Assembly (NCBI RefSeq): GCF_029525575.1
Contig: NZ_JAPDIA010000008.1
Coordinates: forward strand, 806,001-870,000
Reading direction: 5' to 3'
Origin: Cohnella rhizosphaerae
Lineage (GTDB): Bacteria; Bacillota; Bacilli; Paenibacillales; Paenibacillaceae
Length of the DNA: 64,000 bases
The position numbers and the translations under genes were made by a program. Under the pieces are notes generated by a model. It saw nothing but the letters and a program-made list of their open reading frames with translations. It was not told the origin of the DNA and ran no database searches. Of the stretch, positions 1 through 64,000 are shown piece after piece (position 1 is the stretch's first letter; every line of letters begins with the position of its first letter).

Positions 1-21
1 AGCCGGTTTAGCCGGCTTTTT
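1..21 (+). terminator. Intrinsic terminator at the left edge
   Basis: A 6-bp stem (AGCCGG/CCGGCT) with a 5-nt loop is followed by a T tract. It would end a gene that lies upstream of the window. Confidence 0.6.
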
Positions 22-141
22 GCGTTTTCGGGCAGGCCGAACGCGGCGTCATGTATGGATCGACCTTTAGATGCAAACAGTATTCGAGGATCATTTGCTG
101 ATGTACGGATCACTTCGACGATGAGGAGAAGGTTGCCGAAA

Positions 142-1365
142 ATGAAGCATGCCCAAGACCGTAAACAAACCGCGGCACTCCTTGCGCTTTCCTCCATCCC
201 GCTGATCATGACGTTAGGCAACTCCATGCTGATCCCCGTTCTCCCTGCGATCGAGCGGGCGCTCAACATATCCGCGCTTCAGTCGAGCCTGGTCATTACC
301 GTTTATTCGATCATGGCGATCATCCTGATCCCCGTGGCCGGATATTTGTCCGACCGGATCGGCCGCAAACGAATCATCATTCCGAGTCTGATCCTGGCTG
401 CCGCTGGCGGAGGCGTCTGCATCTGGGCGGCGGGCATGAACAGCTACGGCCTGCTGCTCGCCGGGCGCGCGCTGCAGGGGATCGGCGCCGCTGGCGCAAT
501 GCCGATCGTGCTGCCGCTCGTCGGAGATATGTTCAAGGACGAGGAGCGGATCAGCACGGGACTGGGCCTCATCGAGACGTTTAATACCTTCGGAAAAGTA
601 CTTAGTCCGATTTTAGGATCGGCGCTCGCCCTCATCGCTTGGCGTACGCCGTTTTGGTCGATTCCCGTACTTTGCGCCGTTTCAATCGTCCTGGTGCTGT
701 GGCTCGTCCGTCCTCCGAAAACAGAGAAAAAGGAGAAGCCGCCGAGTCCCAAATTGTTTCTTCGTACCGTATGGGAGCTTTACAAGGAAAAAGCCCGCTG
801 GCTGACGGCGTTGTTTATCGTCATTTGCTTTACGATGTTCATTCTTTTCGGTCTTTTGTTTTATTTGTCCGAAACGCTCGAGAAGGAACACCAGATGAAA
901 GGCATCCTTAAAGGGCTGGTGCTGGCCATCCCGCTAGCCGTTCTTTGCGCAGCTTCCTTTGCGGCCGGTAAATGGATCGGCAGACGTAAAAAGTTGATGA
1001 AATGGACCGTAACCATCGGCTTTTTCATCACGGCGCTTGCCGTTGCGGGATGTTTGCTGTGGGATGTGACGGTTGGGCGCATCTCGCTTTTTAGCGCGGC
1101 CGGACTCGGTATCGGAGCCGCTCTGCCATGTTTGGACGCCTTTGTCACCGAAGGCATCGAAAAAGAACAGCGCGGGTCGATCAGTTCCTTTTACAGCAGC
1201 ATGCGTTTCGTCGGCGTAGCGGGCGGCCCGCCGGCGGCTTCCGTCCTGATGCAGCAATCCATACCGCTGTTTTTTTGGGTCATGGTGGCCTGCGCGTTTG
1301 CGGCTGCGCTTCTGACCCTGTTCCTGATTCGCCCTAAAGAAGACGCGCAGCCTGCCAAAGGCTAA
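142..1365 (+). CDS. MFS drug-efflux transporter (DHA1-type)
   Basis: Predicted 407-residue integral membrane exporter of the major facilitator superfamily. About 12 hydrophobic segments are visible, and the signature GYLSDRIGRKR lies in the loop between segments 2 and 3, as in proton-coupled multidrug antiporters of the DHA1 group. I chose ATG 142 because GGAGAAGG sits 9 nt upstream; longer in-frame starts at 55 and 121 add a hydrophilic extension without a good ribosome site. It stands alone before an unrelated gene. The substrate cannot be read from the sequence; Bmr/Blt-like multidrug efflux is the family expectation. Confidence 0.85.
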   Translation: MKHAQDRKQTAALLALSSIPLIMTLGNSMLIPVLPAIERALNISALQSSLVITVYSIMAIILIPVAGYLSDRIGRKRIIIPSLILAAAGGGVCIWAAGMNSYGLLLAGRALQGIGAAGAMPIVLPLVGDMFKDEERISTGLGLIETFNTFGKVLSPILGSALALIAWRTPFWSIPVLCAVSIVLVLWLVRPPKTEKKEKPPSPKLFLRTVWELYKEKARWLTALFIVICFTMFILFGLLFYLSETLEKEHQMKGILKGLVLAIPLAVLCAASFAAGKWIGRRKKLMKWTVTIGFFITALAVAGCLLWDVTVGRISLFSAAGLGIGAALPCLDAFVTEGIEKEQRGSISSFYSSMRFVGVAGGPPAASVLMQQSIPLFFWVMVACAFAAALLTLFLIRPKEDAQPAKG

Positions 1366-1514
1366 TACGAAGGCTATCGGCAGTTTTGGAAAGGATAAAG
1401 CCGCACTTATCCGCATTCGGAGGTCCGGAAGGACCTCTCGTTGGCGTTTGCAGCAGTTTGCGAAAGGGTAAAAGAGTCCATTCTAACGTTAATCCGCGAG
1501 GAGGAAAGCGAATC

Positions 1515-3095
1515 ATGTCCAGCGGGGTACCTTATTCGGAAACGGCTCTCGATCCAAACGCATGGGACTGGCGCCGCATCGCGGACAATCAACCGCTAGA
1601 CGCTTCGGCTGCCGGCACGCTCGCGCGAATCGGCGATGCCGACCGTCGGTCGGATGCGGAGGAACTCCATTGGCTGCTCAAAGGCATTCGGCGCGAGCTC
1701 GCTTATTTTAACGATATTTATCCCGATGCCCCCTTCGAACGCGAGCTGGCTGCCGCCTTCGCGCGCCAAGTGGATACGCTCGACAGCCGAGCGTCGTCGT
1801 TCATCGAACGACCGGCCAAGTCGACCTGGGACGATTATTTAACGTTAAAATACGAAATTCGCAAGCTATACAAACAGCTGGGCGGAATCGTATCGGGCAG
1901 CGACTGGCAAACGCCCGGCAAGCAGTCGCACAGCGGGCGACAGACGTTGACCGACGAAGCGGGGTTTGCGCAGACGGAGGAGGGCACCTACCAGCGCTGC
2001 TATGGCAGCGAGGCGGTAAAAGCATACGAGGATGCCGCGCTGCGAGCGTTTTACGGCATGCCGGACGGTTTGCTGAGCCGCAGCTCGCTTTTTCTGACCA
2101 CTTCGGGCATGAAAGCGCTGGAGCTCGCCATCGCGGCGTTTCGTACGTTTTCGGAACGGCGTCTGCCTTGCATTATTCAATCCGGCTTCTATGGCGAAGG
2201 CGTTGAACTTGCAAAAACTTTGCTGGAAGACGTCAGGGTGGCAGCCCCCGACGAAATATACGGCATTCTCGAGTCGTCGCAAAAGATCGGATGCCTCATC
2301 GTCGATCCCGGACAGTGCTGGCCTGTCAGGCCGCCGGTAGACCTGGACAGACTGTTCGATTGTTTGCGCCGCCATCAGCCTTGCGGGAATGAAAGGCTAT
2401 TTGTAGTGGTGGACAGGACGCTGACCTCCATCTCCAATCGGATGTTCCAGCGTTATGCGAACGAATTGCCTTCGCACATCGTGCTTGTGAGCGTGGAGAG
2501 CGGCATCAAGTACCTGCAATACGGCTTCGATCTTGCGAACGTCGGATATTTGGTCGCCTGCGGCCAAGCGATGTTGGAGGCGTCGCATCGCGCAAGGTGG
2601 GTCGAGCTGTTGTCCATACTGGACGCAGGGGCGAGCCCGCTCCACGTTCGTCAACTGCCCGCTCCCGACTTTTCGACGATCGAAGCGCGGCTTGGACGCC
2701 TCAATCGTAACGCGCATTGGATGAATGCCTATTTGCGTTATCTGCAAAAACAAGGCAGGATCAAAGATTATTTTTTATCCGTTAACGCCTCCGACGCTTT
2801 TACGTTGGAGGGAGAGCATTGGATCGGCACCGTTTTCTACATCAGACTGCACGGTGAGCTGTCCGAAAAAGCCTATCAAGCGCGCATCGATGCGTGCGCG
2901 AGCGCTGCGCCGACAGGCATGCATCTGATTTCCGGAGGCAGCTTCGGCTTCGATTCGCTCCGGCTGAATGCGGTTCATGGTGATACGCCGGAGGAAAACG
3001 CGCTTCGGCTCTCTGCCGGCAGAGCGCCGCTCGACCAGTTGATGGCGACCATGCGGGTTCTTGACGAATTGCTCTTCCATTCATGCCAAGCTTGA
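1515..3095 (+). CDS. Divergent PLP-dependent enzyme (fold type I)
   Basis: Predicted soluble 526-residue protein. The middle part looks like the cystathionine gamma-synthase/aminotransferase fold: a SGMKALELA segment in the place where that family has its cofactor phosphate loop, VVVDRTL where the cofactor-ring aspartate is expected, and SGIKYLQYG, whose lysine (about residue 331) would be the Schiff-base lysine. About 180 N-terminal residues precede this core and are not recognised. ATG 1515 is preceded by GAGGAGGAAAG. The substrate is unknown. It could be a lyase, an aminotransferase or a non-catalytic relative. Confidence 0.55.
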   Translation: MSSGVPYSETALDPNAWDWRRIADNQPLDASAAGTLARIGDADRRSDAEELHWLLKGIRRELAYFNDIYPDAPFERELAAAFARQVDTLDSRASSFIERPAKSTWDDYLTLKYEIRKLYKQLGGIVSGSDWQTPGKQSHSGRQTLTDEAGFAQTEEGTYQRCYGSEAVKAYEDAALRAFYGMPDGLLSRSSLFLTTSGMKALELAIAAFRTFSERRLPCIIQSGFYGEGVELAKTLLEDVRVAAPDEIYGILESSQKIGCLIVDPGQCWPVRPPVDLDRLFDCLRRHQPCGNERLFVVVDRTLTSISNRMFQRYANELPSHIVLVSVESGIKYLQYGFDLANVGYLVACGQAMLEASHRARWVELLSILDAGASPLHVRQLPAPDFSTIEARLGRLNRNAHWMNAYLRYLQKQGRIKDYFLSVNASDAFTLEGEHWIGTVFYIRLHGELSEKAYQARIDACASAAPTGMHLISGGSFGFDSLRLNAVHGDTPEENALRLSAGRAPLDQLMATMRVLDELLFHSCQA

Positions 3096-3165
3096 CATTC
3101 GCATACCGTCCTATCAGAATATTGCCTAAGCGGCTTTTTTATATCGAGATAAGGCAGGTAGAAGC

Positions 3166-3885
3166 ATGGGACGCAAATGGAACAATATTAAAGAGAAAAA
3201 AGCATCCAAGGACGCGAATACAAGTCGCGTATATGCCAAATTCGGCGTCGAGATCTACGTAGCGGCCAAGAAGGGCGAGCCGGATCCGGAAGCGAATCGC
3301 GCGCTCAAGGTCGTGCTTGAACGGGCGAAAACATACAATGTCCCCAGAGCGATCATCGACCGGGCGCTCGACAAGGCAAAGGGATCTTCCGAGGAGAGTT
3401 ACTCCGAGCTGAGATACGAAGGCTTCGGGCCGAACGGTTCGATGGTCATCGTCGACACGCTCACCAACAACGTCAACCGTACGGCTTCCGCCGTACGCGC
3501 CGCGTTCAGCAAGAACGGCGGCAATATGGGCGTAAACGGCTCCGTCGCTTATATGTTCGACGCATCCGCGGTCATCGGCGTTTCCGGCAAAACCGCAGAC
3601 GAAGTGATCGAACTGATGCTTGAATCGGACGTCGACGTCCGCGATGTGGTCGAAGAAGACGATACCGTTATCGTTTACGCCGATCCCGAGCAATTTCATG
3701 CGGTGCAAGAGGCGTTCAAGCAGGCCGGCATAACCGAATTCGCCGTCGCGGAGCTGTCGATGATTCCTCAGAACTACGTGACGTTAACCGACGATGCCCA
3801 AGCCCAGTTCGAGAAAATGCTCGATGCGATCGAAGATCTCGAAGATGTTCAGCAAGTTTATCACAACGTCGATACGGAAGAATAA
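3166..3885 (+). CDS. yeeI: YebC/PmpR-family regulator (YeeI-like)
   Basis: Predicted 239-residue cytoplasmic protein covering the whole YebC/TACO1 family. The N terminus has the characteristic [12 protein letters not shown] start and the basic helical region, and the NRTASAVRA and NGGNMG motifs follow. Members act as DNA-binding regulators or as translation factors that relieve stalling at proline stretches. This copy resembles the shorter Bacillus YeeI type more than YrbC. A GC-rich hairpin with a T tract follows directly, so it is probably monocistronic. The reading frame is intact. Confidence 0.88.
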
Positions 3886-3890
3886 TTCGA

Positions 3891-3911
3891 ACCCGCGCAA
3901 GCGGGTTTTTT
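3891..3911 (+). terminator. Terminator after the YebC-family gene
   Basis: A 6-bp stem ACCCGC/GCGGGT with a GCAA tetraloop runs into six T residues, starting 6 nt after the stop codon. Confidence 0.88.
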
Positions 3912-4000
3912 AATTTGTCCGCAGACTGCTTCGCATTAATGGACGATTTCGACTTTTCCGAACGCTGAGACTCCGCAATATCCTCTATTTTTCAAATTAC

Positions 4001-4130
4001 AACGATATCCCCCCTCGCACAGGGGAAGTGCTGATAGGACAGTGACAACGCTATCCCTTTCGTACAGGTCAAATACTGATCCAGCATTTCATGAAACCAT
4101 AACACCGGTATCCCTTTCGCACAGGTAAAT
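4001..4130. repeat. Three direct copies of the IS end motif
   Basis: Copies of a roughly 25-30 bp motif of the form aacg.tatccc..tcg.acagg start near 4001, 4047 and 4101, about 46 and 54 bp apart. A fourth copy lies inverted at 5229-5253. They probably bind transposase and precede the transposase promoter. Apart from these repeats, the stretch between the YebC-family gene and the transposase holds nothing else recognisable. Confidence 0.65.
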
Positions 4131-4136
4131 AAGGAT

Positions 4137-4165
4137 TTGCAATCCATGGAATAAACAGGTATAAT
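4137..4165 (+). promoter_or_regulatory. Transposase promoter
   Basis: TTGCAA and TATAAT are separated by 17 nt, a near-consensus housekeeping promoter. It lies just after the third copy of the end motif and 36 nt before the transposase start codon. Confidence 0.7.
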
Positions 4166-4201
4166 GGGAACATATGATCTTATTTATTTGGGGGGAACGT
4201 C

Positions 4202-5184
4202 ATGAGTGCTTCGAACCGGATATGCGAGCAGGCGCCGACTTTTTGCGAAGAAGATTGCGAGACCGCCCTTTTTCGTGCGAAGTGGCCTGACGGCTTTCGT
4301 TGTCCGCGATGCGGGGGACCCGACTTTTATCGGATCGGTTCGCGCGGCCCGCGGCTGTTCGAGTGCCGCTCGTGCGCTCGCCAGACCTCGCTGACGGCCG
4401 GCACGATTCTTGAAGGCACCCGTACGCCGCTCGTGAAGTGGTTTCATGCGTTGTATCTGATGCAGACCGGCATATCGGCCAAGCTGTTGTCGGAGCTGAT
4501 CCAGGTGACGTACAAGACCGCCTGGCTGATCAATCACAAGCTTCGCTATGCGATCCAGGTGCACGACGAGGGCCGGCCGTTGATCGGAGATCTGCAGTTG
4601 TTGGGGGGACTTTTATGCGCGGCCTGCGACGAACCGTCCCGCGGATCCGCTGACATACCGGGAAGAGCCCGCCGTTGCCGGCGCTTCGATCGACCCGGTT
4701 AGCGGAGCGCTGGCGGAGGGTTAAGATCAAGCGAATGTCCGCCGACGCATTCAGTCGCCGTGCGTTCGCCGCCGATTCGTTCGGCGGATTTTTGTGGCGG
4801 CATGCGGCAGAGGACAAAGCGGGTCATCGGCGCATCGAGGTCGTCAAGGCGTCTGGTTGCGAGGGCGTGACGGCGTTGGGAGTCGTCTGGCGCGGCGCGA
4901 TCGGTTGGCTGGCGCGGACGTTCGGCGGCATCGGACCCAAGCATTTGCAGGCTTACCTGGACGAATACTGCTTTCGCGTGAACGTACGAACGGAGGGGTT
5001 CGCTTCGCTGCTATCCCTGTGCGGCCGTATTCGCACGATTACGCAACCCGAGCTCGTACGCAAGCGGTACGGCGTCCGTTCGATTCGTTGGACCGGTCAA
5101 ACGCATCGGCGAAGCTTTCTGCCTCGCTTTGCGTCTGTTGAACCTGGGTCGCCGATATGCAACCATTATTTACATAGTCATTAG
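4202..5184 (+). pseudogene. IS1595-family transposase, frame broken twice
   Basis: The first part (to about 4605) has the N-terminal zinc ribbon, with CPRCGG and CRSC cysteine pairs, then the TSLTAGTILEGTRTPLVKWF segment typical of IS1595/ISXO2 transposases. The rest continues in two other frames. One shift lies at the G6 run 4603-4608 and a second near 4718. The last part has the C-terminal hallmark GPKHLQAYLDEYCFRVN. ATG 4202 follows a GGGGGGAA ribosome site. The breaks may be sequence errors like those elsewhere in the window, but the C terminus also looks degraded, so I call it a pseudogene. Confidence 0.7.
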
Positions 5185-5388
5185 CCGGCTATCGTCGAAA
5201 ATAAGCGGCGCTCGCTTGGAATTGATTTGCTCCTGAGCGACGGGGATATCGTTTTAATGGGCGAAAAGGGCATCTTCCGTCCTGGCGGACGCACAAAATT
5301 TCTAATAGCGAGGTTAGTGTGTTAGACTCCAATAGAAGATAGGCGCAGACGATTTTGATTCCCGAATGCGCTATTGGGAGTGTCTTAC

Positions 5389-6840
5389 ATGTATGGAGCG
5401 CGGTTGTTTCTTACGATAGGCAGCCTGTTTATGGCTATTATTTTTATTTCGTCGTTCGTGTTTACGGTGGATGCTTACGGCTCGTTCGCACAAACGCTTG
5501 CCTCGACCGTTTGTTGCGCGCTTGTAGCGCTGTTGATCGCGCATGTGCTGAACCGACGGCCTGGGCGCAACGCGTTTCTGGTTCTGCTTGTCGCGATCGG
5601 CCTGGGCGTCCGAATCGGTTGGATCCTGTTCAACCAGGCGCCGCCCCGCTCGGATTTTCTTTTTTTGTACGAGGCGGCGCGCGAAGCGGCTTCAGGGAAG
5701 TTCGATTTTGCGGAATCGGCCTATTTTACGAGTTTTCCCTATCAGCTCGGATTTACGATGTACGAAGCCATGATCATCCGGATATTTGGAGATTCTTTGG
5801 TCGCTTTGAAGGTGATCGGAGCCGCCTTCAACATGGGTACCGCCGTGATCCTTTATTTCACGGGCGCTCGATTGTTCAACGAGACGTGCGGGAGAATCGC
5901 TTCGTGCTTTTACGCTTTTTATTTGCCGAACATTTTGATGTGCTCGGTGCTTACGAACCAGCATTTATCCGTCTTCTTGTTTTTCCTCGGATGTTCGCTG
6001 CTGCTCAAACGGAGAGGCTCGCTGCTGTCCTGGTTGTGGGCGGGGCTCGCCATCGGAGCCGGTCAGTTGATCCGGCCGATCGGCGTCGTATATATCGTGG
6101 GCATCGTTTTGTTCGCCATGCTGGAAGTGTGGAAAAAGCTTCGCGAGGGAAGAAGGAGAAAAGCCTGGAGGCAAGCGGGCATGCTGGTCGCGATGATCGG
6201 CATTTATGCCGCCATTCAATGGGCCGCGAACGTCTCGCTTCACAATGCGGGCGTCACGCAGCACGCCTTGTCGGATGGAGATAAGTATTGGAAGTTCATG
6301 GTTGGACTTAACGCCGACGCCAACGGGGGGCTGGAACAAAGAGGATGCGCAGTACGCGAACGGCTTTGCGTTCGGCGATGAACGGCATCGCGCGGAGCTT
6401 CTGCGAATCAAGGAGAGACTCGAGGATAAAGCGCAGGTCGTGGCTTTAATGGGCAGGAAACTGGCGCTCATGTGGGGAAGCGGTGATTCGTCGGCTTACT
6501 GGAGTCTTGAAGGGAGCGGTCGGAACCAGCTGGAGCGGTCGCTCAGCAAGGCCGAACGGCCGCAATACGTCGTTTTTTTGCGGGTTTGCTTTATTTGCTC
6601 TGCTTGCGTTATGGAGAGCCGGGATGTACAGGGGGGCCGCTCCTGTATATCCTTCTGTTGTTGATTTACGCAGGCGTACATTTGGTCATCGAGATTCAGA
6701 CGCGATACCGGCTCGATCTTCTCCCGGCGATTATGCTGCTCGTAAGCTACGGCGTCTGGCAGACATACGGTTCGATCCGTAAGGCTGCGTCTTCGTTGGA
6801 CGAAACGGCTAAAGATACCGCAGGCGGCTTGGAGGCATGA
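5389..6840 (+). CDS. Membrane glycosyltransferase, GT39/PMT-like
   Basis: Predicted polytopic membrane protein of about 483 residues with roughly ten hydrophobic segments. The first extracellular loop carries the acidic motif PPRSDFLFLYEAA, and the C terminus has HLVIEIQTRYR. Both are seen in dolichyl- or undecaprenyl-phosphate-sugar transferases of the GT39/ArnT class, which modify cell-surface polymers or proteins. ATG 5389 is preceded by GGGAG; a TTG at 5374 has no ribosome site. Two frame breaks: one extra base in G6 at 6325-6330, and at T7 6573-6579 either one missing or two extra bases. A strong hairpin terminator follows. The acceptor is unknown. Confidence 0.72.
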
Positions 6841-6843
6841 GAA

Positions 6844-6873
6844 AAAGCATGGCGGACAGCGCCATGCTTTTTT
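6844..6873 (+). terminator. Terminator between convergent genes
   Basis: Perfect 11-bp arms, AAAGCATGGCG/CGCCATGCTTT, are followed by further T residues. It ends the glycosyltransferase gene and faces the end of the convergent exporter gene. Confidence 0.85.
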
Positions 6874-6927
6874 GCCGTTAAGCGAGGAGAAAATTGACGA
6901 ACCGCGGCACGCATCCTGAAGGTCGCG

Positions 6928-8377
6928 CTAAGCGTTCAGCGTCTTCGCGCGGGCACTGCGGCGGGCGGACCAGAGGCGCCAGCCGGTTAACAGCGCGCCG
7001 GTCATGCAGATGACGGATGCCGTCAAAAATACGACGCGCATGCCCGCGAGGAACAGATCGGGACTGGCGGAGCCGAAGTCCTGCACCCGACGGCCGGCTT
7101 TTACGCTCATGACGCCGAAGAGCGTGGTTGTCGCGAGCGTAATGCCCGCGACCATGCCGATGTTGCGGGTCAGCGCGTTAATGCTGCCTGCGATGCCTAG
7201 CTGGGTCTTGGGCACCTTGGACATGATCAATGAATTGTTTGGCGACTGGAACAAGCCGCTGCCCAGGCCCAGAAGCGCCATCCACGTGCCTGCCAGCGCA
7301 ATCGAGCTGTCCTGGCCGAGCGCGGCCATGCCCAACTGGGCGGCGATCAGTACGAGGAGGCCGAAAAACGTCAGCAGCTCGGATCCGATCTTGTCCGAGA
7401 GGGCGCCGCTGAGAGGCGCGACGACGACCATGACGATCGGGAACAGCATCATGAGTAATCCGGCCTGGGACGGCGTCAATCCAATAATGTCCTGCACGTA
7501 AAAGGGTGCGATGATGTTGAAGCAGGCGTTCGAGACGAACACGAGAAACCCGCATAAAATGCTGAGCGAAAAAAAGCGGATTACGAAACATGGAGAGCCG
7601 AAGCAGCGGGTTCGGGGTTCTTTTCTCGAAACGGATAAAGGAAACGAATACGATCGCCGAAGCCGCAAGCGAGGTTAAGATCCATGGCTGCGAATAACCA
7701 TATTGCTGCCCGAGCAGCAGTCCTGCAAAAAGCAGCAAAATAAAGACGGTGAACAGCGCGCTGCCGGCCGCGTCGATCTTGACTTTGAGTTTGCTCAAGT
7801 CGGCGGGAAGCTTGCGCCAGCCGATCGCCAGCGCTGCGAGTCCGACTGGAACGTTGACCCAAAAAATATATTCCCAGCCGAGTCCCGATAAAATAAGCCC
7901 GCCAAGGCTGGGACCGGCGATTATGCCGAGCGAAACAAACGTGCCGGTCAGCCCCAACGCTCTGCCACGCTCGCTGCCGGGAAAAATATCGGTAACGATG
8001 CCCTGGCTGTTCGCCATCGTCATCGATGCGCCAAGCGCTTGGACGAGACGCGATGCGATGATTGCCGGCAGGCTGTCGCTAAGCCCGCACAAAAGCGAAC
8101 CGACTGTAAAGATCGTCATGCCCGTGCGGAATACTTTTATTTTGCCGACGATGTCACCGAGCTTTCCGAAAAACAGAATGGCCGCACAGATTGTCATCAA
8201 ATAGGCGGTGACGATCCATTCGGTCTGTGCGACGGGTAGGCTTAGCTCCTTCGATATGACGTGCAAGGCGATGTTGACGATGCTGCCGTCCAGCGTCGCC
8301 ATGAAGGTAAAGAGATTAAGAATGATAAGAATGAGCCATCTGTTTTTTTGGATAACCGGATCGTCCTGGTAGGTCAT
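6928..8377 (-). CDS. DHA2-type MFS multidrug exporter (EmrB/QacA family)
   Basis: Predicted membrane exporter of about 482 residues with some 14 transmembrane segments. The N-terminal half shows the family motifs LDGSIVNIALHVI in segment 1, GKLGDIVGKIKVF in the loop between segments 2 and 3, and the antiporter motif region near GLTGTFVSLGIIAGPSLGG. A single extra base in the A7 run 7569-7575 shifts the frame after FRNPLF; the remaining 200 residues continue in the next frame without loss. It is divergent from a MarR gene across two inverted operator-like repeats. This is a classic exporter/repressor pair, probably responding to an exported compound. Confidence 0.82.
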
Positions 8378-8408
8378 CGCATGCCAACCTTCCTTTTTCA
8401 GACACTTG

Positions 8409-8470
8409 GTTGCGGGCGCAACTAAATTCGAGATAAAGCTAGTTTAACTCAATTTAGTTGCGACAGCAAC
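8409..8470. promoter_or_regulatory. Paired inverted MarR-type operators
   Basis: GTTGCGGGCGCAACTAAATT at 8409-8428 and AATTTAGTTGCGACAGCAAC at 8451-8470 are inverted copies of one site. Each contains a TTGC..GCAA dyad followed by an AT-rich flank. They occupy the space between the exporter and the marR start codons, where a MarR dimer could shut off both genes. Confidence 0.65.
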
Positions 8471-8523
8471 TTCATTGCGCTAAGCTAGGAATATTCGATC
8501 GTTTCGCCGGAAGGAGGCCCGAC

Positions 8524-8967
8524 ATGAGACCGTACACGGTAGGCAGGCTCATGTCTTTGATCAACCGAATCTCGCAGCGGGAGCTGGCCGAAAAGCTGAA
8601 GCCGCACGACATCGGCAGCGGGGGGCAGCACAGCTATCTGAGAGCGATATTGGCGACGCCCGGCATGAATCAGGACAAATTGACGAACGTCGTCAAATTC
8701 GATAAAGCCACGACCACCCGCTGTATCCGGCAGTTGGAAGAGGCGGGATACGTGACGCGGACGGTCGATGAACAGGATCGGCGTTCGTACCGGCTTTTTC
8801 CGACGGAACGGGCGATCAGCTTCGAGCCGACGCTGCAAGCGATATTAGACGATTATAATCGGTTGCTGACGGCCCGTTTAACCGCGGACGAGATCGAGAC
8901 TTTGCAGGCGCTGCTGCAAAAGATGTACCTCGGACTCGATACGTCTGCGCTGAACCTTGACGAATGA
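8524..8967 (+). CDS. MarR-family transcriptional regulator
   Basis: Predicted 147-residue DNA-binding protein. The winged helix-turn-helix core spans about residues 45-95: MNQDKLTNVVKFDKATTTRCIRQLE is the recognition region (shown here only as a landmark through RQLE) and VDEQDRRSYRLFPTE is the wing with the conserved DxRS-like acidic/arginine pair. ATG 8524 is preceded by GGAAGGAGG. The gene is divergent from a DHA2 exporter and lies downstream of two inverted operator copies, so it is most likely an autoregulated repressor released by a small ligand. The frame is intact. Confidence 0.85.
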   Translation: MRPYTVGRLMSLINRISQRELAEKLKPHDIGSGGQHSYLRAILATPGMNQDKLTNVVKFDKATTTRCIRQLEEAGYVTRTVDEQDRRSYRLFPTERAISFEPTLQAILDDYNRLLTARLTADEIETLQALLQKMYLGLDTSALNLDE

Positions 8968-8989
8968 GGTCATTTGGATTTAAGCGCTG

Positions 8990-9043
8990 CTCGCTTGGCA
9001 TCCTAAACCTTATTCCTGCCGTTCGTCGGCGACACCAAGCGAG
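8990..9043 (+). promoter_or_regulatory. Inverted repeat enclosing the rnz leader
   Basis: CTCGCTTGG at 8990-8998 pairs perfectly with CCAAGCGAG at 9035-9043. The second arm includes the first bases of the GAGGTG ribosome site of rnz, so a hairpin here could mask initiation. The loop is long (36 nt), which weakens the case. Confidence 0.3.
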
Positions 9044-9052
9044 GTGCGGTTC

Positions 9053-9971
9053 ATGAAGCTGTTGTTTTTTAGGCACGAGCGCGGGCCGGCCGACCGCTCA
9101 CCGCAACGTGACGTCGATCGCGCTCGTCTTCCCGGAAAATCAAAACCGGTTTTGGTTGTTCGACGCAGGCGAGGGCACGCAGCATCAACTGCTAAGGTCC
9201 AAGCTGAAGCTGGGTAAGCTGAACCGGATTTTTATTACGCATATGCACGGAGACCATCTATACGGATTGCCCGGCATATTAAGCAGCCGGACGTACTTTG
9301 AAGGCGCGGACAAGCTGGAGTTGTACGGTCCGCCGGGTTTGCGCGCGTATGTCGAAGGCGTTCTGCATTACAGTGAAGCGCATTTGAACTACGAGCTCGA
9401 TATCCGCGAGCTCGATCGCGACGGCGAGGCGTTCGACGACGGGCGATTCAGGATCGTTGCCGGAGAGCTCTCGCATCGCGTGCGCAGCTTCGGCTTCCGG
9501 ATCGAGGAGCATCCGAGGTCGGGACAGCTTGATCTGGCATATTTGGCCAGCCGCGGGGCGGCGCCCGGTCCGCTATACGGCAAGCTCAAACGCGGCGAGG
9601 ATATCACGCTGCCCGACGGCGCCGTTATTCGGGCTGCGGACGCCGTAGGGCCGGGCGCGACCGGCAGGATCGTTACGATCTTAGGCGATACGGTAAAGTG
9701 CGAAAACGCGGCACGACTGGCTCAAGGCGCCGATGTGCTCGTCCACGAAGCGACGTTCGGTATCGGACTGGAGGAAAAGGCGGCGCTATACGGGCATTCG
9801 ACGTTTTTGCAGGCGGCGGAAACCGCAGCCGCTGCCGGAGCCAAGCGGCTCGTCGTCAGCCACATCAGCGCCAGGTATGACGACGTGCAAGTCCAAGCCC
9901 TCATCGAGCAAGCCGCCGCGGCATTCCCGCTGATCGAGGCCGCATACGATTTCAAGGAAATTTTCATATAA
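9053..9971 (+). CDS. rnz: Ribonuclease Z (tRNA 3'-processing endonuclease)
   Basis: Metallo-beta-lactamase nuclease of about 305 residues that cleaves the 3' trailer from tRNA precursors. The zinc motif THMHGDH lies near residue 62, and GDT, HEATF and SHIS supply the later ligands. The true N terminus MKLLFLGTSAG is recovered only if one T is removed from the T6 run 9065-9070; otherwise translation would have to start at an internal GTG and lose the first beta strand. ATG 9053 follows GAGGTG. It follows the marR gene by 85 nt and may be expressed alone. Confidence 0.88.
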
Positions 9972-10191
9972 GATCGATGGAAAGATCGAGCTTAAGGTCG
10001 AAGGAACTAAAAAAGGAGCGTCAGACGAAACTGACGTCGCTGTCGCGCAATCGTCGTGTTCGACGTGCTGCACAGCGCTCGGTCGCGCGGCTATCAGATC
10101 ACGCTCGCGCTGCCCGCAGAGGTTCGCATGGCAAGCCCAAGACGTAAAGTCCCCACGACTCATAAATCAAACGGAAGCAGGTTAACTCGGC

Positions 10192-11741
10192 ATGGCAGCG
10201 ACGGAAAATCAGAAATACCGCTTCAGCGAAGCACCCCTGTGGGAGCTGCAGCGCGCTTATTACGAACAGCTTGGCTTAAAGGCATGGAACAACGATCAGG
10301 TCCCGCAATATATAACGAGCAATCCGATGGTCGGCGCGGTCTACGCGGAGTTGATCTTCGGCTTTTTTGCAGGACCGGGCGGCGCAAGGAGAGATGGAGG
10401 AGGCGGTAACCCTCGTCGAGCTGGGCGCCGGCGCCGGACGCCTCGCGTACCATGTGCTGCATGAGCTGACGCTTCTTCAGAACTATGCGCAGGTCGCGCT
10501 GCCGCCTTTGCGGTACGTCATGACCGACCTCGCCCTCAAAAACGTGGAAGGCTGGCGCGCGCACCCGGCGCTTGCGCCTTTTATCGAGGCTGGCATGCTT
10601 GACTTCGCGACGTTCGACGCCGAGCGCGATACGGAGCTTAACTTGATCGTCTCCGGCGACAAGATCGTGCCGGGACAGCTTCGGCAGCCTTTGATTGTCG
10701 TCGCGAATTACTTTTTTTGACGCCATTCCGCAGGAGCTCATCTATATCGGCGAAGGCCGCGTCTACGATTGCAACGTCGTCGTCGGCGAAGCCGCTCCCG
10801 AACCGGGATTGACCGTATCGGAGCAGCTCAAGCGGCTGACGCTTGCCTACGAATACAGTCTGGCGCCTAGGTTCGAGGACGATCGCTACCCGTACCGCGA
10901 CGCGATCGCGCTGTATCAGCGCGAGCTCGAAGATTCGCACGTCCTGTTTCCCGAGATCGGCCTGCGCTGCCTGGAGCGGCTCGGGCAGTTGTCGCAAGCC
11001 GGCTTCGCCATGATCACGGCCGACAAGGGAGACCACCGGCTGGACAACTGGCGATTCGCGGAGCCGCCGCAGCTTGTCCACCACGGCAGCATCTCCCTGA
11101 CGGCGAATTATCACGCGATCCAGCACGTTTTCGAGGGCAGAGGCGCGGAAGCGCTTTTTACCGAGCATCATTATAACAACATCAATGTGGCGTGCCTCCT
11201 CATGCTGGAATCGCCCAAGCGCTACGTGAACACCAGAGTCGCATATCGCAAGAGCGTCGCAAAGTTCGGGCCGGACGATTTTTTCAGCCTGAAGCTTTGG
11301 GTCGACCGCGAGATCGATCATTTGCGTCTTCAGCAAATTCTCGCATTTTGGCGTCTTGGCGGCTATGACGCGGAGTGGTTCATCCAGACCGCCAAACGCA
11401 TCTCCAGCTTGCTGGAGGGAGCCAATGACGAGGAGAAGCTTGATTTGCGCGACGGCATCCTGCGGATGTGGACGTCGTTCTATCGGATGCCGCAACGTTA
11501 CGATCTGGCGCTCGACGCCGGCCTGATCCTGTTCGAGATGGACATGTACGCGGATGCCAAGCCGCTGCTCGACGCTTCGGCGCAATTCGACGACGATCCG
11601 GTGTCGACCGTTTACTTTTGCCTGGCGATCTGCAGCCTGGAAATGGAGCGGGAGGACGAGGCGCGAACGTATTTGCAACGGGCGCTTACGCTCGAGCCGG
11701 ATCACGAGGAAGCACTCGCCCTGCTAAAGGCGTTAGGCTAA
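10192..11741 (+). CDS. SAM-dependent methyltransferase with C-terminal TPR-like repeats
   Basis: Predicted cytoplasmic protein of about 515 residues. The N-terminal half resembles the MidA/COG1565 methyltransferase group: the SAM-binding motif VELGAGAGRLAYHVL follows an N-terminal SEAPLWELQRAYYEQ region, and NYFFDAIPQELIYI is the conserved post-core motif. The last 150 residues contain helix pairs ending in YFCLAICSLEME and ARTYLQRALTLEPDHEEAL, a clear tetratricopeptide pattern. Two extra T bases, at T6 10363-10368 and T7 10712-10718, break the frame; both removals restore the fold. MidA acts on mitochondrial complex I; the bacterial target is unknown. Confidence 0.7.
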
Positions 11742-11778
11742 ATTTTATAAGGCGATATGCATGGCGTTATACACGAAA

Positions 11779-11814
11779 GAAAGGCTGCCGAGCTTGAGGC
11801 TCGGGCAGCCTTTC
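11779..11814. terminator. Bidirectional hairpin between convergent genes
   Basis: GAAAGGCTGCC and GGCAGCCTTTC arms extend through GAGC/GCTC to form a long stem around a short loop. It sits between the ends of two convergent genes. The T tracts are weak on both strands. Confidence 0.6.
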
Positions 11815-11848
11815 CATGTTTCCGCGCTGTCCCGTTCGGTTCGCTATA

Positions 11849-12750
11849 TTATTCCCACCAATGCTGCATCCTGCGATAGCCTACGTCCCACAGGACCGCA
11901 TTGCCCTCCAAGACGATCCGAAGCTCCTCGATCCGCTCGAAGGGGACTTCGATCGTTTCCATTCCCGTAATATATGCGGCGCTGTATTCTAAGAATGGCT
12001 TGCCGTCCGCGAAAAGGGAAACGCTGCCTTCATGCGCCTTGTCGTCCGGTATTCCGAATTCCGCGAAAAAGCGCACGTTTTTCAATTGTCCAAGCTTCCA
12101 CGTGTAGCTGCCGGACGGAACGGCGGTAATGGCGTTGTACCGGGGCGATATCGATTCGCCTCCGATTGAAAAAACGGGCAAAGGTGTTCCTGCCGCCGCA
12201 TTCGGTTGTGCCGGAACGCTTACGGCTTGGAACGGGCCTTCCTTTTTTTTTGAAAAAAGCTTCGATCCCTTCCGAAACAAACGTGGAGACGATCAGCAGC
12301 GCGACGGCACCCAGAACAGCTCTCGTCCATTGCCGTGCCTTGTGCCCGGAGCGAAAGCCGAATCGCCAAGCCGCATATCCGATCGAAGCGCCCAGCGTGT
12401 TGGAAATAATGTCGTCAATGGCGAACGAACCCAGTCGAGTCAAGGCTTGGAGCGTCTCCAGGGCGGTAATGGAGAGTACGAAGACGAAGAAGAACCTGCC
12501 GAAGGACCATCGCCATAAATAGGGAATCAACATGCCGAATGGAATAAAGGCAGCGACGTTGCCAAAATCGAACAGCCAGAAAAAAGTCGGCTCCGGAAAA
12601 CGCAGCGGCGGGTACTCCGGCACGAGCATAAACGTAGATTCGCTGCTGAGACGGTCGGTTCTATCGAACGCAATAAACATAAAAAAACAAAATAAGCATA
12701 GCGTAGAGTGCGACGGCGGTCGCCGCGATTTTCCTGCGATGGGGCTTCAA
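11849..12750 (-). CDS. VanZ-family membrane protein with C-terminal beta-sandwich domain
   Basis: Predicted protein of about 299 residues. The first 165 residues form a VanZ-like domain with four hydrophobic segments, including FDFGNVAAFIPFGMLIPYLW, LETLQALTRLGSFAIDDII and NTLGASIGYA, which are hallmark stretches. A long linker leads to a domain resembling NPCBM carbohydrate-binding modules (KLGQLKNVRFFAEFGIPDD and GSVSLFADGKPFLEY). Two frame breaks are cured by removing one base from A7 12681-12687 and one from T9 12243-12251. Correction extends the N terminus to a TTG at 12750, preceded by GGAAGG. VanZ proteins affect teicoplanin resistance in enterococci; the role here is unknown. Confidence 0.62.
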
Positions 12751-12969
12751 AGGTGCATTCCTTCCTTCATCCTTTACTCGATATACAAGCTCTTTTTTAT
12801 ATACTTTAAACGATTCGAGCTTCGAAAAGAAAGGGCCGTCCGAAATCCGGACAGCTTCGTAGCGGAATGCCTCCCACGGACGGCGTCGCTTGCCGATCCG
12901 CCATCGCATCAAGGGTCTGGACTGGAGATGAAAGAAACATGTCAGCGTCCGAGGCCGACAAAACAAGCT

Positions 12970-12999
12970 TTGCGTATAACATCTCGTGTGAGTTATACT
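12970..12999 (+). promoter_or_regulatory. Candidate ddh promoter
   Basis: TTGCGT and TATACT are separated by 18 nt, 32 nt before the ddh start codon. The rest of the 280-nt stretch between the VanZ gene and ddh shows a GC-rich imperfect dyad near 12835-12882 but nothing I recognise. Confidence 0.55.
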
Positions 13000-13030
13000 T
13001 TGTGAATATTCGCTAAAGGGAGAGACGCGC

Positions 13031-14021
13031 ATGTCGAACAAGATCAGGATCGGAATCGTCGGCTACGGCAATCTGGGCCGCGGCGTACATAAGGCAATCG
13101 GACAGAACGAGGACATGGATTTGATCGCGATTTTCACGCGGCGCAATGCCGCCAAAATGAGCGCTGAAACGAACGCAAATGCGAGATTCGAGTCGATCTC
13201 GGATATCGAACGGTTCCGGGGGGGAGATCGACGTCATGATTTTATGCGGCGGCTCGGCGACGGATCTGCCGGAGCAGACGCCGAAGATTGCGGCTCTTTT
13301 CAATACGGTCGACAGCTTCGACACGCATGCGAAAATTCCCGAATTTTATAAGACGGTCGACGAAGCGGCGCGCCGGGGAGGCAATGTGAGCGTCATTTCG
13401 ACAGGCTGGGATCCTGGCCTCTTTTCGATGAACCGGCTGCTGGCGGAAGCGATCTTGCCGCAAGGCAAGGAATATACGTTCTGGGGGAAGGGCGTCAGCC
13501 AGGGGCATTCGGATGCGATCCGGCGCGTCGCCGGCGTTAAAGCGGGCGTCCAGTACACGATCCCGGTCGAGAGCGCGATCGCGAGCGTGCGCGGCGGCGA
13601 GAACCCCGACCTGGCGACGCGGGACAAACACGAGCGTCTTTGCTACGTGGTCGCAGAACCGGGAGCCGATACGGCTGCGATCGCGCGCGAGATCAAAGAA
13701 ATGCCCAATTACTTCGCGGACTACGACACGACGGTTGAATTCATTTCCGAGGAGCAACTGAAGGCGGAACACGGCGGGATGCCGCATGGCGGGTTCGTCC
13801 TCCGCAGCGGCGCGACGGGAGACGGCACGCCGCAATTGATCGAATTCGGCTTGAAGCTGGGCAGCAATCCCGAGTTTACCGCAAGCGTTCTCGTTGCCTA
13901 TGCCCGGGCGGCGGCGCGATTGTCTTCCGAGGGGACCGCCGGCGCGAAGACCGTATTCGACATCCCGCTCGGACATTTGTCCCCTTACGCGGCCGATGCG
14001 CTTCGCGAACGACTGCTGTAG
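13031..14021 (+). CDS. ddh: meso-Diaminopimelate dehydrogenase
   Basis: NADPH-dependent enzyme of about 329 residues that converts tetrahydrodipicolinate directly to meso-diaminopimelate for lysine and peptidoglycan synthesis. The dinucleotide-binding motif is IGIVGYGNLGRGV near residue 8. Family motifs follow: CGGSATDLPEQ, STGWDPGLFSMNR, WGKGVSQGHSDAIRR and HGGFVLRSG. The frame breaks at G7 13218-13224, and removing one G joins FRGEIDVMIL cleanly. Length matches known Ddh enzymes (about 326 residues). A good ribosome site GGGAGAG precedes ATG 13031. It appears to be a single-gene unit. Confidence 0.92.
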
Positions 14022-14100
14022 GACAGCTGGCAGCATCGCGTTCACCCGTTAAGCCGAGTTTGCTATAATAAACGCATCTTGCGAAAAATGGAGCGCGGAT

Positions 14101-14304
14101 ATGACATTTCCGATCATTCTGGTCATCGTCGTGATGGTCGCCGGCTTCGCGGCGACGATCGCGATCGGGCAATCCAGAGCCAATAAAGAAGGCAATCCGG
14201 ACTATTTCCGGCAGACGGGCAAGAAATGGGCGAATCTGAGCTGGATCTACGTCATCTGCACGATCGCGATCGTTGCCGTGCTGATTTATGCGTTGAACCG
14301 ATAA
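14101..14304 (+). CDS. Small two-helix membrane protein
   Basis: Predicted 67-residue protein with two hydrophobic segments, residues 3-22 (FPIILVIVVMVAGFAATIA) and 47-64 (SWIYVICTIAIVAVLIYA), joined by a short basic loop containing NPDYFRQTGKKW. A GGAG ribosome site precedes ATG 14101 and a good terminator follows, so it looks like a real gene. I do not recognise the family and cannot assign a function. Confidence 0.6.
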   Translation: MTFPIILVIVVMVAGFAATIAIGQSRANKEGNPDYFRQTGKKWANLSWIYVICTIAIVAVLIYALNR

Positions 14305-14318
14305 CGTTTGTTCAAGGG

Positions 14319-14343
14319 GCCGCGCTTTGCGCGGCTCTTTTTT
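14319..14343 (+). terminator. Terminator after the small membrane protein
   Basis: A 7-bp stem GCCGCGC/GCGCGGC with a TTT loop is followed by TCTTTTTT. Confidence 0.88.
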
Positions 14344-14475
14344 GCGCAATGGCGCAGTTGTCCGACATCATCGAGCAACGGTACAGTCGGGCACATATTC
14401 GAATCCTGCCCGGAATACAGTGAAGGATAGCAGCTTGTCTCGCGATATCCGAACGAAAAGGGGTTGGATTCTTAT

Positions 14476-15675
14476 ATGCGAACGATAGCGCCTTCCATCG
14501 CGATGCTCGGCATCGGAACCGCGGTACCCGCGCACAAGCTGGATCAGCTCGATACGGCCCAGCGTCTTGCGGAGGCCCTTCGGGAGACGCCCGACGCAGC
14601 CCGCTGGGCCAGACGCCTGTTCAAGCAGTGCGGCGTGCAAACCCGCTACACTTGCGAGCCCGCGCTGCTTGAGCCGGCGGCGAGCAACCGTTATTTCGCC
14701 CAGCTGTCGGGGCTGCCTGTGCCGGCGACCTCGCAGCGGATGGCGACGTACAAGCAGGCGTCCGTGCCGCTAGCGCTTCGCGCGGCTTCCGCGGCGCTCG
14801 CAGACGCGCGCGTCTCGCCTTCCGCGCTGACGCATCTGTTGACGGTCAGCTGTACGGGGCAGTTTCTGCCGGGGCTGGACGCCGAGCTGGCCAAGACGCT
14901 CGGTTTAAAGGACACGGTGAACCGCATCCCGCTGACCTTTCTCGGCTGCGCGGCCGGACTTAAAGCGATCGGCCTCGCCCGCGACATCGCGAGCGGACAG
15001 CAGGGCGCGACGGTGCTGGTCGTCTGCGTCGAGCTGTGCACGCTGCATATTCAGCCTTCCGCAGCGAAGGAAGCGCTGTTCGGCGCCTCGTTTTTCGGAG
15101 ACGGCGCGTCCGCCTGCGTGATCGGCGCGTCGGCCGACGACGAGCGGGATGTCTTCGAGCTGGGCAAGCCGACCAGCGCGCTGCTGCCGGAGGGCGAAGG
15201 CGAGATGGTATGGGAGGTCGGCGATCACGGCTTCGACCTTTATTTGTCTTCCCGCATCCCGGCTTTGATCGGGCGTTATTTGCCGGAGCGCTTGGACGAA
15301 TTGCTTGGCCGGCGGGAGACATGGCCCGGCATCTGGGCGATTCACCCCGGCGGCAAAGGGATCATCGACGCGCTCGAAGCGGAGCTCGGACTGGACGAAG
15401 CGCGCACCGGATATAGCAGGGGCGTGCTGCGCGACTTCGGCAACATGTCTTCGGCGACGCTCTTGTTCGTGCTCGACGCCATTCGGGCGGCCCAACGCGA
15501 AAAAGGGGCGCCGCGCACGGAAGGCGTCTGCCTCGCCTTCGGACCGGGGCTGTCGTGCGAGCTGCTGCCGATTGCGTATCGGCCAGTCGGCCTGCGCCCG
15601 GCGCATTCGAATGCGGAGCCCGGCGCTCGCGATGGCGAGCCGAGCGGCGAAGCGCGGTTAGCGTCCCATGTTTAG
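14476..15675 (+). CDS. Type III polyketide synthase (alkylresorcinol/alkylpyrone type)
   Basis: Chalcone synthase-like ketosynthase of about 399 residues that extends fatty acyl starters with malonyl-CoA and cyclises the product. The Cys-His-Asn triad is visible: Cys in TFLGCAAGLK near residue 157, His in AIHPGGKGI near 289, and Asn in FGNMSSAT near 322. ATG 14476 has AAGGGG 12 nt upstream. Its stop overlaps the next start by 8 nt, so it is translationally coupled to a methyltransferase and then a flavoprotein. That order matches srsA-srsB-srsC of Streptomyces griseus and partly bpsA-bpsB of Bacillus subtilis. Long-chain phenolic lipids or pyrones are the likely product. The frame is intact. 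Confidence 0.88.
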   Translation: MRTIAPSIAMLGIGTAVPAHKLDQLDTAQRLAEALRETPDAARWARRLFKQCGVQTRYTCEPALLEPAASNRYFAQLSGLPVPATSQRMATYKQASVPLALRAASAALADARVSPSALTHLLTVSCTGQFLPGLDAELAKTLGLKDTVNRIPLTFLGCAAGLKAIGLARDIASGQQGATVLVVCVELCTLHIQPSAAKEALFGASFFGDGASACVIGASADDERDVFELGKPTSALLPEGEGEMVWEVGDHGFDLYLSSRIPALIGRYLPERLDELLGRRETWPGIWAIHPGGKGIIDALEAELGLDEARTGYSRGVLRDFGNMSSATLLFVLDAIRAAQREKGAPRTEGVCLAFGPGLSCELLPIAYRPVGLRPAHSNAEPGARDGEPSGEARLASHV

Positions 15676-16431
15676 GCCGCTCGAGGTTCGCGCCCGGGCG
15701 CCCGAGCTGATGGACGACCTGGCGCAGGGCGGAGCCGAGCTGCGCGAAGCGCTCCGTCATTTGCGCAGGCTGAACCGCCTGTTCGCCGCATCCGGGAGAA
15801 CGCTGTCCGGCGTCGCCTCGCTCTGGGAGCTGGCAGGCAGGCCGAGACGCCTGACGGTGCTCGACGTCGGCTCGGGCTCCGGGGACGTCAACGCCGCGCT
15901 GCTCCGTTGGGCCGATGCGCGCGGCGTCAAGATCGGAATCACGCTCGCGGATCGGACGGAAGAGGCATGCGCCGAGGCCAGGGCGCTGTATGCGGACGAG
16001 CCTCGCGTGCGCGTCTTGCGGCAAGAGCTGTTCGCGCTGGAGGAGGGGGGGCGGCCGATATCGTGACCGCTTCCCAGTTCGTTCATCATTTTGCGGACGA
16101 GGAGCTGCCGGACGTCGCAAGCGCGATGCTGAAGGCGTCCCGGCTCGGCATCGTCATTCAGGATATCCACCGTCACTGGCTTGCCTGGACGGCCGTGTGG
16201 CTGGCGTCCCGGCTCATATCCGGCAACAGGTATGTCGTCAACGACGGTCCATTGTCGGTCGCGAAGGGCTTCCGTGCCGCGGATTGGGAGCGGCTGCGCG
16301 AGCGGCTCGGCGAGCGGCGGCTTGCTTACAGCTGGCGGCCTTTGTTCCGGTACGTCGTTACTGTGCCGAAGGCTGCCCCTCCGAGGGAGGAAGCGAAAGA
16401 AACGGGGGCGATGCCGCTTGATCGCGGTTAA
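15668..16431 (+). CDS. Class I methyltransferase of the polyketide operon (SrsB-like)
   Basis: Predicted SAM-dependent methyltransferase of about 254 residues. Motif I is LTVLDVGSGSGDVNAAL near residue 60, and ADIVTASQFVHHFADEEL gives the post-motif region typical of small-molecule O-methyltransferases. The frame breaks at the G7 run 16045-16051, where either one base is missing or two are extra; either choice joins the two halves. It overlaps the synthase by 8 nt and the flavoprotein by about 14 nt. By analogy with SrsB it would methylate a hydroxyl of the polyketide ring. Confidence 0.75.
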
Positions 16432-17607
16432 GGACGGCTCGGCATCGTTTCCGGACTCGGTGGATGCGGCGATCATCGGCGCGGGGATCGCGGGCAGCGG
16501 CCTCGCCAAGGCGCTCGCGGACCGCGGGCGGAAGGTGCTGCTGATCGACAGGAAGACGTTCCCCCCGGCACAAGGCATGCGGGGGAATTTCTGTCGCCGG
16601 AGTCGATCGGCATGCTCGCCGAGCTCGGCTTCGCAGCGGCGATCCGGGCGCTCGGTCCGGCCGAGATCCGGGCGGCGCGAATCCATGCCTTCGGCGGCGC
16701 GCCTTTGCGCATGCCGTTGCCCGGTACAGGCTGGGGGGCTGAGCCGCCACGCCCTCGACGCGACGCTGCACCGCGAAGCCGAACTTGCCGGCGCAGCGAT
16801 CGCGACGGGCGCGGCCGTCGCCGCGATGCGGCGCGACGCGGACGGCTATGCGCTTGATCTCGCGCAAGGCGGACGCTCGCGCATCGTGCGCGCGCGCGCC
16901 GTCATCGGCGCGTGGGGCGGCAACGGACGCGTGCCGGATATAACCGGCCGGCAACGAACGAGCAAACCTGCACTTTCGCCTTATCTCGGCGTTAAAATGC
17001 ATTTCGCGGGCATGGAAGCCGCGGAAGAGGTCGAGCTCTACTTTTTTTAAAGGCGGCTATCTGGGCTTGTCGCCTGCGGGCGGCGGCATCGTCAACGCCG
17101 CCGCGCTGTTCGACAGAAGCGCGTGCCGGGAGGCGCCGACCGCCGTGCAGGGCTGGCTCGATCTGGCGCGAGCCCGCTGTCCCGCGCTCGCAAGGCGATT
17201 GGCCGGCGCGGCGCCCGTTCCGGGCACGCAGGCCGCAGTCGCGCCGGTGCGCTTGTACGCGAAGCCGACCCCTTGGGACGGCGTCCCGCTCGTCGGCGAC
17301 GCGTGCGCCGCGATTCCCCCGCTCTGCGGGGACGGCATGTCGATGGCGCTGCGCGCCGCGCAGCTGTGCGCGGCGTCCGCCGAGCGCTACCTTTGCGGCG
17401 CGCTGTCCCTTAGCGAGTGGGAGGAAGCTTACGCCCTCGCGATTCGGGGCGCGTTCAGCGGCCCGCTGCGGTGGGGGGAACCTGCTTCAGCGCGCTGCAG
17501 GCAAGCCGCCTCTGGCGCGTACGGCGCTGGCCGCGGCGCGCTTCGCGCCGCGGCTCGGCGGCCTGCTCGTGCGGGCGACCCGGCTCGGGTCGACGCAGCG
17601 CGCTTAA
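16418..17607 (+). CDS. FAD-dependent monooxygenase of the polyketide operon (SrsC-like)
   Basis: Predicted flavoprotein of about 395 residues. The FAD-binding dinucleotide motif AAIIGAGIAGSGLAKAL lies near residue 15, and the second FAD motif VPLVGDACAAIPPLCGDGM near residue 290 is typical of the geranylgeranyl reductase/PHBH-like hydroxylases. Four homopolymer breaks are present: one base missing at G5 16581-16585, and one extra at G6 16733-16738, T7 17042-17048 and G6 17473-17478. After correction the protein ends at TAA 17605-17607. The start is probably TTG 16418, overlapping the methyltransferase. It would hydroxylate the aromatic polyketide toward a quinone. Four breaks in one gene could also mean real decay. 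Confidence 0.65.
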
Positions 17608-17674
17608 CCGTTGCGGCACTGTTTTGCTCGAGCAAGGTCCGACCACAAGGTTTCGACGCACGCCTAACGACAGG

Positions 17675-17704
17675 GTAGACGCCGCTCGCATCCTGTAATA
17701 TAAT
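17675..17704 (+). promoter_or_regulatory. Candidate promoter of the glycerol operon
   Basis: GTAGAC and TATAAT are separated by 18 nt. Transcription from here would give a leader of roughly 110 nt that contains the GGAGA motif pair and the hairpin ahead of glpP. Confidence 0.5.
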
Positions 17705-17726
17705 CGTGTCAAGTTCATAAGCGCGG

Positions 17727-17796
17727 CGGAGAAAAGGAGAGCACGCGACTCAGGTCCCCACGGGACGAGTTCGTGATTTCCTTTTTCTTTTTTTTC
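17727..17796 (+). promoter_or_regulatory. glpP leader: GGAGA motif pair and terminator hairpin
   Basis: CGGAGAAAAGGAGA at 17727-17740 is followed at once by a hairpin (17742-17774) whose arms are CACG/CGTG, ACTC/GAGT and GGTCCC/GGGAC around CAC, and then by a broken T tract to 17796. This has the form of an intrinsic terminator that GlpP could antagonise. The same motif precedes the hairpin in front of glpD. Confidence 0.6.
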
Positions 17797-17820
17797 ACAG
17801 ACCGAACGGAGGCGCCCATC

Positions 17821-21692
<3,872 letters not shown>

Positions 21693-21790
21693 ACAGCATG
21701 CGAAAATTAGAACGCAAACGGTCTTCATGAATGACCGCGGCTAGGGTAAGATTAATTAAACCGACAATTTGGCAAAGCGAGGAGTCGCGC

Positions 21791-22297
21791 ATGAAGATCG
21801 TGGTCGTCTCGGATACGCACATGCCTCGCATGAGCAAACGGCTGCCTGCGGCGCTGCAATACGAGCTGAAGGACGCGGCGGCGATCATCCACGCCGGGGA
21901 CTGGACCCGAATGTCGGTATACGAGGCGTTGGCCGAGTACGCCCCGGTGTTCGGCGTGATCGGGAACAACGATGGACCGGAGATCGCGGCGAAGTTCGGC
22001 ATGCGAACGCTGCTGACGCTGGGCGGCTGCCGCATCGGCGTCGTGCACGGACACGGCGCGGCGCTGCGGACGAAGACCGAGGCGCATGCCGTAGCGGCGT
22101 TTAAAGACGAACGCCCGGATGCGATCGTGTACGGTCATTCGCACATTCCTGCGCTTCGGCGGGACGCGAAGAGCGGCATGCTGATTTTTAATCCGGGCTC
22201 GCCGACAGACAAGCGAAGGCAGGCACGGTATTCGTTCGGCATCATGACGGCGCTGGACGGCAAATTAAGCGCGAGACATGTTTTTTTATTCGGATAA
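21791..22297 (+). CDS. YfcE/MJ0936-type phosphodiesterase
   Basis: Predicted 168-residue calcineurin-like metallophosphoesterase. The metal ligands are in order: VVSDTHMPR, IIHAGDW, VIGNNDG, VHGHG and YGHSHIP, then FNPGSPTDKRR. Enzymes of this group hydrolyse phosphodiester substrates in vitro; cellular substrates are uncertain. ATG 21791 follows GCGAGGAG. It stands 98 nt after glpD and could be cotranscribed, but no terminator or promoter decides this. The frame is intact. Confidence 0.85.
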   Translation: MKIVVVSDTHMPRMSKRLPAALQYELKDAAAIIHAGDWTRMSVYEALAEYAPVFGVIGNNDGPEIAAKFGMRTLLTLGGCRIGVVHGHGAALRTKTEAHAVAAFKDERPDAIVYGHSHIPALRRDAKSGMLIFNPGSPTDKRRQARYSFGIMTALDGKLSARHVFLFG

Positions 22298-22334
22298 AAA
22301 CTAAGCCGAATGTACGCACGCGAAAGGAGACGTT

Positions 22335-23804
22335 ATGATGCAACCCGTAACGACGACGGCCGGCTGGCGCTTCGACAACAGCTATGCGCGTCTGCCGTCC
22401 TTTTTTTTATTCGAAAATTTCGCTAAGCCCGGTCGCTTCGCCGAAGCTGGCCGTGCTGAACGAACGCTTGGCCGAGTCGCTCGGCTTGAACGAGGAAGCG
22501 CTGCGCAGCGAAGCGAGCGTGGCCGTCTTCGCCGGCAGCGCGGCGCCCGACGGCGCAGAGCCGCTCGCGCAAGCGTATGCGGGCCATCAGTTCGGACACC
22601 TTACGATGCTCGGAGACGGACGCGCGCTGCTGCTGGGCGAGCATATCGCGCCGAGAGGCGAGCGACTGGATATCCAGCTTAAAGGCTCGGGCAGAACGCC
22701 CTATTCGCGCGGCGGAGACGGCCGGGCGGCGCTCGGCCCGATGCTGCGGGAGTATATCGTCAGCGAGGCGATGCACGGCCTGGGCATTCCGACGACGCGA
22801 AGCCTGGCCGTAGCATTGACAGGCGAGCCCGTATATCGCGAGGACGAGCTGCCTGGCGCCGTGCTCGCCCGCGTGGCCGCAAGCCATATTCGCGTAGGGA
22901 CGTTCCAGTACGCCGCCGGCGCCGGCGGGGCCGATCAAGTTCGCGAGCTAGCCGATTATGCGTTGCGAAGGCATTATCCGGATATTGATGCCGGCGATTA
23001 TTTATCGTTCCTTCAGGCTGTCGTCCGCCGGCAGGCGTCGCTGATCGCGAAGTGGCAGTTGGTCGGCTTCGTGCACGGCGTCATGAATACGGACAACATG
23101 GCGATAAGCGGGGGAGACGATCGATTACGGACCCTGCGCGTTCCTCGACGCGTACGATCCGTCGACGGTGTTCAGCTCGATCGATGCCCACGGGCGCTAT
23201 GCTTACGACCAGCAGCCGCGGATCGCGGCCTGGAACCTGGCGCGGTTCGCCGAGACGCTCCTCCCGCTGCTCGACGAAGACGAGGCGCGGGCGGTCGCCT
23301 TGGCAGAGCAAGAGATCGCCGCATTTCCCGATCTGTTCGAAGCCGAGTGGCAGACGGGCATGCGGGCGAAGCTCGGGATATTGGACGAAGCGCCCGAAGA
23401 CGCAGCGCTTGCGCGGGACTTGCTCGATCTGATGGAGACGCATCGGGCCGACTTTACGAACACGTTCGCGAGCTTGTCCTCGGGCGCGGCCGCAGGGGGG
23501 ACCTCTGTTCGAATCGGATGCGTTCGCCGGCTGGCAAGGCAGATGGAAAGCCCGAATCGGCGGCGCGGACGAAGCGGTTGCCGGCTCGCGGCAAACGATG
23601 CGGCGCAGCAATCCCGCCGCGATCGCCCGCAACCATCGCGTCGAAGAAGCGCTTGCGGCGGCCGTAGAGCGCGGCGATTACGGCGTCCTCGATCGGCTGG
23701 TCGATGCGCTCCGCGATCCTTTTGCCTACGCGCCGGAGCAAGCCGCATACGCCGCGCCGCCGGATCCGTCATGCGGCAGATACAGAACGTTTTGCGGCAC
23801 CTGA
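22335..23804 (+). CDS. selO: Protein adenylyltransferase SelO (YdiU)
   Basis: SelO-family pseudokinase of about 488 residues that transfers AMP to Ser/Thr/Tyr of target proteins. Recognisable blocks are [23 protein letters not shown] (cited in part), [63 protein letters not shown] and [15 protein letters not shown]. Three frame breaks are each cured by removing one base: T8 22401-22408, G5 23110-23114 and G6 23495-23500. The second lies in the catalytic NMAISGETIDYG block, which becomes perfect after correction. ATG 22335 or 22338 follows AAAGGAG. Bacterial SelO commonly ends with a Cys; here the final residues are YRTFCGT. Confidence 0.88.
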
Positions 23805-24065
23805 AGTGTTTCATTCGCAAAATGCGATGCAACGCGCAAGGTCAATGGTCTTAATCCGCATGCAGCCTCGCTTCGGCATTTCGGGACGATATCCTGCGAA
23901 GAGACGCCACACAGCGTCTCTTCGCCGCCCGTGGCCGCGGTCTCCCGCCTACATACGCCTCACAGCTTCACTTATCCAGGTTTGCCTCGCGTTCCCCGCA
24001 ACCGCAGCCACAGCACCTCATTCGCACAGTCAACCATGACATCCCGACTGTTTTTCGCCAATGCC
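23805..24065. other. Non-coding stretch between selO and the pgi promoter
   Basis: No gene is supported here. The only clear structure is a perfect 11-bp hairpin, CGAAGAGACGC/GCGTCTCTTCG with a 6-nt loop, at 23897-23924. It lacks a T tract but may still end selO transcription. Confidence 0.6.
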
Positions 24066-24132
24066 ATAGATAAGGTCTATGCCACTTCTCCGATCTATCA
24101 ATTACCTTTATGGTTAGAATTTGATTTATAGT
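24066..24132 (+). promoter_or_regulatory. pgi promoter with LysR-type box
   Basis: ATAGATAAGGTCTAT (24066-24080) is an ATAG-N7-CTAT dyad of the LysR T-N11-A class. It lies 46 nt before a TATAGT -10 (24127-24132), which places its centre near -66. The whole block resembles the zwf promoter at 48406-48472, including a shared ATTAC.T.TATGG.T segment over the -35 region, which itself lacks a consensus hexamer as in activated promoters. Confidence 0.65.
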
Positions 24133-24167
24133 GAATCCAGAGCAAGCGACAAGAGGAGGAGAACCCT

Positions 24168-25508
24168 TTGACCATCCGTTTCGATTACAGCCATGCCCTG
24201 TCCTTTATGCAGCAGCACGAGATCGACTATGCCGCCGAATTCGTGGCCGCCGCGCACCGCATGCTCCACGAGAAGCAAGGCCCGGGTTCGGACTACCTCG
24301 GTTGGGTGGACCTGCCCGCTGCCTACGACCGGGAAGAATTCGCACGCATCAAGGAGGCAGCCGCGAGAATACGCGGCAACTCGGACGCGCTCGTCGTCAT
24401 CGGCATCGGCGGCTCCTACTTGGGCGCCAGGTCCGCGATCGAAGCGCTCTCCCATACGTTCCACAATCAGATGGGAGGCCGCACCCAGGTTTATTTCGCC
24501 GGACAGAACATCAGCTCCACGTATATGGCTCATCTGCTGGAGCTGCTGGAGGGCAAGGACCTGTCGGTGAACATCATTTCCAAATCCGGCACGACGACCG
24601 AGCCGGCCATCGCCTTCCGCATCCTGCGCGATTATATGGAGAAGAAATACGGCAAAGCGGAAGCCCGCAAACGCATCTACGCCACGACGGATGCCGAGAA
24701 GGGCGCGCTCAAGAAGCTGGCGGACGAGGAAGGGTACGAGACGTTCGTCATTCCGGACGACGTCGGCGGACGCTATTCCGTACTGACCGCCGTCGGCCTG
24801 CTGCCGATCGCGGCCGCCGGCCTGGATATCGACCGAATGATGGAAGGGGCGGCCGCGGCGGCGAAAAAGTATGCCGATCCGAACCTCGCCGCCAATGAAA
24901 GCTACCAATACGCCGCGGTCCGCAATGCGCTATATCGCAAGGGAAAAACGATCGAACTGCTGGCCAACTTCGAGCCGTCCCTCCACTACGTCTCCGAATG
25001 GTGGAAGCAGCTGTTCGGCGAGAGCGAAGGCAAGGATCAGAAGGGGCTGTACCCGGCTTCGGTCGACTTCTCGACCGACCTTCACTCCATGGGCCAATAC
25101 GTGCAGGAGGGACGGCGGGATCTGTTCGAGACGGTGCTCGCGGTGAAAAAGGCGCGCGTGGAATGGACGATCGAAGCGGACGAGGGCAATCTGGACGGCT
25201 TGAACTTCCTGGCGGGAATGTCGATGGACGAGGTCAACCGCAAGGCCGCGGAGGGCACGCGCCTGGCTCACGTGGACGGCGGCGTTCCTAACCTGATCGT
25301 CGAGCTGGACGAGCTGAACGAGTATACGTACGGGGAAATGGTCTATTTCTTTGAAAAAGCGTGCGGCATCAGCGGCTTGCTGCTTGGCGTCAACCCGTTC
25401 GACCAGCCCGGCGTCGAAGCGTATAAAGTCAATATGTTCGCTTTGCTGGGCAAACCGGGCTTCGAAGCGAAAAAGGCCGAGCTGCTTAAACGTCTCGGCG
25501 AAGCCTGA
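24168..25508 (+). CDS. pgi: Glucose-6-phosphate isomerase
   Basis: Complete 446-residue enzyme interconverting glucose 6-phosphate and fructose 6-phosphate. Motifs are [15 protein letters not shown] near residue 77, [17 protein letters not shown] near 135, [15 protein letters not shown], and the catalytic-lysine region [15 protein letters not shown] near the C terminus. It has the Bacillus/Geobacillus length. The start is TTG 24168 after the strong site AGAGGAGGAGAA. The frame is intact. A LysR-type box shared with the pentose-phosphate operon sits upstream, linking the two branches from glucose 6-phosphate. Confidence 0.95.
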
Positions 25509-25532
25509 GAAAAGCATTCGCAACGAATCGAC

Positions 25533-25595
25533 GAGACCGACTGTCTGGCGGGTCGTTTCCGAAAGGAAGCACCCGTCCCGCAGACGGTCTCTTCT
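25533..25595 (+). terminator. Terminator after pgi
   Basis: Long imperfect stem with GAGACCG/CGGTCTC ends and inner GTCTG/CAGAC and CGGG/CCCG pairings, followed by TTCTTG. The T tract is weak. Confidence 0.6.
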
Positions 25596-25782
25596 TGCAT
25601 TCAAGAAGGAATGACTTGCGCCCTTCGCGCGTTGGAGCCATGAGAAGGATGCCTCCATGATACAATACCGTATAAAATGAACCGAATTTGCAATCGATCC
25701 GCCGGCTCTCGCAGTCTAAAATAAGGGAGGAAACGACGAACAGGCTTGACCACAATCGATACCTAAAGGGGATAATTGAATC

Positions 25783-26818
25783 ATGTTGAAGGTTGGCGTT
25801 ATCGGAACGGGCGGCATTTTCAAATTCGCGCATTTGCCGGGCTGGCTGTCCCACAAGGAAGTGGAGCTCGTCGCTTTTTGCGACGCCTTCCGCGCTTCGG
25901 CCGAGTCCGCTGCGCTCGCTTTTCCCGGGGCGAAGGTATACGAAGATTATCGCGAGCTGATCGCGGACCCGTCGATCGATATCGTCGGCATCAGCACGCC
26001 CAACCTGTACCACTCGGAGATCGCGATCGCGGCGCTGCGCAAGGGCAAGCATGTATTCTGCGAAAAGCCGGACGCGGTCAACGCCGAAGAGGCGCAAAAA
26101 ATGGCGGACGCCGCGCGCGAATCGGGCAGGCTGCTCATGACGATGCGCAACAACCGTTTTAGCGAAGAGGCGAAGTTCATCAAAAAAGCTGATTACGCAA
26201 GGCAAGCTGGGCGAGATGTACATGGGCAGATGCGGCTGGATCCGCCGCCGAGGCATTCCAGGGCGCGGCGGCTGGTTTACGACCAAGGGGCTGTCGGGCG
26301 GCGGTCCGCTGATCGACCTTGGCGTGCATATGATCGATATGGCGATGTGGACCGCCGGCAATCCGAAGCCGGTCACCGTGTCGGGCTCCACGTACCGGAA
26401 GTTCGCGGACCGTCCCGACGCCGCCGGCAACGTACCCGAAGGCACGTTCGACGTCGAGGATCTGGCCGCGGGCTTTATCCGCTTCGACAGCGGCGCTTCG
26501 CTTCAGATCGAATTCAGCTGGGCATCGAATATCGAGGAGGAGCAGAAGTTCCTCGAATGGCGCGGCACGGAAGGCGGCTTCAGCCTGATCAACGACAAAT
26601 TGAAGCTGTATACGGAAAAGGAGGGCGTGCTGATCGACGAGCAGCCGAGGTTCCCGGAGGCAGCAGTTCCGCAGCATACGGCCAACATCCGTCACTTCGT
26701 CGAATGCGTGCTCGGCCACGAGTCTCCGATTTTCTTGCCCGAGCACGGCGTGGATATGATCAAGATTTTGTCCGCGATTTACGAATCCGCCGAGCGCGGA
26801 CAAGAGATCAGACTCTAA
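25783..26818 (+). CDS. Gfo/Idh/MocA-family oxidoreductase
   Basis: Predicted NAD(P)-dependent sugar or cyclitol dehydrogenase of about 344 residues. The Rossmann motif VGVIGTGGIFKFAHL is at the N terminus, and GKHVFCEKPDAVNAEEA carries the family's conserved EKP. After the frame break at A6 26182-26187 (one extra A) the substrate domain continues with GGGPLIDLGVHMIDMAMW, which has the usual DxGxHxxD motif. ATG 25783 follows AAAGGGG, and a strong terminator follows the gene, so it is probably transcribed alone. The substrate is unknown. Confidence 0.82.
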
Positions 26819-26860
26819 ATACGCGTCTTGGCTGTTCCTTCTCGCTAACGTCAACCCGGT

Positions 26861-26899
26861 CCCCCGTCATTCGCCTTCAGGCGAACGATGGGGGATTTT
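26861..26899 (+). terminator. Terminator after the oxidoreductase gene
   Basis: A 15-bp stem with one mismatch, CCCCCGTCATTCGCC paired with GGCGAACGATGGGGG, has a TTCA loop and is followed by ATTTT. Confidence 0.8.
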
Positions 26900-26998
26900 G
26901 CTGCGGGATGCCCGACGTTCGATCGGGGCAAATTAAGCGGGCCCGATCATAATCATAAGCCGTGAGTGCTTCATGCCTAACGAAGGGAGGCCCGCCCC

Positions 26999-27347
26999 AT
27001 GAAATTTCTGTTGAAGTGGCTCGTGAACGGCACCATCGCGACGACTTTGCTTATGTATTACTCCAATGCCTCGTTCCTTGGCTCCGTGACGACCGCGACG
27101 ATTCTGACGATCATCGCGTACATGGTCGTCGACCAGATTATTTTGCGGTCCACCAACAACTTAATCGCGACCGTATCCGATGGCATCCTGGGCTATCTGG
27201 TGCTGTGGGTTGCGGCATCCACGATGAAATGGACGATCAGTCCGGGAGAAATTTTTATCGTCGCGCTCATTACCGGCATCGCCGAATTTTTTTATTCACC
27301 GCTATGTTTTTCAGGCCGAATCGTCATACCAACGCCAGCGCGCTTAA
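26999..27347 (+). CDS. DUF2512 membrane protein
   Basis: Predicted small membrane protein of about 115 residues with four hydrophobic segments. The start KFLLKWLVNGTIATTLLMYY and the middle AYMVVDQIILRSTNNLIAT, then SDGILGYLVLWV, match DUF2512 proteins found across Bacillales. One extra T in T7 27287-27293 breaks the frame near the end. Correction yields the tail EFFIHRYVFQAESSYQRQRA and a TAA at 27345. ATG 26999 follows AAGGGAGG. The function of the family is unknown. Confidence 0.75.
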
Positions 27348-27429
27348 TCGCAGCCGGCATTCCTAAACGACCGCGCGCGCGAAGATAGCCGTATCCGCGC
27401 TAGATTCTGGCTTTAAAAAAAGCGTTTTT

Positions 27430-27462
27430 ATGCCCGCGCTACGGCGCGGGTATTATTTTTTT
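27430..27462 (+). terminator. Terminator after the DUF2512 gene
   Basis: CCCGCGC (27433-27439) pairs with GCGCGGG (27444-27450) around TACG, followed by ATTATTTTTTT. Confidence 0.8.
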
Positions 27463-27753
27463 ATAATCACTGACCGTATCTGTCAGCGTTAAGGGCTTAT
27501 ACTTCTGATCGTTGGACCGGTTAGAGATCGCGGGCCAGTCATGGATAAACGGCGATTCGCTTCGTTTCTCCCTGACGCATCAAGCGCATCGTCGCGGACA
27601 GATGACCGTCCTGATGAGACAAGCCGGACTTCGGCCGCCAGGTTTGTACGGACCGATCTACGAGGTTTGGATCGCGCAGGGAATGGCGCCTCGCGCTTGA
27701 TTGACTTACAATAGAAAGAAAACGGTTCATGTCAACCGGAAGCGGGTAGCGCC

Positions 27754-28752
27754 ATGACCAAGGCGGATAACATGCTGTCGATCTTGTGGATGCTCCGGTC
27801 CGGCAAGCGCAAGACGGCGAAGCAGCTGGCGGAAGCGCTCGATATTCACGTGAGGACCGTCTATCGGTGCATCGATTCGCTCTGCGCGAGCGGCGTGCCG
27901 ATCGTCGCGGAGTCGGGGCCGAACGGCGGATATACGATTCTGAGCCGCTTTGCCGATTCCCCGCTCGTCTTCGACGCCGAGGAGCAGAAGAGTCTGATCC
28001 ATGCCGCCATATTCGCCAAAGAAGCCGGCTATCCGCATACCGAAGCGCTGGACCGCGCGACGGACAAGCTGAAGCAATACGCGAACGAAGCGCAGCTTGA
28101 GGCGCTGGAACGGCACGGCGGTGGGCTGTCGGTCATTTATCCCCCGCTGGACGGCGCATTCCGGTCCTACTTGCAGAAGCTGGAGGAGGCCGCCGGACAG
28201 GGACGCACGGTGGAAATGACGTACGACAAGGGCAGGGGCGAGCCATCGCCCCCGCGCTTGTTCGATCCTTACGGCATCGTGTATTGGAAAGGAAACTGGT
28301 ATGCGGTCGGACATTGCGGATACCGGGACGAAGTCAGAAGCTTCCGGGTCGACCGCATACGCGGGCTTCGTCGGACGGACGGACGCTTCGAACGCCCGGA
28401 GTCCTTTTCCGCAAAGGACTACTTGCTCGGACAGCTGCTTCGCGATTCCGCGGAGGGGACGAGTTGGGAGACGGTGAGCATTCATGGTCAGGAGCAAGCG
28501 CTGAACGAACTGTGCCGGCATTGGCTGTTCGGACACGCGCTTACCTGCCGCGAGCCGGAAAAGGCGACCTTTAAGCTCGAGCGGTCGACGCTGACGACGT
28601 ACGTGCCCTATTTTTTGATGCCGTACGGGACGGCTTTGCGGATCGAATCGCCGCTGCTGGTTCGTCGAATGCGGGAGGCGGGTGCCAAACTTCTTGCCCA
28701 CTACGAACAAATGGAGCCTGTCAACGATAACGGAGAGGGAGATGACGAATGA
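27754..28752 (+). CDS. YafY-type HTH/WYL-domain transcriptional regulator
   Basis: Predicted 332-residue regulator. An N-terminal helix-turn-helix (KTAKQLAEALDIHVRTVYRCIDSLCASG, residues about 20-47, cited as a landmark) is followed by the PNGGYTI turn that ends the HTH_11 wing. The WYL domain occupies residues about 145-225, with DPYGIVYWKGNWYAVGHC and VRSFRVDRIRGL. WYL proteins sense small ligands or nucleic acid. The stop overlaps the next start as ATGA, so it is translationally coupled to a small monooxygenase. The frame is intact. Confidence 0.85.
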   Translation: MTKADNMLSILWMLRSGKRKTAKQLAEALDIHVRTVYRCIDSLCASGVPIVAESGPNGGYTILSRFADSPLVFDAEEQKSLIHAAIFAKEAGYPHTEALDRATDKLKQYANEAQLEALERHGGGLSVIYPPLDGAFRSYLQKLEEAAGQGRTVEMTYDKGRGEPSPPRLFDPYGIVYWKGNWYAVGHCGYRDEVRSFRVDRIRGLRRTDGRFERPESFSAKDYLLGQLLRDSAEGTSWETVSIHGQEQALNELCRHWLFGHALTCREPEKATFKLERSTLTTYVPYFLMPYGTALRIESPLLVRRMREAGAKLLAHYEQMEPVNDNGEGDDE

Positions 28753-29051
28753 GCAAATTCGCGATGTTCGGAAAGTTGACGGCCGTGCCCGGAAAACGCC
28801 GGGAGCTCGCCGATATGATGCTGGCGTCCGACGATACGTTGAGCGAAATGGAAGGGTGCATTTATTATATTATCCACGAAGCCGAGGAAGAGCCCGACGT
28901 GCTGTGGATCACAGAGCTGTGGGAGAGCCGGGAAGCGCATGCGGCCAGCTTGCAAAACGAGCAGGTTCGCGAGCTGATCGGCCGCTGTCGGCATCTGATC
29001 GCGAATGCGGGAGGCATTAAAGTCAAGCCGCTCGGCGGCAAAGGATATTAA
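28749..29051 (+). CDS. ABM-domain putative quinol monooxygenase
   Basis: Predicted 100-residue dimeric ferredoxin-like protein of the antibiotic biosynthesis monooxygenase family. The typical pattern is present: FAMFGKLTAVPGKRREL, then GCIYYIIHEAEEEPDVLWITELWESREAH (partial landmark), where the ...YxxxxxxxxP...W.xxEx(W)xs motif is clear. Members such as YgiN act on quinols, while others cleave heme. Coupling to a WYL regulator through an ATGA overlap suggests a small redox-response operon. The frame is intact. Confidence 0.8.
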   Translation: MSKFAMFGKLTAVPGKRRELADMMLASDDTLSEMEGCIYYIIHEAEEEPDVLWITELWESREAHAASLQNEQVRELIGRCRHLIANAGGIKVKPLGGKGY

Positions 29052-29201
29052 TGTACCTTCCGATCCTGAGCGAAGGGGATACCGTTAAAACCTCGAAAAG
29101 CGACGTGAAACGCACCCCGTAGACTACAACAGACTTTGGAATCAAACAACCGGCGGCTGACCAAGACTTGTAAAATAAGTATTGGACTTCCGCTGTTGTC
29201 G

Positions 29202-29396
29202 TTAAACCTTAATAACTTTATCAAAACAGTAAGAATCTCTGTCATAGCCATTACGCTCATAGAAAGCATGAGCACCAGTTCGCTTCATCCCCGTACACTT
29301 CGTAACCGTGCGTACGCCAAGCACCTCGCTCCATAAGAAAACAACCTCGGCATAATCTTCTGCTTCAACTTCTCGTATTATAATTTCCATGCTCAT
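29202..29396 (-). pseudogene. GNAT acetyltransferase remnant
   Basis: The first 30 residues (EIIIREVEAEDYAEVVFLW) look like the start of a GNAT N-acetyltransferase. They are joined directly to a typical GNAT C terminus, AHAFYERNGYDRDSYCFDK. At 64 residues it is less than half the usual 140-170, and the acetyl-CoA-binding middle is missing. The likely cause is an internal deletion. It is probably non-functional. Confidence 0.5.
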
Positions 29397-29575
29397 CCCC
29401 CAATCTACAACTTTACGGCTAAATGAACATCATACGACTATTGTCATGACATCGTCCATGGATGCATGTTGATTCGAGTGCCGACCAGGGACCTGGGAAG
29501 GTAATGCGGAAAGGTGCGAATTGGAACTGTTGCGTGGTCGCATTGAATAGGGGAGAGTGGGGAGTGGGGGAGAGC

Positions 29576-29755
29576 GGACTCAGGGGACGCTATTTCGTAA
29601 AAATCGGTCTCTTTCGCGATCGTTTCGGACAGGAGGGACGTTATGTGCCGCCCTCAGTGAAGAATCGAGCCGAAACGGTCTAAATAACGGCCACTGGGTC
29701 CGATCGTGGGCCGCGAATCGCGATATGAGCAAGGATTGCGTCTCCTCGGTCCGCT
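29576..29755. repeat. Dispersed intergenic repeat, copy 1
   Basis: The first 69 nt, beginning GGACTCAGGGGACGCTATTT, match 54665-54732 at roughly 80 percent of positions. Further on, AAATAACGGCCACTGGGTCC (29682-29701) and GATTGCGTCTCCTCGGTCCG (29734-29753) are related shorter units in the opposite orientation, so the element could fold into hairpins. It is non-coding and lies between unrelated genes. Confidence 0.6.
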
Positions 29756-29890
29756 CTAAGCCCTGGTGCGAAAACTTCTCGGCCACAGACGGCTTTAATC
29801 GGCACCGCCGGAAGGGGTTATAACTTTATTTATGTCATGAAAAGTAACATAAAGAGCACTCTCTGCTCTGCATCCGCTTTCACCAATAAA

Positions 29891-29904
29891 TGTAAGCGAA
29901 CACA
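29891..29904. promoter_or_regulatory. Candidate CcpA cre site
   Basis: TGTAAGCGAACACA differs from the catabolite-responsive consensus TGWAANCGNTNWCA at one position. It lies about 140 nt upstream of the sugar-binding protein gene, a sensible place for carbon catabolite control of this operon. Confidence 0.45.
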
Positions 29905-30045
29905 ACGCTTCTTTTCATTGTCGAATCCGAACAACAGGCAAAAATAAGCTAATAAAAACAATTTGCGGCCATTTGAATGTGATTTAAATTTACATAATAT
30001 GAGGTTAGGCCAGACAACAAGCTGAAACGGGGAGAGATACGAGAG

Positions 30046-31371
30046 ATGAAAAAGAATGTAGCGGCAACTATGGCAATGGCACTTGGCGTCGGACTGCTGG
30101 CGGGCTGCGGAAGCGGCAGCGACGATACGAACGCATCGGCATCTTCGCCTGCGGCAAGCGCATCGGGATCCGCAGCGGCAAGCCCTTCCGGCTCCGCAGC
30201 GAGCGGAGAAGCGGCAGAGGGCAACCTGAAGGGTACGATCACCTGGGCGACGCACCGTACCGAGCTGGTCGATACCGACCTGAAGAAGTATGTGGATGCG
30301 TTCGAGGCGAAGTACCCGGGCACGGAGGTCAAGATCGAAGGCCTCAAGGATTACGAGCAAACGATCCGCGTGCGCATGGCGGCGAACGAGCTGCCGGACG
30401 TGCTGTCGCTCGTCGAAACGACGAAGTCGGACCTGCCGAAGTTTTACGAGCCGCTCGACGATCTCGGCCTCACCGACAACATTTACTTCAAAGACTACAA
30501 TTCCTATGAAGGCAAGCTTTACGGCATTACGCAGCAGGTCGCGATCAACGGTCTGCTCTACAACAAGCAGGCATTCGAGAAAGCCGGCATCGCCGCGCCG
30601 CCGAAGACGCTGGACGAGCTGTACGCGGACGCGGACAAGCTCAAAGCCGCGGGCATCGTCCCGATGGCGACGGCGTTCAAGGATGCCTGGACGCTGCAGT
30701 ACTGGACGGATCCGGCCGAGTTCATCTACGGCAGCACGAACCTGCGCAACGACAAGATCAACTCGGACGCGCCGTTCACGGTAGACGGCCCTTACGGGCA
30801 AGGCCTCGGTATTCTGAAGAATTTGTTCGACAAGGGCGAGCTGGAGAAGGACGTATACTCCGCGACGTGGGACCAAACGCAAAAGGATCTGGCCTCGGGC
30901 AAAGCCGCTATGATGTACATCGGCAACTGGGCGATCTCGAACCTGATCAACAACGGTCTGCCGCTTGAACAAATCGGCTTCGCGCCGCTGCCGTACGACA
31001 ACAGCGGCACGGTCAAAGGCATGATGCGCAACGACTGGGCATACGCCGTCAGCTCCACGAGCAAAAACAAGCCGCTCGCCAAAGCGTTCATCAAGTTCAT
31101 GATCGAGGAATCCGGCGACTATGCGGATCACATGATCATCTCGCCGCTTAAGGACCAGCCGCAAGACCTGGCGCCGATCGCAGACTTCATGGCGAACAAG
31201 CCGGAAATGCTTGAAGCGCAATCGGTGAGCGAGCAAGTGACCGCGGTCGAGAACAAAATGCAATTCGATACGTTCAAGTTCATTCAAGAAGTGACGGTCG
31301 GCAAAATGCAGAGCGTGTTCGACAACTACAATAAAAAATGGAAAGCAGCGAAAGCCGCCGTCGCGAAGTAA
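30046..31371 (+). CDS. ABC transporter extracellular sugar-binding lipoprotein
   Basis: Family 1 extracellular solute-binding protein of 441 residues. The signal peptide ends in a lipobox, GLLAGCGSG, with the lipidated Cys near residue 21, followed by a low-complexity Ser/Ala/Gly linker. The mature domain has AFEAKYPGTEVKIEG, NGLLYNKQAFEKAGI and ASGKAAMMYIGNWA motifs of sugar-binding proteins. ATG 30046 follows GGGGAGAG. Two permease genes follow after a hairpin; no ATPase gene is present, as is usual where a shared MsmX-type ATPase serves. With the GH35 enzyme downstream, a galactoside-containing oligosaccharide is the likely ligand. Confidence 0.92.
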   Translation: MKKNVAATMAMALGVGLLAGCGSGSDDTNASASSPAASASGSAAASPSGSAASGEAAEGNLKGTITWATHRTELVDTDLKKYVDAFEAKYPGTEVKIEGLKDYEQTIRVRMAANELPDVLSLVETTKSDLPKFYEPLDDLGLTDNIYFKDYNSYEGKLYGITQQVAINGLLYNKQAFEKAGIAAPPKTLDELYADADKLKAAGIVPMATAFKDAWTLQYWTDPAEFIYGSTNLRNDKINSDAPFTVDGPYGQGLGILKNLFDKGELEKDVYSATWDQTQKDLASGKAAMMYIGNWAISNLINNGLPLEQIGFAPLPYDNSGTVKGMMRNDWAYAVSSTSKNKPLAKAFIKFMIEESGDYADHMIISPLKDQPQDLAPIADFMANKPEMLEAQSVSEQVTAVENKMQFDTFKFIQEVTVGKMQSVFDNYNKKWKAAKAAVAK

Positions 31372-31403
31372 GCAAGCGACAAGCTCCGCAGCCCGATTCC
31401 GAC

Positions 31404-31443
31404 CGACAAAACGGATGGCCGGTCCGCGCCGTCCGTTTTGTCG
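31404..31443 (+). terminator. Intercistronic hairpin between binding protein and permease
   Basis: Perfect 12-bp arms CGACAAAACGGA/TCCGTTTTGTCG enclose a 16-nt GC-rich loop. There is no proper T tract, so it may act as an attenuator or as a 3'-end stabiliser that keeps the binding protein in excess over the permeases. Confidence 0.65.
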
Positions 31444-31476
31444 TCTCTCGCGTGCGGATGAAAGGAGTTGAATCGG

Positions 31477-32364
31477 ATGACCGAAAGCCTATCGTATGCC
31501 AAACAGAAGAAATTGCTGATCATCCTGTTTTTGCTCGTGCCGATCGTTTTGCTGGCGATGTTCGCCCTGTACCCGGCCCTTTATCTGGTCTACCTCAGCT
31601 TCATGAGTTGGGACGGCTTCAGTCCCGATAAGACGTGGGTCGGCGTCGGCAATTATAAAGAAGTGTTCGAAAACAAGGAAGTCTGGGCGGCCTTCCTCCA
31701 CAATCTCGTCTATCTCGGCTGGGGTCTTTTCCAGAACGCGCTCGGTTTGTTTTTCGCGCTGCTGCTCAATTCGCAGCTCAAGGGCCGCAACGCCTACCGG
31801 GTTATGCTCTTCATGCCCTATATCATGAACGGCGTCGCGGTCGCTTACATGTTCAACTACGTGTTCAACTCGGAGTACGGCTCCTTCAACACGCTGCTGC
31901 GCAGCGTAGGGCTCGACTCGCTCGCGATCAGCTGGTTCGGCTCGCCGCACGCGGTCAACCACGTACTCGGCTTTATCACGCTGTGGAAGTTCATGGGTTT
32001 GAACATGGTCATTTATCTGGCAGCCCTTCAGTCGGTTCCGTCGGAAATCATCGAGGCCGCGCGCATGGACGGCGCGTCTCGCCTGCAGACTTCGCTGCGC
32101 GTCGTCCTGCCGAATATAACGAAGGTGATCGAGCTCAACCTGTTCCTGACGATTATCGGCACGCTCGAGATTTTCGACCTGCCGTTCATTCTGACGGGCG
32201 GCGGACCGCTCGGCGCCAGCGAGACCTTCCTGACCAAGACGATCGATACGGCGTTCAAGTTCAACAATTTCGGCATGGCCTCCGCGATGAGCGTCACCTT
32301 GATCGTCGCCGTCATCGTCGTGCTCAGCATTCAGCGGTTTGCGACGAGGAGGTGGTCGGATTGA
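31477..32364 (+). CDS. ABC sugar permease, MalF-like
   Basis: Predicted 295-residue inner-membrane permease with six transmembrane segments. The cytoplasmic EAA loop that contacts the ATPase is EAARMDGASRLQTSLRVVLP. ATG 31477 has AAAGGAG 9 nt upstream. Its TGA stop overlaps the TTG start of the second permease. It forms the transport channel with the next gene, for import of the sugar delivered by the upstream binding protein. The frame is intact. Confidence 0.9.
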   Translation: MTESLSYAKQKKLLIILFLLVPIVLLAMFALYPALYLVYLSFMSWDGFSPDKTWVGVGNYKEVFENKEVWAAFLHNLVYLGWGLFQNALGLFFALLLNSQLKGRNAYRVMLFMPYIMNGVAVAYMFNYVFNSEYGSFNTLLRSVGLDSLAISWFGSPHAVNHVLGFITLWKFMGLNMVIYLAALQSVPSEIIEAARMDGASRLQTSLRVVLPNITKVIELNLFLTIIGTLEIFDLPFILTGGGPLGASETFLTKTIDTAFKFNNFGMASAMSVTLIVAVIVVLSIQRFATRRWSD

Positions 32365-33194
32365 CCGGGGCGAAGTTTGGTCCGTTTTCCGTCTTCAAGC
32401 ACGCGATCCTATGGGTCGCCGTCGCCATGATCCTTTTCCCGCCGTCGGTTCTGGTGCTGAACGCCTTCAAGAGCAAAACCGAGTTTTCGCAAACGAGCGT
32501 GTTCAAGCTGCCTTCCAGCTTCCTGAACTTCGATAACTTCGGCACCGTGATGACGAGAGCGCATCTGGACCGCGCGTACCTGAATACGCTGACGATCATC
32601 GTCGTGGCGGTCATCGGCAACGTGCTGCTCGGCACCATGGTGGCGTACATCCTCGGCCGCTTCGAATTCAAGCTGAAGAAGACCGTCCTGGGCGCCTACA
32701 TCGCCGTATCGTTCGTGCCGACGATCACGACCCAGGTGGCGACGTTCACCGTCGTCCACAACCTGCATTTGTACAACACGATCTGGGCTTCGATCGTGCT
32801 GCACTTGGGCACGAGCGTCCTGCAGCTGTTCATCTATTTGCAGTTCCTGCACAACATTCCTCGTGAGCTCGATGAGGCGGCGATGATGGAGGGGGCTTCC
32901 CTGTTCCGCATTTACCGCACGATCATTTTTCCGCTGCTTACGCCCGCGACGGCGACGATCGTCATCATCAAGACGATCGACATTTACAACGACATGTTCA
33001 TTCCTTATTTGTACATGCCCGCGCAGAAGCTCGCCGTCGTTTCCACGAGCCTGATGAACTTCTCTTCGGAGCGAAGCACGGAGTGGGAGCTCATGTCCGC
33101 CGCGATCCTCATGATCATGGTGCCGATCGTCGTCATCTACCTGTTTTTCCAACGGTACGTGTTTGCCGGAATCGTCAACGGTGCAGTAAAATAA
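32361..33194 (+). CDS. ABC sugar permease, MalG-like
   Basis: Predicted 277-residue permease with six transmembrane segments. The EAA loop is ELDEAAMMEGASLFRIYRTI, followed by IFPLLTP. The start is taken as TTG 32361, which overlaps the preceding stop and lies after GAGGAGGTGG. A GTG nine bases earlier is possible. It completes the channel with the preceding MalF-like protein. The frame is intact. Confidence 0.88.
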   Translation: MTGAKFGPFSVFKHAILWVAVAMILFPPSVLVLNAFKSKTEFSQTSVFKLPSSFLNFDNFGTVMTRAHLDRAYLNTLTIIVVAVIGNVLLGTMVAYILGRFEFKLKKTVLGAYIAVSFVPTITTQVATFTVVHNLHLYNTIWASIVLHLGTSVLQLFIYLQFLHNIPRELDEAAMMEGASLFRIYRTIIFPLLTPATATIVIIKTIDIYNDMFIPYLYMPAQKLAVVSTSLMNFSSERSTEWELMSAAILMIMVPIVVIYLFFQRYVFAGIVNGAVK

Positions 33195-33231
33195 CGTTAC
33201 TTGCCAGGGCGGACACGGAGGGATACGACGG

Positions 33232-35062
33232 ATGAGAGGAAGCATAAAGGGAGCGGCCAGCAGGACGGGAGAGCGATTGTGGCTCGCGTTCGCCAACCTG
33301 AACATGCAGCAGAAGCTGCTGATCGTTTTCCTGACGCTGGTCTGTCTCCCGCTGGTCATGATCAGCTACGCTTCCTCTTATTATTATACGAAGTCGATTA
33401 AAGCGAATACGTCCGCTTACGGCACCGAGATGACCTCGAAAATGCTGCTCAAGCTGGACGACTACGTGACCGATCTGTACAACATGTCCGCCATGCCGCT
33501 CTACAACAAAGACTTCCTGAACTGGCTGGCCGACCCGGAGACTTCGCTCGACAAGTCGAGGGGCATGGACCTGTACATCACGAACTTGAACAAGATCAAG
33601 CCGGACACGGTGTCGGTGTACGTGTTCGACAACTTCGGCACGGTCATGCTGAACGTGAAGACCGGCGGCAAACGCAACAATCTCGATCAGGTACGCAACG
33701 AATGGGCGCAAATCGCGGCGCAGGGAGACGGCAAACCGATGCTCGTCAGCACGCAGGAGGTGTCGACGGGCAAGGAGGCGTATTACGCGTTCTCCGTCAT
33801 CCGAGAGCTGAAGCAGACGAAGGATCTGAGCCCCATCGGCTTTATCGTGTTCGACACGAATATTACGGCGATCAAGCGTCAGATCGAGGACTTCGATCAG
33901 GTGACCAAGGGCAAGACGGTGCTCGTCGACGACCGCGACCGCGTCGTGTTCGACAGCGAAGGCCGGCTCACGACGCACGACCTGTCCGCCGACGCTTCGA
34001 TCCGGAAAGCGACCGGGAACGAAGGCGCTTTTCCCTATGAGATCGACGGCAAAAAGTATATTACGACGTACGCCAAATCGACGCTCACCGGCTGGAAAAT
34101 GTTCGTCTATATTCCGATGGCTGAGGCGACCCGGCAGGCGACGGTGACGCGCAATGTGACGCTGCTCACGTCGGCCGCCTTCGTCCTGCTCGCGCTGCTG
34201 ATCGCCATCGCGATCTCGTACGCTTTGACGCGGCCGCTTAGCAAGATCAAGCTGCTCATGCAGGAGGTTCAGACGGGCAACCTGGACGTGAGCTTTAATC
34301 AGAAGTACCGCGACGAAGTCGGATTGCTCGGACGACACTTCAATATCATGGTGACCCGAATCCGCGATCTGCTCGAGGAAGTGAAGGAGACGCAGACGCG
34401 CAAGAAGGAAGCCGAATACGCAGCCCTTCAGAGCCAGATCAATCCGCACTTCATCTACAACACACTGGAGACGATCCGGATGAAGGCCGAACTGAACGAC
34501 GACGAAGAAGTCGCGGACATGACGTTCACGCTCGGCAAGCTGCTCCGGTACGGCGTCAACCACGGCGAACAGCGGGTCGCGATCGCGGACGAGCTCGAGC
34601 ATCTGTACAATTACGTCGCCCTGCAAAATATGCGGTTCTCGAACAAGTATACGCTGATCGTAGATATTCCCGAACGGGACTTGGCCCTTCCGTCGATCAA
34701 GCTGATGCTGCAGCCGGTCGTGGAAAACGCCATTCACCACGCCTTCAAGCAGCGGACCGGACCGGGCACGATCCGGATCGGCGTCCGCCACGAGGGGGGA
34801 ATTGTGCATCATTGCCGTGAGCGACGACGGCAGCGGCATGAACGAGACCCAGCTTAAGGAAATTCGGGACCATGTATACGGGCAGCGTCCGCTCGCGGTC
34901 GCCGGGAGAGGGATCGGACTGCGCAACGTGCACGAGCGAATCAAAATGCAGTTCGGGGAAAGCTACGGGCTTCGCATCGACAGCCGGCCCGGCGAAGGGA
35001 CGACGGTGGAGCTTGCCATTCCCGGCCGTCAGGACGAAGAGGAGGCGGACGAACGATGCTGA
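33232..35062 (+). CDS. YesM-type sensor histidine kinase
   Basis: Membrane sensor kinase of about 609 residues. Transmembrane segments near residues 28-48 and 303-325 flank an extracellular sensor of CACHE type. HAMP follows (RPLSKIKLLMQEVQTGNLDV). The phosphoacceptor His is in QINPHFIYNTLETIR near residue 404, and the ATP-binding domain has LMLQPVVENAIHHAF and GRGIGLRNVHERI. One extra G in G6 34794-34799 breaks the frame just before the SDDGSGM box; removal restores it. It is coupled to the response regulator by a 7-nt overlap and probably senses the sugar imported by the adjacent transporter. Confidence 0.9.
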
Positions 35063-35832
35063 AGGTGATGATCGTCGACGACGAGGAGCATATCCGGCTC
35101 GGCATCGCGAAAATATTGTCCAGGTACCCGGGCGGACTCGAGATCGCCGGGCAGCATGCCAACGGGCTGGAGGCGATGCTCCGGCTGTCGGACATGGGGC
35201 CGGACGATCTCGACGTCATCATTACCGATATCGAGATGCCGATGATGGACGGTCTGCGCTTTATCGAGCAGGCGAAAGCGAAACTGCCCGAGGTATCGAT
35301 CGTCATGCTGAGCGGCTACAACGACTTCGAATACGCGCGCCAGGCGATGCGGGCGGGAGCGGCCGACTACTTGCTCAAGCCGATGGACAAGGTCGAGGTG
35401 TTCAAGCTGCTGGATCGCTTCGCGGCGCAGAAACGCGAGCGCCGGGGCATAGCCGACGACGCGGAGCCGACGCGTGCCGCCGGCGCCGTCGCGCCTGCCG
35501 AAAGCGTCTCGACGGCCGATCGCATCTGCCGCTTGATCGATCAAGAATACAACAAGGAGATCGATCTGTCTTATATTGCGGACAAGGTCGGCTTCAACGC
35601 GAGCTATATCAGCAAGCTGTTCAGCCGCGAGCGGGGAGAGACGATCACGGACTATTTGAACCGGGTGCGCATCGACAAGGCGAAGCAGTTTTTGCGCGAT
35701 CACCCGAGCCTTAAAGTGTACGAGATCGCCCATATCGTCGGCTACGGAGACAAAATTTATTTTCAGAAGCTGTTCAAACGAACGGTCGGCGTCACGCCCA
35801 ACGAATACCGGGGCGGGAGGATCGACGGCTAG
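35056..35832 (+). CDS. YesN-type response regulator with AraC DNA-binding domain
   Basis: Predicted 258-residue regulator. The receiver domain (residues 1-120) has the acidic pair VDDEEH, the phosphorylation aspartate in VIITDIEMPMMDG near residue 57, and the KPMDK lysine. An AraC-type double helix-turn-helix occupies the last 100 residues, with YIADKVGFNASYISKLFSRE and IAHIVGYGDKIYFQKLFKR. It is the partner of the YesM kinase and most likely activates this carbohydrate operon. The frame is intact. Confidence 0.92.
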   Translation: MLKVMIVDDEEHIRLGIAKILSRYPGGLEIAGQHANGLEAMLRLSDMGPDDLDVIITDIEMPMMDGLRFIEQAKAKLPEVSIVMLSGYNDFEYARQAMRAGAADYLLKPMDKVEVFKLLDRFAAQKRERRGIADDAEPTRAAGAVAPAESVSTADRICRLIDQEYNKEIDLSYIADKVGFNASYISKLFSRERGETITDYLNRVRIDKAKQFLRDHPSLKVYEIAHIVGYGDKIYFQKLFKRTVGVTPNEYRGGRIDG

Positions 35833-35844
35833 GAGCGATCTCTC

Positions 35845-37605
35845 ATGGCTACATTCGCGATCCAAGGGGACGGCTTCGTCTATGACGGCGAGCCGATCCG
35901 CATTATCAGCGGCGCGATGCATTACTTCCGCATCGTGCCGGAATATTGGGAGGACCGGCTGCGCAAGCTGCGCGCCTGCGGGTTCAATACGGTCGAGACG
36001 TACGTGGCCTGGAACCTGCACGAGCCGAAGGAAGGCGAATTCCGATTCGACGGCATCGCCAATGTGGAGCGCTTCGTCCGGCTGGCGGGCGAGCTCGGGC
36101 TGCACGTCATTTTGCGGCCAAGCCCCTATATATGCGCCGAATGGGAATTCGGCGGACTGCCGTCCTGGCTGCTCGCCGAGCCCGACATGCGGCTGCGGTG
36201 CAGCCATCCGGCCTACCTGTCGAAGGTAAAGGCGTATTATGACGAGCTGCTGCCGCGCCTGAAGCCGCTGCTGTGCACGTCGGGCGGTCCCGTCATCGCG
36301 CTGCAGATCGAAAACGAGTACGGCAGCTACGGCAACGATAAAAATTATTTGAATTTTCTAAAATCCAAGCTCGAAAACGGCGGCATGGACGTATTGCTGT
36401 TCACGTCCGACGGCTCGGAAGATTATATGCTCCAGGGAGGCACGCTGCCCGGCGTCCTCGCCACGCTGAACTTCGGCTCGAAGCCCGAGCAGGCGTTCGC
36501 CAAGCTGCGCGAATACCGGCCCGAAGGACCGCTCGTCTGCATGGAATACTGGAACGGCTGGTTCGACCATTGGGGCGACGAGCATCACGTGCGCGGCTTC
36601 GCCGACGTGGTCGACGTGCTTGACCGCATCCTGGCGGCGGGCGCTTCGGTCAACTTCTACATGTTCCACGGCGGCACGAACTTCGGTTTCTACAACGGGG
36701 CGAATCATATCGAGCATTACGAGCCGACGGTGACGAGCTACGACTATAACGCGCTGCTGTCCGAATCGGGAGAGCCGACGGATAAATATTGGGCGATTCG
36801 CGAGGTCATCGGCCGCTACGCGGAGCTGCCGGAGGAACCGCCCGCGACGCCAGCGAAGCGAAGCTACGGCTCGGTGCTGATGGATGAGCGCGTGTCGCTG
36901 TTCGATGCGTTCGATTCGCTTGGCGGCGCCGTGCAGTCGGTCGTTCCGGACACGATGGAGCGGCTTGGCCAGGACTACGGCTTCATCTGGTACGAGACGG
37001 ACGTGAGCGGACCGCAGGCGGACTGCGAGATTATGCTGCAGGAGGTGCGGGACCGGGCAACCGTGTACGTAGACGGCGCCTACCTCGGCACGGTCGAACG
37101 CTGGAGCGGCGAGGATTCGGTGAAAGCGAATATTCCGGAGAGCGGCGCGAAGCTTGGCATTCTGGTCGAGAATATGGGACGGATCAATTACGGCGCGAAG
37201 CTGCACGACCCGAAGGGCATTACCGAGGGCGTCAAAGCGGGCGCGAAGCTGTACCATCAATTCCTGTTCGGATGGACGATGCGCTGTCTGCCGCTGGACG
37301 ACTTGTCCGGCCTGCGGTTTACGCCTTTAAGCGGCGAGACGCGAGCGGAGGAGCCCGCTTTTTACCGCGGATTTTTCGAGGCGGACGAGGAGCGCGATAC
37401 CTTCTTGAACCTGGACGGCTGGAAAAAGGGCGTCGCCTTCGTGAACGGCTTCAATCTCGGACGCTACTGGGAAAAGGGGCCGCAGAAGACACTGTATGTA
37501 CCTGGTCCGCTGCTGCGCCAAGGGATCAACGAACTCGTCGTCTTCGAGCTGCACGGCACGTCGTCGCCGCGGGCGACGCTTCAGGATACGGCTGAACTCG
37601 GATAA
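35845..37605 (+). CDS. GH35 beta-galactosidase
   Basis: Glycoside hydrolase of 586 residues with no signal peptide, so cytoplasmic. The family 35 barrel is clear: SGAMHYFRIVPEYWEDRL, NTVETYVAWNLHEP, RPSPYICAEWEFGGLPSWLL, the acid/base glutamate in ALQIENEYGSYG near residue 155, and the nucleophile region VCMEYWNGWFDHWG near 233. The second half contains jelly-roll domains. It releases terminal beta-galactose, in line with import of intact oligosaccharides by the upstream ABC transporter. The start is 13 nt after the response regulator stop. The frame is intact. Confidence 0.93.
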   Translation: MATFAIQGDGFVYDGEPIRIISGAMHYFRIVPEYWEDRLRKLRACGFNTVETYVAWNLHEPKEGEFRFDGIANVERFVRLAGELGLHVILRPSPYICAEWEFGGLPSWLLAEPDMRLRCSHPAYLSKVKAYYDELLPRLKPLLCTSGGPVIALQIENEYGSYGNDKNYLNFLKSKLENGGMDVLLFTSDGSEDYMLQGGTLPGVLATLNFGSKPEQAFAKLREYRPEGPLVCMEYWNGWFDHWGDEHHVRGFADVVDVLDRILAAGASVNFYMFHGGTNFGFYNGANHIEHYEPTVTSYDYNALLSESGEPTDKYWAIREVIGRYAELPEEPPATPAKRSYGSVLMDERVSLFDAFDSLGGAVQSVVPDTMERLGQDYGFIWYETDVSGPQADCEIMLQEVRDRATVYVDGAYLGTVERWSGEDSVKANIPESGAKLGILVENMGRINYGAKLHDPKGITEGVKAGAKLYHQFLFGWTMRCLPLDDLSGLRFTPLSGETRAEEPAFYRGFFEADEERDTFLNLDGWKKGVAFVNGFNLGRYWEKGPQKTLYVPGPLLRQGINELVVFELHGTSSPRATLQDTAELG

Positions 37606-37655
37606 TGCCGCTAAAGTCGAGCGGACGGTCACGAGGTGAAGGGGGGAATTTTCAT

Positions 37656-38826
37656 ATGAAAATCGGAATCATCGGATACGGCACCCGGATGCATTATTTT
37701 CTCGATCGGCTGCTGGAGCTGGATGCAGGCGTCGAGGTCGCGGCCGTCGCGGATATCGACACCGCCAAGGCGGCGAAGCTGCTCGCGGAAAAAGGAATCG
37801 AAGCTCCGGCGGTAAGCTTGTATACGGACGCGGACGAGATGCTGGCGCGCGAGACGCTGGACGGCGTCATGATCGGAACGCGCTGCGCGCTGCATGCCGA
37901 GATGGCGGTCAAAGTCATGCGGCTTCATCTGCCGCTTTTTCTCGAAAAGCCGGTCGGCATTACGGACGCGGATCTGCAGCGATTGTCCGAAGCGGCGAAG
38001 ACGTCCCGCTCCGAGGTCGTCGTCTCTTTCCCGCTCCGCAACACGCCGCTCGTCAAGCTGGTCAAGGAGATCGTGGACTCGGGCAGGCTGGGCACGATCG
38101 AGCATGCCCAAGCCGTCAACAACGTGCCGTACGGCGGCGTCTATTACCACAGCTGGTATCGGGACGAGGCAGAGACCGGCGGCCTTTTTTTTGCAGAAGG
38201 CGACGCACGATCTGGATTGTCTGAACTACCTCATCGGCCAGCGCCCGGTATCGGTCGCCGCGATGGCGTCGAAGCAGGTGTTCAAGGGAAATAAGCCGGC
38301 GGGTCTGCGCTGCGGCGACTGCGAGGACAATCGCGTCTGCCCGGAAAGTCCGTATGTGCTTCAGAAGTTCAGCGCGGAAGAAGTAACCGGCGACCAGTGC
38401 GCATTCGCGGTCGACACCGGCAATCACGATTCGGCGAGCGTGCTTATTCGTTATGAATCCGGCATGCACGCCGTCTATTCGCAAAATTTCTACGCGCGCA
38501 AAGCGGCCGCGCGGCGAGGCGCCCGGCTGATCGGCTATGACGGTACGGCGGAATTCGATTTTTACCGGGATGAGGTTAACGTGTTCATGCACCATTCGCG
38601 GCGGGTAGAAAACTATAAGCTGGAAACCGTCAAGCTGCCGCACTTCGGAGGCGATTCCGCGCTTGCGCGCAATTTTATCGGCGTCATGGAAGGCAAGGAA
38701 AAGTCGGCGACGCCGCTCTCGATGGGCATTGCCAGCGCGCTCGCCTGCCTTGAAGCCGAGCGGTCGTCCAAGAGCGGCGAGTTCCGAATCATACCGGCCG
38801 CGAAGACAGAAGCAGGTGCGCGATGA
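37656..38826 (+). CDS. Gfo/Idh/MocA oxidoreductase with a cysteine cluster
   Basis: Predicted NAD(P)-dependent oxidoreductase of about 389 residues. The N terminus is IGIIGYGTRMHYFLDRL, and PLFLEKPVGITDADL carries the EKP motif. Unusually, LRCGDCEDNRVCPESPY places three cysteines (CxxC-x5-C) after the DLDCLNYLIG segment, which could bind metal. One extra T in T8 38185-38192 breaks the frame before QKATHDLDC. ATG 37656 follows AAGGGGGG, and the stop overlaps the next start. Its place behind a beta-galactosidase suggests it oxidises a released sugar or sugar derivative. Confidence 0.78.
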
Positions 38827-40022
38827 TGAGCGGCAAGTCGGTTTATTCGGCTTTGACGCACGACCCGCATGACGAACGGCACTTCGGCGCCGTGCACACG
38901 CCGGTCTACGACAGCAGCTTGTTTACGTTCCCGACCCTCGCCGCTATGGAGCGCGCGGGCGGGGATGCGAATGCGTTCGTCTATTCGCGCGGCAACAATC
39001 CGACCGTCCGCGCGCTCGAGGACAAGCTTGCCGAGCTCGAGGGCGGCGAGCGGGCCCGCTGCTTCGCCACCGGGATGGGCGCGATCTCGGCGGCGGTGCT
39101 GTCGTCCGTAAGGACGGGCGACCATATCGTATGCGTAGATCAGGCGTACGGTCCGGCCAGAGAGCTGATGGGCGGCTATCTGAAGCGGCTTGGGATCGAC
39201 ACGACGTTCGTCGACGGCGCTTCGGTAGACGACATCGTCAAGGCGATCCGCCCGGAGACGAGGCTGCTCTATCTGGAAAGCCCGAGCAGCCTCCTGTTCG
39301 AGCTCCAGGATCTGAGACGGTGCGCCGCGATCGCCCGCGAGCGCGGCATCCGCACGATCGTGGACAACACCTGGGCGACGCCCTGCTATCAGAATCCGCT
39401 CGCGCTCGGGATCGACCTGGTCGTGCATTCGCTTACGAAGTATGCGGGCGGCCATAGCGACGCGATGGGCGGCGCGGTCGTCGGCAGCGCCGAAGCGATC
39501 GCGGCGCTTAGCGGCGGCGAGCTCGTGCTGTTTGGCGCGGTCATGCTGCCGCAGACGGCCTCGGTCATCCTGCGCGGCCTTCGCACGCTGCCGCTGCGGA
39601 TGGAGCGCCACCAGGCCGGCGGATTTGCCGTCGCCGCCTACCTGTCTTCGCTGCCGTTCGTAGATCGCGTCCGGCATCCTGGCTTGACCTCGCATCCGCA
39701 GCACGCGCTCGCGCGCTCGCAAATGTCCGGCTATGGCGGACTGCTCTCGTTCGAGGCCGGAAAAGACCGGGCGCGCCTGGCGCGATTCGTCGATTCGCTC
39801 GCATATTTTCGAATCGGCTTCAGCTGGGGCGGCTACGAAAGCCTTGTTTCGCTGCAGGAAGGAGCGGCGGGACGACCGCGCACGGTGCGACCGGTCGTTC
39901 GGTTGTACGTGGGGTTGGAGGACCCGGCCGACTTGATCGCGGATCTTGCGAGCGCGTTCCGCGCTGCGGGATTCGTTCATCCAGAGGAGGTACACAACGA
40001 TGACGGAGAAGATCGCGATTGA
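38823..40022 (+). CDS. Cystathionine gamma-synthase-family PLP enzyme
   Basis: Predicted 399-residue trans-sulfuration-type PLP enzyme. Key features are YSRGNNPTVRALEDKLAELE (cofactor loop), CFATGMGAISAAVLSS, IVDNTWATPCYQNPLALG with the ring-binding aspartate, and the Schiff-base lysine in VVHSLTKYAGGHSDAMGG. It starts inside the stop of the oxidoreductase gene and ends 23 nt inside the DUF4091 gene, so it is firmly part of the glycan operon. Family members catalyse beta- or gamma-elimination/replacement on sulfur amino acids. Its purpose in a sugar operon is unclear. The frame is intact. Confidence 0.85.
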   Translation: MMSGKSVYSALTHDPHDERHFGAVHTPVYDSSLFTFPTLAAMERAGGDANAFVYSRGNNPTVRALEDKLAELEGGERARCFATGMGAISAAVLSSVRTGDHIVCVDQAYGPARELMGGYLKRLGIDTTFVDGASVDDIVKAIRPETRLLYLESPSSLLFELQDLRRCAAIARERGIRTIVDNTWATPCYQNPLALGIDLVVHSLTKYAGGHSDAMGGAVVGSAEAIAALSGGELVLFGAVMLPQTASVILRGLRTLPLRMERHQAGGFAVAAYLSSLPFVDRVRHPGLTSHPQHALARSQMSGYGGLLSFEAGKDRARLARFVDSLAYFRIGFSWGGYESLVSLQEGAAGRPRTVRPVVRLYVGLEDPADLIADLASAFRAAGFVHPEEVHNDDGEDRD

Positions 40023-41673
40023 AACCCGCTGTTTGAGTTCGCTGTCCAAGGTGTTCCCCGATGCGGAGCCGGCTTCTGCCGAACGATCGGGGTTCGGCTC
40101 CGCGCTGCGGGGGGAGCATTTTTCGTTTCAGATCGCCTACAGGGCGCCGGAGCTGACGCGTACCGCGAAGGTATGCGTGAGCGTCGCCGCGCCGGGGCTT
40201 GAAGGCAAGATCGCAGTCAAAGCCGTCGGACTCGCGCCGTCTGCGCTGCCTTGCTACGGAGATCCGGACGACGATATCTTGCGCGGCGTCCCCGGCTTAT
40301 ACCCGGACCCGCTTCTGCCGCTCGGACCGGACGACATGGTCAAAGTGCCGCCGCGTCAGTGGCGGTCGCTTTGGATCGAAGCCGCGATCGGCCGAGACGC
40401 CCGGGCGGGCGCGCACGCGATCGAGATCGCGTTCGTCTCCGAGGCGGGCGAATCGCTTGCGCATGAGGTGTTCGCGCTGGAGGTCATACCTGCCGAGCTG
40501 CCGGAGCAGGAGCTGATCCATACCGAATGGCTGCATGCCGATTGTCTCGCCACGGAATACGGGGTCGATATTTTCAGCGCCCGGCACTGGGCGCTGATCG
40601 AGGCTTATGTCGGTACCGCTGCGAAGCATGGCATGAACATGCTGCTCACGCCGCTCTTCACGCCGCCGCTCGACACGGCGGTCGGCGGCGAGCGGCCGAC
40701 GGTCCAGTTGGTCGACGTCCGGCTGGAGGGGGACGTTTACCGCTTCGGCTTCGACAAGCTGACCCGCTGGATCGAGATGGGCTTGCGCAAAGGCATCCGA
40801 TACTTTGAATTTTCCCACCTGTTCACCCAGTGGGGCGCGAAGCATGCCCCGAAGATCGAGGCGCTGGCGGAAGGCGTGCCGATCAAGCTTTTCGGCTGGC
40901 ATACGGATGCGGCCGGCGCGCCGTATCGCCGGTTTCTAGACGCTTTTTTGCCGGAGCTCGTCGCATATATCCGCGCGCGCGGGTTGGAAAACCGCGTCTA
41001 TTTCCATGTGTCCGACGAACCGCACGAGGCCGACGTGGAATCGTATCGCGCCGCATCCGACATCATGCGCAAGCATATGTCCGGATTTCCGATCATCGAC
41101 GCACTGTCCGACTTTGCGTTCTACGAGCTTGGACTGGTGGGGCAGCCGATCCCGTCGAACGACCGGATCGATCCGTTCCTTGCGGCCGGCGTGCCGGAGC
41201 TATGGACTTATTACTGCTGCTCGCAATACAAGGACGTCGCGAACCGCTTCTTCGACATGCCTTCCGCCCGCAGCCGCGTTCTGGGCCTTCAGCTGTATAA
41301 GTTCGGCATCAAGGGCTTCCTGCACTGGGGCTTCAATTTCTGGTACGAGCAGTATTCGAAGCGGCCGATCCGGCCATTCGAGGTGACCGACGCGGGCGGC
41401 GCTTTTCCGTCCGGGGACGCTTTTCTCGTGTATCCCGGCAACGAAGGCGACGGCCCGGTCGAGTCGATCCGGCTCAAAGTGGTGCGCGAAGCGCTCCAGG
41501 ACCAGCGCGCCTTGCAGCTGCTCGAGCGGCTGACGGGCCGCGATGCGGCGATCGCGCTGGTCGAGCGCGATCTGGATGAACCGCTCACGTTTGCCGCGTA
41601 CCCGCGCGATGCGGCCTGGCTGCTGCGCAGGCGGGAACGAATCAATCAAGCGATCCGGGACGCCTTGCGTTAA
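40000..41673 (+). CDS. DUF4091 glycoside-hydrolase-like protein
   Basis: Predicted 557-residue cytoplasmic protein. An N-terminal beta-sandwich (residues about 1-170) is followed by a TIM-barrel-like region with TEWLHADCLATEYG, GIRYFEFSHLFTQWGAKHAP and VYFHVSDEPHEADVESY, and a DUF4091 C-terminal part with QLYKFGIKGFLHWGFNFWY and FLVYPGNEGDGPVESIRL. These features mark a family held to be glycoside hydrolases of unknown specificity. ATG 40000 follows GAGGAGG and overlaps the PLP-enzyme gene. It is the last gene of the operon as far as seen. The frame is intact. Confidence 0.82.
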   Translation: MTEKIAIETRCLSSLSKVFPDAEPASAERSGFGSALRGEHFSFQIAYRAPELTRTAKVCVSVAAPGLEGKIAVKAVGLAPSALPCYGDPDDDILRGVPGLYPDPLLPLGPDDMVKVPPRQWRSLWIEAAIGRDARAGAHAIEIAFVSEAGESLAHEVFALEVIPAELPEQELIHTEWLHADCLATEYGVDIFSARHWALIEAYVGTAAKHGMNMLLTPLFTPPLDTAVGGERPTVQLVDVRLEGDVYRFGFDKLTRWIEMGLRKGIRYFEFSHLFTQWGAKHAPKIEALAEGVPIKLFGWHTDAAGAPYRRFLDAFLPELVAYIRARGLENRVYFHVSDEPHEADVESYRAASDIMRKHMSGFPIIDALSDFAFYELGLVGQPIPSNDRIDPFLAAGVPELWTYYCCSQYKDVANRFFDMPSARSRVLGLQLYKFGIKGFLHWGFNFWYEQYSKRPIRPFEVTDAGGAFPSGDAFLVYPGNEGDGPVESIRLKVVREALQDQRALQLLERLTGRDAAIALVERDLDEPLTFAAYPRDAAWLLRRRERINQAIRDALR

Positions 41674-41841
41674 CGCGACGATGGGCGAACCGCCCGGCTC
41701 ATGCTGCGTCTATCAGCCGTCTATCACTTTTCTTCTATTGAATGGGAAGAGCTGGCGATCTATGATAGCAGTAGAATCGATCGTCCTATGATCGGTCTCA
41801 AACGCAGCGATAGCGGACAACGCGAGCCGGGAGGCGGAACT

Positions 41842-43921
41842 ATGAAAATACGCAATGGGGCAATAACGGCCCTGCTGGCGTTGACGGTGCTGGCCGGATG
41901 CAAAGACGGCGGCAGCGATAACCTGACGCCCGAGCCGACGCCGGAGCCGACGGCCGAAGACGCCATCGGCGCTTATCTCAAGGATTGGCAGCAGCTCGAT
42001 TATGCGGGCATGTACGCGATGCTGACGCCCGATGCGAGGGCCAAGCTGACCGCGGAGCAGTTCGCCGAGCGCTACGGCAAAATATACGAGGGCATCAAGG
42101 CGTCGAAGCTGGAGGTCGAGGATGTCTCCCCGTCGCCTGCCGGCTCTCCTTCGGCGGCGCCGTCCGCGACCGCTTCGGCCGGTCCGGTCGTTCAAAAATT
42201 TCAGTATTCCGTTCAAATGGAGACGATCGCCGGGCCCGTCGCCTTCAAGCACGAAGGCACGGCGCGGAAAACGCTGGATGGCGAAGCGCAGAAGTGGCGG
42301 ATCGACTGGGATACGTCCATGATCTTCCCGGAGATGAAGGATGGGGACAAGGTACGCGTTCAGACGCTCGCCTCCGAGCGGGGCGAGATCGTCGACCGAA
42401 CGGGCGAAGGCCTCGCCGTGAACGGCTCGGCCCCCCCAGCTCGGCATCGTGCCCGGCCAGCTCGGAGACGATCCTGCCTCGGTCAAAGCTCAGGTCGCCG
42501 CCAAGCTGGGCATTACCGTAGCGGATATCGATCGCAAGCTCGGCGCTTCCTGGGTCAAGCCGGAGTTGTTCGTGCCGATCGGCGTCGTGGACGAAGCCGA
42601 TATGGCTGCGTTCGACAACGTGCCCGGCGTCGTCTTTCAGCAGAAAAAGCTTCGCGAATACCCGCTCGGCGAAGCCGCCGCCCATCTGACGGGCTATGTC
42701 GGAGAGATTAACGCCGAGCAGCTGGAGCGCCTGAAGGACAAGGGCTACAAGTCCGGCGACGTCATCGGCAAGGCGGGACTGGAGCAGGTGCTTGAGGACA
42801 AGCTGAGAGGAACGGCCGGCGTCGTCGTCGCGATCGAAGACGCCGCCGGCCAGCGGAAGGCGGTGCTTGCCGAGAAGGCTGCCGTGCCGGGAACTTCGTT
42901 TCAGCTGACCGTGGACGCGGGCTTGCAAAAAACGATTTACGACGAGATTAAGGCGGATGCTTCGTCGGCTGCGGCGATCGAGCCCCGGACCGGCGAGGTG
43001 CTGGCGCTGCTCAGCAGTCCGTCGTACGATCCGAACGCCTTCGTGCGCGGCCTGTCCGCCAAGCAGTACGCATCCTGGAACGACGATCCGCGCCATCCGT
43101 TCCTGAACCGGTTTTCCAAAGGCTACGCGCCCGGATCTTCGTTCAAGCTCGTCACGGGGGCGATCGGGCTGGACGAGGGGACGCTCGATCCGAATAAGGG
43201 CGTGGACATCTCCGGCTTGAAATGGACGAAGGACGGCTCGTGGGGCAGCTATTACGTGAAGCGCGTGCATGCGGTCAATCCGGTCGATCTGTCCAAGGCG
43301 TTAACTTACTCGGACAACATCTACTTCGCGCAGGCGGCGCTGGCGCTGGGCAAGGACAAGTTCGAGTCGGGCGCCGCCAGATTCGGCATCGGCGAGGCAA
43401 TCCCGATCGCCTATCCGCTGGCCAAGTCGCAGCTGTCGAACAAAGGCATTAAAGGCGAGATCCAGCTCGCGGATTCGGGCTACGGTCAAGGCGAAGTGAC
43501 GATGACGTCGCTTCACGTGGCGCTCGCCTTCTCGGCTGTCGTGAACGGCGGCAATATCGCCTATCCGCGGCTGACGCTGGAGGACGATCCGGATTCGCCG
43601 CAAATATGGAAGGCGGCCGCGATGACGCCCGAAGCGGCGGACATTCTGAAGAAGGATCTCGTCCAGGCGGTGACGAGTCCGGAAGGCGTCGGTCACGGCG
43701 CCTATATTCAAGGGGCGGCGATCGCGGGCAAGACGGGCACCGCCGAGCTCAAGGCGAGCAAAGGCGTCAAGGGCGAGGAAAACGGCTGGTTCGTCGGCTT
43801 CGACGCGAACGATCCGAAGCTGCTGCTGGCCGTTATGGTCGAAGGCGTCAGCGGGCGCGGGGGCAGCACGTACGTCACGCCGATGGTCAAACGAATTTTT
43901 CAGCAAGCGATGAAAGGCTGA
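41842..43921 (+). CDS. Class B penicillin-binding protein with NTF2-like domain (PbpC/PBP3-like)
   Basis: Predicted lipoprotein transpeptidase of about 692 residues. The lipobox is LTVLAGCKDG. An NTF2/MecA_N-like domain spans about residues 35-160, then comes a dimerisation domain with ASERGEIVDRTG. The transpeptidase has SSFK near residue 431 (GYAPGSSFKLVTG), SDN near 490 (TYSDNIYFAQ) and KTG near 629 (IAGKTGTAEL). The frame is broken by one extra C in C7 42431-42437. ATG 41842 follows GGGAGGCGG. The gene's 3' end overlaps the convergent FHA gene by 35 nt. It cross-links peptidoglycan outside the membrane. Confidence 0.88.
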
Positions 43922-44588
43922 GCACGAAGCCTTTTCCGCGTACGTTTTCGATGGCGAGGACGGGACCCGTTTTTTTGCGGATGCGGTAAAGAAGGGAGTT
44001 GATCTCTTCGGCGCCGGCCTCGGGGCTCCCGTCTTCGCCTGTTCGTTCAGGCCACACATAGCGGGCGATTTCTTCTTTTCCGACGAATCTCCGTTCCCTT
44101 CGCAGGAGCAGCTCGACGCATCTGAACTCCTTATCCGTAAACGAAAAGGGCGTGCCGTTGACGGTGAGCACCTGCCGGATCGGATCAAGCGCGATATCGT
44201 TCGATTCGGCGACCGGTAGCGCGGCGTCGCGTTCGAGCTCGATCTCCATCGTATCCCCCCAGCTTCGATCGGCAAAGGAAAGACATACCGCGCCTTTGGA
44301 GAACGCGACGATGTCGGAGGCGCGAAGAACGACAGGCTCGAACGGCGTCAATCGGATTCCGTTCACCTCGGTGCCGTGTTTGCTGTTGCGGTCCGTTATT
44401 TTGCAGATGCCTTTTTCGCAAGCGATCTCGGCATGCTTTCTCGATACGTAAGCATTGTCGAAGCCGATATCGGGCGCCCATTCGGCGTCTCGGCGTCCGA
44501 GTATGACGATCGGCCGGGCAAGCATCAGCATTGCGCCCTCGTCATGCGGATATCCGCGAAGAACGACGAGGCAGGGAGATGGATTCAT
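43887..44588 (-). CDS. FHA-domain protein with OmpR-type winged helix
   Basis: Predicted 233-residue cytoplasmic protein. The FHA domain covers residues about 20-95: VILGRRDAEWAPDIG, then NAYVSRKHAEIACEKG (SRKH core) and NSKHGTEVNGIRL (the NGxxV/T region). A DNA-binding winged helix like the C-terminal domain of OmpR response regulators follows (DKEFRCVELLLRRERRFV, EINSLLYRIRKKTGPVLA, VRGKGFVL). ATG 44588 is preceded by GAGGTG; longer starts lack a ribosome site. It could couple Ser/Thr phosphorylation to transcription. It converges with and overlaps a penicillin-binding protein gene. The frame is intact. Confidence 0.78.
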   Translation of the reverse strand: MNPSPCLVVLRGYPHDEGAMLMLARPIVILGRRDAEWAPDIGFDNAYVSRKHAEIACEKGICKITDRNSKHGTEVNGIRLTPFEPVVLRASDIVAFSKGAVCLSFADRSWGDTMEIELERDAALPVAESNDIALDPIRQVLTVNGTPFSFTDKEFRCVELLLRRERRFVGKEEIARYVWPERTGEDGSPEAGAEEINSLLYRIRKKTGPVLAIENVRGKGFVLSLSSLAEKFV

Positions 44589-44772
44589 TTGGCTGCACCT
44601 CGAATACGGTCTGGGTTTAAATCGATCACATAGGTAAGACGAACGTCGCGGAGGGCAGGTTTCGATCGGCAACCGATATAAGTACGATCGGCTTAGTCAC
44701 AAAATAGATTGTCGATAATGTTATGGGCAGGGGCTGCGACGGCGCGGACCCCAGGAACAGGAGGGTATCGAT

Positions 44773-45730
44773 GTGAAAATCGTCGTGCTGGACGGTTATA
44801 CGCTTAATCCGGGCGATCTGTCCTGGAGCGGGTTCGAGCGTTTGGGCCAAGTGGAGGTATACGACCGGACGGCATCCGAGCTCGCGGTTGAACGCGCGCG
44901 CGAGGCGCGCGTCGTGCTGACGAACAAGACGCCGGTTCCCGCAGAGCTGCTGGAGAAGCTGCCTGCGCTCGAATATATCGGCGTGCTGGCGACCGGTTAC
45001 GACAACGTCGACGTACAGGCGGCTGGCAAAAGAGGTATCGCCGTTACGAACGTACCGGGTTACGGAACCGAATCGGTCGCTCAAACTGTATTTGCCCTGC
45101 TCCTCGAGCTTTGCCAGCATGTCGGACTGCACGATCGCTCCGTCAAGGCGGGGGGATTGGGCGGACAGTCCGGACTTCAGCTATTGGAAAACGCCGCTTA
45201 CGGAGCTGAGCGGCAAGACGTTGGGAATCGTCGGCTACGGCCGGATCGGCGAAGCGGTCGCGCGCATCGCGCATGCCTTCGGCATGAAGGTGGCGGCGAA
45301 CAAGCGTCATCCCGACGGGCCGCCGCCGTTCGAAGGCTTTGAGTGGACGGACTTGTCCGAGCTGCTGGAAAAGTCGGACGCGATCAGCTTGCACTGTCCG
45401 CTTACGCCGGAAACGGAAGGCATGATCAACCGCGACAGCCTCTCTCGAATGAAGCGATCCGCCTTCTTGATCAATACGGCACGCGGACGCTTGATCGCGG
45501 AGCGGGATCTCGCGGATTGCCTGAACGCGGGCGGCATCGCAGGCGCAGGCCTGGACGTCCTGTCCGCGGAGCCTCCGCCGGCGGACCATCCGCTGTTGTC
45601 GGCCGCCAACTGCATCATCACGCCGCACCAGGCCTGGGCCACACGCGAAGCGCGAGCGAGACTGATGGAGACGGCCGTCGCCAATCTGGAGACGTTCTTG
45701 GCGGGGAAGTCGGCCAACCGAGTGGTGTGA
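44773..45730 (+). CDS. D-2-hydroxyacid dehydrogenase (NAD-dependent)
   Basis: Predicted 318-residue enzyme of the D-isomer 2-hydroxyacid dehydrogenase family, closest in look to hydroxypyruvate/glyoxylate reductases. The NAD motif is LGIVGYGRIGEAVARIA near residue 147. Catalytic residues are Arg in NTARGRLI, Glu in AGLDVLSAEPP and His in NCIITPHQAWAT. One extra G in G6 45150-45155 breaks the frame; correction gives AGDWADSPDFSYWK. The start is GTG 44773 after ACAGGAGGG. A 51-bp tandem repeat follows. The exact substrate cannot be fixed. Confidence 0.85.
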
Positions 45731-45740
45731 GGGGAGGGGC

Positions 45741-46080
45741 GGACTTTTTGGTCCTAACCGAGACTTTTCCGCCAGAGTGACGGCGGGTGCGACACGATTT
45801 GTTTCTATTTGAGACTTCTTCGCCGGAGTGGCGGTGGGTGCGGCGTGGTTTGTTTCTACATGAGACTTCTTCGCCGGAGTGGTCGCGAATGAGTCGTGGT
45901 TTGTTTCTAACCGGGACTTCTTCGCCCTAGTGATGGTGGGTTCGGCACGGTTTGTTTCTAATTGAGACTTCTCCGCTGGAGTGGCGGTAGGTGCGGCGTG
46001 GTTTGTTTCTACCTGAGATTTTTCCGCCAGAGTGACGGTGTGAAAGCCGGGTTTGTTTCTGTCAGGGGACTTCCTCGCTG
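45741..46080. repeat. 51-bp tandem repeat, about 6.5 copies
   Basis: The landmark TTTGTTTCT recurs at 45798, 45849, 45900, 45951, 46002 and 46052, so the period is 51 bp with one 50-bp step, and a diverged copy starts near 45747. Each unit reads about GTTTGTTTCTA..TGAGACTT followed by CTTCGCCGGAGTGGCGGTGG and a variable tail, with a short CGCC/GGCG dyad. The array fills the space between a dehydrogenase and a marR gene; stops and unit divergence argue against coding. Confidence 0.85.
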
Positions 46081-46104
46081 TACTTGTTGTCGTAAGCTAA
46101 CCTA

Positions 46105-46141
46105 AGCCTTGCCGTACGATGGCAGAGGCTTTTTTTCTTTT
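46105..46141 (+). terminator. Terminator after the tandem repeat
   Basis: AGCCTTGCC and GGCAGAGGCT form a stem with one bulge around GTACGAT, followed by TTTTTTTCTTTT. It would end the dehydrogenase transcript beyond the repeat array. Confidence 0.8.
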
Positions 46142-46152
46142 AAGGAAAGGGT

Positions 46153-46215
46153 TTGACTAAATAACAAGGTACCTGTATTATAAATAACAAGGCACCTGAA
46201 TATCAGGTTCCTGAT
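46153..46215 (+). promoter_or_regulatory. marR promoter with overlapping operators
   Basis: TTGACT (46153-46158) and TATTAT (46176-46181) are 17 nt apart. Two direct copies of ATAACAAGGYACCTG lie at 46161-46175 (in the spacer) and 46184-46198 (just after the -10). The second runs into two dyads, CCTGAATATCAGG and ATCAGGTTCCTGAT. This layout fits autorepression by the MarR protein. Confidence 0.65.
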
Positions 46216-46237
46216 AAAATTATTGGAGGCTTACGCC

Positions 46238-46921
46238 ATGGAAAATAACCAGTCGAATTTGATGGAGCAGCTGTTCCGCATCGTCATTCTGCTGCGCCGA
46301 TATCAGCACCGCCTGTTAAGGGAGGGCGCGCAGGGCGGCGATCCGCTTCGCGGCCAGGGACGCGTCTTGTCGCTGCTCAAGCTGAAGCCGGAAATTACAC
46401 AAAAGGAGCTGTCCTATCTGCTCGATATGCGCAATCAATCGCTAGGCGAGCTGCTGGGCAAGCTGGAGCGAAGCGGGTATATTACGCGGACGACTTCGGA
46501 GCAGGATCGCCGGGTGATGAACGTGACGCTGACGGAGGCGGGAGCGCAAGCGGCGGCCGAGATCGAGAAGCAGCAGGAGAGTCACAACAAGCTGTTCGAG
46601 TGTCTTAGCGAGGATGAGCAGCTCACGATGGGCGAATATCTGGATCGGTTGATCGGAGAGCTCGAAAGGCAGCTGGTCGGCGAGGAGGACTTTGCGGAAA
46701 GCGGAGACGGTCGCCGCGACGGTCGCGGGCATCATGGACATGGCTTCGGGCCACGAGGCTTCGATCCGCGCGGGAGGGGCCAAAGCGGCCATCCTGGACA
46801 TGGCGGACACCCGGGCCACGGGGACCGCGGCTTCGATCCGAACGGCGGGCGACAACGCCGCCCGTCGTTTGGCGGAGATGGCTGGGGCATCCGCCCGAGA
46901 CCTGGCCGCGATCCGTTTTGA
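46238..46921 (+). CDS. MarR-family regulator with Gly/His/Arg-rich tail
   Basis: Predicted 227-residue protein. Residues 1-145 are a normal MarR winged helix: ITQKELSYLLDMRNQSLGEL is the recognition region and SEQDRRVMNVTLTEAG the wing. The last 75 residues are an unordered tail rich in Gly, His, Arg and Pro (GHHGHGFGPRGFDPRGRG, GHPGHGGHPGHGDRG). Such a tail might bind metal or nucleic acid. ATG 46238 follows TTGGAGG. Upstream dyads suggest autoregulation. No exporter lies next to it; the next gene is a VOC protein. The frame is intact. Confidence 0.85.
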   Translation: MENNQSNLMEQLFRIVILLRRYQHRLLREGAQGGDPLRGQGRVLSLLKLKPEITQKELSYLLDMRNQSLGELLGKLERSGYITRTTSEQDRRVMNVTLTEAGAQAAAEIEKQQESHNKLFECLSEDEQLTMGEYLDRLIGELERQLVGEEDFAESGDGRRDGRGHHGHGFGPRGFDPRGRGQSGHPGHGGHPGHGDRGFDPNGGRQRRPSFGGDGWGIRPRPGRDPF

Positions 46922-47025
46922 ACGACGCCATCTCAATCGGCTTCGAATTCAGCAATCGAAAAGAAACGCCGTCGTTCTCGCAATGGTACACTGTATCCAT
47001 CCGCAACGAAGGGTGGAGGTCGCTT

Positions 47026-47409
47026 TTGAAGCTTTCCCATGTTCGACTGTTGGCGCCGAATATCCATGAATGCTTTTTATTTTACCGCGACATCATCGGT
47101 CTTGAGGTGAGGTACGGTGACGAGACGACGCCTTTTGCGGAGTTTGCCACCGGGGACGTCAGCTTTGCGCTCGAACCGCCGATGGCCGACGCTCCTGCCG
47201 AAGCCTTAGCGAGGACGAAGCCGTTTAGCGGCCGGGATCAAGTGGCGCTCGTATTCCGCGTAGAAAACGTCGATGACGTATATGAGGCGCTGCGTACAAA
47301 GGGAGTCCCTTTTGTTCGGCCGCCGCACGATACGCCTGAATGGGGTCACCGCGTCGCTTATCTTCGCGACCCGGCCGGTCATGTGATCGAGTTGAATCAA
47401 GGTATTTAA
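47026..47409 (+). CDS. VOC-family (glyoxalase-like) protein
   Basis: Predicted 127-residue protein of the vicinal oxygen chelate fold. SHVRLLAPNIHECFLFYRDI opens the first beta-alpha-beta unit with a metal-type His, and AYLRDPAGHVIELNQ ends the second with the usual RDPxGxxxEL and a terminal Glu. The start is TTG 47026 after GGGTGGAGGT; upstream in-frame sequence overlaps the marR tail and is unlikely to be translated. Members include glyoxalases, dioxygenases and antibiotic-binding proteins. The substrate is unknown. The frame is intact. Confidence 0.78.
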   Translation: MKLSHVRLLAPNIHECFLFYRDIIGLEVRYGDETTPFAEFATGDVSFALEPPMADAPAEALARTKPFSGRDQVALVFRVENVDDVYEALRTKGVPFVRPPHDTPEWGHRVAYLRDPAGHVIELNQGI

Positions 47410-47527
47410 CGATATTAATCAAACGAGCGAGCAAGCGGATATCCTTCTGCTTGCTCTTTTTTTGTGCGGATCTCGTCGAATCGAACAGCCGCCGCCGCGC
47501 GGCTCGCTTGTCCCCGACTGCGCCCGC

Positions 47528-48413
47528 TTATTTCACTAGCCCGATAAACGTTTTCGCCGCATTGGAGAGCGGCATATTTCGCATCGTTAACAATCCGACC
47601 TGGGACGGCGGGAGCGGGATGTCGAGCGCCACCTCGAACAGCGAGCCTTCTTCGAGCTCCTTGGATACGAATTCCCGGGTCACGTAGGAGATGCCGAGTC
47701 CGCGCCTGGCGAATTCGATGAGCAGGTCGACGCTGCCGACTTCGATCTCGGGCTTGATGGAATAGCCGTAGTTGTGGAACACCTCGGTAATCGTCATCCG
47801 GGCGCGGCTGTTGCGGGAAAACAGAATGATCGGGTACTGGAGGAGCGCATCGAGCGTCAGCACTTCGTTCTTCAGCTTCGCGTATCTCGCGCCAGCGACG
47901 AAGCAGTCCTGGAGCTGGAAGCTCTCCGTCACCTGGAGCTGCGGATCGACGATCGGCATGCGCACGACGCCGAGATCGATGCGGCCTTCCTTCAAAAAAA
48001 GTAATCACCTCCGGCGTCGTGCCGTGATTCAGATGCAGCTTGACGCCCGGATGAAGCTTGTGGAATTGCTCCAGATAGGGCAGCACGTAATGCTTGAACA
48101 ACGAGTCGCTGCCGCCGATTCGAAGCTCGCCGCTGTCCAGGTTTTTGAGCGCGGCCATTTTTTCCTCCGCCAACGTGATCAAAATCTGCGACTGCTCGAT
48201 GTACGAGTAGAGCACCATGCCTTCCTGCGTCAGCTCGACGCCCTTGGAGTTGCGGTAAAACAGCGAGACGCCGAAGCTTTCCTCGAGCTGTTTGATGGCA
48301 TGGCTCACGCTGGGCTGCGTCAAATACAGCGCCTTTGCCGCTTGCGTCAAACTCCCCGTTTTCGCTGCCCAATAGAACACCTTGTACAGCTCGTAATTGT
48401 TACCCATAGACAT
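47528..48413 (-). CDS. LysR-family regulator divergent from the pentose-phosphate operon
   Basis: Predicted LysR-type regulator of about 294 residues. The N-terminal helix-turn-helix is GSLTQAAKALYLTQPSVSHA near residues 18-37. The co-inducer domain starts near residue 95 (ELRIGGSDSLFKHYVLPYLE) and continues with RIDLGVVRMP and RRGLGISYVTREFV. One extra base in A7 47994-48000 breaks the frame at EVITF; removal restores LKEGRIDLGVV. ATG 48413 follows CAGGAGA. An ATAG-N7-CTAT box overlaps this start codon and lies at -66 of the zwf promoter; the same box precedes pgi. It is a candidate regulator of both. Confidence 0.85.
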
Positions 48414-48472
48414 GGTCTATATCTCCTGTGAAATATATTGATTACTTGTATGGCTTCGATTCGTATTATAGT
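48406..48472 (+). promoter_or_regulatory. zwf promoter with LysR-type box
   Basis: ATAGACATGGTCTAT (48406-48420) precedes TATAGT (48467-48472) by 46 nt, the same spacing as in the pgi promoter. In the 37 nt ending at TATAGTGAA the two promoters agree at about 26 positions. The box covers the start codon of the divergent lysR gene, so binding could also repress that gene. Confidence 0.68.
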
Positions 48473-48527
48473 GAAAATACAAAAAAAGAAACCAGAGCGG
48501 CTCCTCGCTCGGGGAAGGAGAAGGAAG

Positions 48528-50061
48528 ATGGAACCGACCACTTTTATCCTGTTCGGGGCGACCGGGGATTTGGCCAAACGCAAAATCTATCCCGCCCTCT
48601 TTAACTTGTTCGTCCGCGGCAAGCTGCCGCAAGCCTTCTCCGTCGTCGGACTCGGCAGAAGGGAATGGACCGACGAAGTATTCCAAGCCGCCGTGGAGCG
48701 GTCTTTATATCAATTTTCCAGAACGGAGCCGGCCGACAAGGAAAAGCTGAACGCCTTTTTTGGAAGCCTTCCGTTACAGCGTGCTCGATATCGGACGCGA
48801 GGAGGACTACCGCGAGCTGCTTGCGCTCGTCGAAGCGCGCGAACAAGCGCTCGACATGCCGCCTAACCGGCTGTTCTACCTGTCGGTCGGCCCCGAGCAT
48901 TTCGAGCCGATCGCGGACAACATTCGCGCAAGCGGGCTCGGCTCCGCCGACGGCTGGAAGCGTCTCGTCATCGAGAAGCCGTTCGGCCACGACCTCGCAT
49001 CGGCTCGCGCGCTGAACGCGAAGCTGTCGGAATCGTTCGCCGAAGAAGAGATTTTCCGCATCGACCACTACCTCGGCAAGCCAGTCGTTCAGCGCCTCGA
49101 ATCGCTGCAGCAGGCCAACCCGGTCATCCAGGCACTGTGGACCAACCGGTATATCGCGAACGTGCAGATCACGGCCAGCGAATCGGTCGGCGTCGAAGAG
49201 CGCGCAGGCTATTACGATCACGTCGGCGCGATCCGCGACATGTTCCAGAACCATCTGCTTCAGCTGCTGATGATGGCGGCGATTCACCTGCCGTACGACA
49301 GCAGCTCCGAGAAGGTCAGATTCAAGAAAAAGAAGATCATGGAGGCGTTGGTTCCCGTCGCGCAGGAGGATGTCGGGCTGCAGGTGGTGCGCGGACAATA
49401 CGCGGCGGGCAGCATCGGCGGACAACCGGTCGAAGGCTACAAGTCCGAACCGGGCATCGCGGCGGACTCCATGAACGACACCTTCATCGCGGCCCGCTTG
49501 CGAATCGACAACAACGATTGGCGCGGCGTGCCGTTCTACATTCGCACCGGCAAGCGCATGAACAAGAAATCGACGCGTATCGTCGTCGAATTCAAGGAGC
49601 CGCTCAAGCAAGCCTGGTCGCAAGCGGAGGGCGGCGTCGCGCCGAACCTGCTCGTCATCGAGATCGGTCCCGGCGAGAGCATCACACTCCAATTAAACAC
49701 GAAGGAGGCCGGCGCGCATGGGGGCTTCAAGCCGATTCATGTGGACCTGCATTCGACGCCGGCCGATTCGCCCGAAGCCTACGAGAACCTGATCGGCGAT
49801 GCGCTGAAGGGCGATCCGACGTTCTTCGCGCATTGGGACGAAGTCGAGCTGTCCTGGCAGTATGTGCAGCCGATGCTGGACGCATTCGCCGAGAACGCTG
49901 TGCCGCTGCATAGCTATGCAGCCGGCAGCCGAGGTCCCGAAGCGTCAGACGCTCTGCTGGCAGAGGACGGGTATCACTGGTGGTTCGACGAAGAAAATGA
50001 GTCGTTGCCGAAAAACGAAAACAAAGAGGGAGCCAACTATGCCTACCACGCAAACCATTGA
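48528..50061 (+). CDS. zwf: Glucose-6-phosphate 1-dehydrogenase
   Basis: Enzyme of about 510 residues that oxidises glucose 6-phosphate to 6-phosphogluconolactone, opening the oxidative pentose phosphate pathway. [20 protein letters not shown] is the N-terminal coenzyme motif, and the catalytic [12 protein letters not shown] lies near residue 178. [16 protein letters not shown] is a further signature. One extra T in T6 48756-48761 breaks the frame; removal gives [16 protein letters not shown] 48528 follows AAGGAGAAGG. The end overlaps the tkt start by 23 nt, so the two are coupled. It leads the operon zwf-tkt-tal-gnd. Confidence 0.94.
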
Positions 50062-52031
50062 ACAACTGTCGATCGATACGATTCGCACACTGTCGATCGA
50101 CGCCATTAACGCAGCCAACTCGGGCCATCCCGGTCTGCCGATGGGCGCGGCCCCGATGGCGTACGCGCTCTGGTCCGAGCATCTGAATCACAACCCGGCC
50201 AACGCCAAATGGTTCAACCGCGACCGCTTCGTGCTGTCGGCCGGACACGGCTCCGCCTTGCTGTACAGCTTGCTTCACCTGTTCGGCTACGGCGTAACGA
50301 TCGAAGATCTGAAGCAGTTCCGCAAGCTGAACAGCAAGACGCCGGGCCATCCCGAGTACGGTCATACGGACGGCGTTGACGCGACGACCGGCCCGCTCGG
50401 GCAAGGGATCGCGATGGCGGTCGGCATGGCGATGGCCGAAGCGCATCTGGCCGCGAAGTTCAATCAGTCCGGCTTCCCGGTCGTCGATCATCATACGTAC
50501 GCGCTCGTCGGCGACGGCTGCCTGATGGAGGGCATCTCGTACGAAGCGATGTCGATGGCCGGACACATGAAGCTGGGCAAGCTAATCGTGCTGTACGATT
50601 CCAACGACATCTCGCTCGACGGCGATCTCAACCTCAGCTTCGGCGAAAATATGCAAAAACGCGCCGAATCCGCGAACTGGCAGTACCTGCGCGTCGATGA
50701 AGGCAACGATCTGGCAGCCATCTCTGCGGCTATCGCCGCGGCAAAGGCGCAAGGCGATCGGCCTACGATCATCGAGATCCGCACGATCATCGGCTACGGC
50801 AGCAAGTCGGCCGGCACGCACAAGGTGCACGGCAACCCGCTCGGTCTTGAGGAAGCGAAGGCGACCAAGCAAAATTACGGCTGGGCCTACGAGGAAGAAT
50901 TCACGGTACCGGACGAGGTACGCGCGCACTTCGAGCTGCTGAAGCGTCAAGGCGCAGCCAAAGAAGAAGCGTGGCAGAAGCTGCTGTCCGCTTACGGCGA
51001 AGCGCATCCCGCGCTCGGTCAAGAGCTGTCCGCCGCGATTAGCGGCAAAGTAACGCTCGGGGACGCCGACATCCTGACGTTCGACGCGGCGAAGGCGATC
51101 TCGACGCGCGTCGCAAGCGGCGAAGCGATCAACCATTACGTCAAAAAAAGTGCCCTCCATCTTCGGCGGCAGCGCGGATCTGTCCCACTCGACGATGACC
51201 GACATCAAAGGCGAGCCGAAGTTCGCGGTCGATTCCTTCGCCGGCCGCAACGTGTATTTCGGCGTTCGCGAGCATGCGATGGGCGCGGCCGGCAACGGCA
51301 TGGCGCTGCACGGCGGCGTCAACGCCTTCGTCAGCACGTTTTTCGTGTTCAGCGATTACCTGCGCCCGTCGATCAGACTTGCCGCGCTGCAAAAGCTCCC
51401 GGTCGTCTACGTATTCACGCACGATTCGATCGCGGTCGGCGAAGACGGACCTACCCACGAGCCGGTCGAGCATCTGGCGGCGCTGCGCACGATCCCCGGC
51501 CTGACCGTCATCCGGCCATCGGACGCCAACGAGACGGCTAGCGCATGGGCGTATGCGCTGACGCAACAGGAGGGACCCGTCGCGCTCGTCCTCAGCCGGC
51601 AAAATCTGCCGACCTTCGAGCAAACGAAGGCGAATCGCGAGCAAGTCGCCAAGGGCGCATACGTACTGACCGAGACGAACGCGCAGCCGGACCTCATTCT
51701 CATCGCGACCGGCTCCGAGGTATCTCTGGCCGTCGACGCGAAGTCGGAGCTTGAAAAAGATAACGTCTCCGTTCGCGTCGTGGCAATGCCGAGCCGCGAG
51801 CTGTTCGACCGCCAGCCGGAAGCCTACAAGCAATCCGTGCTTCCCGACGCGGTCGCAAGGCGCGTATCGCTTGAAGCAGGCATCTCGCTCGGATGGGATC
51901 GCTACGCGGGCAAGGAAGGCAAAGTGTTGGCCATCGATACGTTCGGCGCATCCGGCGCAGGCGGCGCGGTCATGGAATTGTTCGGCTTTTCCGTCGCCAA
52001 TGTCGTCCGCATCGCCAAAGAACTGCTATAA
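50039..52031 (+). CDS. tkt: Transketolase
   Basis: Thiamine diphosphate enzyme of about 663 residues that moves two-carbon units between sugar phosphates. Motifs are [20 protein letters not shown] near residue 26, [12 protein letters not shown], the thiamine motif [13 protein letters not shown] near 153, and in the pyrimidine domain [17 protein letters not shown] and [20 protein letters not shown]. One extra A in A7 51143-51149 breaks the frame; removal gives [21 protein letters not shown] 50039 follows AGAGGGAG inside the zwf reading frame. Length matches the family. Confidence 0.95.
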
Positions 52032-52085
52032 TCTGTATTCGGAACGATTCAAAACAAAATCAAAATAAACGGAGGTTTTTGAGCA

Positions 52086-52752
52086 ATGAAATTTTTCATC
52101 GATACCGCGAACCTGGCCGACATCAAAAAAAGCGTACAAAATCGGCGTCCTGTCCGGCGTCACGACGAACCCGTCCCTGGTCGCCAAGGAAGGCGTGAAG
52201 TTCGAGGATCGCATCGAAGAGATCCTGAAGGAAGTGCCGGACGTCGAATCGGTATCCGCCGAAGTAACGCCCGACGCCCTGACGGCGGAAGAGATGATCG
52301 CCCAGGCGAACGAACTGATCAAGATCAACAACAACGACAAAAACATCACGATCAAGCTCCCGATGACGCTGGCCGGCCTCGAAGCTTGCCGCTATCTGAC
52401 CAAGAAAGGCGTCAAGACGAACGTCACGCTGATCTTCACGGTCAATCAGGCGCTGCTCGCCGCCCGCGCTGGCGCTACGTACGTGTCGCCGTTCCTCGGC
52501 CGCCTGGACGACATCTCCGAAGACGGCGTCCTGCTCGTCGCGAAGATCGCGGAGCTGTTCCGCATCCATAACCTGGAGGCGCAGATCATCGCGGCTTCCG
52601 TTCGCCATCCGGACCACGTCACCCGCGTCGCCATGGCCGGCGCGCACATCGCCACGATTCCGTTCTCGGTCATCGAACAGCTCACCAAGCACCCGCTGAC
52701 CGAGCAAGGCATGGAAAAATTCGCGGCCGACTGGAAAAAAGCCGTTCAATAA
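52086..52752 (+). CDS. tal: Transaldolase, TalC/Fsa type
   Basis: Small transaldolase of about 221 residues. It starts [20 protein letters not shown], and [13 protein letters not shown] is the family signature. The Schiff-base lysine is in [14 protein letters not shown], and [12 protein letters not shown] and [13 protein letters not shown] follow. One extra A in A7 52125-52131 breaks the frame after ADIKK. A GGAGG site precedes ATG 52086. Lying between tkt and gnd, it most likely acts as a true transaldolase rather than fructose-6-phosphate aldolase, but the small type includes both. Confidence 0.92.
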
Positions 52753-52821
52753 TCGACGGCCGCAGCGCCAATCAAATTTCAATTTAGAGAGAGAACAGAA
52801 AGCCCGGGAGGATGGAGAAAA

Positions 52822-54241
52822 ATGAGCAAGCAGCAAATCGGCGTCGTGGGCCTTGCGGTCATGGGCAAAAACCTGGCCTTGAACATCGAGAGCAAAGGAT
52901 TCTCGGTCGCGGTATACAACCGTTCGCCCGAGAAGACGACGGAACTGCTCGAAGAGGCGAAAGGCAAAAACTTCGTGGGCGCTTACAGCGTGGAACAATT
53001 CGTTCAATCCCTGGAAACGCCGCGCAAAATCCTGATCATGGTCAAGGCGGGCAAGCCGACCGACGACACGATCGAGCAGCTTCTGCCTTACCTCGATCAA
53101 GGCGACATTCTGATCGACGGCGGCAACGCGTACTTCCCCGATACCCAGCGCAGAAATAAAGCCCTGCAGGAAAAGGGCTTCCGCTTCATCGGCGCAGGCG
53201 TATCGGGCGGCGAAGAGGGCGCGCTGCACGGCCCCGCGATCATGCCGGGCGGCCAAAAGGACGCCTACGCGCTCGTTGAGCCGATCCTGACCGCAATCTC
53301 GGCCAAGGTGAACGGCGATCCATGTTCGACGTATATCGGCGCCGACGGCGCCGGACACTACGTCAAGATGGTGCACAACGGCATCGAGTACGGCGACATG
53401 CAGCTGATCGGCGAGGCGTACCACCTGCTCAAGGACGTGCTCGGTCTGGACGCCGGCGAGCTGCACAACATTTTTACCGAATGGAATCAGGGCGAGCTGG
53501 ACAGCTATCTCATCGAGATCACGGCAGACATCTTCTCCAAGACCGATCCGGAGACGGGCAAGCCGATGGTCGACGTCATTCTCGACTCGGCGGGTCAGAA
53601 GGGTACCGGCAAGTGGACGAGCCAGAGCGCGCTCGATCTGGGCGTGCCGCTGTCCATCATCACCGAGTCCGTATTCGCCCGCTTCCTGTCGGCGATGAAG
53701 GAGGAGCGCGCCGTCGCGAGCCGCAAGCTGACCGGTCCGGAGGTATCGCGCTACGAGGGCGATCCGAAGGAATTTATCGAAGCGGTACGCCAGGCGCTGT
53801 TCGCCAGCAAGATCGCTTCGTACGCCCAGGGCTTCGCGCAAATGCGCGCCGCTTCCGACGCTTATGGCTGGGATCTGAATTACGGCGGCATCGCGATGAT
53901 CTTCCGGGGGAGGGTGCATTATCCGCGCCGGCTTCCTGCAGAACATCAAGGATGCGTACGACCGCAATCCCGGGCTGCAAAACCTGCTGCTGGACGATTA
54001 TTTCGGCGGCGTCGTGCGCGACTACCAGGGCGCATGGCGAAAGGTCGTCGCCGCGGCCGTGACGAACGGCATTCCGGTTCCCGCGTTCGCTTCGGCGCTG
54101 GCGTACTATGACAGCTACCGGACGGAGCGTTTGCCGGCCAACCTGCTCCAGGCGCAGCGCGACTACTTCGGCGCGCATACGTTCGAGCGGCTCGACCGCG
54201 AGGGCAGCTTCCATTTCCAATGGATCGACGGCCAGCAATAA
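52822..54241 (+). CDS. gnd: 6-Phosphogluconate dehydrogenase, decarboxylating
   Basis: Enzyme of about 472 residues giving ribulose 5-phosphate. The coenzyme motif is [20 protein letters not shown] near residue 6. Signatures are [34 protein letters not shown] and the catalytic [16 protein letters not shown] near residue 183, with [18 protein letters not shown] later. One extra G in G5 53906-53910 breaks the frame; correction restores [23 protein letters not shown] 52822 follows GGGAGGATGGAG. A 15-bp hairpin terminator closes the operon. Confidence 0.94.
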
Positions 54242-54259
54242 TATTGCGCGTTCATTCAC

Positions 54260-54299
54260 GCAAAAGAAGCACGCTGCATTTGCGGCGTGCTTCTTTTGC
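54260..54299. terminator. Terminator of the pentose-phosphate operon
   Basis: Perfect 15-bp arms GCAAAAGAAGCACGC/GCGTGCTTCTTTTGC enclose a 10-nt loop. The TTCTTTT in the arm gives the U-rich end. The symmetry would let it act in both directions. Confidence 0.85.
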
Positions 54300-55042
54300 A
54301 TGGTAAAAAAGCGATAAAATCGGCAGGTAACGCTGTAGTGCCCCTACGGCCCCTCTCGCATCGTCGCGCAAGGCCAGAAAGGGGATTACGCTGGATAACG
54401 CAGGCTTTTTTGAGCCGATAGGACGAGCCGAGGCGGAAACGCCAGTCAATCCTTTGCAGGCTTTGACAGGTTATCCCTCGCGCATGCGGAACGTGAACAG
54501 GAGCGGCGGCGTCCCACCGCTCCTGCGTGTTTTATTGGCTAACCTGACGACGGCAATAGGCGGAGAGGTAAGCGGATAAGGTGAGCGGCAAGGTAAGCGT
54601 GAGAGGCAAATGAGAACTGCGGGAGTAACCGAAGGCAAGCGGATCGAAGATACCGGACACAGATGGACTCAGATGACGCTATTTCGTCCAAAACGGTGCA
54701 ATTGCGATCATATCGGACTGGAGAGCCGTTATTCACCCAGAACCAGACTAAAAAAGGTCCCCAATCCCGAAATAAAGGCTCCGGGGTCCGCGAGCGGACC
54801 GTAAAGCGCGATCGGAACAAAAATAAGGGCTCCTCAGTCCGTCCGCTGCGCGCCATTGCGACAAGAAAGGCGATAAGCGGCTTTTCTAGGTTCAACTTCA
54901 TACGACTTTTATTTCTAACCTAAATAGTAGGTAGCTGAATTTCCATAATTTCAATTATAATCGAGTAATTATGACAAGTTTTTCAAAAAAAACCGCGCTG
55001 CTCAAGCCGGCCTTGTTGTGCGTACATAGAGGGAGTGGGGTC
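54300..55042. other. Gene-poor region between gnd and the FecR-domain gene
   Basis: No gene is supported. It carries the second copy of the dispersed repeat (54665-54842). The AT-rich stretch 54905-54970 probably holds the promoter of the next gene, but no convincing hexamer pair is seen. Confidence 0.6.
54665..54842. repeat. Dispersed intergenic repeat, copy 2
   Basis: GGACTCAGATGACGCTATTT and the next 48 nt match the copy at 29576. Shorter units related to AATAAxGGCTCCxxxGTCCG occur at about 54774-54794 and 54823-54842, and in reverse complement at about 54714-54733, giving an alternating direct/inverted structure able to form hairpins. Confidence 0.6.
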
Positions 55043-58000
55043 ATGATTCGCAGTTGGGGAATTTGCGCGCTCGTATTTTTGCTGATCGGCGTGCCTGTAT
55101 CGATGAGCTTCGGCGCGTCCAAAAGCGCGGGCGCGTCTTCGCGCATCGCGGTGATCAGGTCGATGAGCGGGGACGTTCAGGTGCAAAAGGCCGGCGGATC
55201 AAAGATGTTTAAAGCGTTCGCGAAGCTGAGTCTGAACCAGGGAGACAAGCTGATGACGGGGAGCGACGGGGCCGCCGAACTGCAATTCGCCAACGGGACG
55301 TCGGAGGACGACCTGCTCAGCGTGGGCGAACATACGACACTCGGTTTTTCCAAGCTGTCGGATAAAAAGGGAACGGTCACGAAAGTGAGCATGCTGCAAG
55401 GAACGGCTTGGGTCGACGTGAAGTCGATCAAGCGCAAGGAGGACGACTTCCGGTTGGAGACGCCGACGGCGGTCATGGGCGTGCGCGGAACGGCTTTTTA
55501 TGCTGCGGTCCGCCCGGATTCCGGAGCAACGACGACGGCGGTCCTGTCGGGCGTCGTTCAGTTCGCGAAGACCGGCAGCGCGGCCTCGACCGGCCATACG
55601 CTTAACCTGTATCCGACGCAGGAGACGGTCGCGCTGCCTGACGGCAGTCCGGCGGGGGAAGACCTGGTGACGCTTCTGGACATCGGCGAACTCGTCCGGG
55701 GGATGACGCCTGCCGTCGTCGTCTCGCTGCTTCGAAGCAAGGCCAAGATCGACGATGAAAATAGAGCGATGGCGGCCGGGTTCGCGCAAGACAAGCTGCC
55801 GTCCTCGCTCGGCGCGACCTTGGAGGATCTGGAGCGGTTCTTGCAAAACGCGCTCGATCTGACCGGCGTCTTCGCCAGGCAAGCGGTCGAGCAGAAAAAG
55901 CTCGATCCCGCCCAGATCAAGCGGATCGAGCGTGAGAAAGGAACGACCTTCAATCTGGAGAAGGCGGAACTCCGACTGACGGAATCGGACAAGCTCAAGC
56001 AGGAAGCCGCCAAGGCGCGCGAAGCGACTTACGCCGCAAAGCAGGCGGAGGAAGCTGCGGCCAAGCTGAAGTCGCTTCAGGATCGGCTGGCGGATCGGCT
56101 GCCGGCGATCGAACAAGCGAAGCAGGCGCAGCTGGCAGCCAACGAGAAGGCGGCGGCGGACGCGCAGGCGAAGGCCGAGGCCGCATTGCTGTCGCAAATG
56201 ACCGAGACGCAGAAGCAGCGGTTCCAGGCGGACAAGACGGAGAATCTGGCGGCGTCTACCGCGCCGCCGGCAACGCCGGCCGATACGCCGACCAATGAGC
56301 CGGGCGCTCCGTCGCCGCAGGCGTCATCCGAAGCGCGTCTCGCTTCGCTGGAGATTTCCGGCGCGACGTTGAGTCCGGCCTTTTCGCCAAATCAACCGAG
56401 CTACACGGCGATCGTCAACGGCGGCGTCGCCAGCGTAGCGATACGGCCCGCGGCGCAGGATCCGGCGGCGACGATCACGGTAAACGGGCAAGCCCCGGCA
56501 GACGGAGCGGCGACGGTTGCGCTGGCATACGGCTCGAACGCGATCGGTATCCGCGTCGTCGCTCCGGATCGCTCGCTCGTTCGCGATTACAGCCTCGTGA
56601 TCGCGAGGGGAGCTCCTAGAGACCGCGGACTTCGCCATCGGCGCGGGCTATGTGCAAATCGACTTTGCGAGCGGCAGCCTGTCGACGCCGATCACCGTAC
56701 CCGGCGACATCGCGTCGCTGGAGATGACTTTAGACGCGGCGGAAGCTCCCGTCATTCTCGTTAATGGCACAGCCGTTACTGCTTGGCCCGCATCCACGAA
56801 TGCGGCGAACGTCTCATGGCGTTACACCTTGCCGATGCAGACCGGCTACAACGCGATTGCCATCACGGCGACGGCCGGGGGCAGGAGCAAGACCTATACG
56901 TTGTATGCGAATCGTTTGTCTCAAAATAGCGGCCTGTCGGGCCTGACGATTAAGAGCCTGGACGGACAGCGCGACTTTGGGGCCATGCTCGGACAGGACG
57001 GCAAGTTCAGAACGACCATTCCGGCGGCAATGACGGAGGGGCTGCTCTTTTTCTGGCCCTCGGACAGCCGATCGACGATCCTATTGAACGGAATCTCGTA
57101 CGGCTACGGACAGTCCGCACCGGTCTCGCTCGCATCGAATATCGGAGAGATCGCGGTGACGGTTCGATCGGAGAGCGGCACGACGACCGATTACGTCCTA
57201 GCGCTGGACCGCTTTCCGGCAGGCGCCGGCACGGATGCGACGCTCGGCGGCGTCAAGCTGATGAACGGCAGCCAGCAAACGGGCCTGCTAACGCCGGATT
57301 CCGATCTGCGTATGTCCTGGGACGTACCCGTGACGCGAACGAGCGTCGAATTTCAGCCGACATTCCCGCAGAGCGATCCGTATTGGCGCTATATCCGCGT
57401 AAGGCTGGCCGGCTCGGATCAGAATCTATATCCTGACCCGCAGACGAGCAATTACACGATTCCGCTCCATGCGACCGGGGAAACGGCCATCGAAATCGTC
57501 ATCCAATCCGCGGACAAAAGCGCGACGAACATCTACACGTGGATCGTAAGCAAGAAGATCATGGGAAATTCCGTGCATTTTGACGCGATCGCGGGGCAGA
57601 CGCTTGCCGGGCAGCTGGAAGGAAGCGACCCTGCGGGATTGCCGCTCGCCTATACGCTGGTGTCGGGCAGCGGCCCCGCATTCGGATCGCTTGCGCTCCA
57701 TCCGGACGGGACGTTCGAATACCAAGCTGCGGCGAACGCGCTTGGCGCGGTAACGTTCGACTATACCGTATCTAACGGCACGGACGTTTCCGCGCCTGCG
57801 ACGGCGACGATTTTCGTTCAACTTCCCGCGCCGGCGCTGGCCGGATTGGAGCTCTGGAACCTGACGGCGAACGGAACGTCGGTCGATCCGTATTAACTGG
57901 GCGAATCGGGGCAAACGTCCGGCACGTTCGAATACGCGAAGTATATCGACCAAATGCCGAGCGCCCTCGCTTTGTCTTACCGCTTCGACAGCTCCGTCCA

Positions 58001-58830
58001 GGCGGCGAGCTTGATTTACGACGACAATCAAAATACGAATCATAACGTAAACCTGCTTGCGGCGGGCGGCAATGCGGCATTGTCGAATCTCAAGTATGGC
58101 GAAAATCAAATTCGTATCGTTTATTCGCGGGATAACGGCAACGGAACGTCGACGAGCTATACGGTTCAATTCAAGTTGTACATCGCCGCCTTGTCGCTGT
58201 ACACGCCAGCGGCGGTCGCCAACGGAGCGACGGTCCCGGTGTTCAATGCGGGGATCCGAAGTTACACCGCGGCGGCGTCGAGCGGCACGAATCAGGTTCG
58301 CATGCAGTTCCAGGCGGCCGATCCCTACAGCACGCTTGAAGTTCGCTCGAACGACGCGCCGATCGCCGACGACGGCAGCGGCTACCTCGTCAGTCTGTCC
58401 GAAGGCTGGAACCGCGTTGTCGTCCGCCTTAACCGCCTGGGCCTCGGCGATGTCATCGATGTGTATACGATCGACGTCTATCAGGGAGACGACGCGCCGG
58501 ACGGTTATTCGTTAAGCTTGTCCGGTACGGCCGTGCCGAATAATGGAACGATCGCATTGGCGCCGGACGCTTCCCGAACCGCGCATTGGCTGGGCCAGTC
58601 TCCCGCGGGCGCGACCCAAGCGATGCTGGCGCCTGTCGCTGCGCTATCCGACACGTATATCGGGGGGTGTCTACTTGGTCAAAAACGGCTGGTGGGAATG
58701 GGTGAACGCCACTGCGCAGGGCTCCGGGATCTACCCCATTCCGCTCGAAGCCGGCAGCGCACGCGTCTATGTCCTGGTCAACAAATACGGCAGGCCGCCG
58801 CTTGTGTACGAATTGGAGATCTCGCCTTAA
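55043..58830 (+). CDS. Large secreted FecR/cadherin-like repeat protein, interrupted
   Basis: Predicted exported protein of about 1260 residues if read through. A signal peptide ends near VSMSFGAS. A FecR-like domain follows (residues about 33-180: VIRSMSGDVQVQKAG, LNQGDKLMTGSDGAAELQF, TPTAVMGVRGTAFYA), then an Ala/Lys/Glu-rich coiled coil (about 310-400), a Pro/Thr linker, and several cadherin-like beta-sandwich repeats starting LEISGATLSPAFSPNQPSYT. Frame breaks: one extra G at G4 56607-56610 and at G6 58662-58667. In addition an in-frame TAA at 57894-57896 (SVDPY-stop-LGESGQTSG) is not a homopolymer slip. ATG 55043 follows GAGGGAG. A surface or cell-wall role is likely. Confidence 0.65.
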
Positions 58831-58852
58831 ATCGAATCCATTGAAAATAGTT

Positions 58853-58893
58853 GAAGCCGCTGCGTCCTGGCATACAGGGGCAGCGGCTTCTTC
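58853..58893 (+). terminator. Terminator after the FecR-domain gene
   Basis: Perfect 11-bp arms GAAGCCGCTGC/GCAGCGGCTTC enclose a 16-nt loop, followed by TTC. The T tract is short. Confidence 0.6.
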
Positions 58894-58935
58894 GTCGCGG
58901 GCATCATATAGAAAAGAAGGAGGAGACGGACGTTA

Positions 58936-59361
58936 TTAGGCGCCTGTTCTCACGAACGTCTCGATTCGCGCCTTTATCGCGTCTCGCACCGCGCGGAACT
59001 GCGCCAGGATTTGTTCCTCCGTGCCGGTCGCCTTGGCCGGATCGTCGAAGCCCCAGTGCCATTTGACGACGTTCTTGTTCGAGATGACCGGACAATGCTC
59101 GTCCGCGTGGCCGCACAAGGTGATCACGTAGGTTGCCCGGTCGAGGATCGCCGGATCGATGACTTCCGACAGATGCCCGCCGATGTCGATGCCGTCTTCC
59201 TTCATGATGCCGACGGCCCGCGGATTAAGTCCGTGCGCTTCGAGCCCGGCGCTTCTAACCTCATAGCGGTCGCCGCCAAGCGCCTTCAGGTAGCCGTCCG
59301 CCATCTGGCTGCGGCAGGAATTGCCCGTACATAAAAAGTAGACCAACGGTTTTTCGTTCAT
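58936..59361 (-). CDS. arsC: Arsenate reductase, thioredoxin-coupled
   Basis: Low-molecular-weight phosphatase-like reductase of 141 residues that converts arsenate to arsenite. The P-loop nucleophile is in [15 protein letters not shown] (Cys 11, with Cys 16), and the relay cysteines are in [11 protein letters not shown], so the redox triad of the Staphylococcus/Bacillus ArsC type is complete. [16 protein letters not shown] is a further hallmark. ATG 59361 follows GGAGAG. It is the third gene of arsR-arsB-arsC, 43 nt after arsB. The frame is intact. Confidence 0.93.
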
Positions 59362-59404
59362 GCAGCATCTCTCCGATAACGATTGAATTTTCACAGACGG
59401 TCTG

Positions 59405-60699
59405 TCATCCGATGATGACGAGCCACAAGTAAAGCCCGACGAGCGTAATAAAAAAGGACTGGAACGGTAAGCACGATGCCTGTCTTAAAGTAGGCGCCCC
59501 AGGTGATTTTAACGCCTTTGCCGGACAAGACGTGAAGCCAGAGCAGGGTAGCGAGCGATCCGATCGGCGTGATCTTCGGGCCGAGATCCGAACCGATGAC
59601 ATTGGCATAGATGAGCGCTTCGCGCACGGCGCCGCTCGCATGCGCTTCCTGGATGGCGAGCGCATTGATCATGACCGTCGGCAAGTTGTTCATGACGGAG
59701 GAGAGGATCGCGGAGACGAAGCCGGCGCCGACCGCGGCCGCGAACAAGCCCTGATCGCCGATCCACGAGAACACCTTGCCCAGCTCGTCGGTCAAGCCGA
59801 CGTTGCGAAGGCCGTATACGACGACATACATGCCGACGGAGAAAAAGACGATCGCCCATGGGGCGCCTTTGACGAGCTTGCGGGTGTGTACCGCTTCGCT
59901 CCGCCTGGCCATAAGCAGGAAGACGATGGCCGCGGCGCCGGCGATCGCCGATACGGGCACGGCGATGTACGCGCTGAGCAAGTAAGCGACCAGCAGCGCG
60001 CCGAGAACGAACCAAGAAAATTTAAACATTCGGATATCCTTGACGGCTTCGCTCGGACGCTTCGCCTGCGCCCAATCGTACGACTTGGGTATCGTTCTTC
60101 TATAGTACCAGTAGAGAACGAGCAAGCTGGCGCCGACGGAGAACAGCGTCGGCACGATCATCCGCCCCGCGTATTCCGCGAATCCGATGCCGAAAAAATC
60201 GGAGGACACGATGTTCACCAAATTGCTGATGACCAGCGGCAGAGAAGCCGTATCGGATATGAATCCGCTAGCCATGACGAAGGGGAGGATCATCCGCTCG
60301 TCGAAACGAAGCGCCCGGACCATGGCGAGGACGATCGGCGTCAAGATGAGCGCTGCGCCGTCGTTGGCGAAAAAGAAGGAAACCGCGGCGCCGAGCAACA
60401 CGACGTAAACAAACATGAGGTTGCCGTTGCCCCGGGCCGCCCGGGCCACATGAAGGGCGGCCCATTCGAAAAAGCCGATCTCGTCCAGCACGAGCGAGAT
60501 GATGATGATCGCGACGAAGGTCAGCGTCGCATTCCAGACGATCCGGGTGACTTCGCCGACGTCGGCAAAATCGACGACGCCGCAAGCCAGCGCGATCAAC
60601 GCGCCGCCGCAGGCGGACCAGCCGATGCCGAGGCCTCTCGGCTGCCAGATCACGAACAAAAGCGTTAGTAAAAAAAACGAATAATGCGAGCGCCAGCAT
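59405..60699 (-). CDS. arsB: Arsenite efflux pump ArsB
   Basis: Membrane arsenite/proton antiporter of about 430 residues with about 12 transmembrane segments. Family features are [15 protein letters not shown] at the N terminus, [35 protein letters not shown] and [17 protein letters not shown], with [20 protein letters not shown] near the end. Two extra bases, in A8 60670-60677 and A6 59450-59455, break the frame near both termini. Correction gives the usual start [18 protein letters not shown] and the end [16 protein letters not shown] 60699 follows GGGGGGAAG. It exports arsenite made by ArsC. Confidence 0.9.
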
Positions 60700-60714
60700 A
60701 AATCTTCCCCCCGA

Positions 60715-61029
60715 TTAAGTACAAGCTTGCGGTTTTGCGGCATCGATCTGCATTTGCATGGAGGGCAACTGCTCGATAACCGGTTTTAAATATGGCTTGT
60801 CCTGAACGTCAAGCGCATAATAAATCCATTGGCTTTTGCGCGTCTCGCGGACGAGGCCGCCGCTTTTCAATTTTCTCAAATGCTGGCTTACGTTAGGCTG
60901 CGTGGTGGCCAGAATCTCGACGATGTCGCATACGCACATCTCCTTATGCTTGAGCAGCGCCAGGATAGTGAGACGGGTTTTGTCGGAGAGCAGCTTAAAA
61001 ACATCGGACATTTCCTGGATAGACGTCAT
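60715..61029 (-). CDS. arsR: Arsenic-responsive repressor ArsR
   Basis: Predicted 104-residue winged helix repressor. The metalloid site is CVCDIVEIL, with the CxCD motif that binds As(III), and the recognition helix lies in [19 protein letters not shown]. Binding of arsenite would release the operator and induce arsB and arsC. ATG 61029 follows AAAGGAGG. It is the first gene of the ars operon, 15 nt before arsB. An AT-rich palindrome lies upstream. The frame is intact. Confidence 0.93.
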
Positions 61030-61079
61030 GGCGTGACCTCCTTTCCGAATACCGTCCGTTCGCGCCGCGTCCGTTGTTA

Positions 61080-61103
61080 TTATATATGCGATCGTTTATA
61101 TAA
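61080..61103. promoter_or_regulatory. Candidate ArsR operator
   Basis: A 24-bp imperfect palindrome with TTATATA and TATATAA arms is centred on CGATCG, about 50 nt upstream of arsR. It probably overlaps the arsR promoter. Confidence 0.45.
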
Positions 61104-61136
61104 GTAAATAATTATATTTAAAAATCGTGTTCTTTC

Positions 61137-61207
61137 GGATTTTATAACGACTATCAAAAATCCTTATATTCGCATCTATCCTCTTGGCGCTGCACATGTG
61201 GTATAGT
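61137..61207 (+). promoter_or_regulatory. Candidate cysJI promoter and LysR-type site
   Basis: GGATTTT (61137-61143) and AAAATCC (61157-61163) form a dyad around ATAACGACTATC. CTAT (61151-61154) ends 47 nt before a TATAGT -10 (61202-61207), much as in the pgi and zwf promoters, but the left ATAG half is absent. A CysL-type regulator is the expected activator of cysJI. Confidence 0.35.
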
Positions 61208-61291
61208 TTTCAAAAGGATCATGAATCGCGCGGCGCGCTCAAGCGTATACCGGGCCGTCCCGTCATTCGAACTATCGTGAGGTGGAGAACG

Positions 61292-63121
61292 TTGCAATTG
61301 CAGGCAACCAACAGTCCGTTCAGCCAGGAGCAGGCCGATCTTCTGAATCAGCTGCTGCCCGGCCTGAACGACGCTCAAAAAATTTGGCTCAGCGGGTATC
61401 TGGTCGCTTACGCTTCGACGCAGGCGGCCCCTGTCGCTGCCGTACCGGCAGGAACGCCGGCCGCGGCGACCGCGAGCAAGGATGTTACGATTTTGTACGG
61501 CTCCCAGAGCGGCAACGGACATGGCATTGCCAAGAAAGCGGCTAAAATGCTCGAGGAAAAGGGCTTCCGCGTCACTATGTCCGCCATGAGCGACTTTAAG
61601 ACGAACCAGCTCAAAAAGTTGGAGCAGCTGCTTGTCGTCGTCAGCACGCACGGCGAAGGCGAGCCGCCGGACAACGCGATATCTTTCCACGAGTTTTTGC
61701 ATAGCAAGCGCGCGCCTCGCCTTGAAGGCGTCAAATATTCGGTGCTGTCGCTCGGCGACAGCTCGTATGAGCAATACTGCCAGACCGGCAAGGAGTTCGA
61801 TACGCGTCTCGAAGCGCTCGGCGCCGTGCGCTTGCACGATCGGGTCGACTGCGACGTCGACTTCGAGGAGCCGACGAAGGCCTGGCTTGAAGGCGTATTG
61901 ACGCGCCTGACCGAAGGGCTGGGAGGCGCCGGCGAGGCTGTCGCGCCGGCGGTCGGGGCGCCAAGCGCGCCTGCAGCTCCCGCTGCGGAATCCGCTTACT
62001 CCCGGACCAATCCGTTCGAAGCCGAGGTGCTCGCGAACATCAATCTGAACGGCCGCGGCTCGAACAAGGAAACGCGGCATCTCGAGCTCTCGCTTGAGGG
62101 CTCCGGTCTCGTCTACAAGCCCGGCGACGCGCTCGGCATCTATCCGCACAACGATCCGGAGCTGGTCGATCTGCTGCTCGCGGAGACGAAGTGGGACCCG
62201 CAGGCCGAAGTATCCGTAGGCAAGCAAGGCGACAAGCGCCCGCTGCGCGACGCCCTGACCGAACACCTGGAGATTACCGTCCTGACGAAAGCGCTGCTCG
62301 AAAAGCTGGCCCCGCTGGCCACGAACCCCGACCTGGCCCAGCTGACCGCGGCGGGGAACGAAGCGGCGCTCAAGGCTTACGTCAAGGGCCGGGATCTGCT
62401 GGACTTCGTCCGCGACTATGGCCCGCTGCAGGGCTCGGCGCAGGACGTCGTCTCTCTGCTTCGCAAAATTCCGGTGCGGCTGTATTCGATCGCGAGCTCC
62501 CAGACGGCGAATCCCGACGAGGTGCACCTGACGATCGGCGCGGTCCGCTACGACGCGTTCGGACGTGCGCGCAAGGGCGTATGCTCCACCCAAACCGCCG
62601 AGCGCCTCGAAGCCGGCGACAAGATCTCGGTATACGTGCAGCCTGACAATCACTTCAAGCTGCCGGAAGATCCGAACGCGCCGATCATCATGGTCGGGCC
62701 CGGCACGGGCATCGCGCCGTTCCGTTCGTTCATGCAGGAGCGCGAAGAGACCGGCGCGGCCGGACCGTCCTGGCTGTTCTTCGGCGACCAGCACTTTACG
62801 ACCGACTTCCTGTACCAGACCGAATGGCAGCGCTGGATCAAGGACGGCGTGCTGACGCGCATGGACGTCGCGTTCTCGCGCGACACGGAAGAGAAGGTGT
62901 ACGTGCAGCATCGCATGCGGCAGCATGCCAAGGAGATCTACGAGTGGCTTGAAAAAGGCGCGGTCTTCTATGTGTGCGGCGACATGAAAAACATGGCGAA
63001 GGACGTTCACCAGACGCTGGCGGAGATCATCTCCGCGGAAGGCGGCAAGAGCCTCGAGGAAGCGGAAGCTTACCTTGCCGACATGAAGAAAAGCCACCGT
63101 TACCAACGGGACGTATATTGA
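61292..63121 (+). CDS. cysJ: Sulfite reductase (NADPH) flavoprotein subunit
   Basis: Predicted 609-residue diflavin reductase that passes electrons from NADPH through FAD and FMN to CysI. The flavodoxin domain has ILYGSQSGNGHGIAKKAAKM near residue 70 and VVVSTHGEGEPPDN; the FAD domain has RLYSIASSQTANPDEVHLT; the NADPH domain has IIMVGPGTGIAPFRSFMQER and ends YQRDVY. The start is TTG 61292 after GAGGTGGAG; an upstream ATG at 61184 would add 36 residues without a ribosome site. It is 29 nt ahead of cysI. The frame is intact. Confidence 0.93.
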   Translation: MQLQATNSPFSQEQADLLNQLLPGLNDAQKIWLSGYLVAYASTQAAPVAAVPAGTPAAATASKDVTILYGSQSGNGHGIAKKAAKMLEEKGFRVTMSAMSDFKTNQLKKLEQLLVVVSTHGEGEPPDNAISFHEFLHSKRAPRLEGVKYSVLSLGDSSYEQYCQTGKEFDTRLEALGAVRLHDRVDCDVDFEEPTKAWLEGVLTRLTEGLGGAGEAVAPAVGAPSAPAAPAAESAYSRTNPFEAEVLANINLNGRGSNKETRHLELSLEGSGLVYKPGDALGIYPHNDPELVDLLLAETKWDPQAEVSVGKQGDKRPLRDALTEHLEITVLTKALLEKLAPLATNPDLAQLTAAGNEAALKAYVKGRDLLDFVRDYGPLQGSAQDVVSLLRKIPVRLYSIASSQTANPDEVHLTIGAVRYDAFGRARKGVCSTQTAERLEAGDKISVYVQPDNHFKLPEDPNAPIIMVGPGTGIAPFRSFMQEREETGAAGPSWLFFGDQHFTTDFLYQTEWQRWIKDGVLTRMDVAFSRDTEEKVYVQHRMRQHAKEIYEWLEKGAVFYVCGDMKNMAKDVHQTLAEIISAEGGKSLEEAEAYLADMKKSHRYQRDVY

Positions 63122-63150
63122 TCGCGAGATAGAGAGGAGTACCGTTCAGA

Positions 63151-64000
63151 ATGTCAAACACGAAACTAACCGCGCCGGGAGGCAATCCGAGCGACGTCGA
63201 GCGCATCAAGCGCGAGAGCAACTATTTGCGCGGTACGCTGGCCGCTTCGATGCTGGAGCCGCTCAGCGCCGGCATCTCCGACGATGACAACCGCCTGATG
63301 AAGTTCCACGGCAGTTACCTGCAGGACGACAGGGACCTGCGCAACGAACGGCAAAAGCAAAAGCTGGAGCCCGCCTATCAATTCATGCTGCGCGTCCGCA
63401 TGCCCGGCGGCGTCGCCCAGCCGGGACAATGGCTCGTCATGGACGAACTTGCCCGCAAATACGGGAACGGCACGCTTAAACTTACGACCCGCCAGACGTT
63501 CCAGATGCACGGCATTCTGAAGTGGAACATGAAAAAGACGATCCAGTCGATCCACCAGTCGCTGCTCGATACGATCGCGGCTTGCGGCGACGTCAACCGC
63601 AACGTCATGTGCAACCCGAATCCGTACCAATCGGACATTCACGCCGAAGTCTACGAATGGTCCAAGCGTCTCAGCAACGACCTGCTGCCGCGGACGAGAG
63701 CGTATCACGAGCTGTGGCTGGACGAGGAGATGGTCGCTTCGACGCCGGAGCAGGAAGTTCACGAGCCGATGTACGGCCCGCTCTACCTGCCGCGGAAGTT
63801 CAAGATCGGCATCGCCGTTCCGCCGTCTAACGATATCGACGTTTTTTCCCAGGATCTGGGCTTCATCGCGATCGTCGAGGACGGCAAGCTCGCCGGCTTC
63901 AACGTCGCGATCGGCGGCGGCATGGGCATGGCGCACGGCGACAAGGAGACCTACCCGCAGCTGGCGAAGGTCATCGGCTACTGCAAGCCGGAGCAGATCT
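63151..64000 (+). CDS. cysI: Sulfite reductase hemoprotein subunit (partial)
   Basis: The first 283 codons of the siroheme/[4Fe-4S] subunit that reduces sulfite to sulfide; the gene runs off the right edge. [33 protein letters not shown]-like [37 protein letters not shown] and [15 protein letters not shown] are characteristic of the CysI N-terminal half. The Fe-S ligands would lie beyond the window. ATG 63151 follows AGAGAGGAGT. It forms an operon with cysJ. The frame is intact as far as seen. Confidence 0.94.

Follow-up and report, generated by a model that had tools for sequence, protein, structure and literature searches.

The window, a stretch of 64,000 nucleotides from Cohnella rhizosphaerae (Paenibacillales), contains a glucose-6-phosphate isomerase gene (pgi), which is a second copy in this genome, and a lysR gene that diverges from a zwf operon. 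The features of the two promoter regions and the genes beside them are as follows.

24066-24080, forward strand: LysR recognition box (ATAGA-N5-TCTAT) of the second pgi, from pattern and genome searches and from relatives
24097-24111, forward strand: putative activation site near -35, a weaker T-N11-A half (ATCA-N7-TTAT)
24127-24132, forward strand: TATAGT at 46 nt past the box, putative -10 for the second pgi
24168-25508, forward strand: second pgi, glucose-6-phosphate isomerase, TTG start (NCBIfam NF010697, 718 bits, cut-off 443)
47528-48407, reverse strand: lysR, regulator (Pfam HTH_1 and LysR_substrate on two pieces)
48406-48420, forward strand: LysR recognition box for the zwf operon, overlapping the start codon of lysR
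48437-48451, forward strand: putative activation site near -35, second half-site (ATTG-N7-GTAT)
48467-48472, forward strand: TATAGT, putative -10 for the zwf operon, its spacing kept among relatives
48528-50061, forward strand: zwf, glucose-6-phosphate dehydrogenase, frameshifted (TIGR00871, larger piece 463 bits, cut-off 401)
50039-52031, forward strand: tkt, transketolase, frameshifted (TIGR00232, piece 497 bits, below the whole-protein cut-off of 682); start placed by comparison with a related locus, L113
52086-52752, forward strand: tal, transaldolase / fructose-6-phosphate aldolase family, frameshifted (TIGR00875, piece 206 bits, below the whole-protein cut-off of 246)
52822-54240, forward strand: gnd, 6-phosphogluconate dehydrogenase, frameshifted (TIGR00873, 582 bits, cut-off 427); approximate end estimated from the gene length in L113

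An indel in a run of A near 47996-48003 breaks the lysR gene here into two pieces, which share 98% and 94% identity with the intact protein of Cohnella sp. OV330 (P0005) and contain an N-terminal HTH_1 domain (PF00126, 76 bits) and, on the second piece, a C-terminal LysR substrate-binding domain (PF03466, 99 bits). Structure prediction of the LysR protein (14 orthologues) produced a poor model (mean pLDDT 56, pTM 0.37), and a search of solved structures at E <= 1e-20 returned eight sequences, all of them general LysR relatives (BenM, CatM, a Rubisco operon regulator, and two 'probable' regulators), which gave no hint of the effector.

An earlier note had reported ATAG-N7-CTAT at both promoters, exactly 46 nt before a TATAGT. 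Both sites were confirmed, and the window has no others (shuffled sequences gave an expectation of 0.14, with two or more in 1 of 100 shuffles). TATAGT starts exactly 46 nt past each box, and the box centre does lie near -66 of a transcription start predicted some 7 nt past the -10. The second half-site is located 31 bp from the box, centre to centre, with identical offsets at pgi and zwf. In the whole genome, the pattern ATAG-N7-CTAT-N40..52-TATAGT matched twice, both times here, and its reversed control did not match at all. As a family-wide test, this loose pattern was dropped because other LysR systems also match it; it occurred in 136 of 197 genomes, with many matches to the reversed control.

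Because the zwf-side box overlaps the start of lysR, its conservation has more than one possible source. The proposal that the lysR start codon lies inside the box holds for the first codon of the open reading frame (48413-48411), but not for the ATG common to the 14 relatives read, which is codon 3 of that frame (48407-48405) and straddles the box edge. This start codon and the Shine-Dalgarno sequence (AGGAG, reverse strand) do fall within the element and account for part of the conservation on the zwf side. If they accounted for all of it, the pgi match would be a matter of chance, but the 46-nt element, with up to three mismatches allowed, occurs at no other place in the 8.5-Mb genome. Furthermore, the element also stands at zwf without an adjoining lysR (three loci), at gnd (two loci), and at orf130-glpX (three loci), where orf130 is an uncharacterised 130-aa ORF for which neither Pfam nor NCBIfam supported the label 'stas'; the neighbourhoods were searched for zwf, tkt, tal, gnd, pgi, glpX, orf130, lysR, and ugd. 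Away from the lysR start, 24 sites selected by their likeness to the element kept the box, and most also had TATAGT at the identical spacing, whereas the CTCCT block was not kept. Since these sites are free of the confounding lysR start codon and Shine-Dalgarno sequence, they, together with the genome search, contradict coding constraint and chance as the sole causes, and we give that explanation practically no weight.

The element and the regulator also travel together. Among 197 genomes of the family, 110 had both the LysR orthologue and the element, 3 had only the LysR, 7 had only the element, and 77 had neither, while the reversed-pattern control of the element scan gave four matches in all. 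One of the seven LysR-negative genomes with an element-like match was inspected. Across the 80 named loci, lysR faced zwf (73) or tkt (6) in 79, the element lay at the lysR start in 77, and TATAGT followed the box of the best element by exactly 46 nt in 78; in two genomes (G051 and G092), lysR and its element face other genes.

The pgi gene in the window is a paralogue of a diverged (about 70%) pgi of the same genome, the split pgi at G000:C4. A second pgi of at least 84% identity was found in 21 genomes, within the zwf operon in 13 of them (gene order zwf-tkt-tal-pgi-gnd) and elsewhere with its own box in the remaining 8 of 21; the element precedes the gene in all eight genomes with pgi outside the operon. 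These results bear out the expectation that the box would be conserved before the pgi and zwf genes of relatives and accompany the LysR, so that comparative genomics gives good support to a tie of one LysR to both promoters. A second pgi of at least 84% identity was missing from 95 of the 113 LysR-positive family genomes, which makes it an optional member of the regulon.

The pgi promoter might instead be a recent copy of the zwf promoter with no regulatory meaning, as their likeness extends over 70 nt (48/70 identical from the box through TATAGTGAA; in the 37 nt before TATAGTGAA, 22 positions agree rather than the roughly 26 first claimed). Yet identity drops to about 30% directly outside (19/60 upstream and 17/60 downstream), meaning that the likeness ends at the element. 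The state of the second pgi, in the operon or with its own box, has moreover changed at least twice on the tree, with the box present in every out-of-operon case, and a mere promoter copy is very improbable.

The 15-nt box alone is not specific, given that ATAGA-N5-TCTAT occurs at seven places in the genome, two of which adjoin other LysR-like genes (L251 and L255); in a relative, it also adjoins the gene of an aroC-linked LysR with 41% identity (L215). At other genes (L215 and L251), the same half-sites seem to serve related LysR paralogues, and thus the box alone cannot name its protein. The pgi site could accordingly be bound by another LysR paralogue of like box preference, and two similar promoters would then not make one regulon. 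However, compared with the whole element, the sites at L251 and L255 show 5 to 13 mismatches and that at L215 shows 3. All 21 genomes with the second pgi have the zwf-side element, all 18 of those within the family sample have the LysR orthologue, and no box was found before four related pgi genes (76-82% identity) in genomes lacking that orthologue. Binding of the pgi site by a different paralogue is therefore improbable.

We therefore consider that the zwf-linked LysR probably governs the zwf operon and the second pgi as a regulon for an oxidative pentose phosphate cycle, with a probability of about 0.75. The LysR encoded beside zwf would bind a two-part site in the lysR/zwf intergenic region and before the second pgi, composed of the box ATAGA-N5-TCTAT near -66 and the weaker T-N11-A half near -35. 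With a coinducer, it would act as an activator of these promoters, whose -10 is good but which lack a consensus -35, and its binding at zwf would in addition repress its own gene. The sequence comparisons show the element, its spacing, its co-occurrence with the LysR, and the set of targets; binding, activation, autorepression, and the physiology of the cycle are inferred.

A single regulon could also operate in the opposite sense, with the LysR mainly repressing zwf and the second pgi until an effector relieves it. LysR proteins are able to repress, and the second half-site overlaps the -35 region, but activators usually have their box at -66 and a half-site at -35. Neither site gave a consensus promoter in a simple promoter scan, and the lack of a -35 there is weakly suggestive of activation; we regard the repressor as unlikely.

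The original proposal that this LysR sets flux between glycolysis and the pentose phosphate pathway was not right as stated, because the pgi concerned is the second copy; none of the 21 diverged pgi copies inspected in other Cohnella has the box. As the second pgi more often belongs to the zwf-tkt-tal-pgi-gnd operon in relatives, it looks like a part of the pathway, not a competing branch. In the regulon that we favor, zwf-tkt-tal-gnd and the second PGI would return fructose 6-phosphate to glucose 6-phosphate, and a class II fructose-bisphosphatase would join the target set in relatives, such that the oxidative pentose phosphate pathway may be run as an NADPH-producing cycle. Whether the Paenibacillales have a dedicated LysR-governed cycle of this kind, in which one operator serves zwf, gnd, tkt, and tal together with the class II fructose-bisphosphatase and a second PGI specific to the cycle, with orf130 as a further member, the operator kept or regained by members that move out of the operon, and the LysR sensing a cycle metabolite or NADPH, we consider an evenly balanced question. 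If true, a large group of soil bacteria would gain a named regulator specific to its oxidative pentose phosphate pathway, and there would be a reason why some of them retain two phosphoglucose isomerases. The system would also offer a ready assay, with one operator, up to six enzymes, one regulator, and few candidate effectors, and the unnamed protein orf130 would be indicated as a pathway partner.

Among the titles and abstract openings searched in the literature, no LysR regulator with zwf was found in the Paenibacillales group. The protein resembles LysR-type regulators with divergent operons in its domain order and its divergent gene and, by sequence, in the T-N11-A box near -66 of the predicted start and the second half near -35, whereas it differs in that the regulon here is that of the pentose phosphate pathway. 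It matched 56 curated LysR models, and for each of the best 25 its score was well short of the cut-off (best model, 142 bits versus 341). The CcpC model (NF058504) was not reached by the N-terminal piece with its out-of-frame tail (48 bits versus 400) and was absent from the 25 best models, of 56 matched, for the LysR of the intact relative. CbbR of the Calvin cycle is likewise a LysR protein, with transketolase, fructose-bisphosphatase, and other sugar-phosphate enzymes under its control, but its model (NF045990) was not reached (89 bits versus 450), and the targets mapped here extend to zwf and gnd of the oxidative pathway. HexR of the gammaproteobacteria, which senses a sugar phosphate, also controls zwf, along with other central sugar genes, but it belongs to the RpiR family, whereas the domain search here gave only HTH_1 and LysR_substrate, with no RpiR-type HTH or SIS domain. 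SoxRS consists of AraC/MerR-type regulators in E. coli, which has one pgi, in contrast to the LysR and second pgi here. The metabolic logic of the superoxide response is similar in a paper on E. coli under paraquat, where the activities of G6PDH and PGI rose together (2.85 and 1.44 fold; PMC2944137), although this paper also reports a lower flux through the pgi step, a point of difference.

The box ATAG-N7-CTAT occurred only twice in the window, exactly where the earlier note had placed it, and the claimed start of TATAGT 46 nt after each box was confirmed at both promoters. The features concerned are as follows.

24066-24080: box upstream of the second pgi
24168-25508, + strand: second pgi
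47528-48407, - strand: lysR, divergent from zwf
48406-48420: box between lysR and zwf
48486-48510, - strand: two overlapping terminator-like hairpins upstream of lysR, within the zwf leader

The flanks of the two promoters agreed at 22 of 37 positions, rather than the approximately 26 that had been claimed. From the box through TATAGTGAA, the promoters were identical at 48 of 70 positions, and they agreed at 19 and 17 of 60 nt on either side of this stretch. A 46-nt element around the box, composed after inspection of zwf-type and pgi-type sites, was found with ≤3 mismatches only at these two places in the whole 8.5-Mb genome, in which the reversed-pattern control had no matches. The box alone (ATAGA-N5-TCTAT) is weaker evidence than the element, because it occurred at seven places in this genome, two of which adjoined other LysR-like genes.

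In this assembly, indels interrupt or split lysR, zwf, tkt, tal, and gnd (window 47528-54240) and the other pgi (G000:C4:427209-428544), and at least the lysR indel sits at a homopolymer. Because the first five of these genes are all open in the close relative Cohnella sp. OV330, the interruptions are probably due to assembly error. The closest named loci, among the best 80 of 241 relatives, were from Cohnella (sp. OV330, ginsengisoli, GbtcB17, and JJ-181). Of these 80 loci, 73 had the LysR directly facing zwf and 6 had it directly facing tkt, and in the locus L157 approximately 6 kb separated lysR from tkt, with the element before tkt. The element (≤4 mismatches) was located at the lysR start in 77 loci and elsewhere in the other three (L157, L168, and L178), and in 78 loci the distance between TATAGT and the best element was exactly 46 nt. 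The usual operon order was zwf-tkt-tal-(pgi)-gnd, with pgi present in 16 of the 80 loci and glpX added behind gnd in P. psychroresistens (L144).

The co-occurrence of the element with the LysR orthologue, which the earlier note had proposed as a check, was borne out in the 197 family genomes (both, n = 110; LysR only, n = 3, G016, G022, and G030; element only, n = 7; neither, n = 77), a table for which the Fisher test ignores relatedness and gives a value not readable as a probability. Orthologues were scored at ≥67% identity and elements at ≤3 mismatches, with the split lysR of the window scored as present; the reversed pattern gave four matches in four genomes (G002, G026, G105, and G153). 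The one element-only genome inspected, of the seven (G136), had two sites, one of which was flanked by an aroC-like gene and by another LysR of 41% identity (L215). Within Cohnella, 31 of 37 genomes contained the element (with one reversed-control match), and the LysR orthologue was absent from all four genomes searched among the six without it.

The HTH_1 and LysR substrate domains were found on the two lysR pieces of the window. The intact orthologue of Cohnella sp. OV330 (P0005) had a top score of 142 bits against a cut-off of 341, and is therefore claimed by none of the best 25 of 56 NCBIfam models. Within the order, 107 of 198 genomes had an orthologue (E ≤ 1e-98). This count excludes the split copy of the window and includes 19 genomes in which a homologue of 59-63% identity was the best match. 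Within the class, 12 of 200 genomes had an orthologue, all 12 from the window's family. In another family of the order, many genomes encode a LysR approximately 60% identical (e.g., G270:C42:14853-15710), which is a possible sister regulator; a few carry it beside the 80% orthologue.

The element also occurred away from the lysR start, as summarized below.

Genes following the element at other sites
zwf operon without lysR: L108, L109, L214
gnd: L209, L213
orf130, in a stretch without any tested pathway gene: L205, L208, L210, L211, L212
orf130-gnd-pgi: L207
orf130-glpX: L098, L104, L206
pgi-gnd: L217
pgi-glpX: L096

In L110, tal faces a lysR that has the element, and in G051 and G092, such a lysR faces other genes, with zwf elsewhere under its own element (L106, L107, L108, and L109). 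The glpX of L104 was identified by PF03320 and TIGR00330, and those of L096, L098, and L206 matched it at 82-87%. The 24 unlinked sites (L214 not among them) retained ATAGA-N5-TCTAT, TAT..ATTAC..TAT, and mostly TATAGT, a conservation partly due to selection by the search pattern at the positions it covers; that pattern did not include the -10, its spacing, or the outermost A and T of the box. These sites did not retain the CTCCT block, the Shine-Dalgarno sequence of lysR on the opposite strand. The approximately 130-residue orf130 protein (L104:2205-2600 and L206:2200-2595, with further copies in L205, L207, L208, and L210-L212) matched no Pfam or NCBIfam model in either of the two copies examined. 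It is a candidate new pathway partner, because the LysR element precedes it and glpX or gnd follows it in some genomes.

Several further sites adjoined other genes. In G121 and G188 (L102:2000-2721 and L100), a box with its TATAGT 46 nt away preceded a UDP-glucose dehydrogenase gene by approximately 720-780 nt. G121 also had a box with a partial element (L101:2107, - strand) 262 nt before a gene that we take from its sequence to be EPSP synthase-like; the EPSP synthase pathway uses erythrose 4-phosphate. Element-like sites preceded a presumed chorismate-synthase-like gene in L215 and L216, the former also with its own LysR (41% identical). Half-sites seem to be shared among related LysR proteins.

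The window's pgi is a second copy. All 197 family genomes had at least one pgi match, and all 37 Cohnella genomes carried a pgi approximately 68-71% identical to that of the window; in the window's own genome this diverged copy is split into two frames, at C4. Copies with ≥84% identity occurred in 18 of the 197 genomes and in G200, G201, and G207 from a genus search. Thirteen of these 21 copies followed the zwf-side element at a distance of 4.4-4.5 kb and in the same orientation, and the other eight had their own element (G000, G125, G178, G201, G207, G083, G113, and G137). The operon placement was taken from coordinates in most genomes; the order of the genes itself was inspected in G200 (L223) and the 16 named loci with pgi, which partly overlap the genomes of the 21-copy count. 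At 21 diverged-pgi loci in other Cohnella (L072-L092, with approximately 1.5 kb of flank per side), the box was absent and the best element match had 7 to 11 mismatches. G045 is an exception to this clean division, with two copies of approximately 69% identity each, one of them behind an element-led orf130-gnd pair (L207:1790-4501, G045:C16); this may be a further isomerase copy recruited into the regulon. The absence of a ≥84% identical pgi from 95 of 113 LysR-positive family genomes counts against a general rule.

In a 36-row pgi tree (own-box copies, n = 8; operon copies, n = 17; diverged copies, n = 11 of the 21), the second copy formed one clade apart from the diverged copy (100/100). Three changes were needed to explain the own-box state, and well-supported branches enforce two of these. 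We infer that the second pgi left the operon together with its operator, the direction of change not being given by the tree. In four genomes of another genus of the family without a LysR orthologue (G048, G069, G106, and G161), a second pgi with 76-82% identity belonged to an operon of another composition, zwf-gnd-like(35-39%)-tal-second pgi (L245-L248), so the second pgi joins the pathway also without the LysR. The box was absent from all four 9-kb stretches around these genes, which thus serve as a natural negative control that separates box from pgi.

The predicted box centre lies at approximately -66 and the second half at approximately -35, 31 bp apart, which is the usual layout of LysR activators. 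Because of this layout, and because a promoter scan found no consensus promoter at the pgi and zwf sites, the LysR probably acts as an activator through the putative box and half-site. The lysR start codon and Shine-Dalgarno sequence fall inside the element, an arrangement that would fit self-repression. The regulon enzymes are those that convert fructose 6-phosphate and triose phosphates back into glucose 6-phosphate, which makes an NADPH-yielding pentose phosphate cycle the likely output. The protein is an ordinary LysR and the regulon appears undescribed: the literature searched, with most subscription journals outside it, did not describe control of zwf or pgi by a LysR in these bacteria. 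In Escherichia coli exposed to paraquat, one study reports that G6PDH and PGI activities rise together (2.85 fold and 1.44 fold, respectively) and that flux at the pgi step is reduced (PMC2944137).
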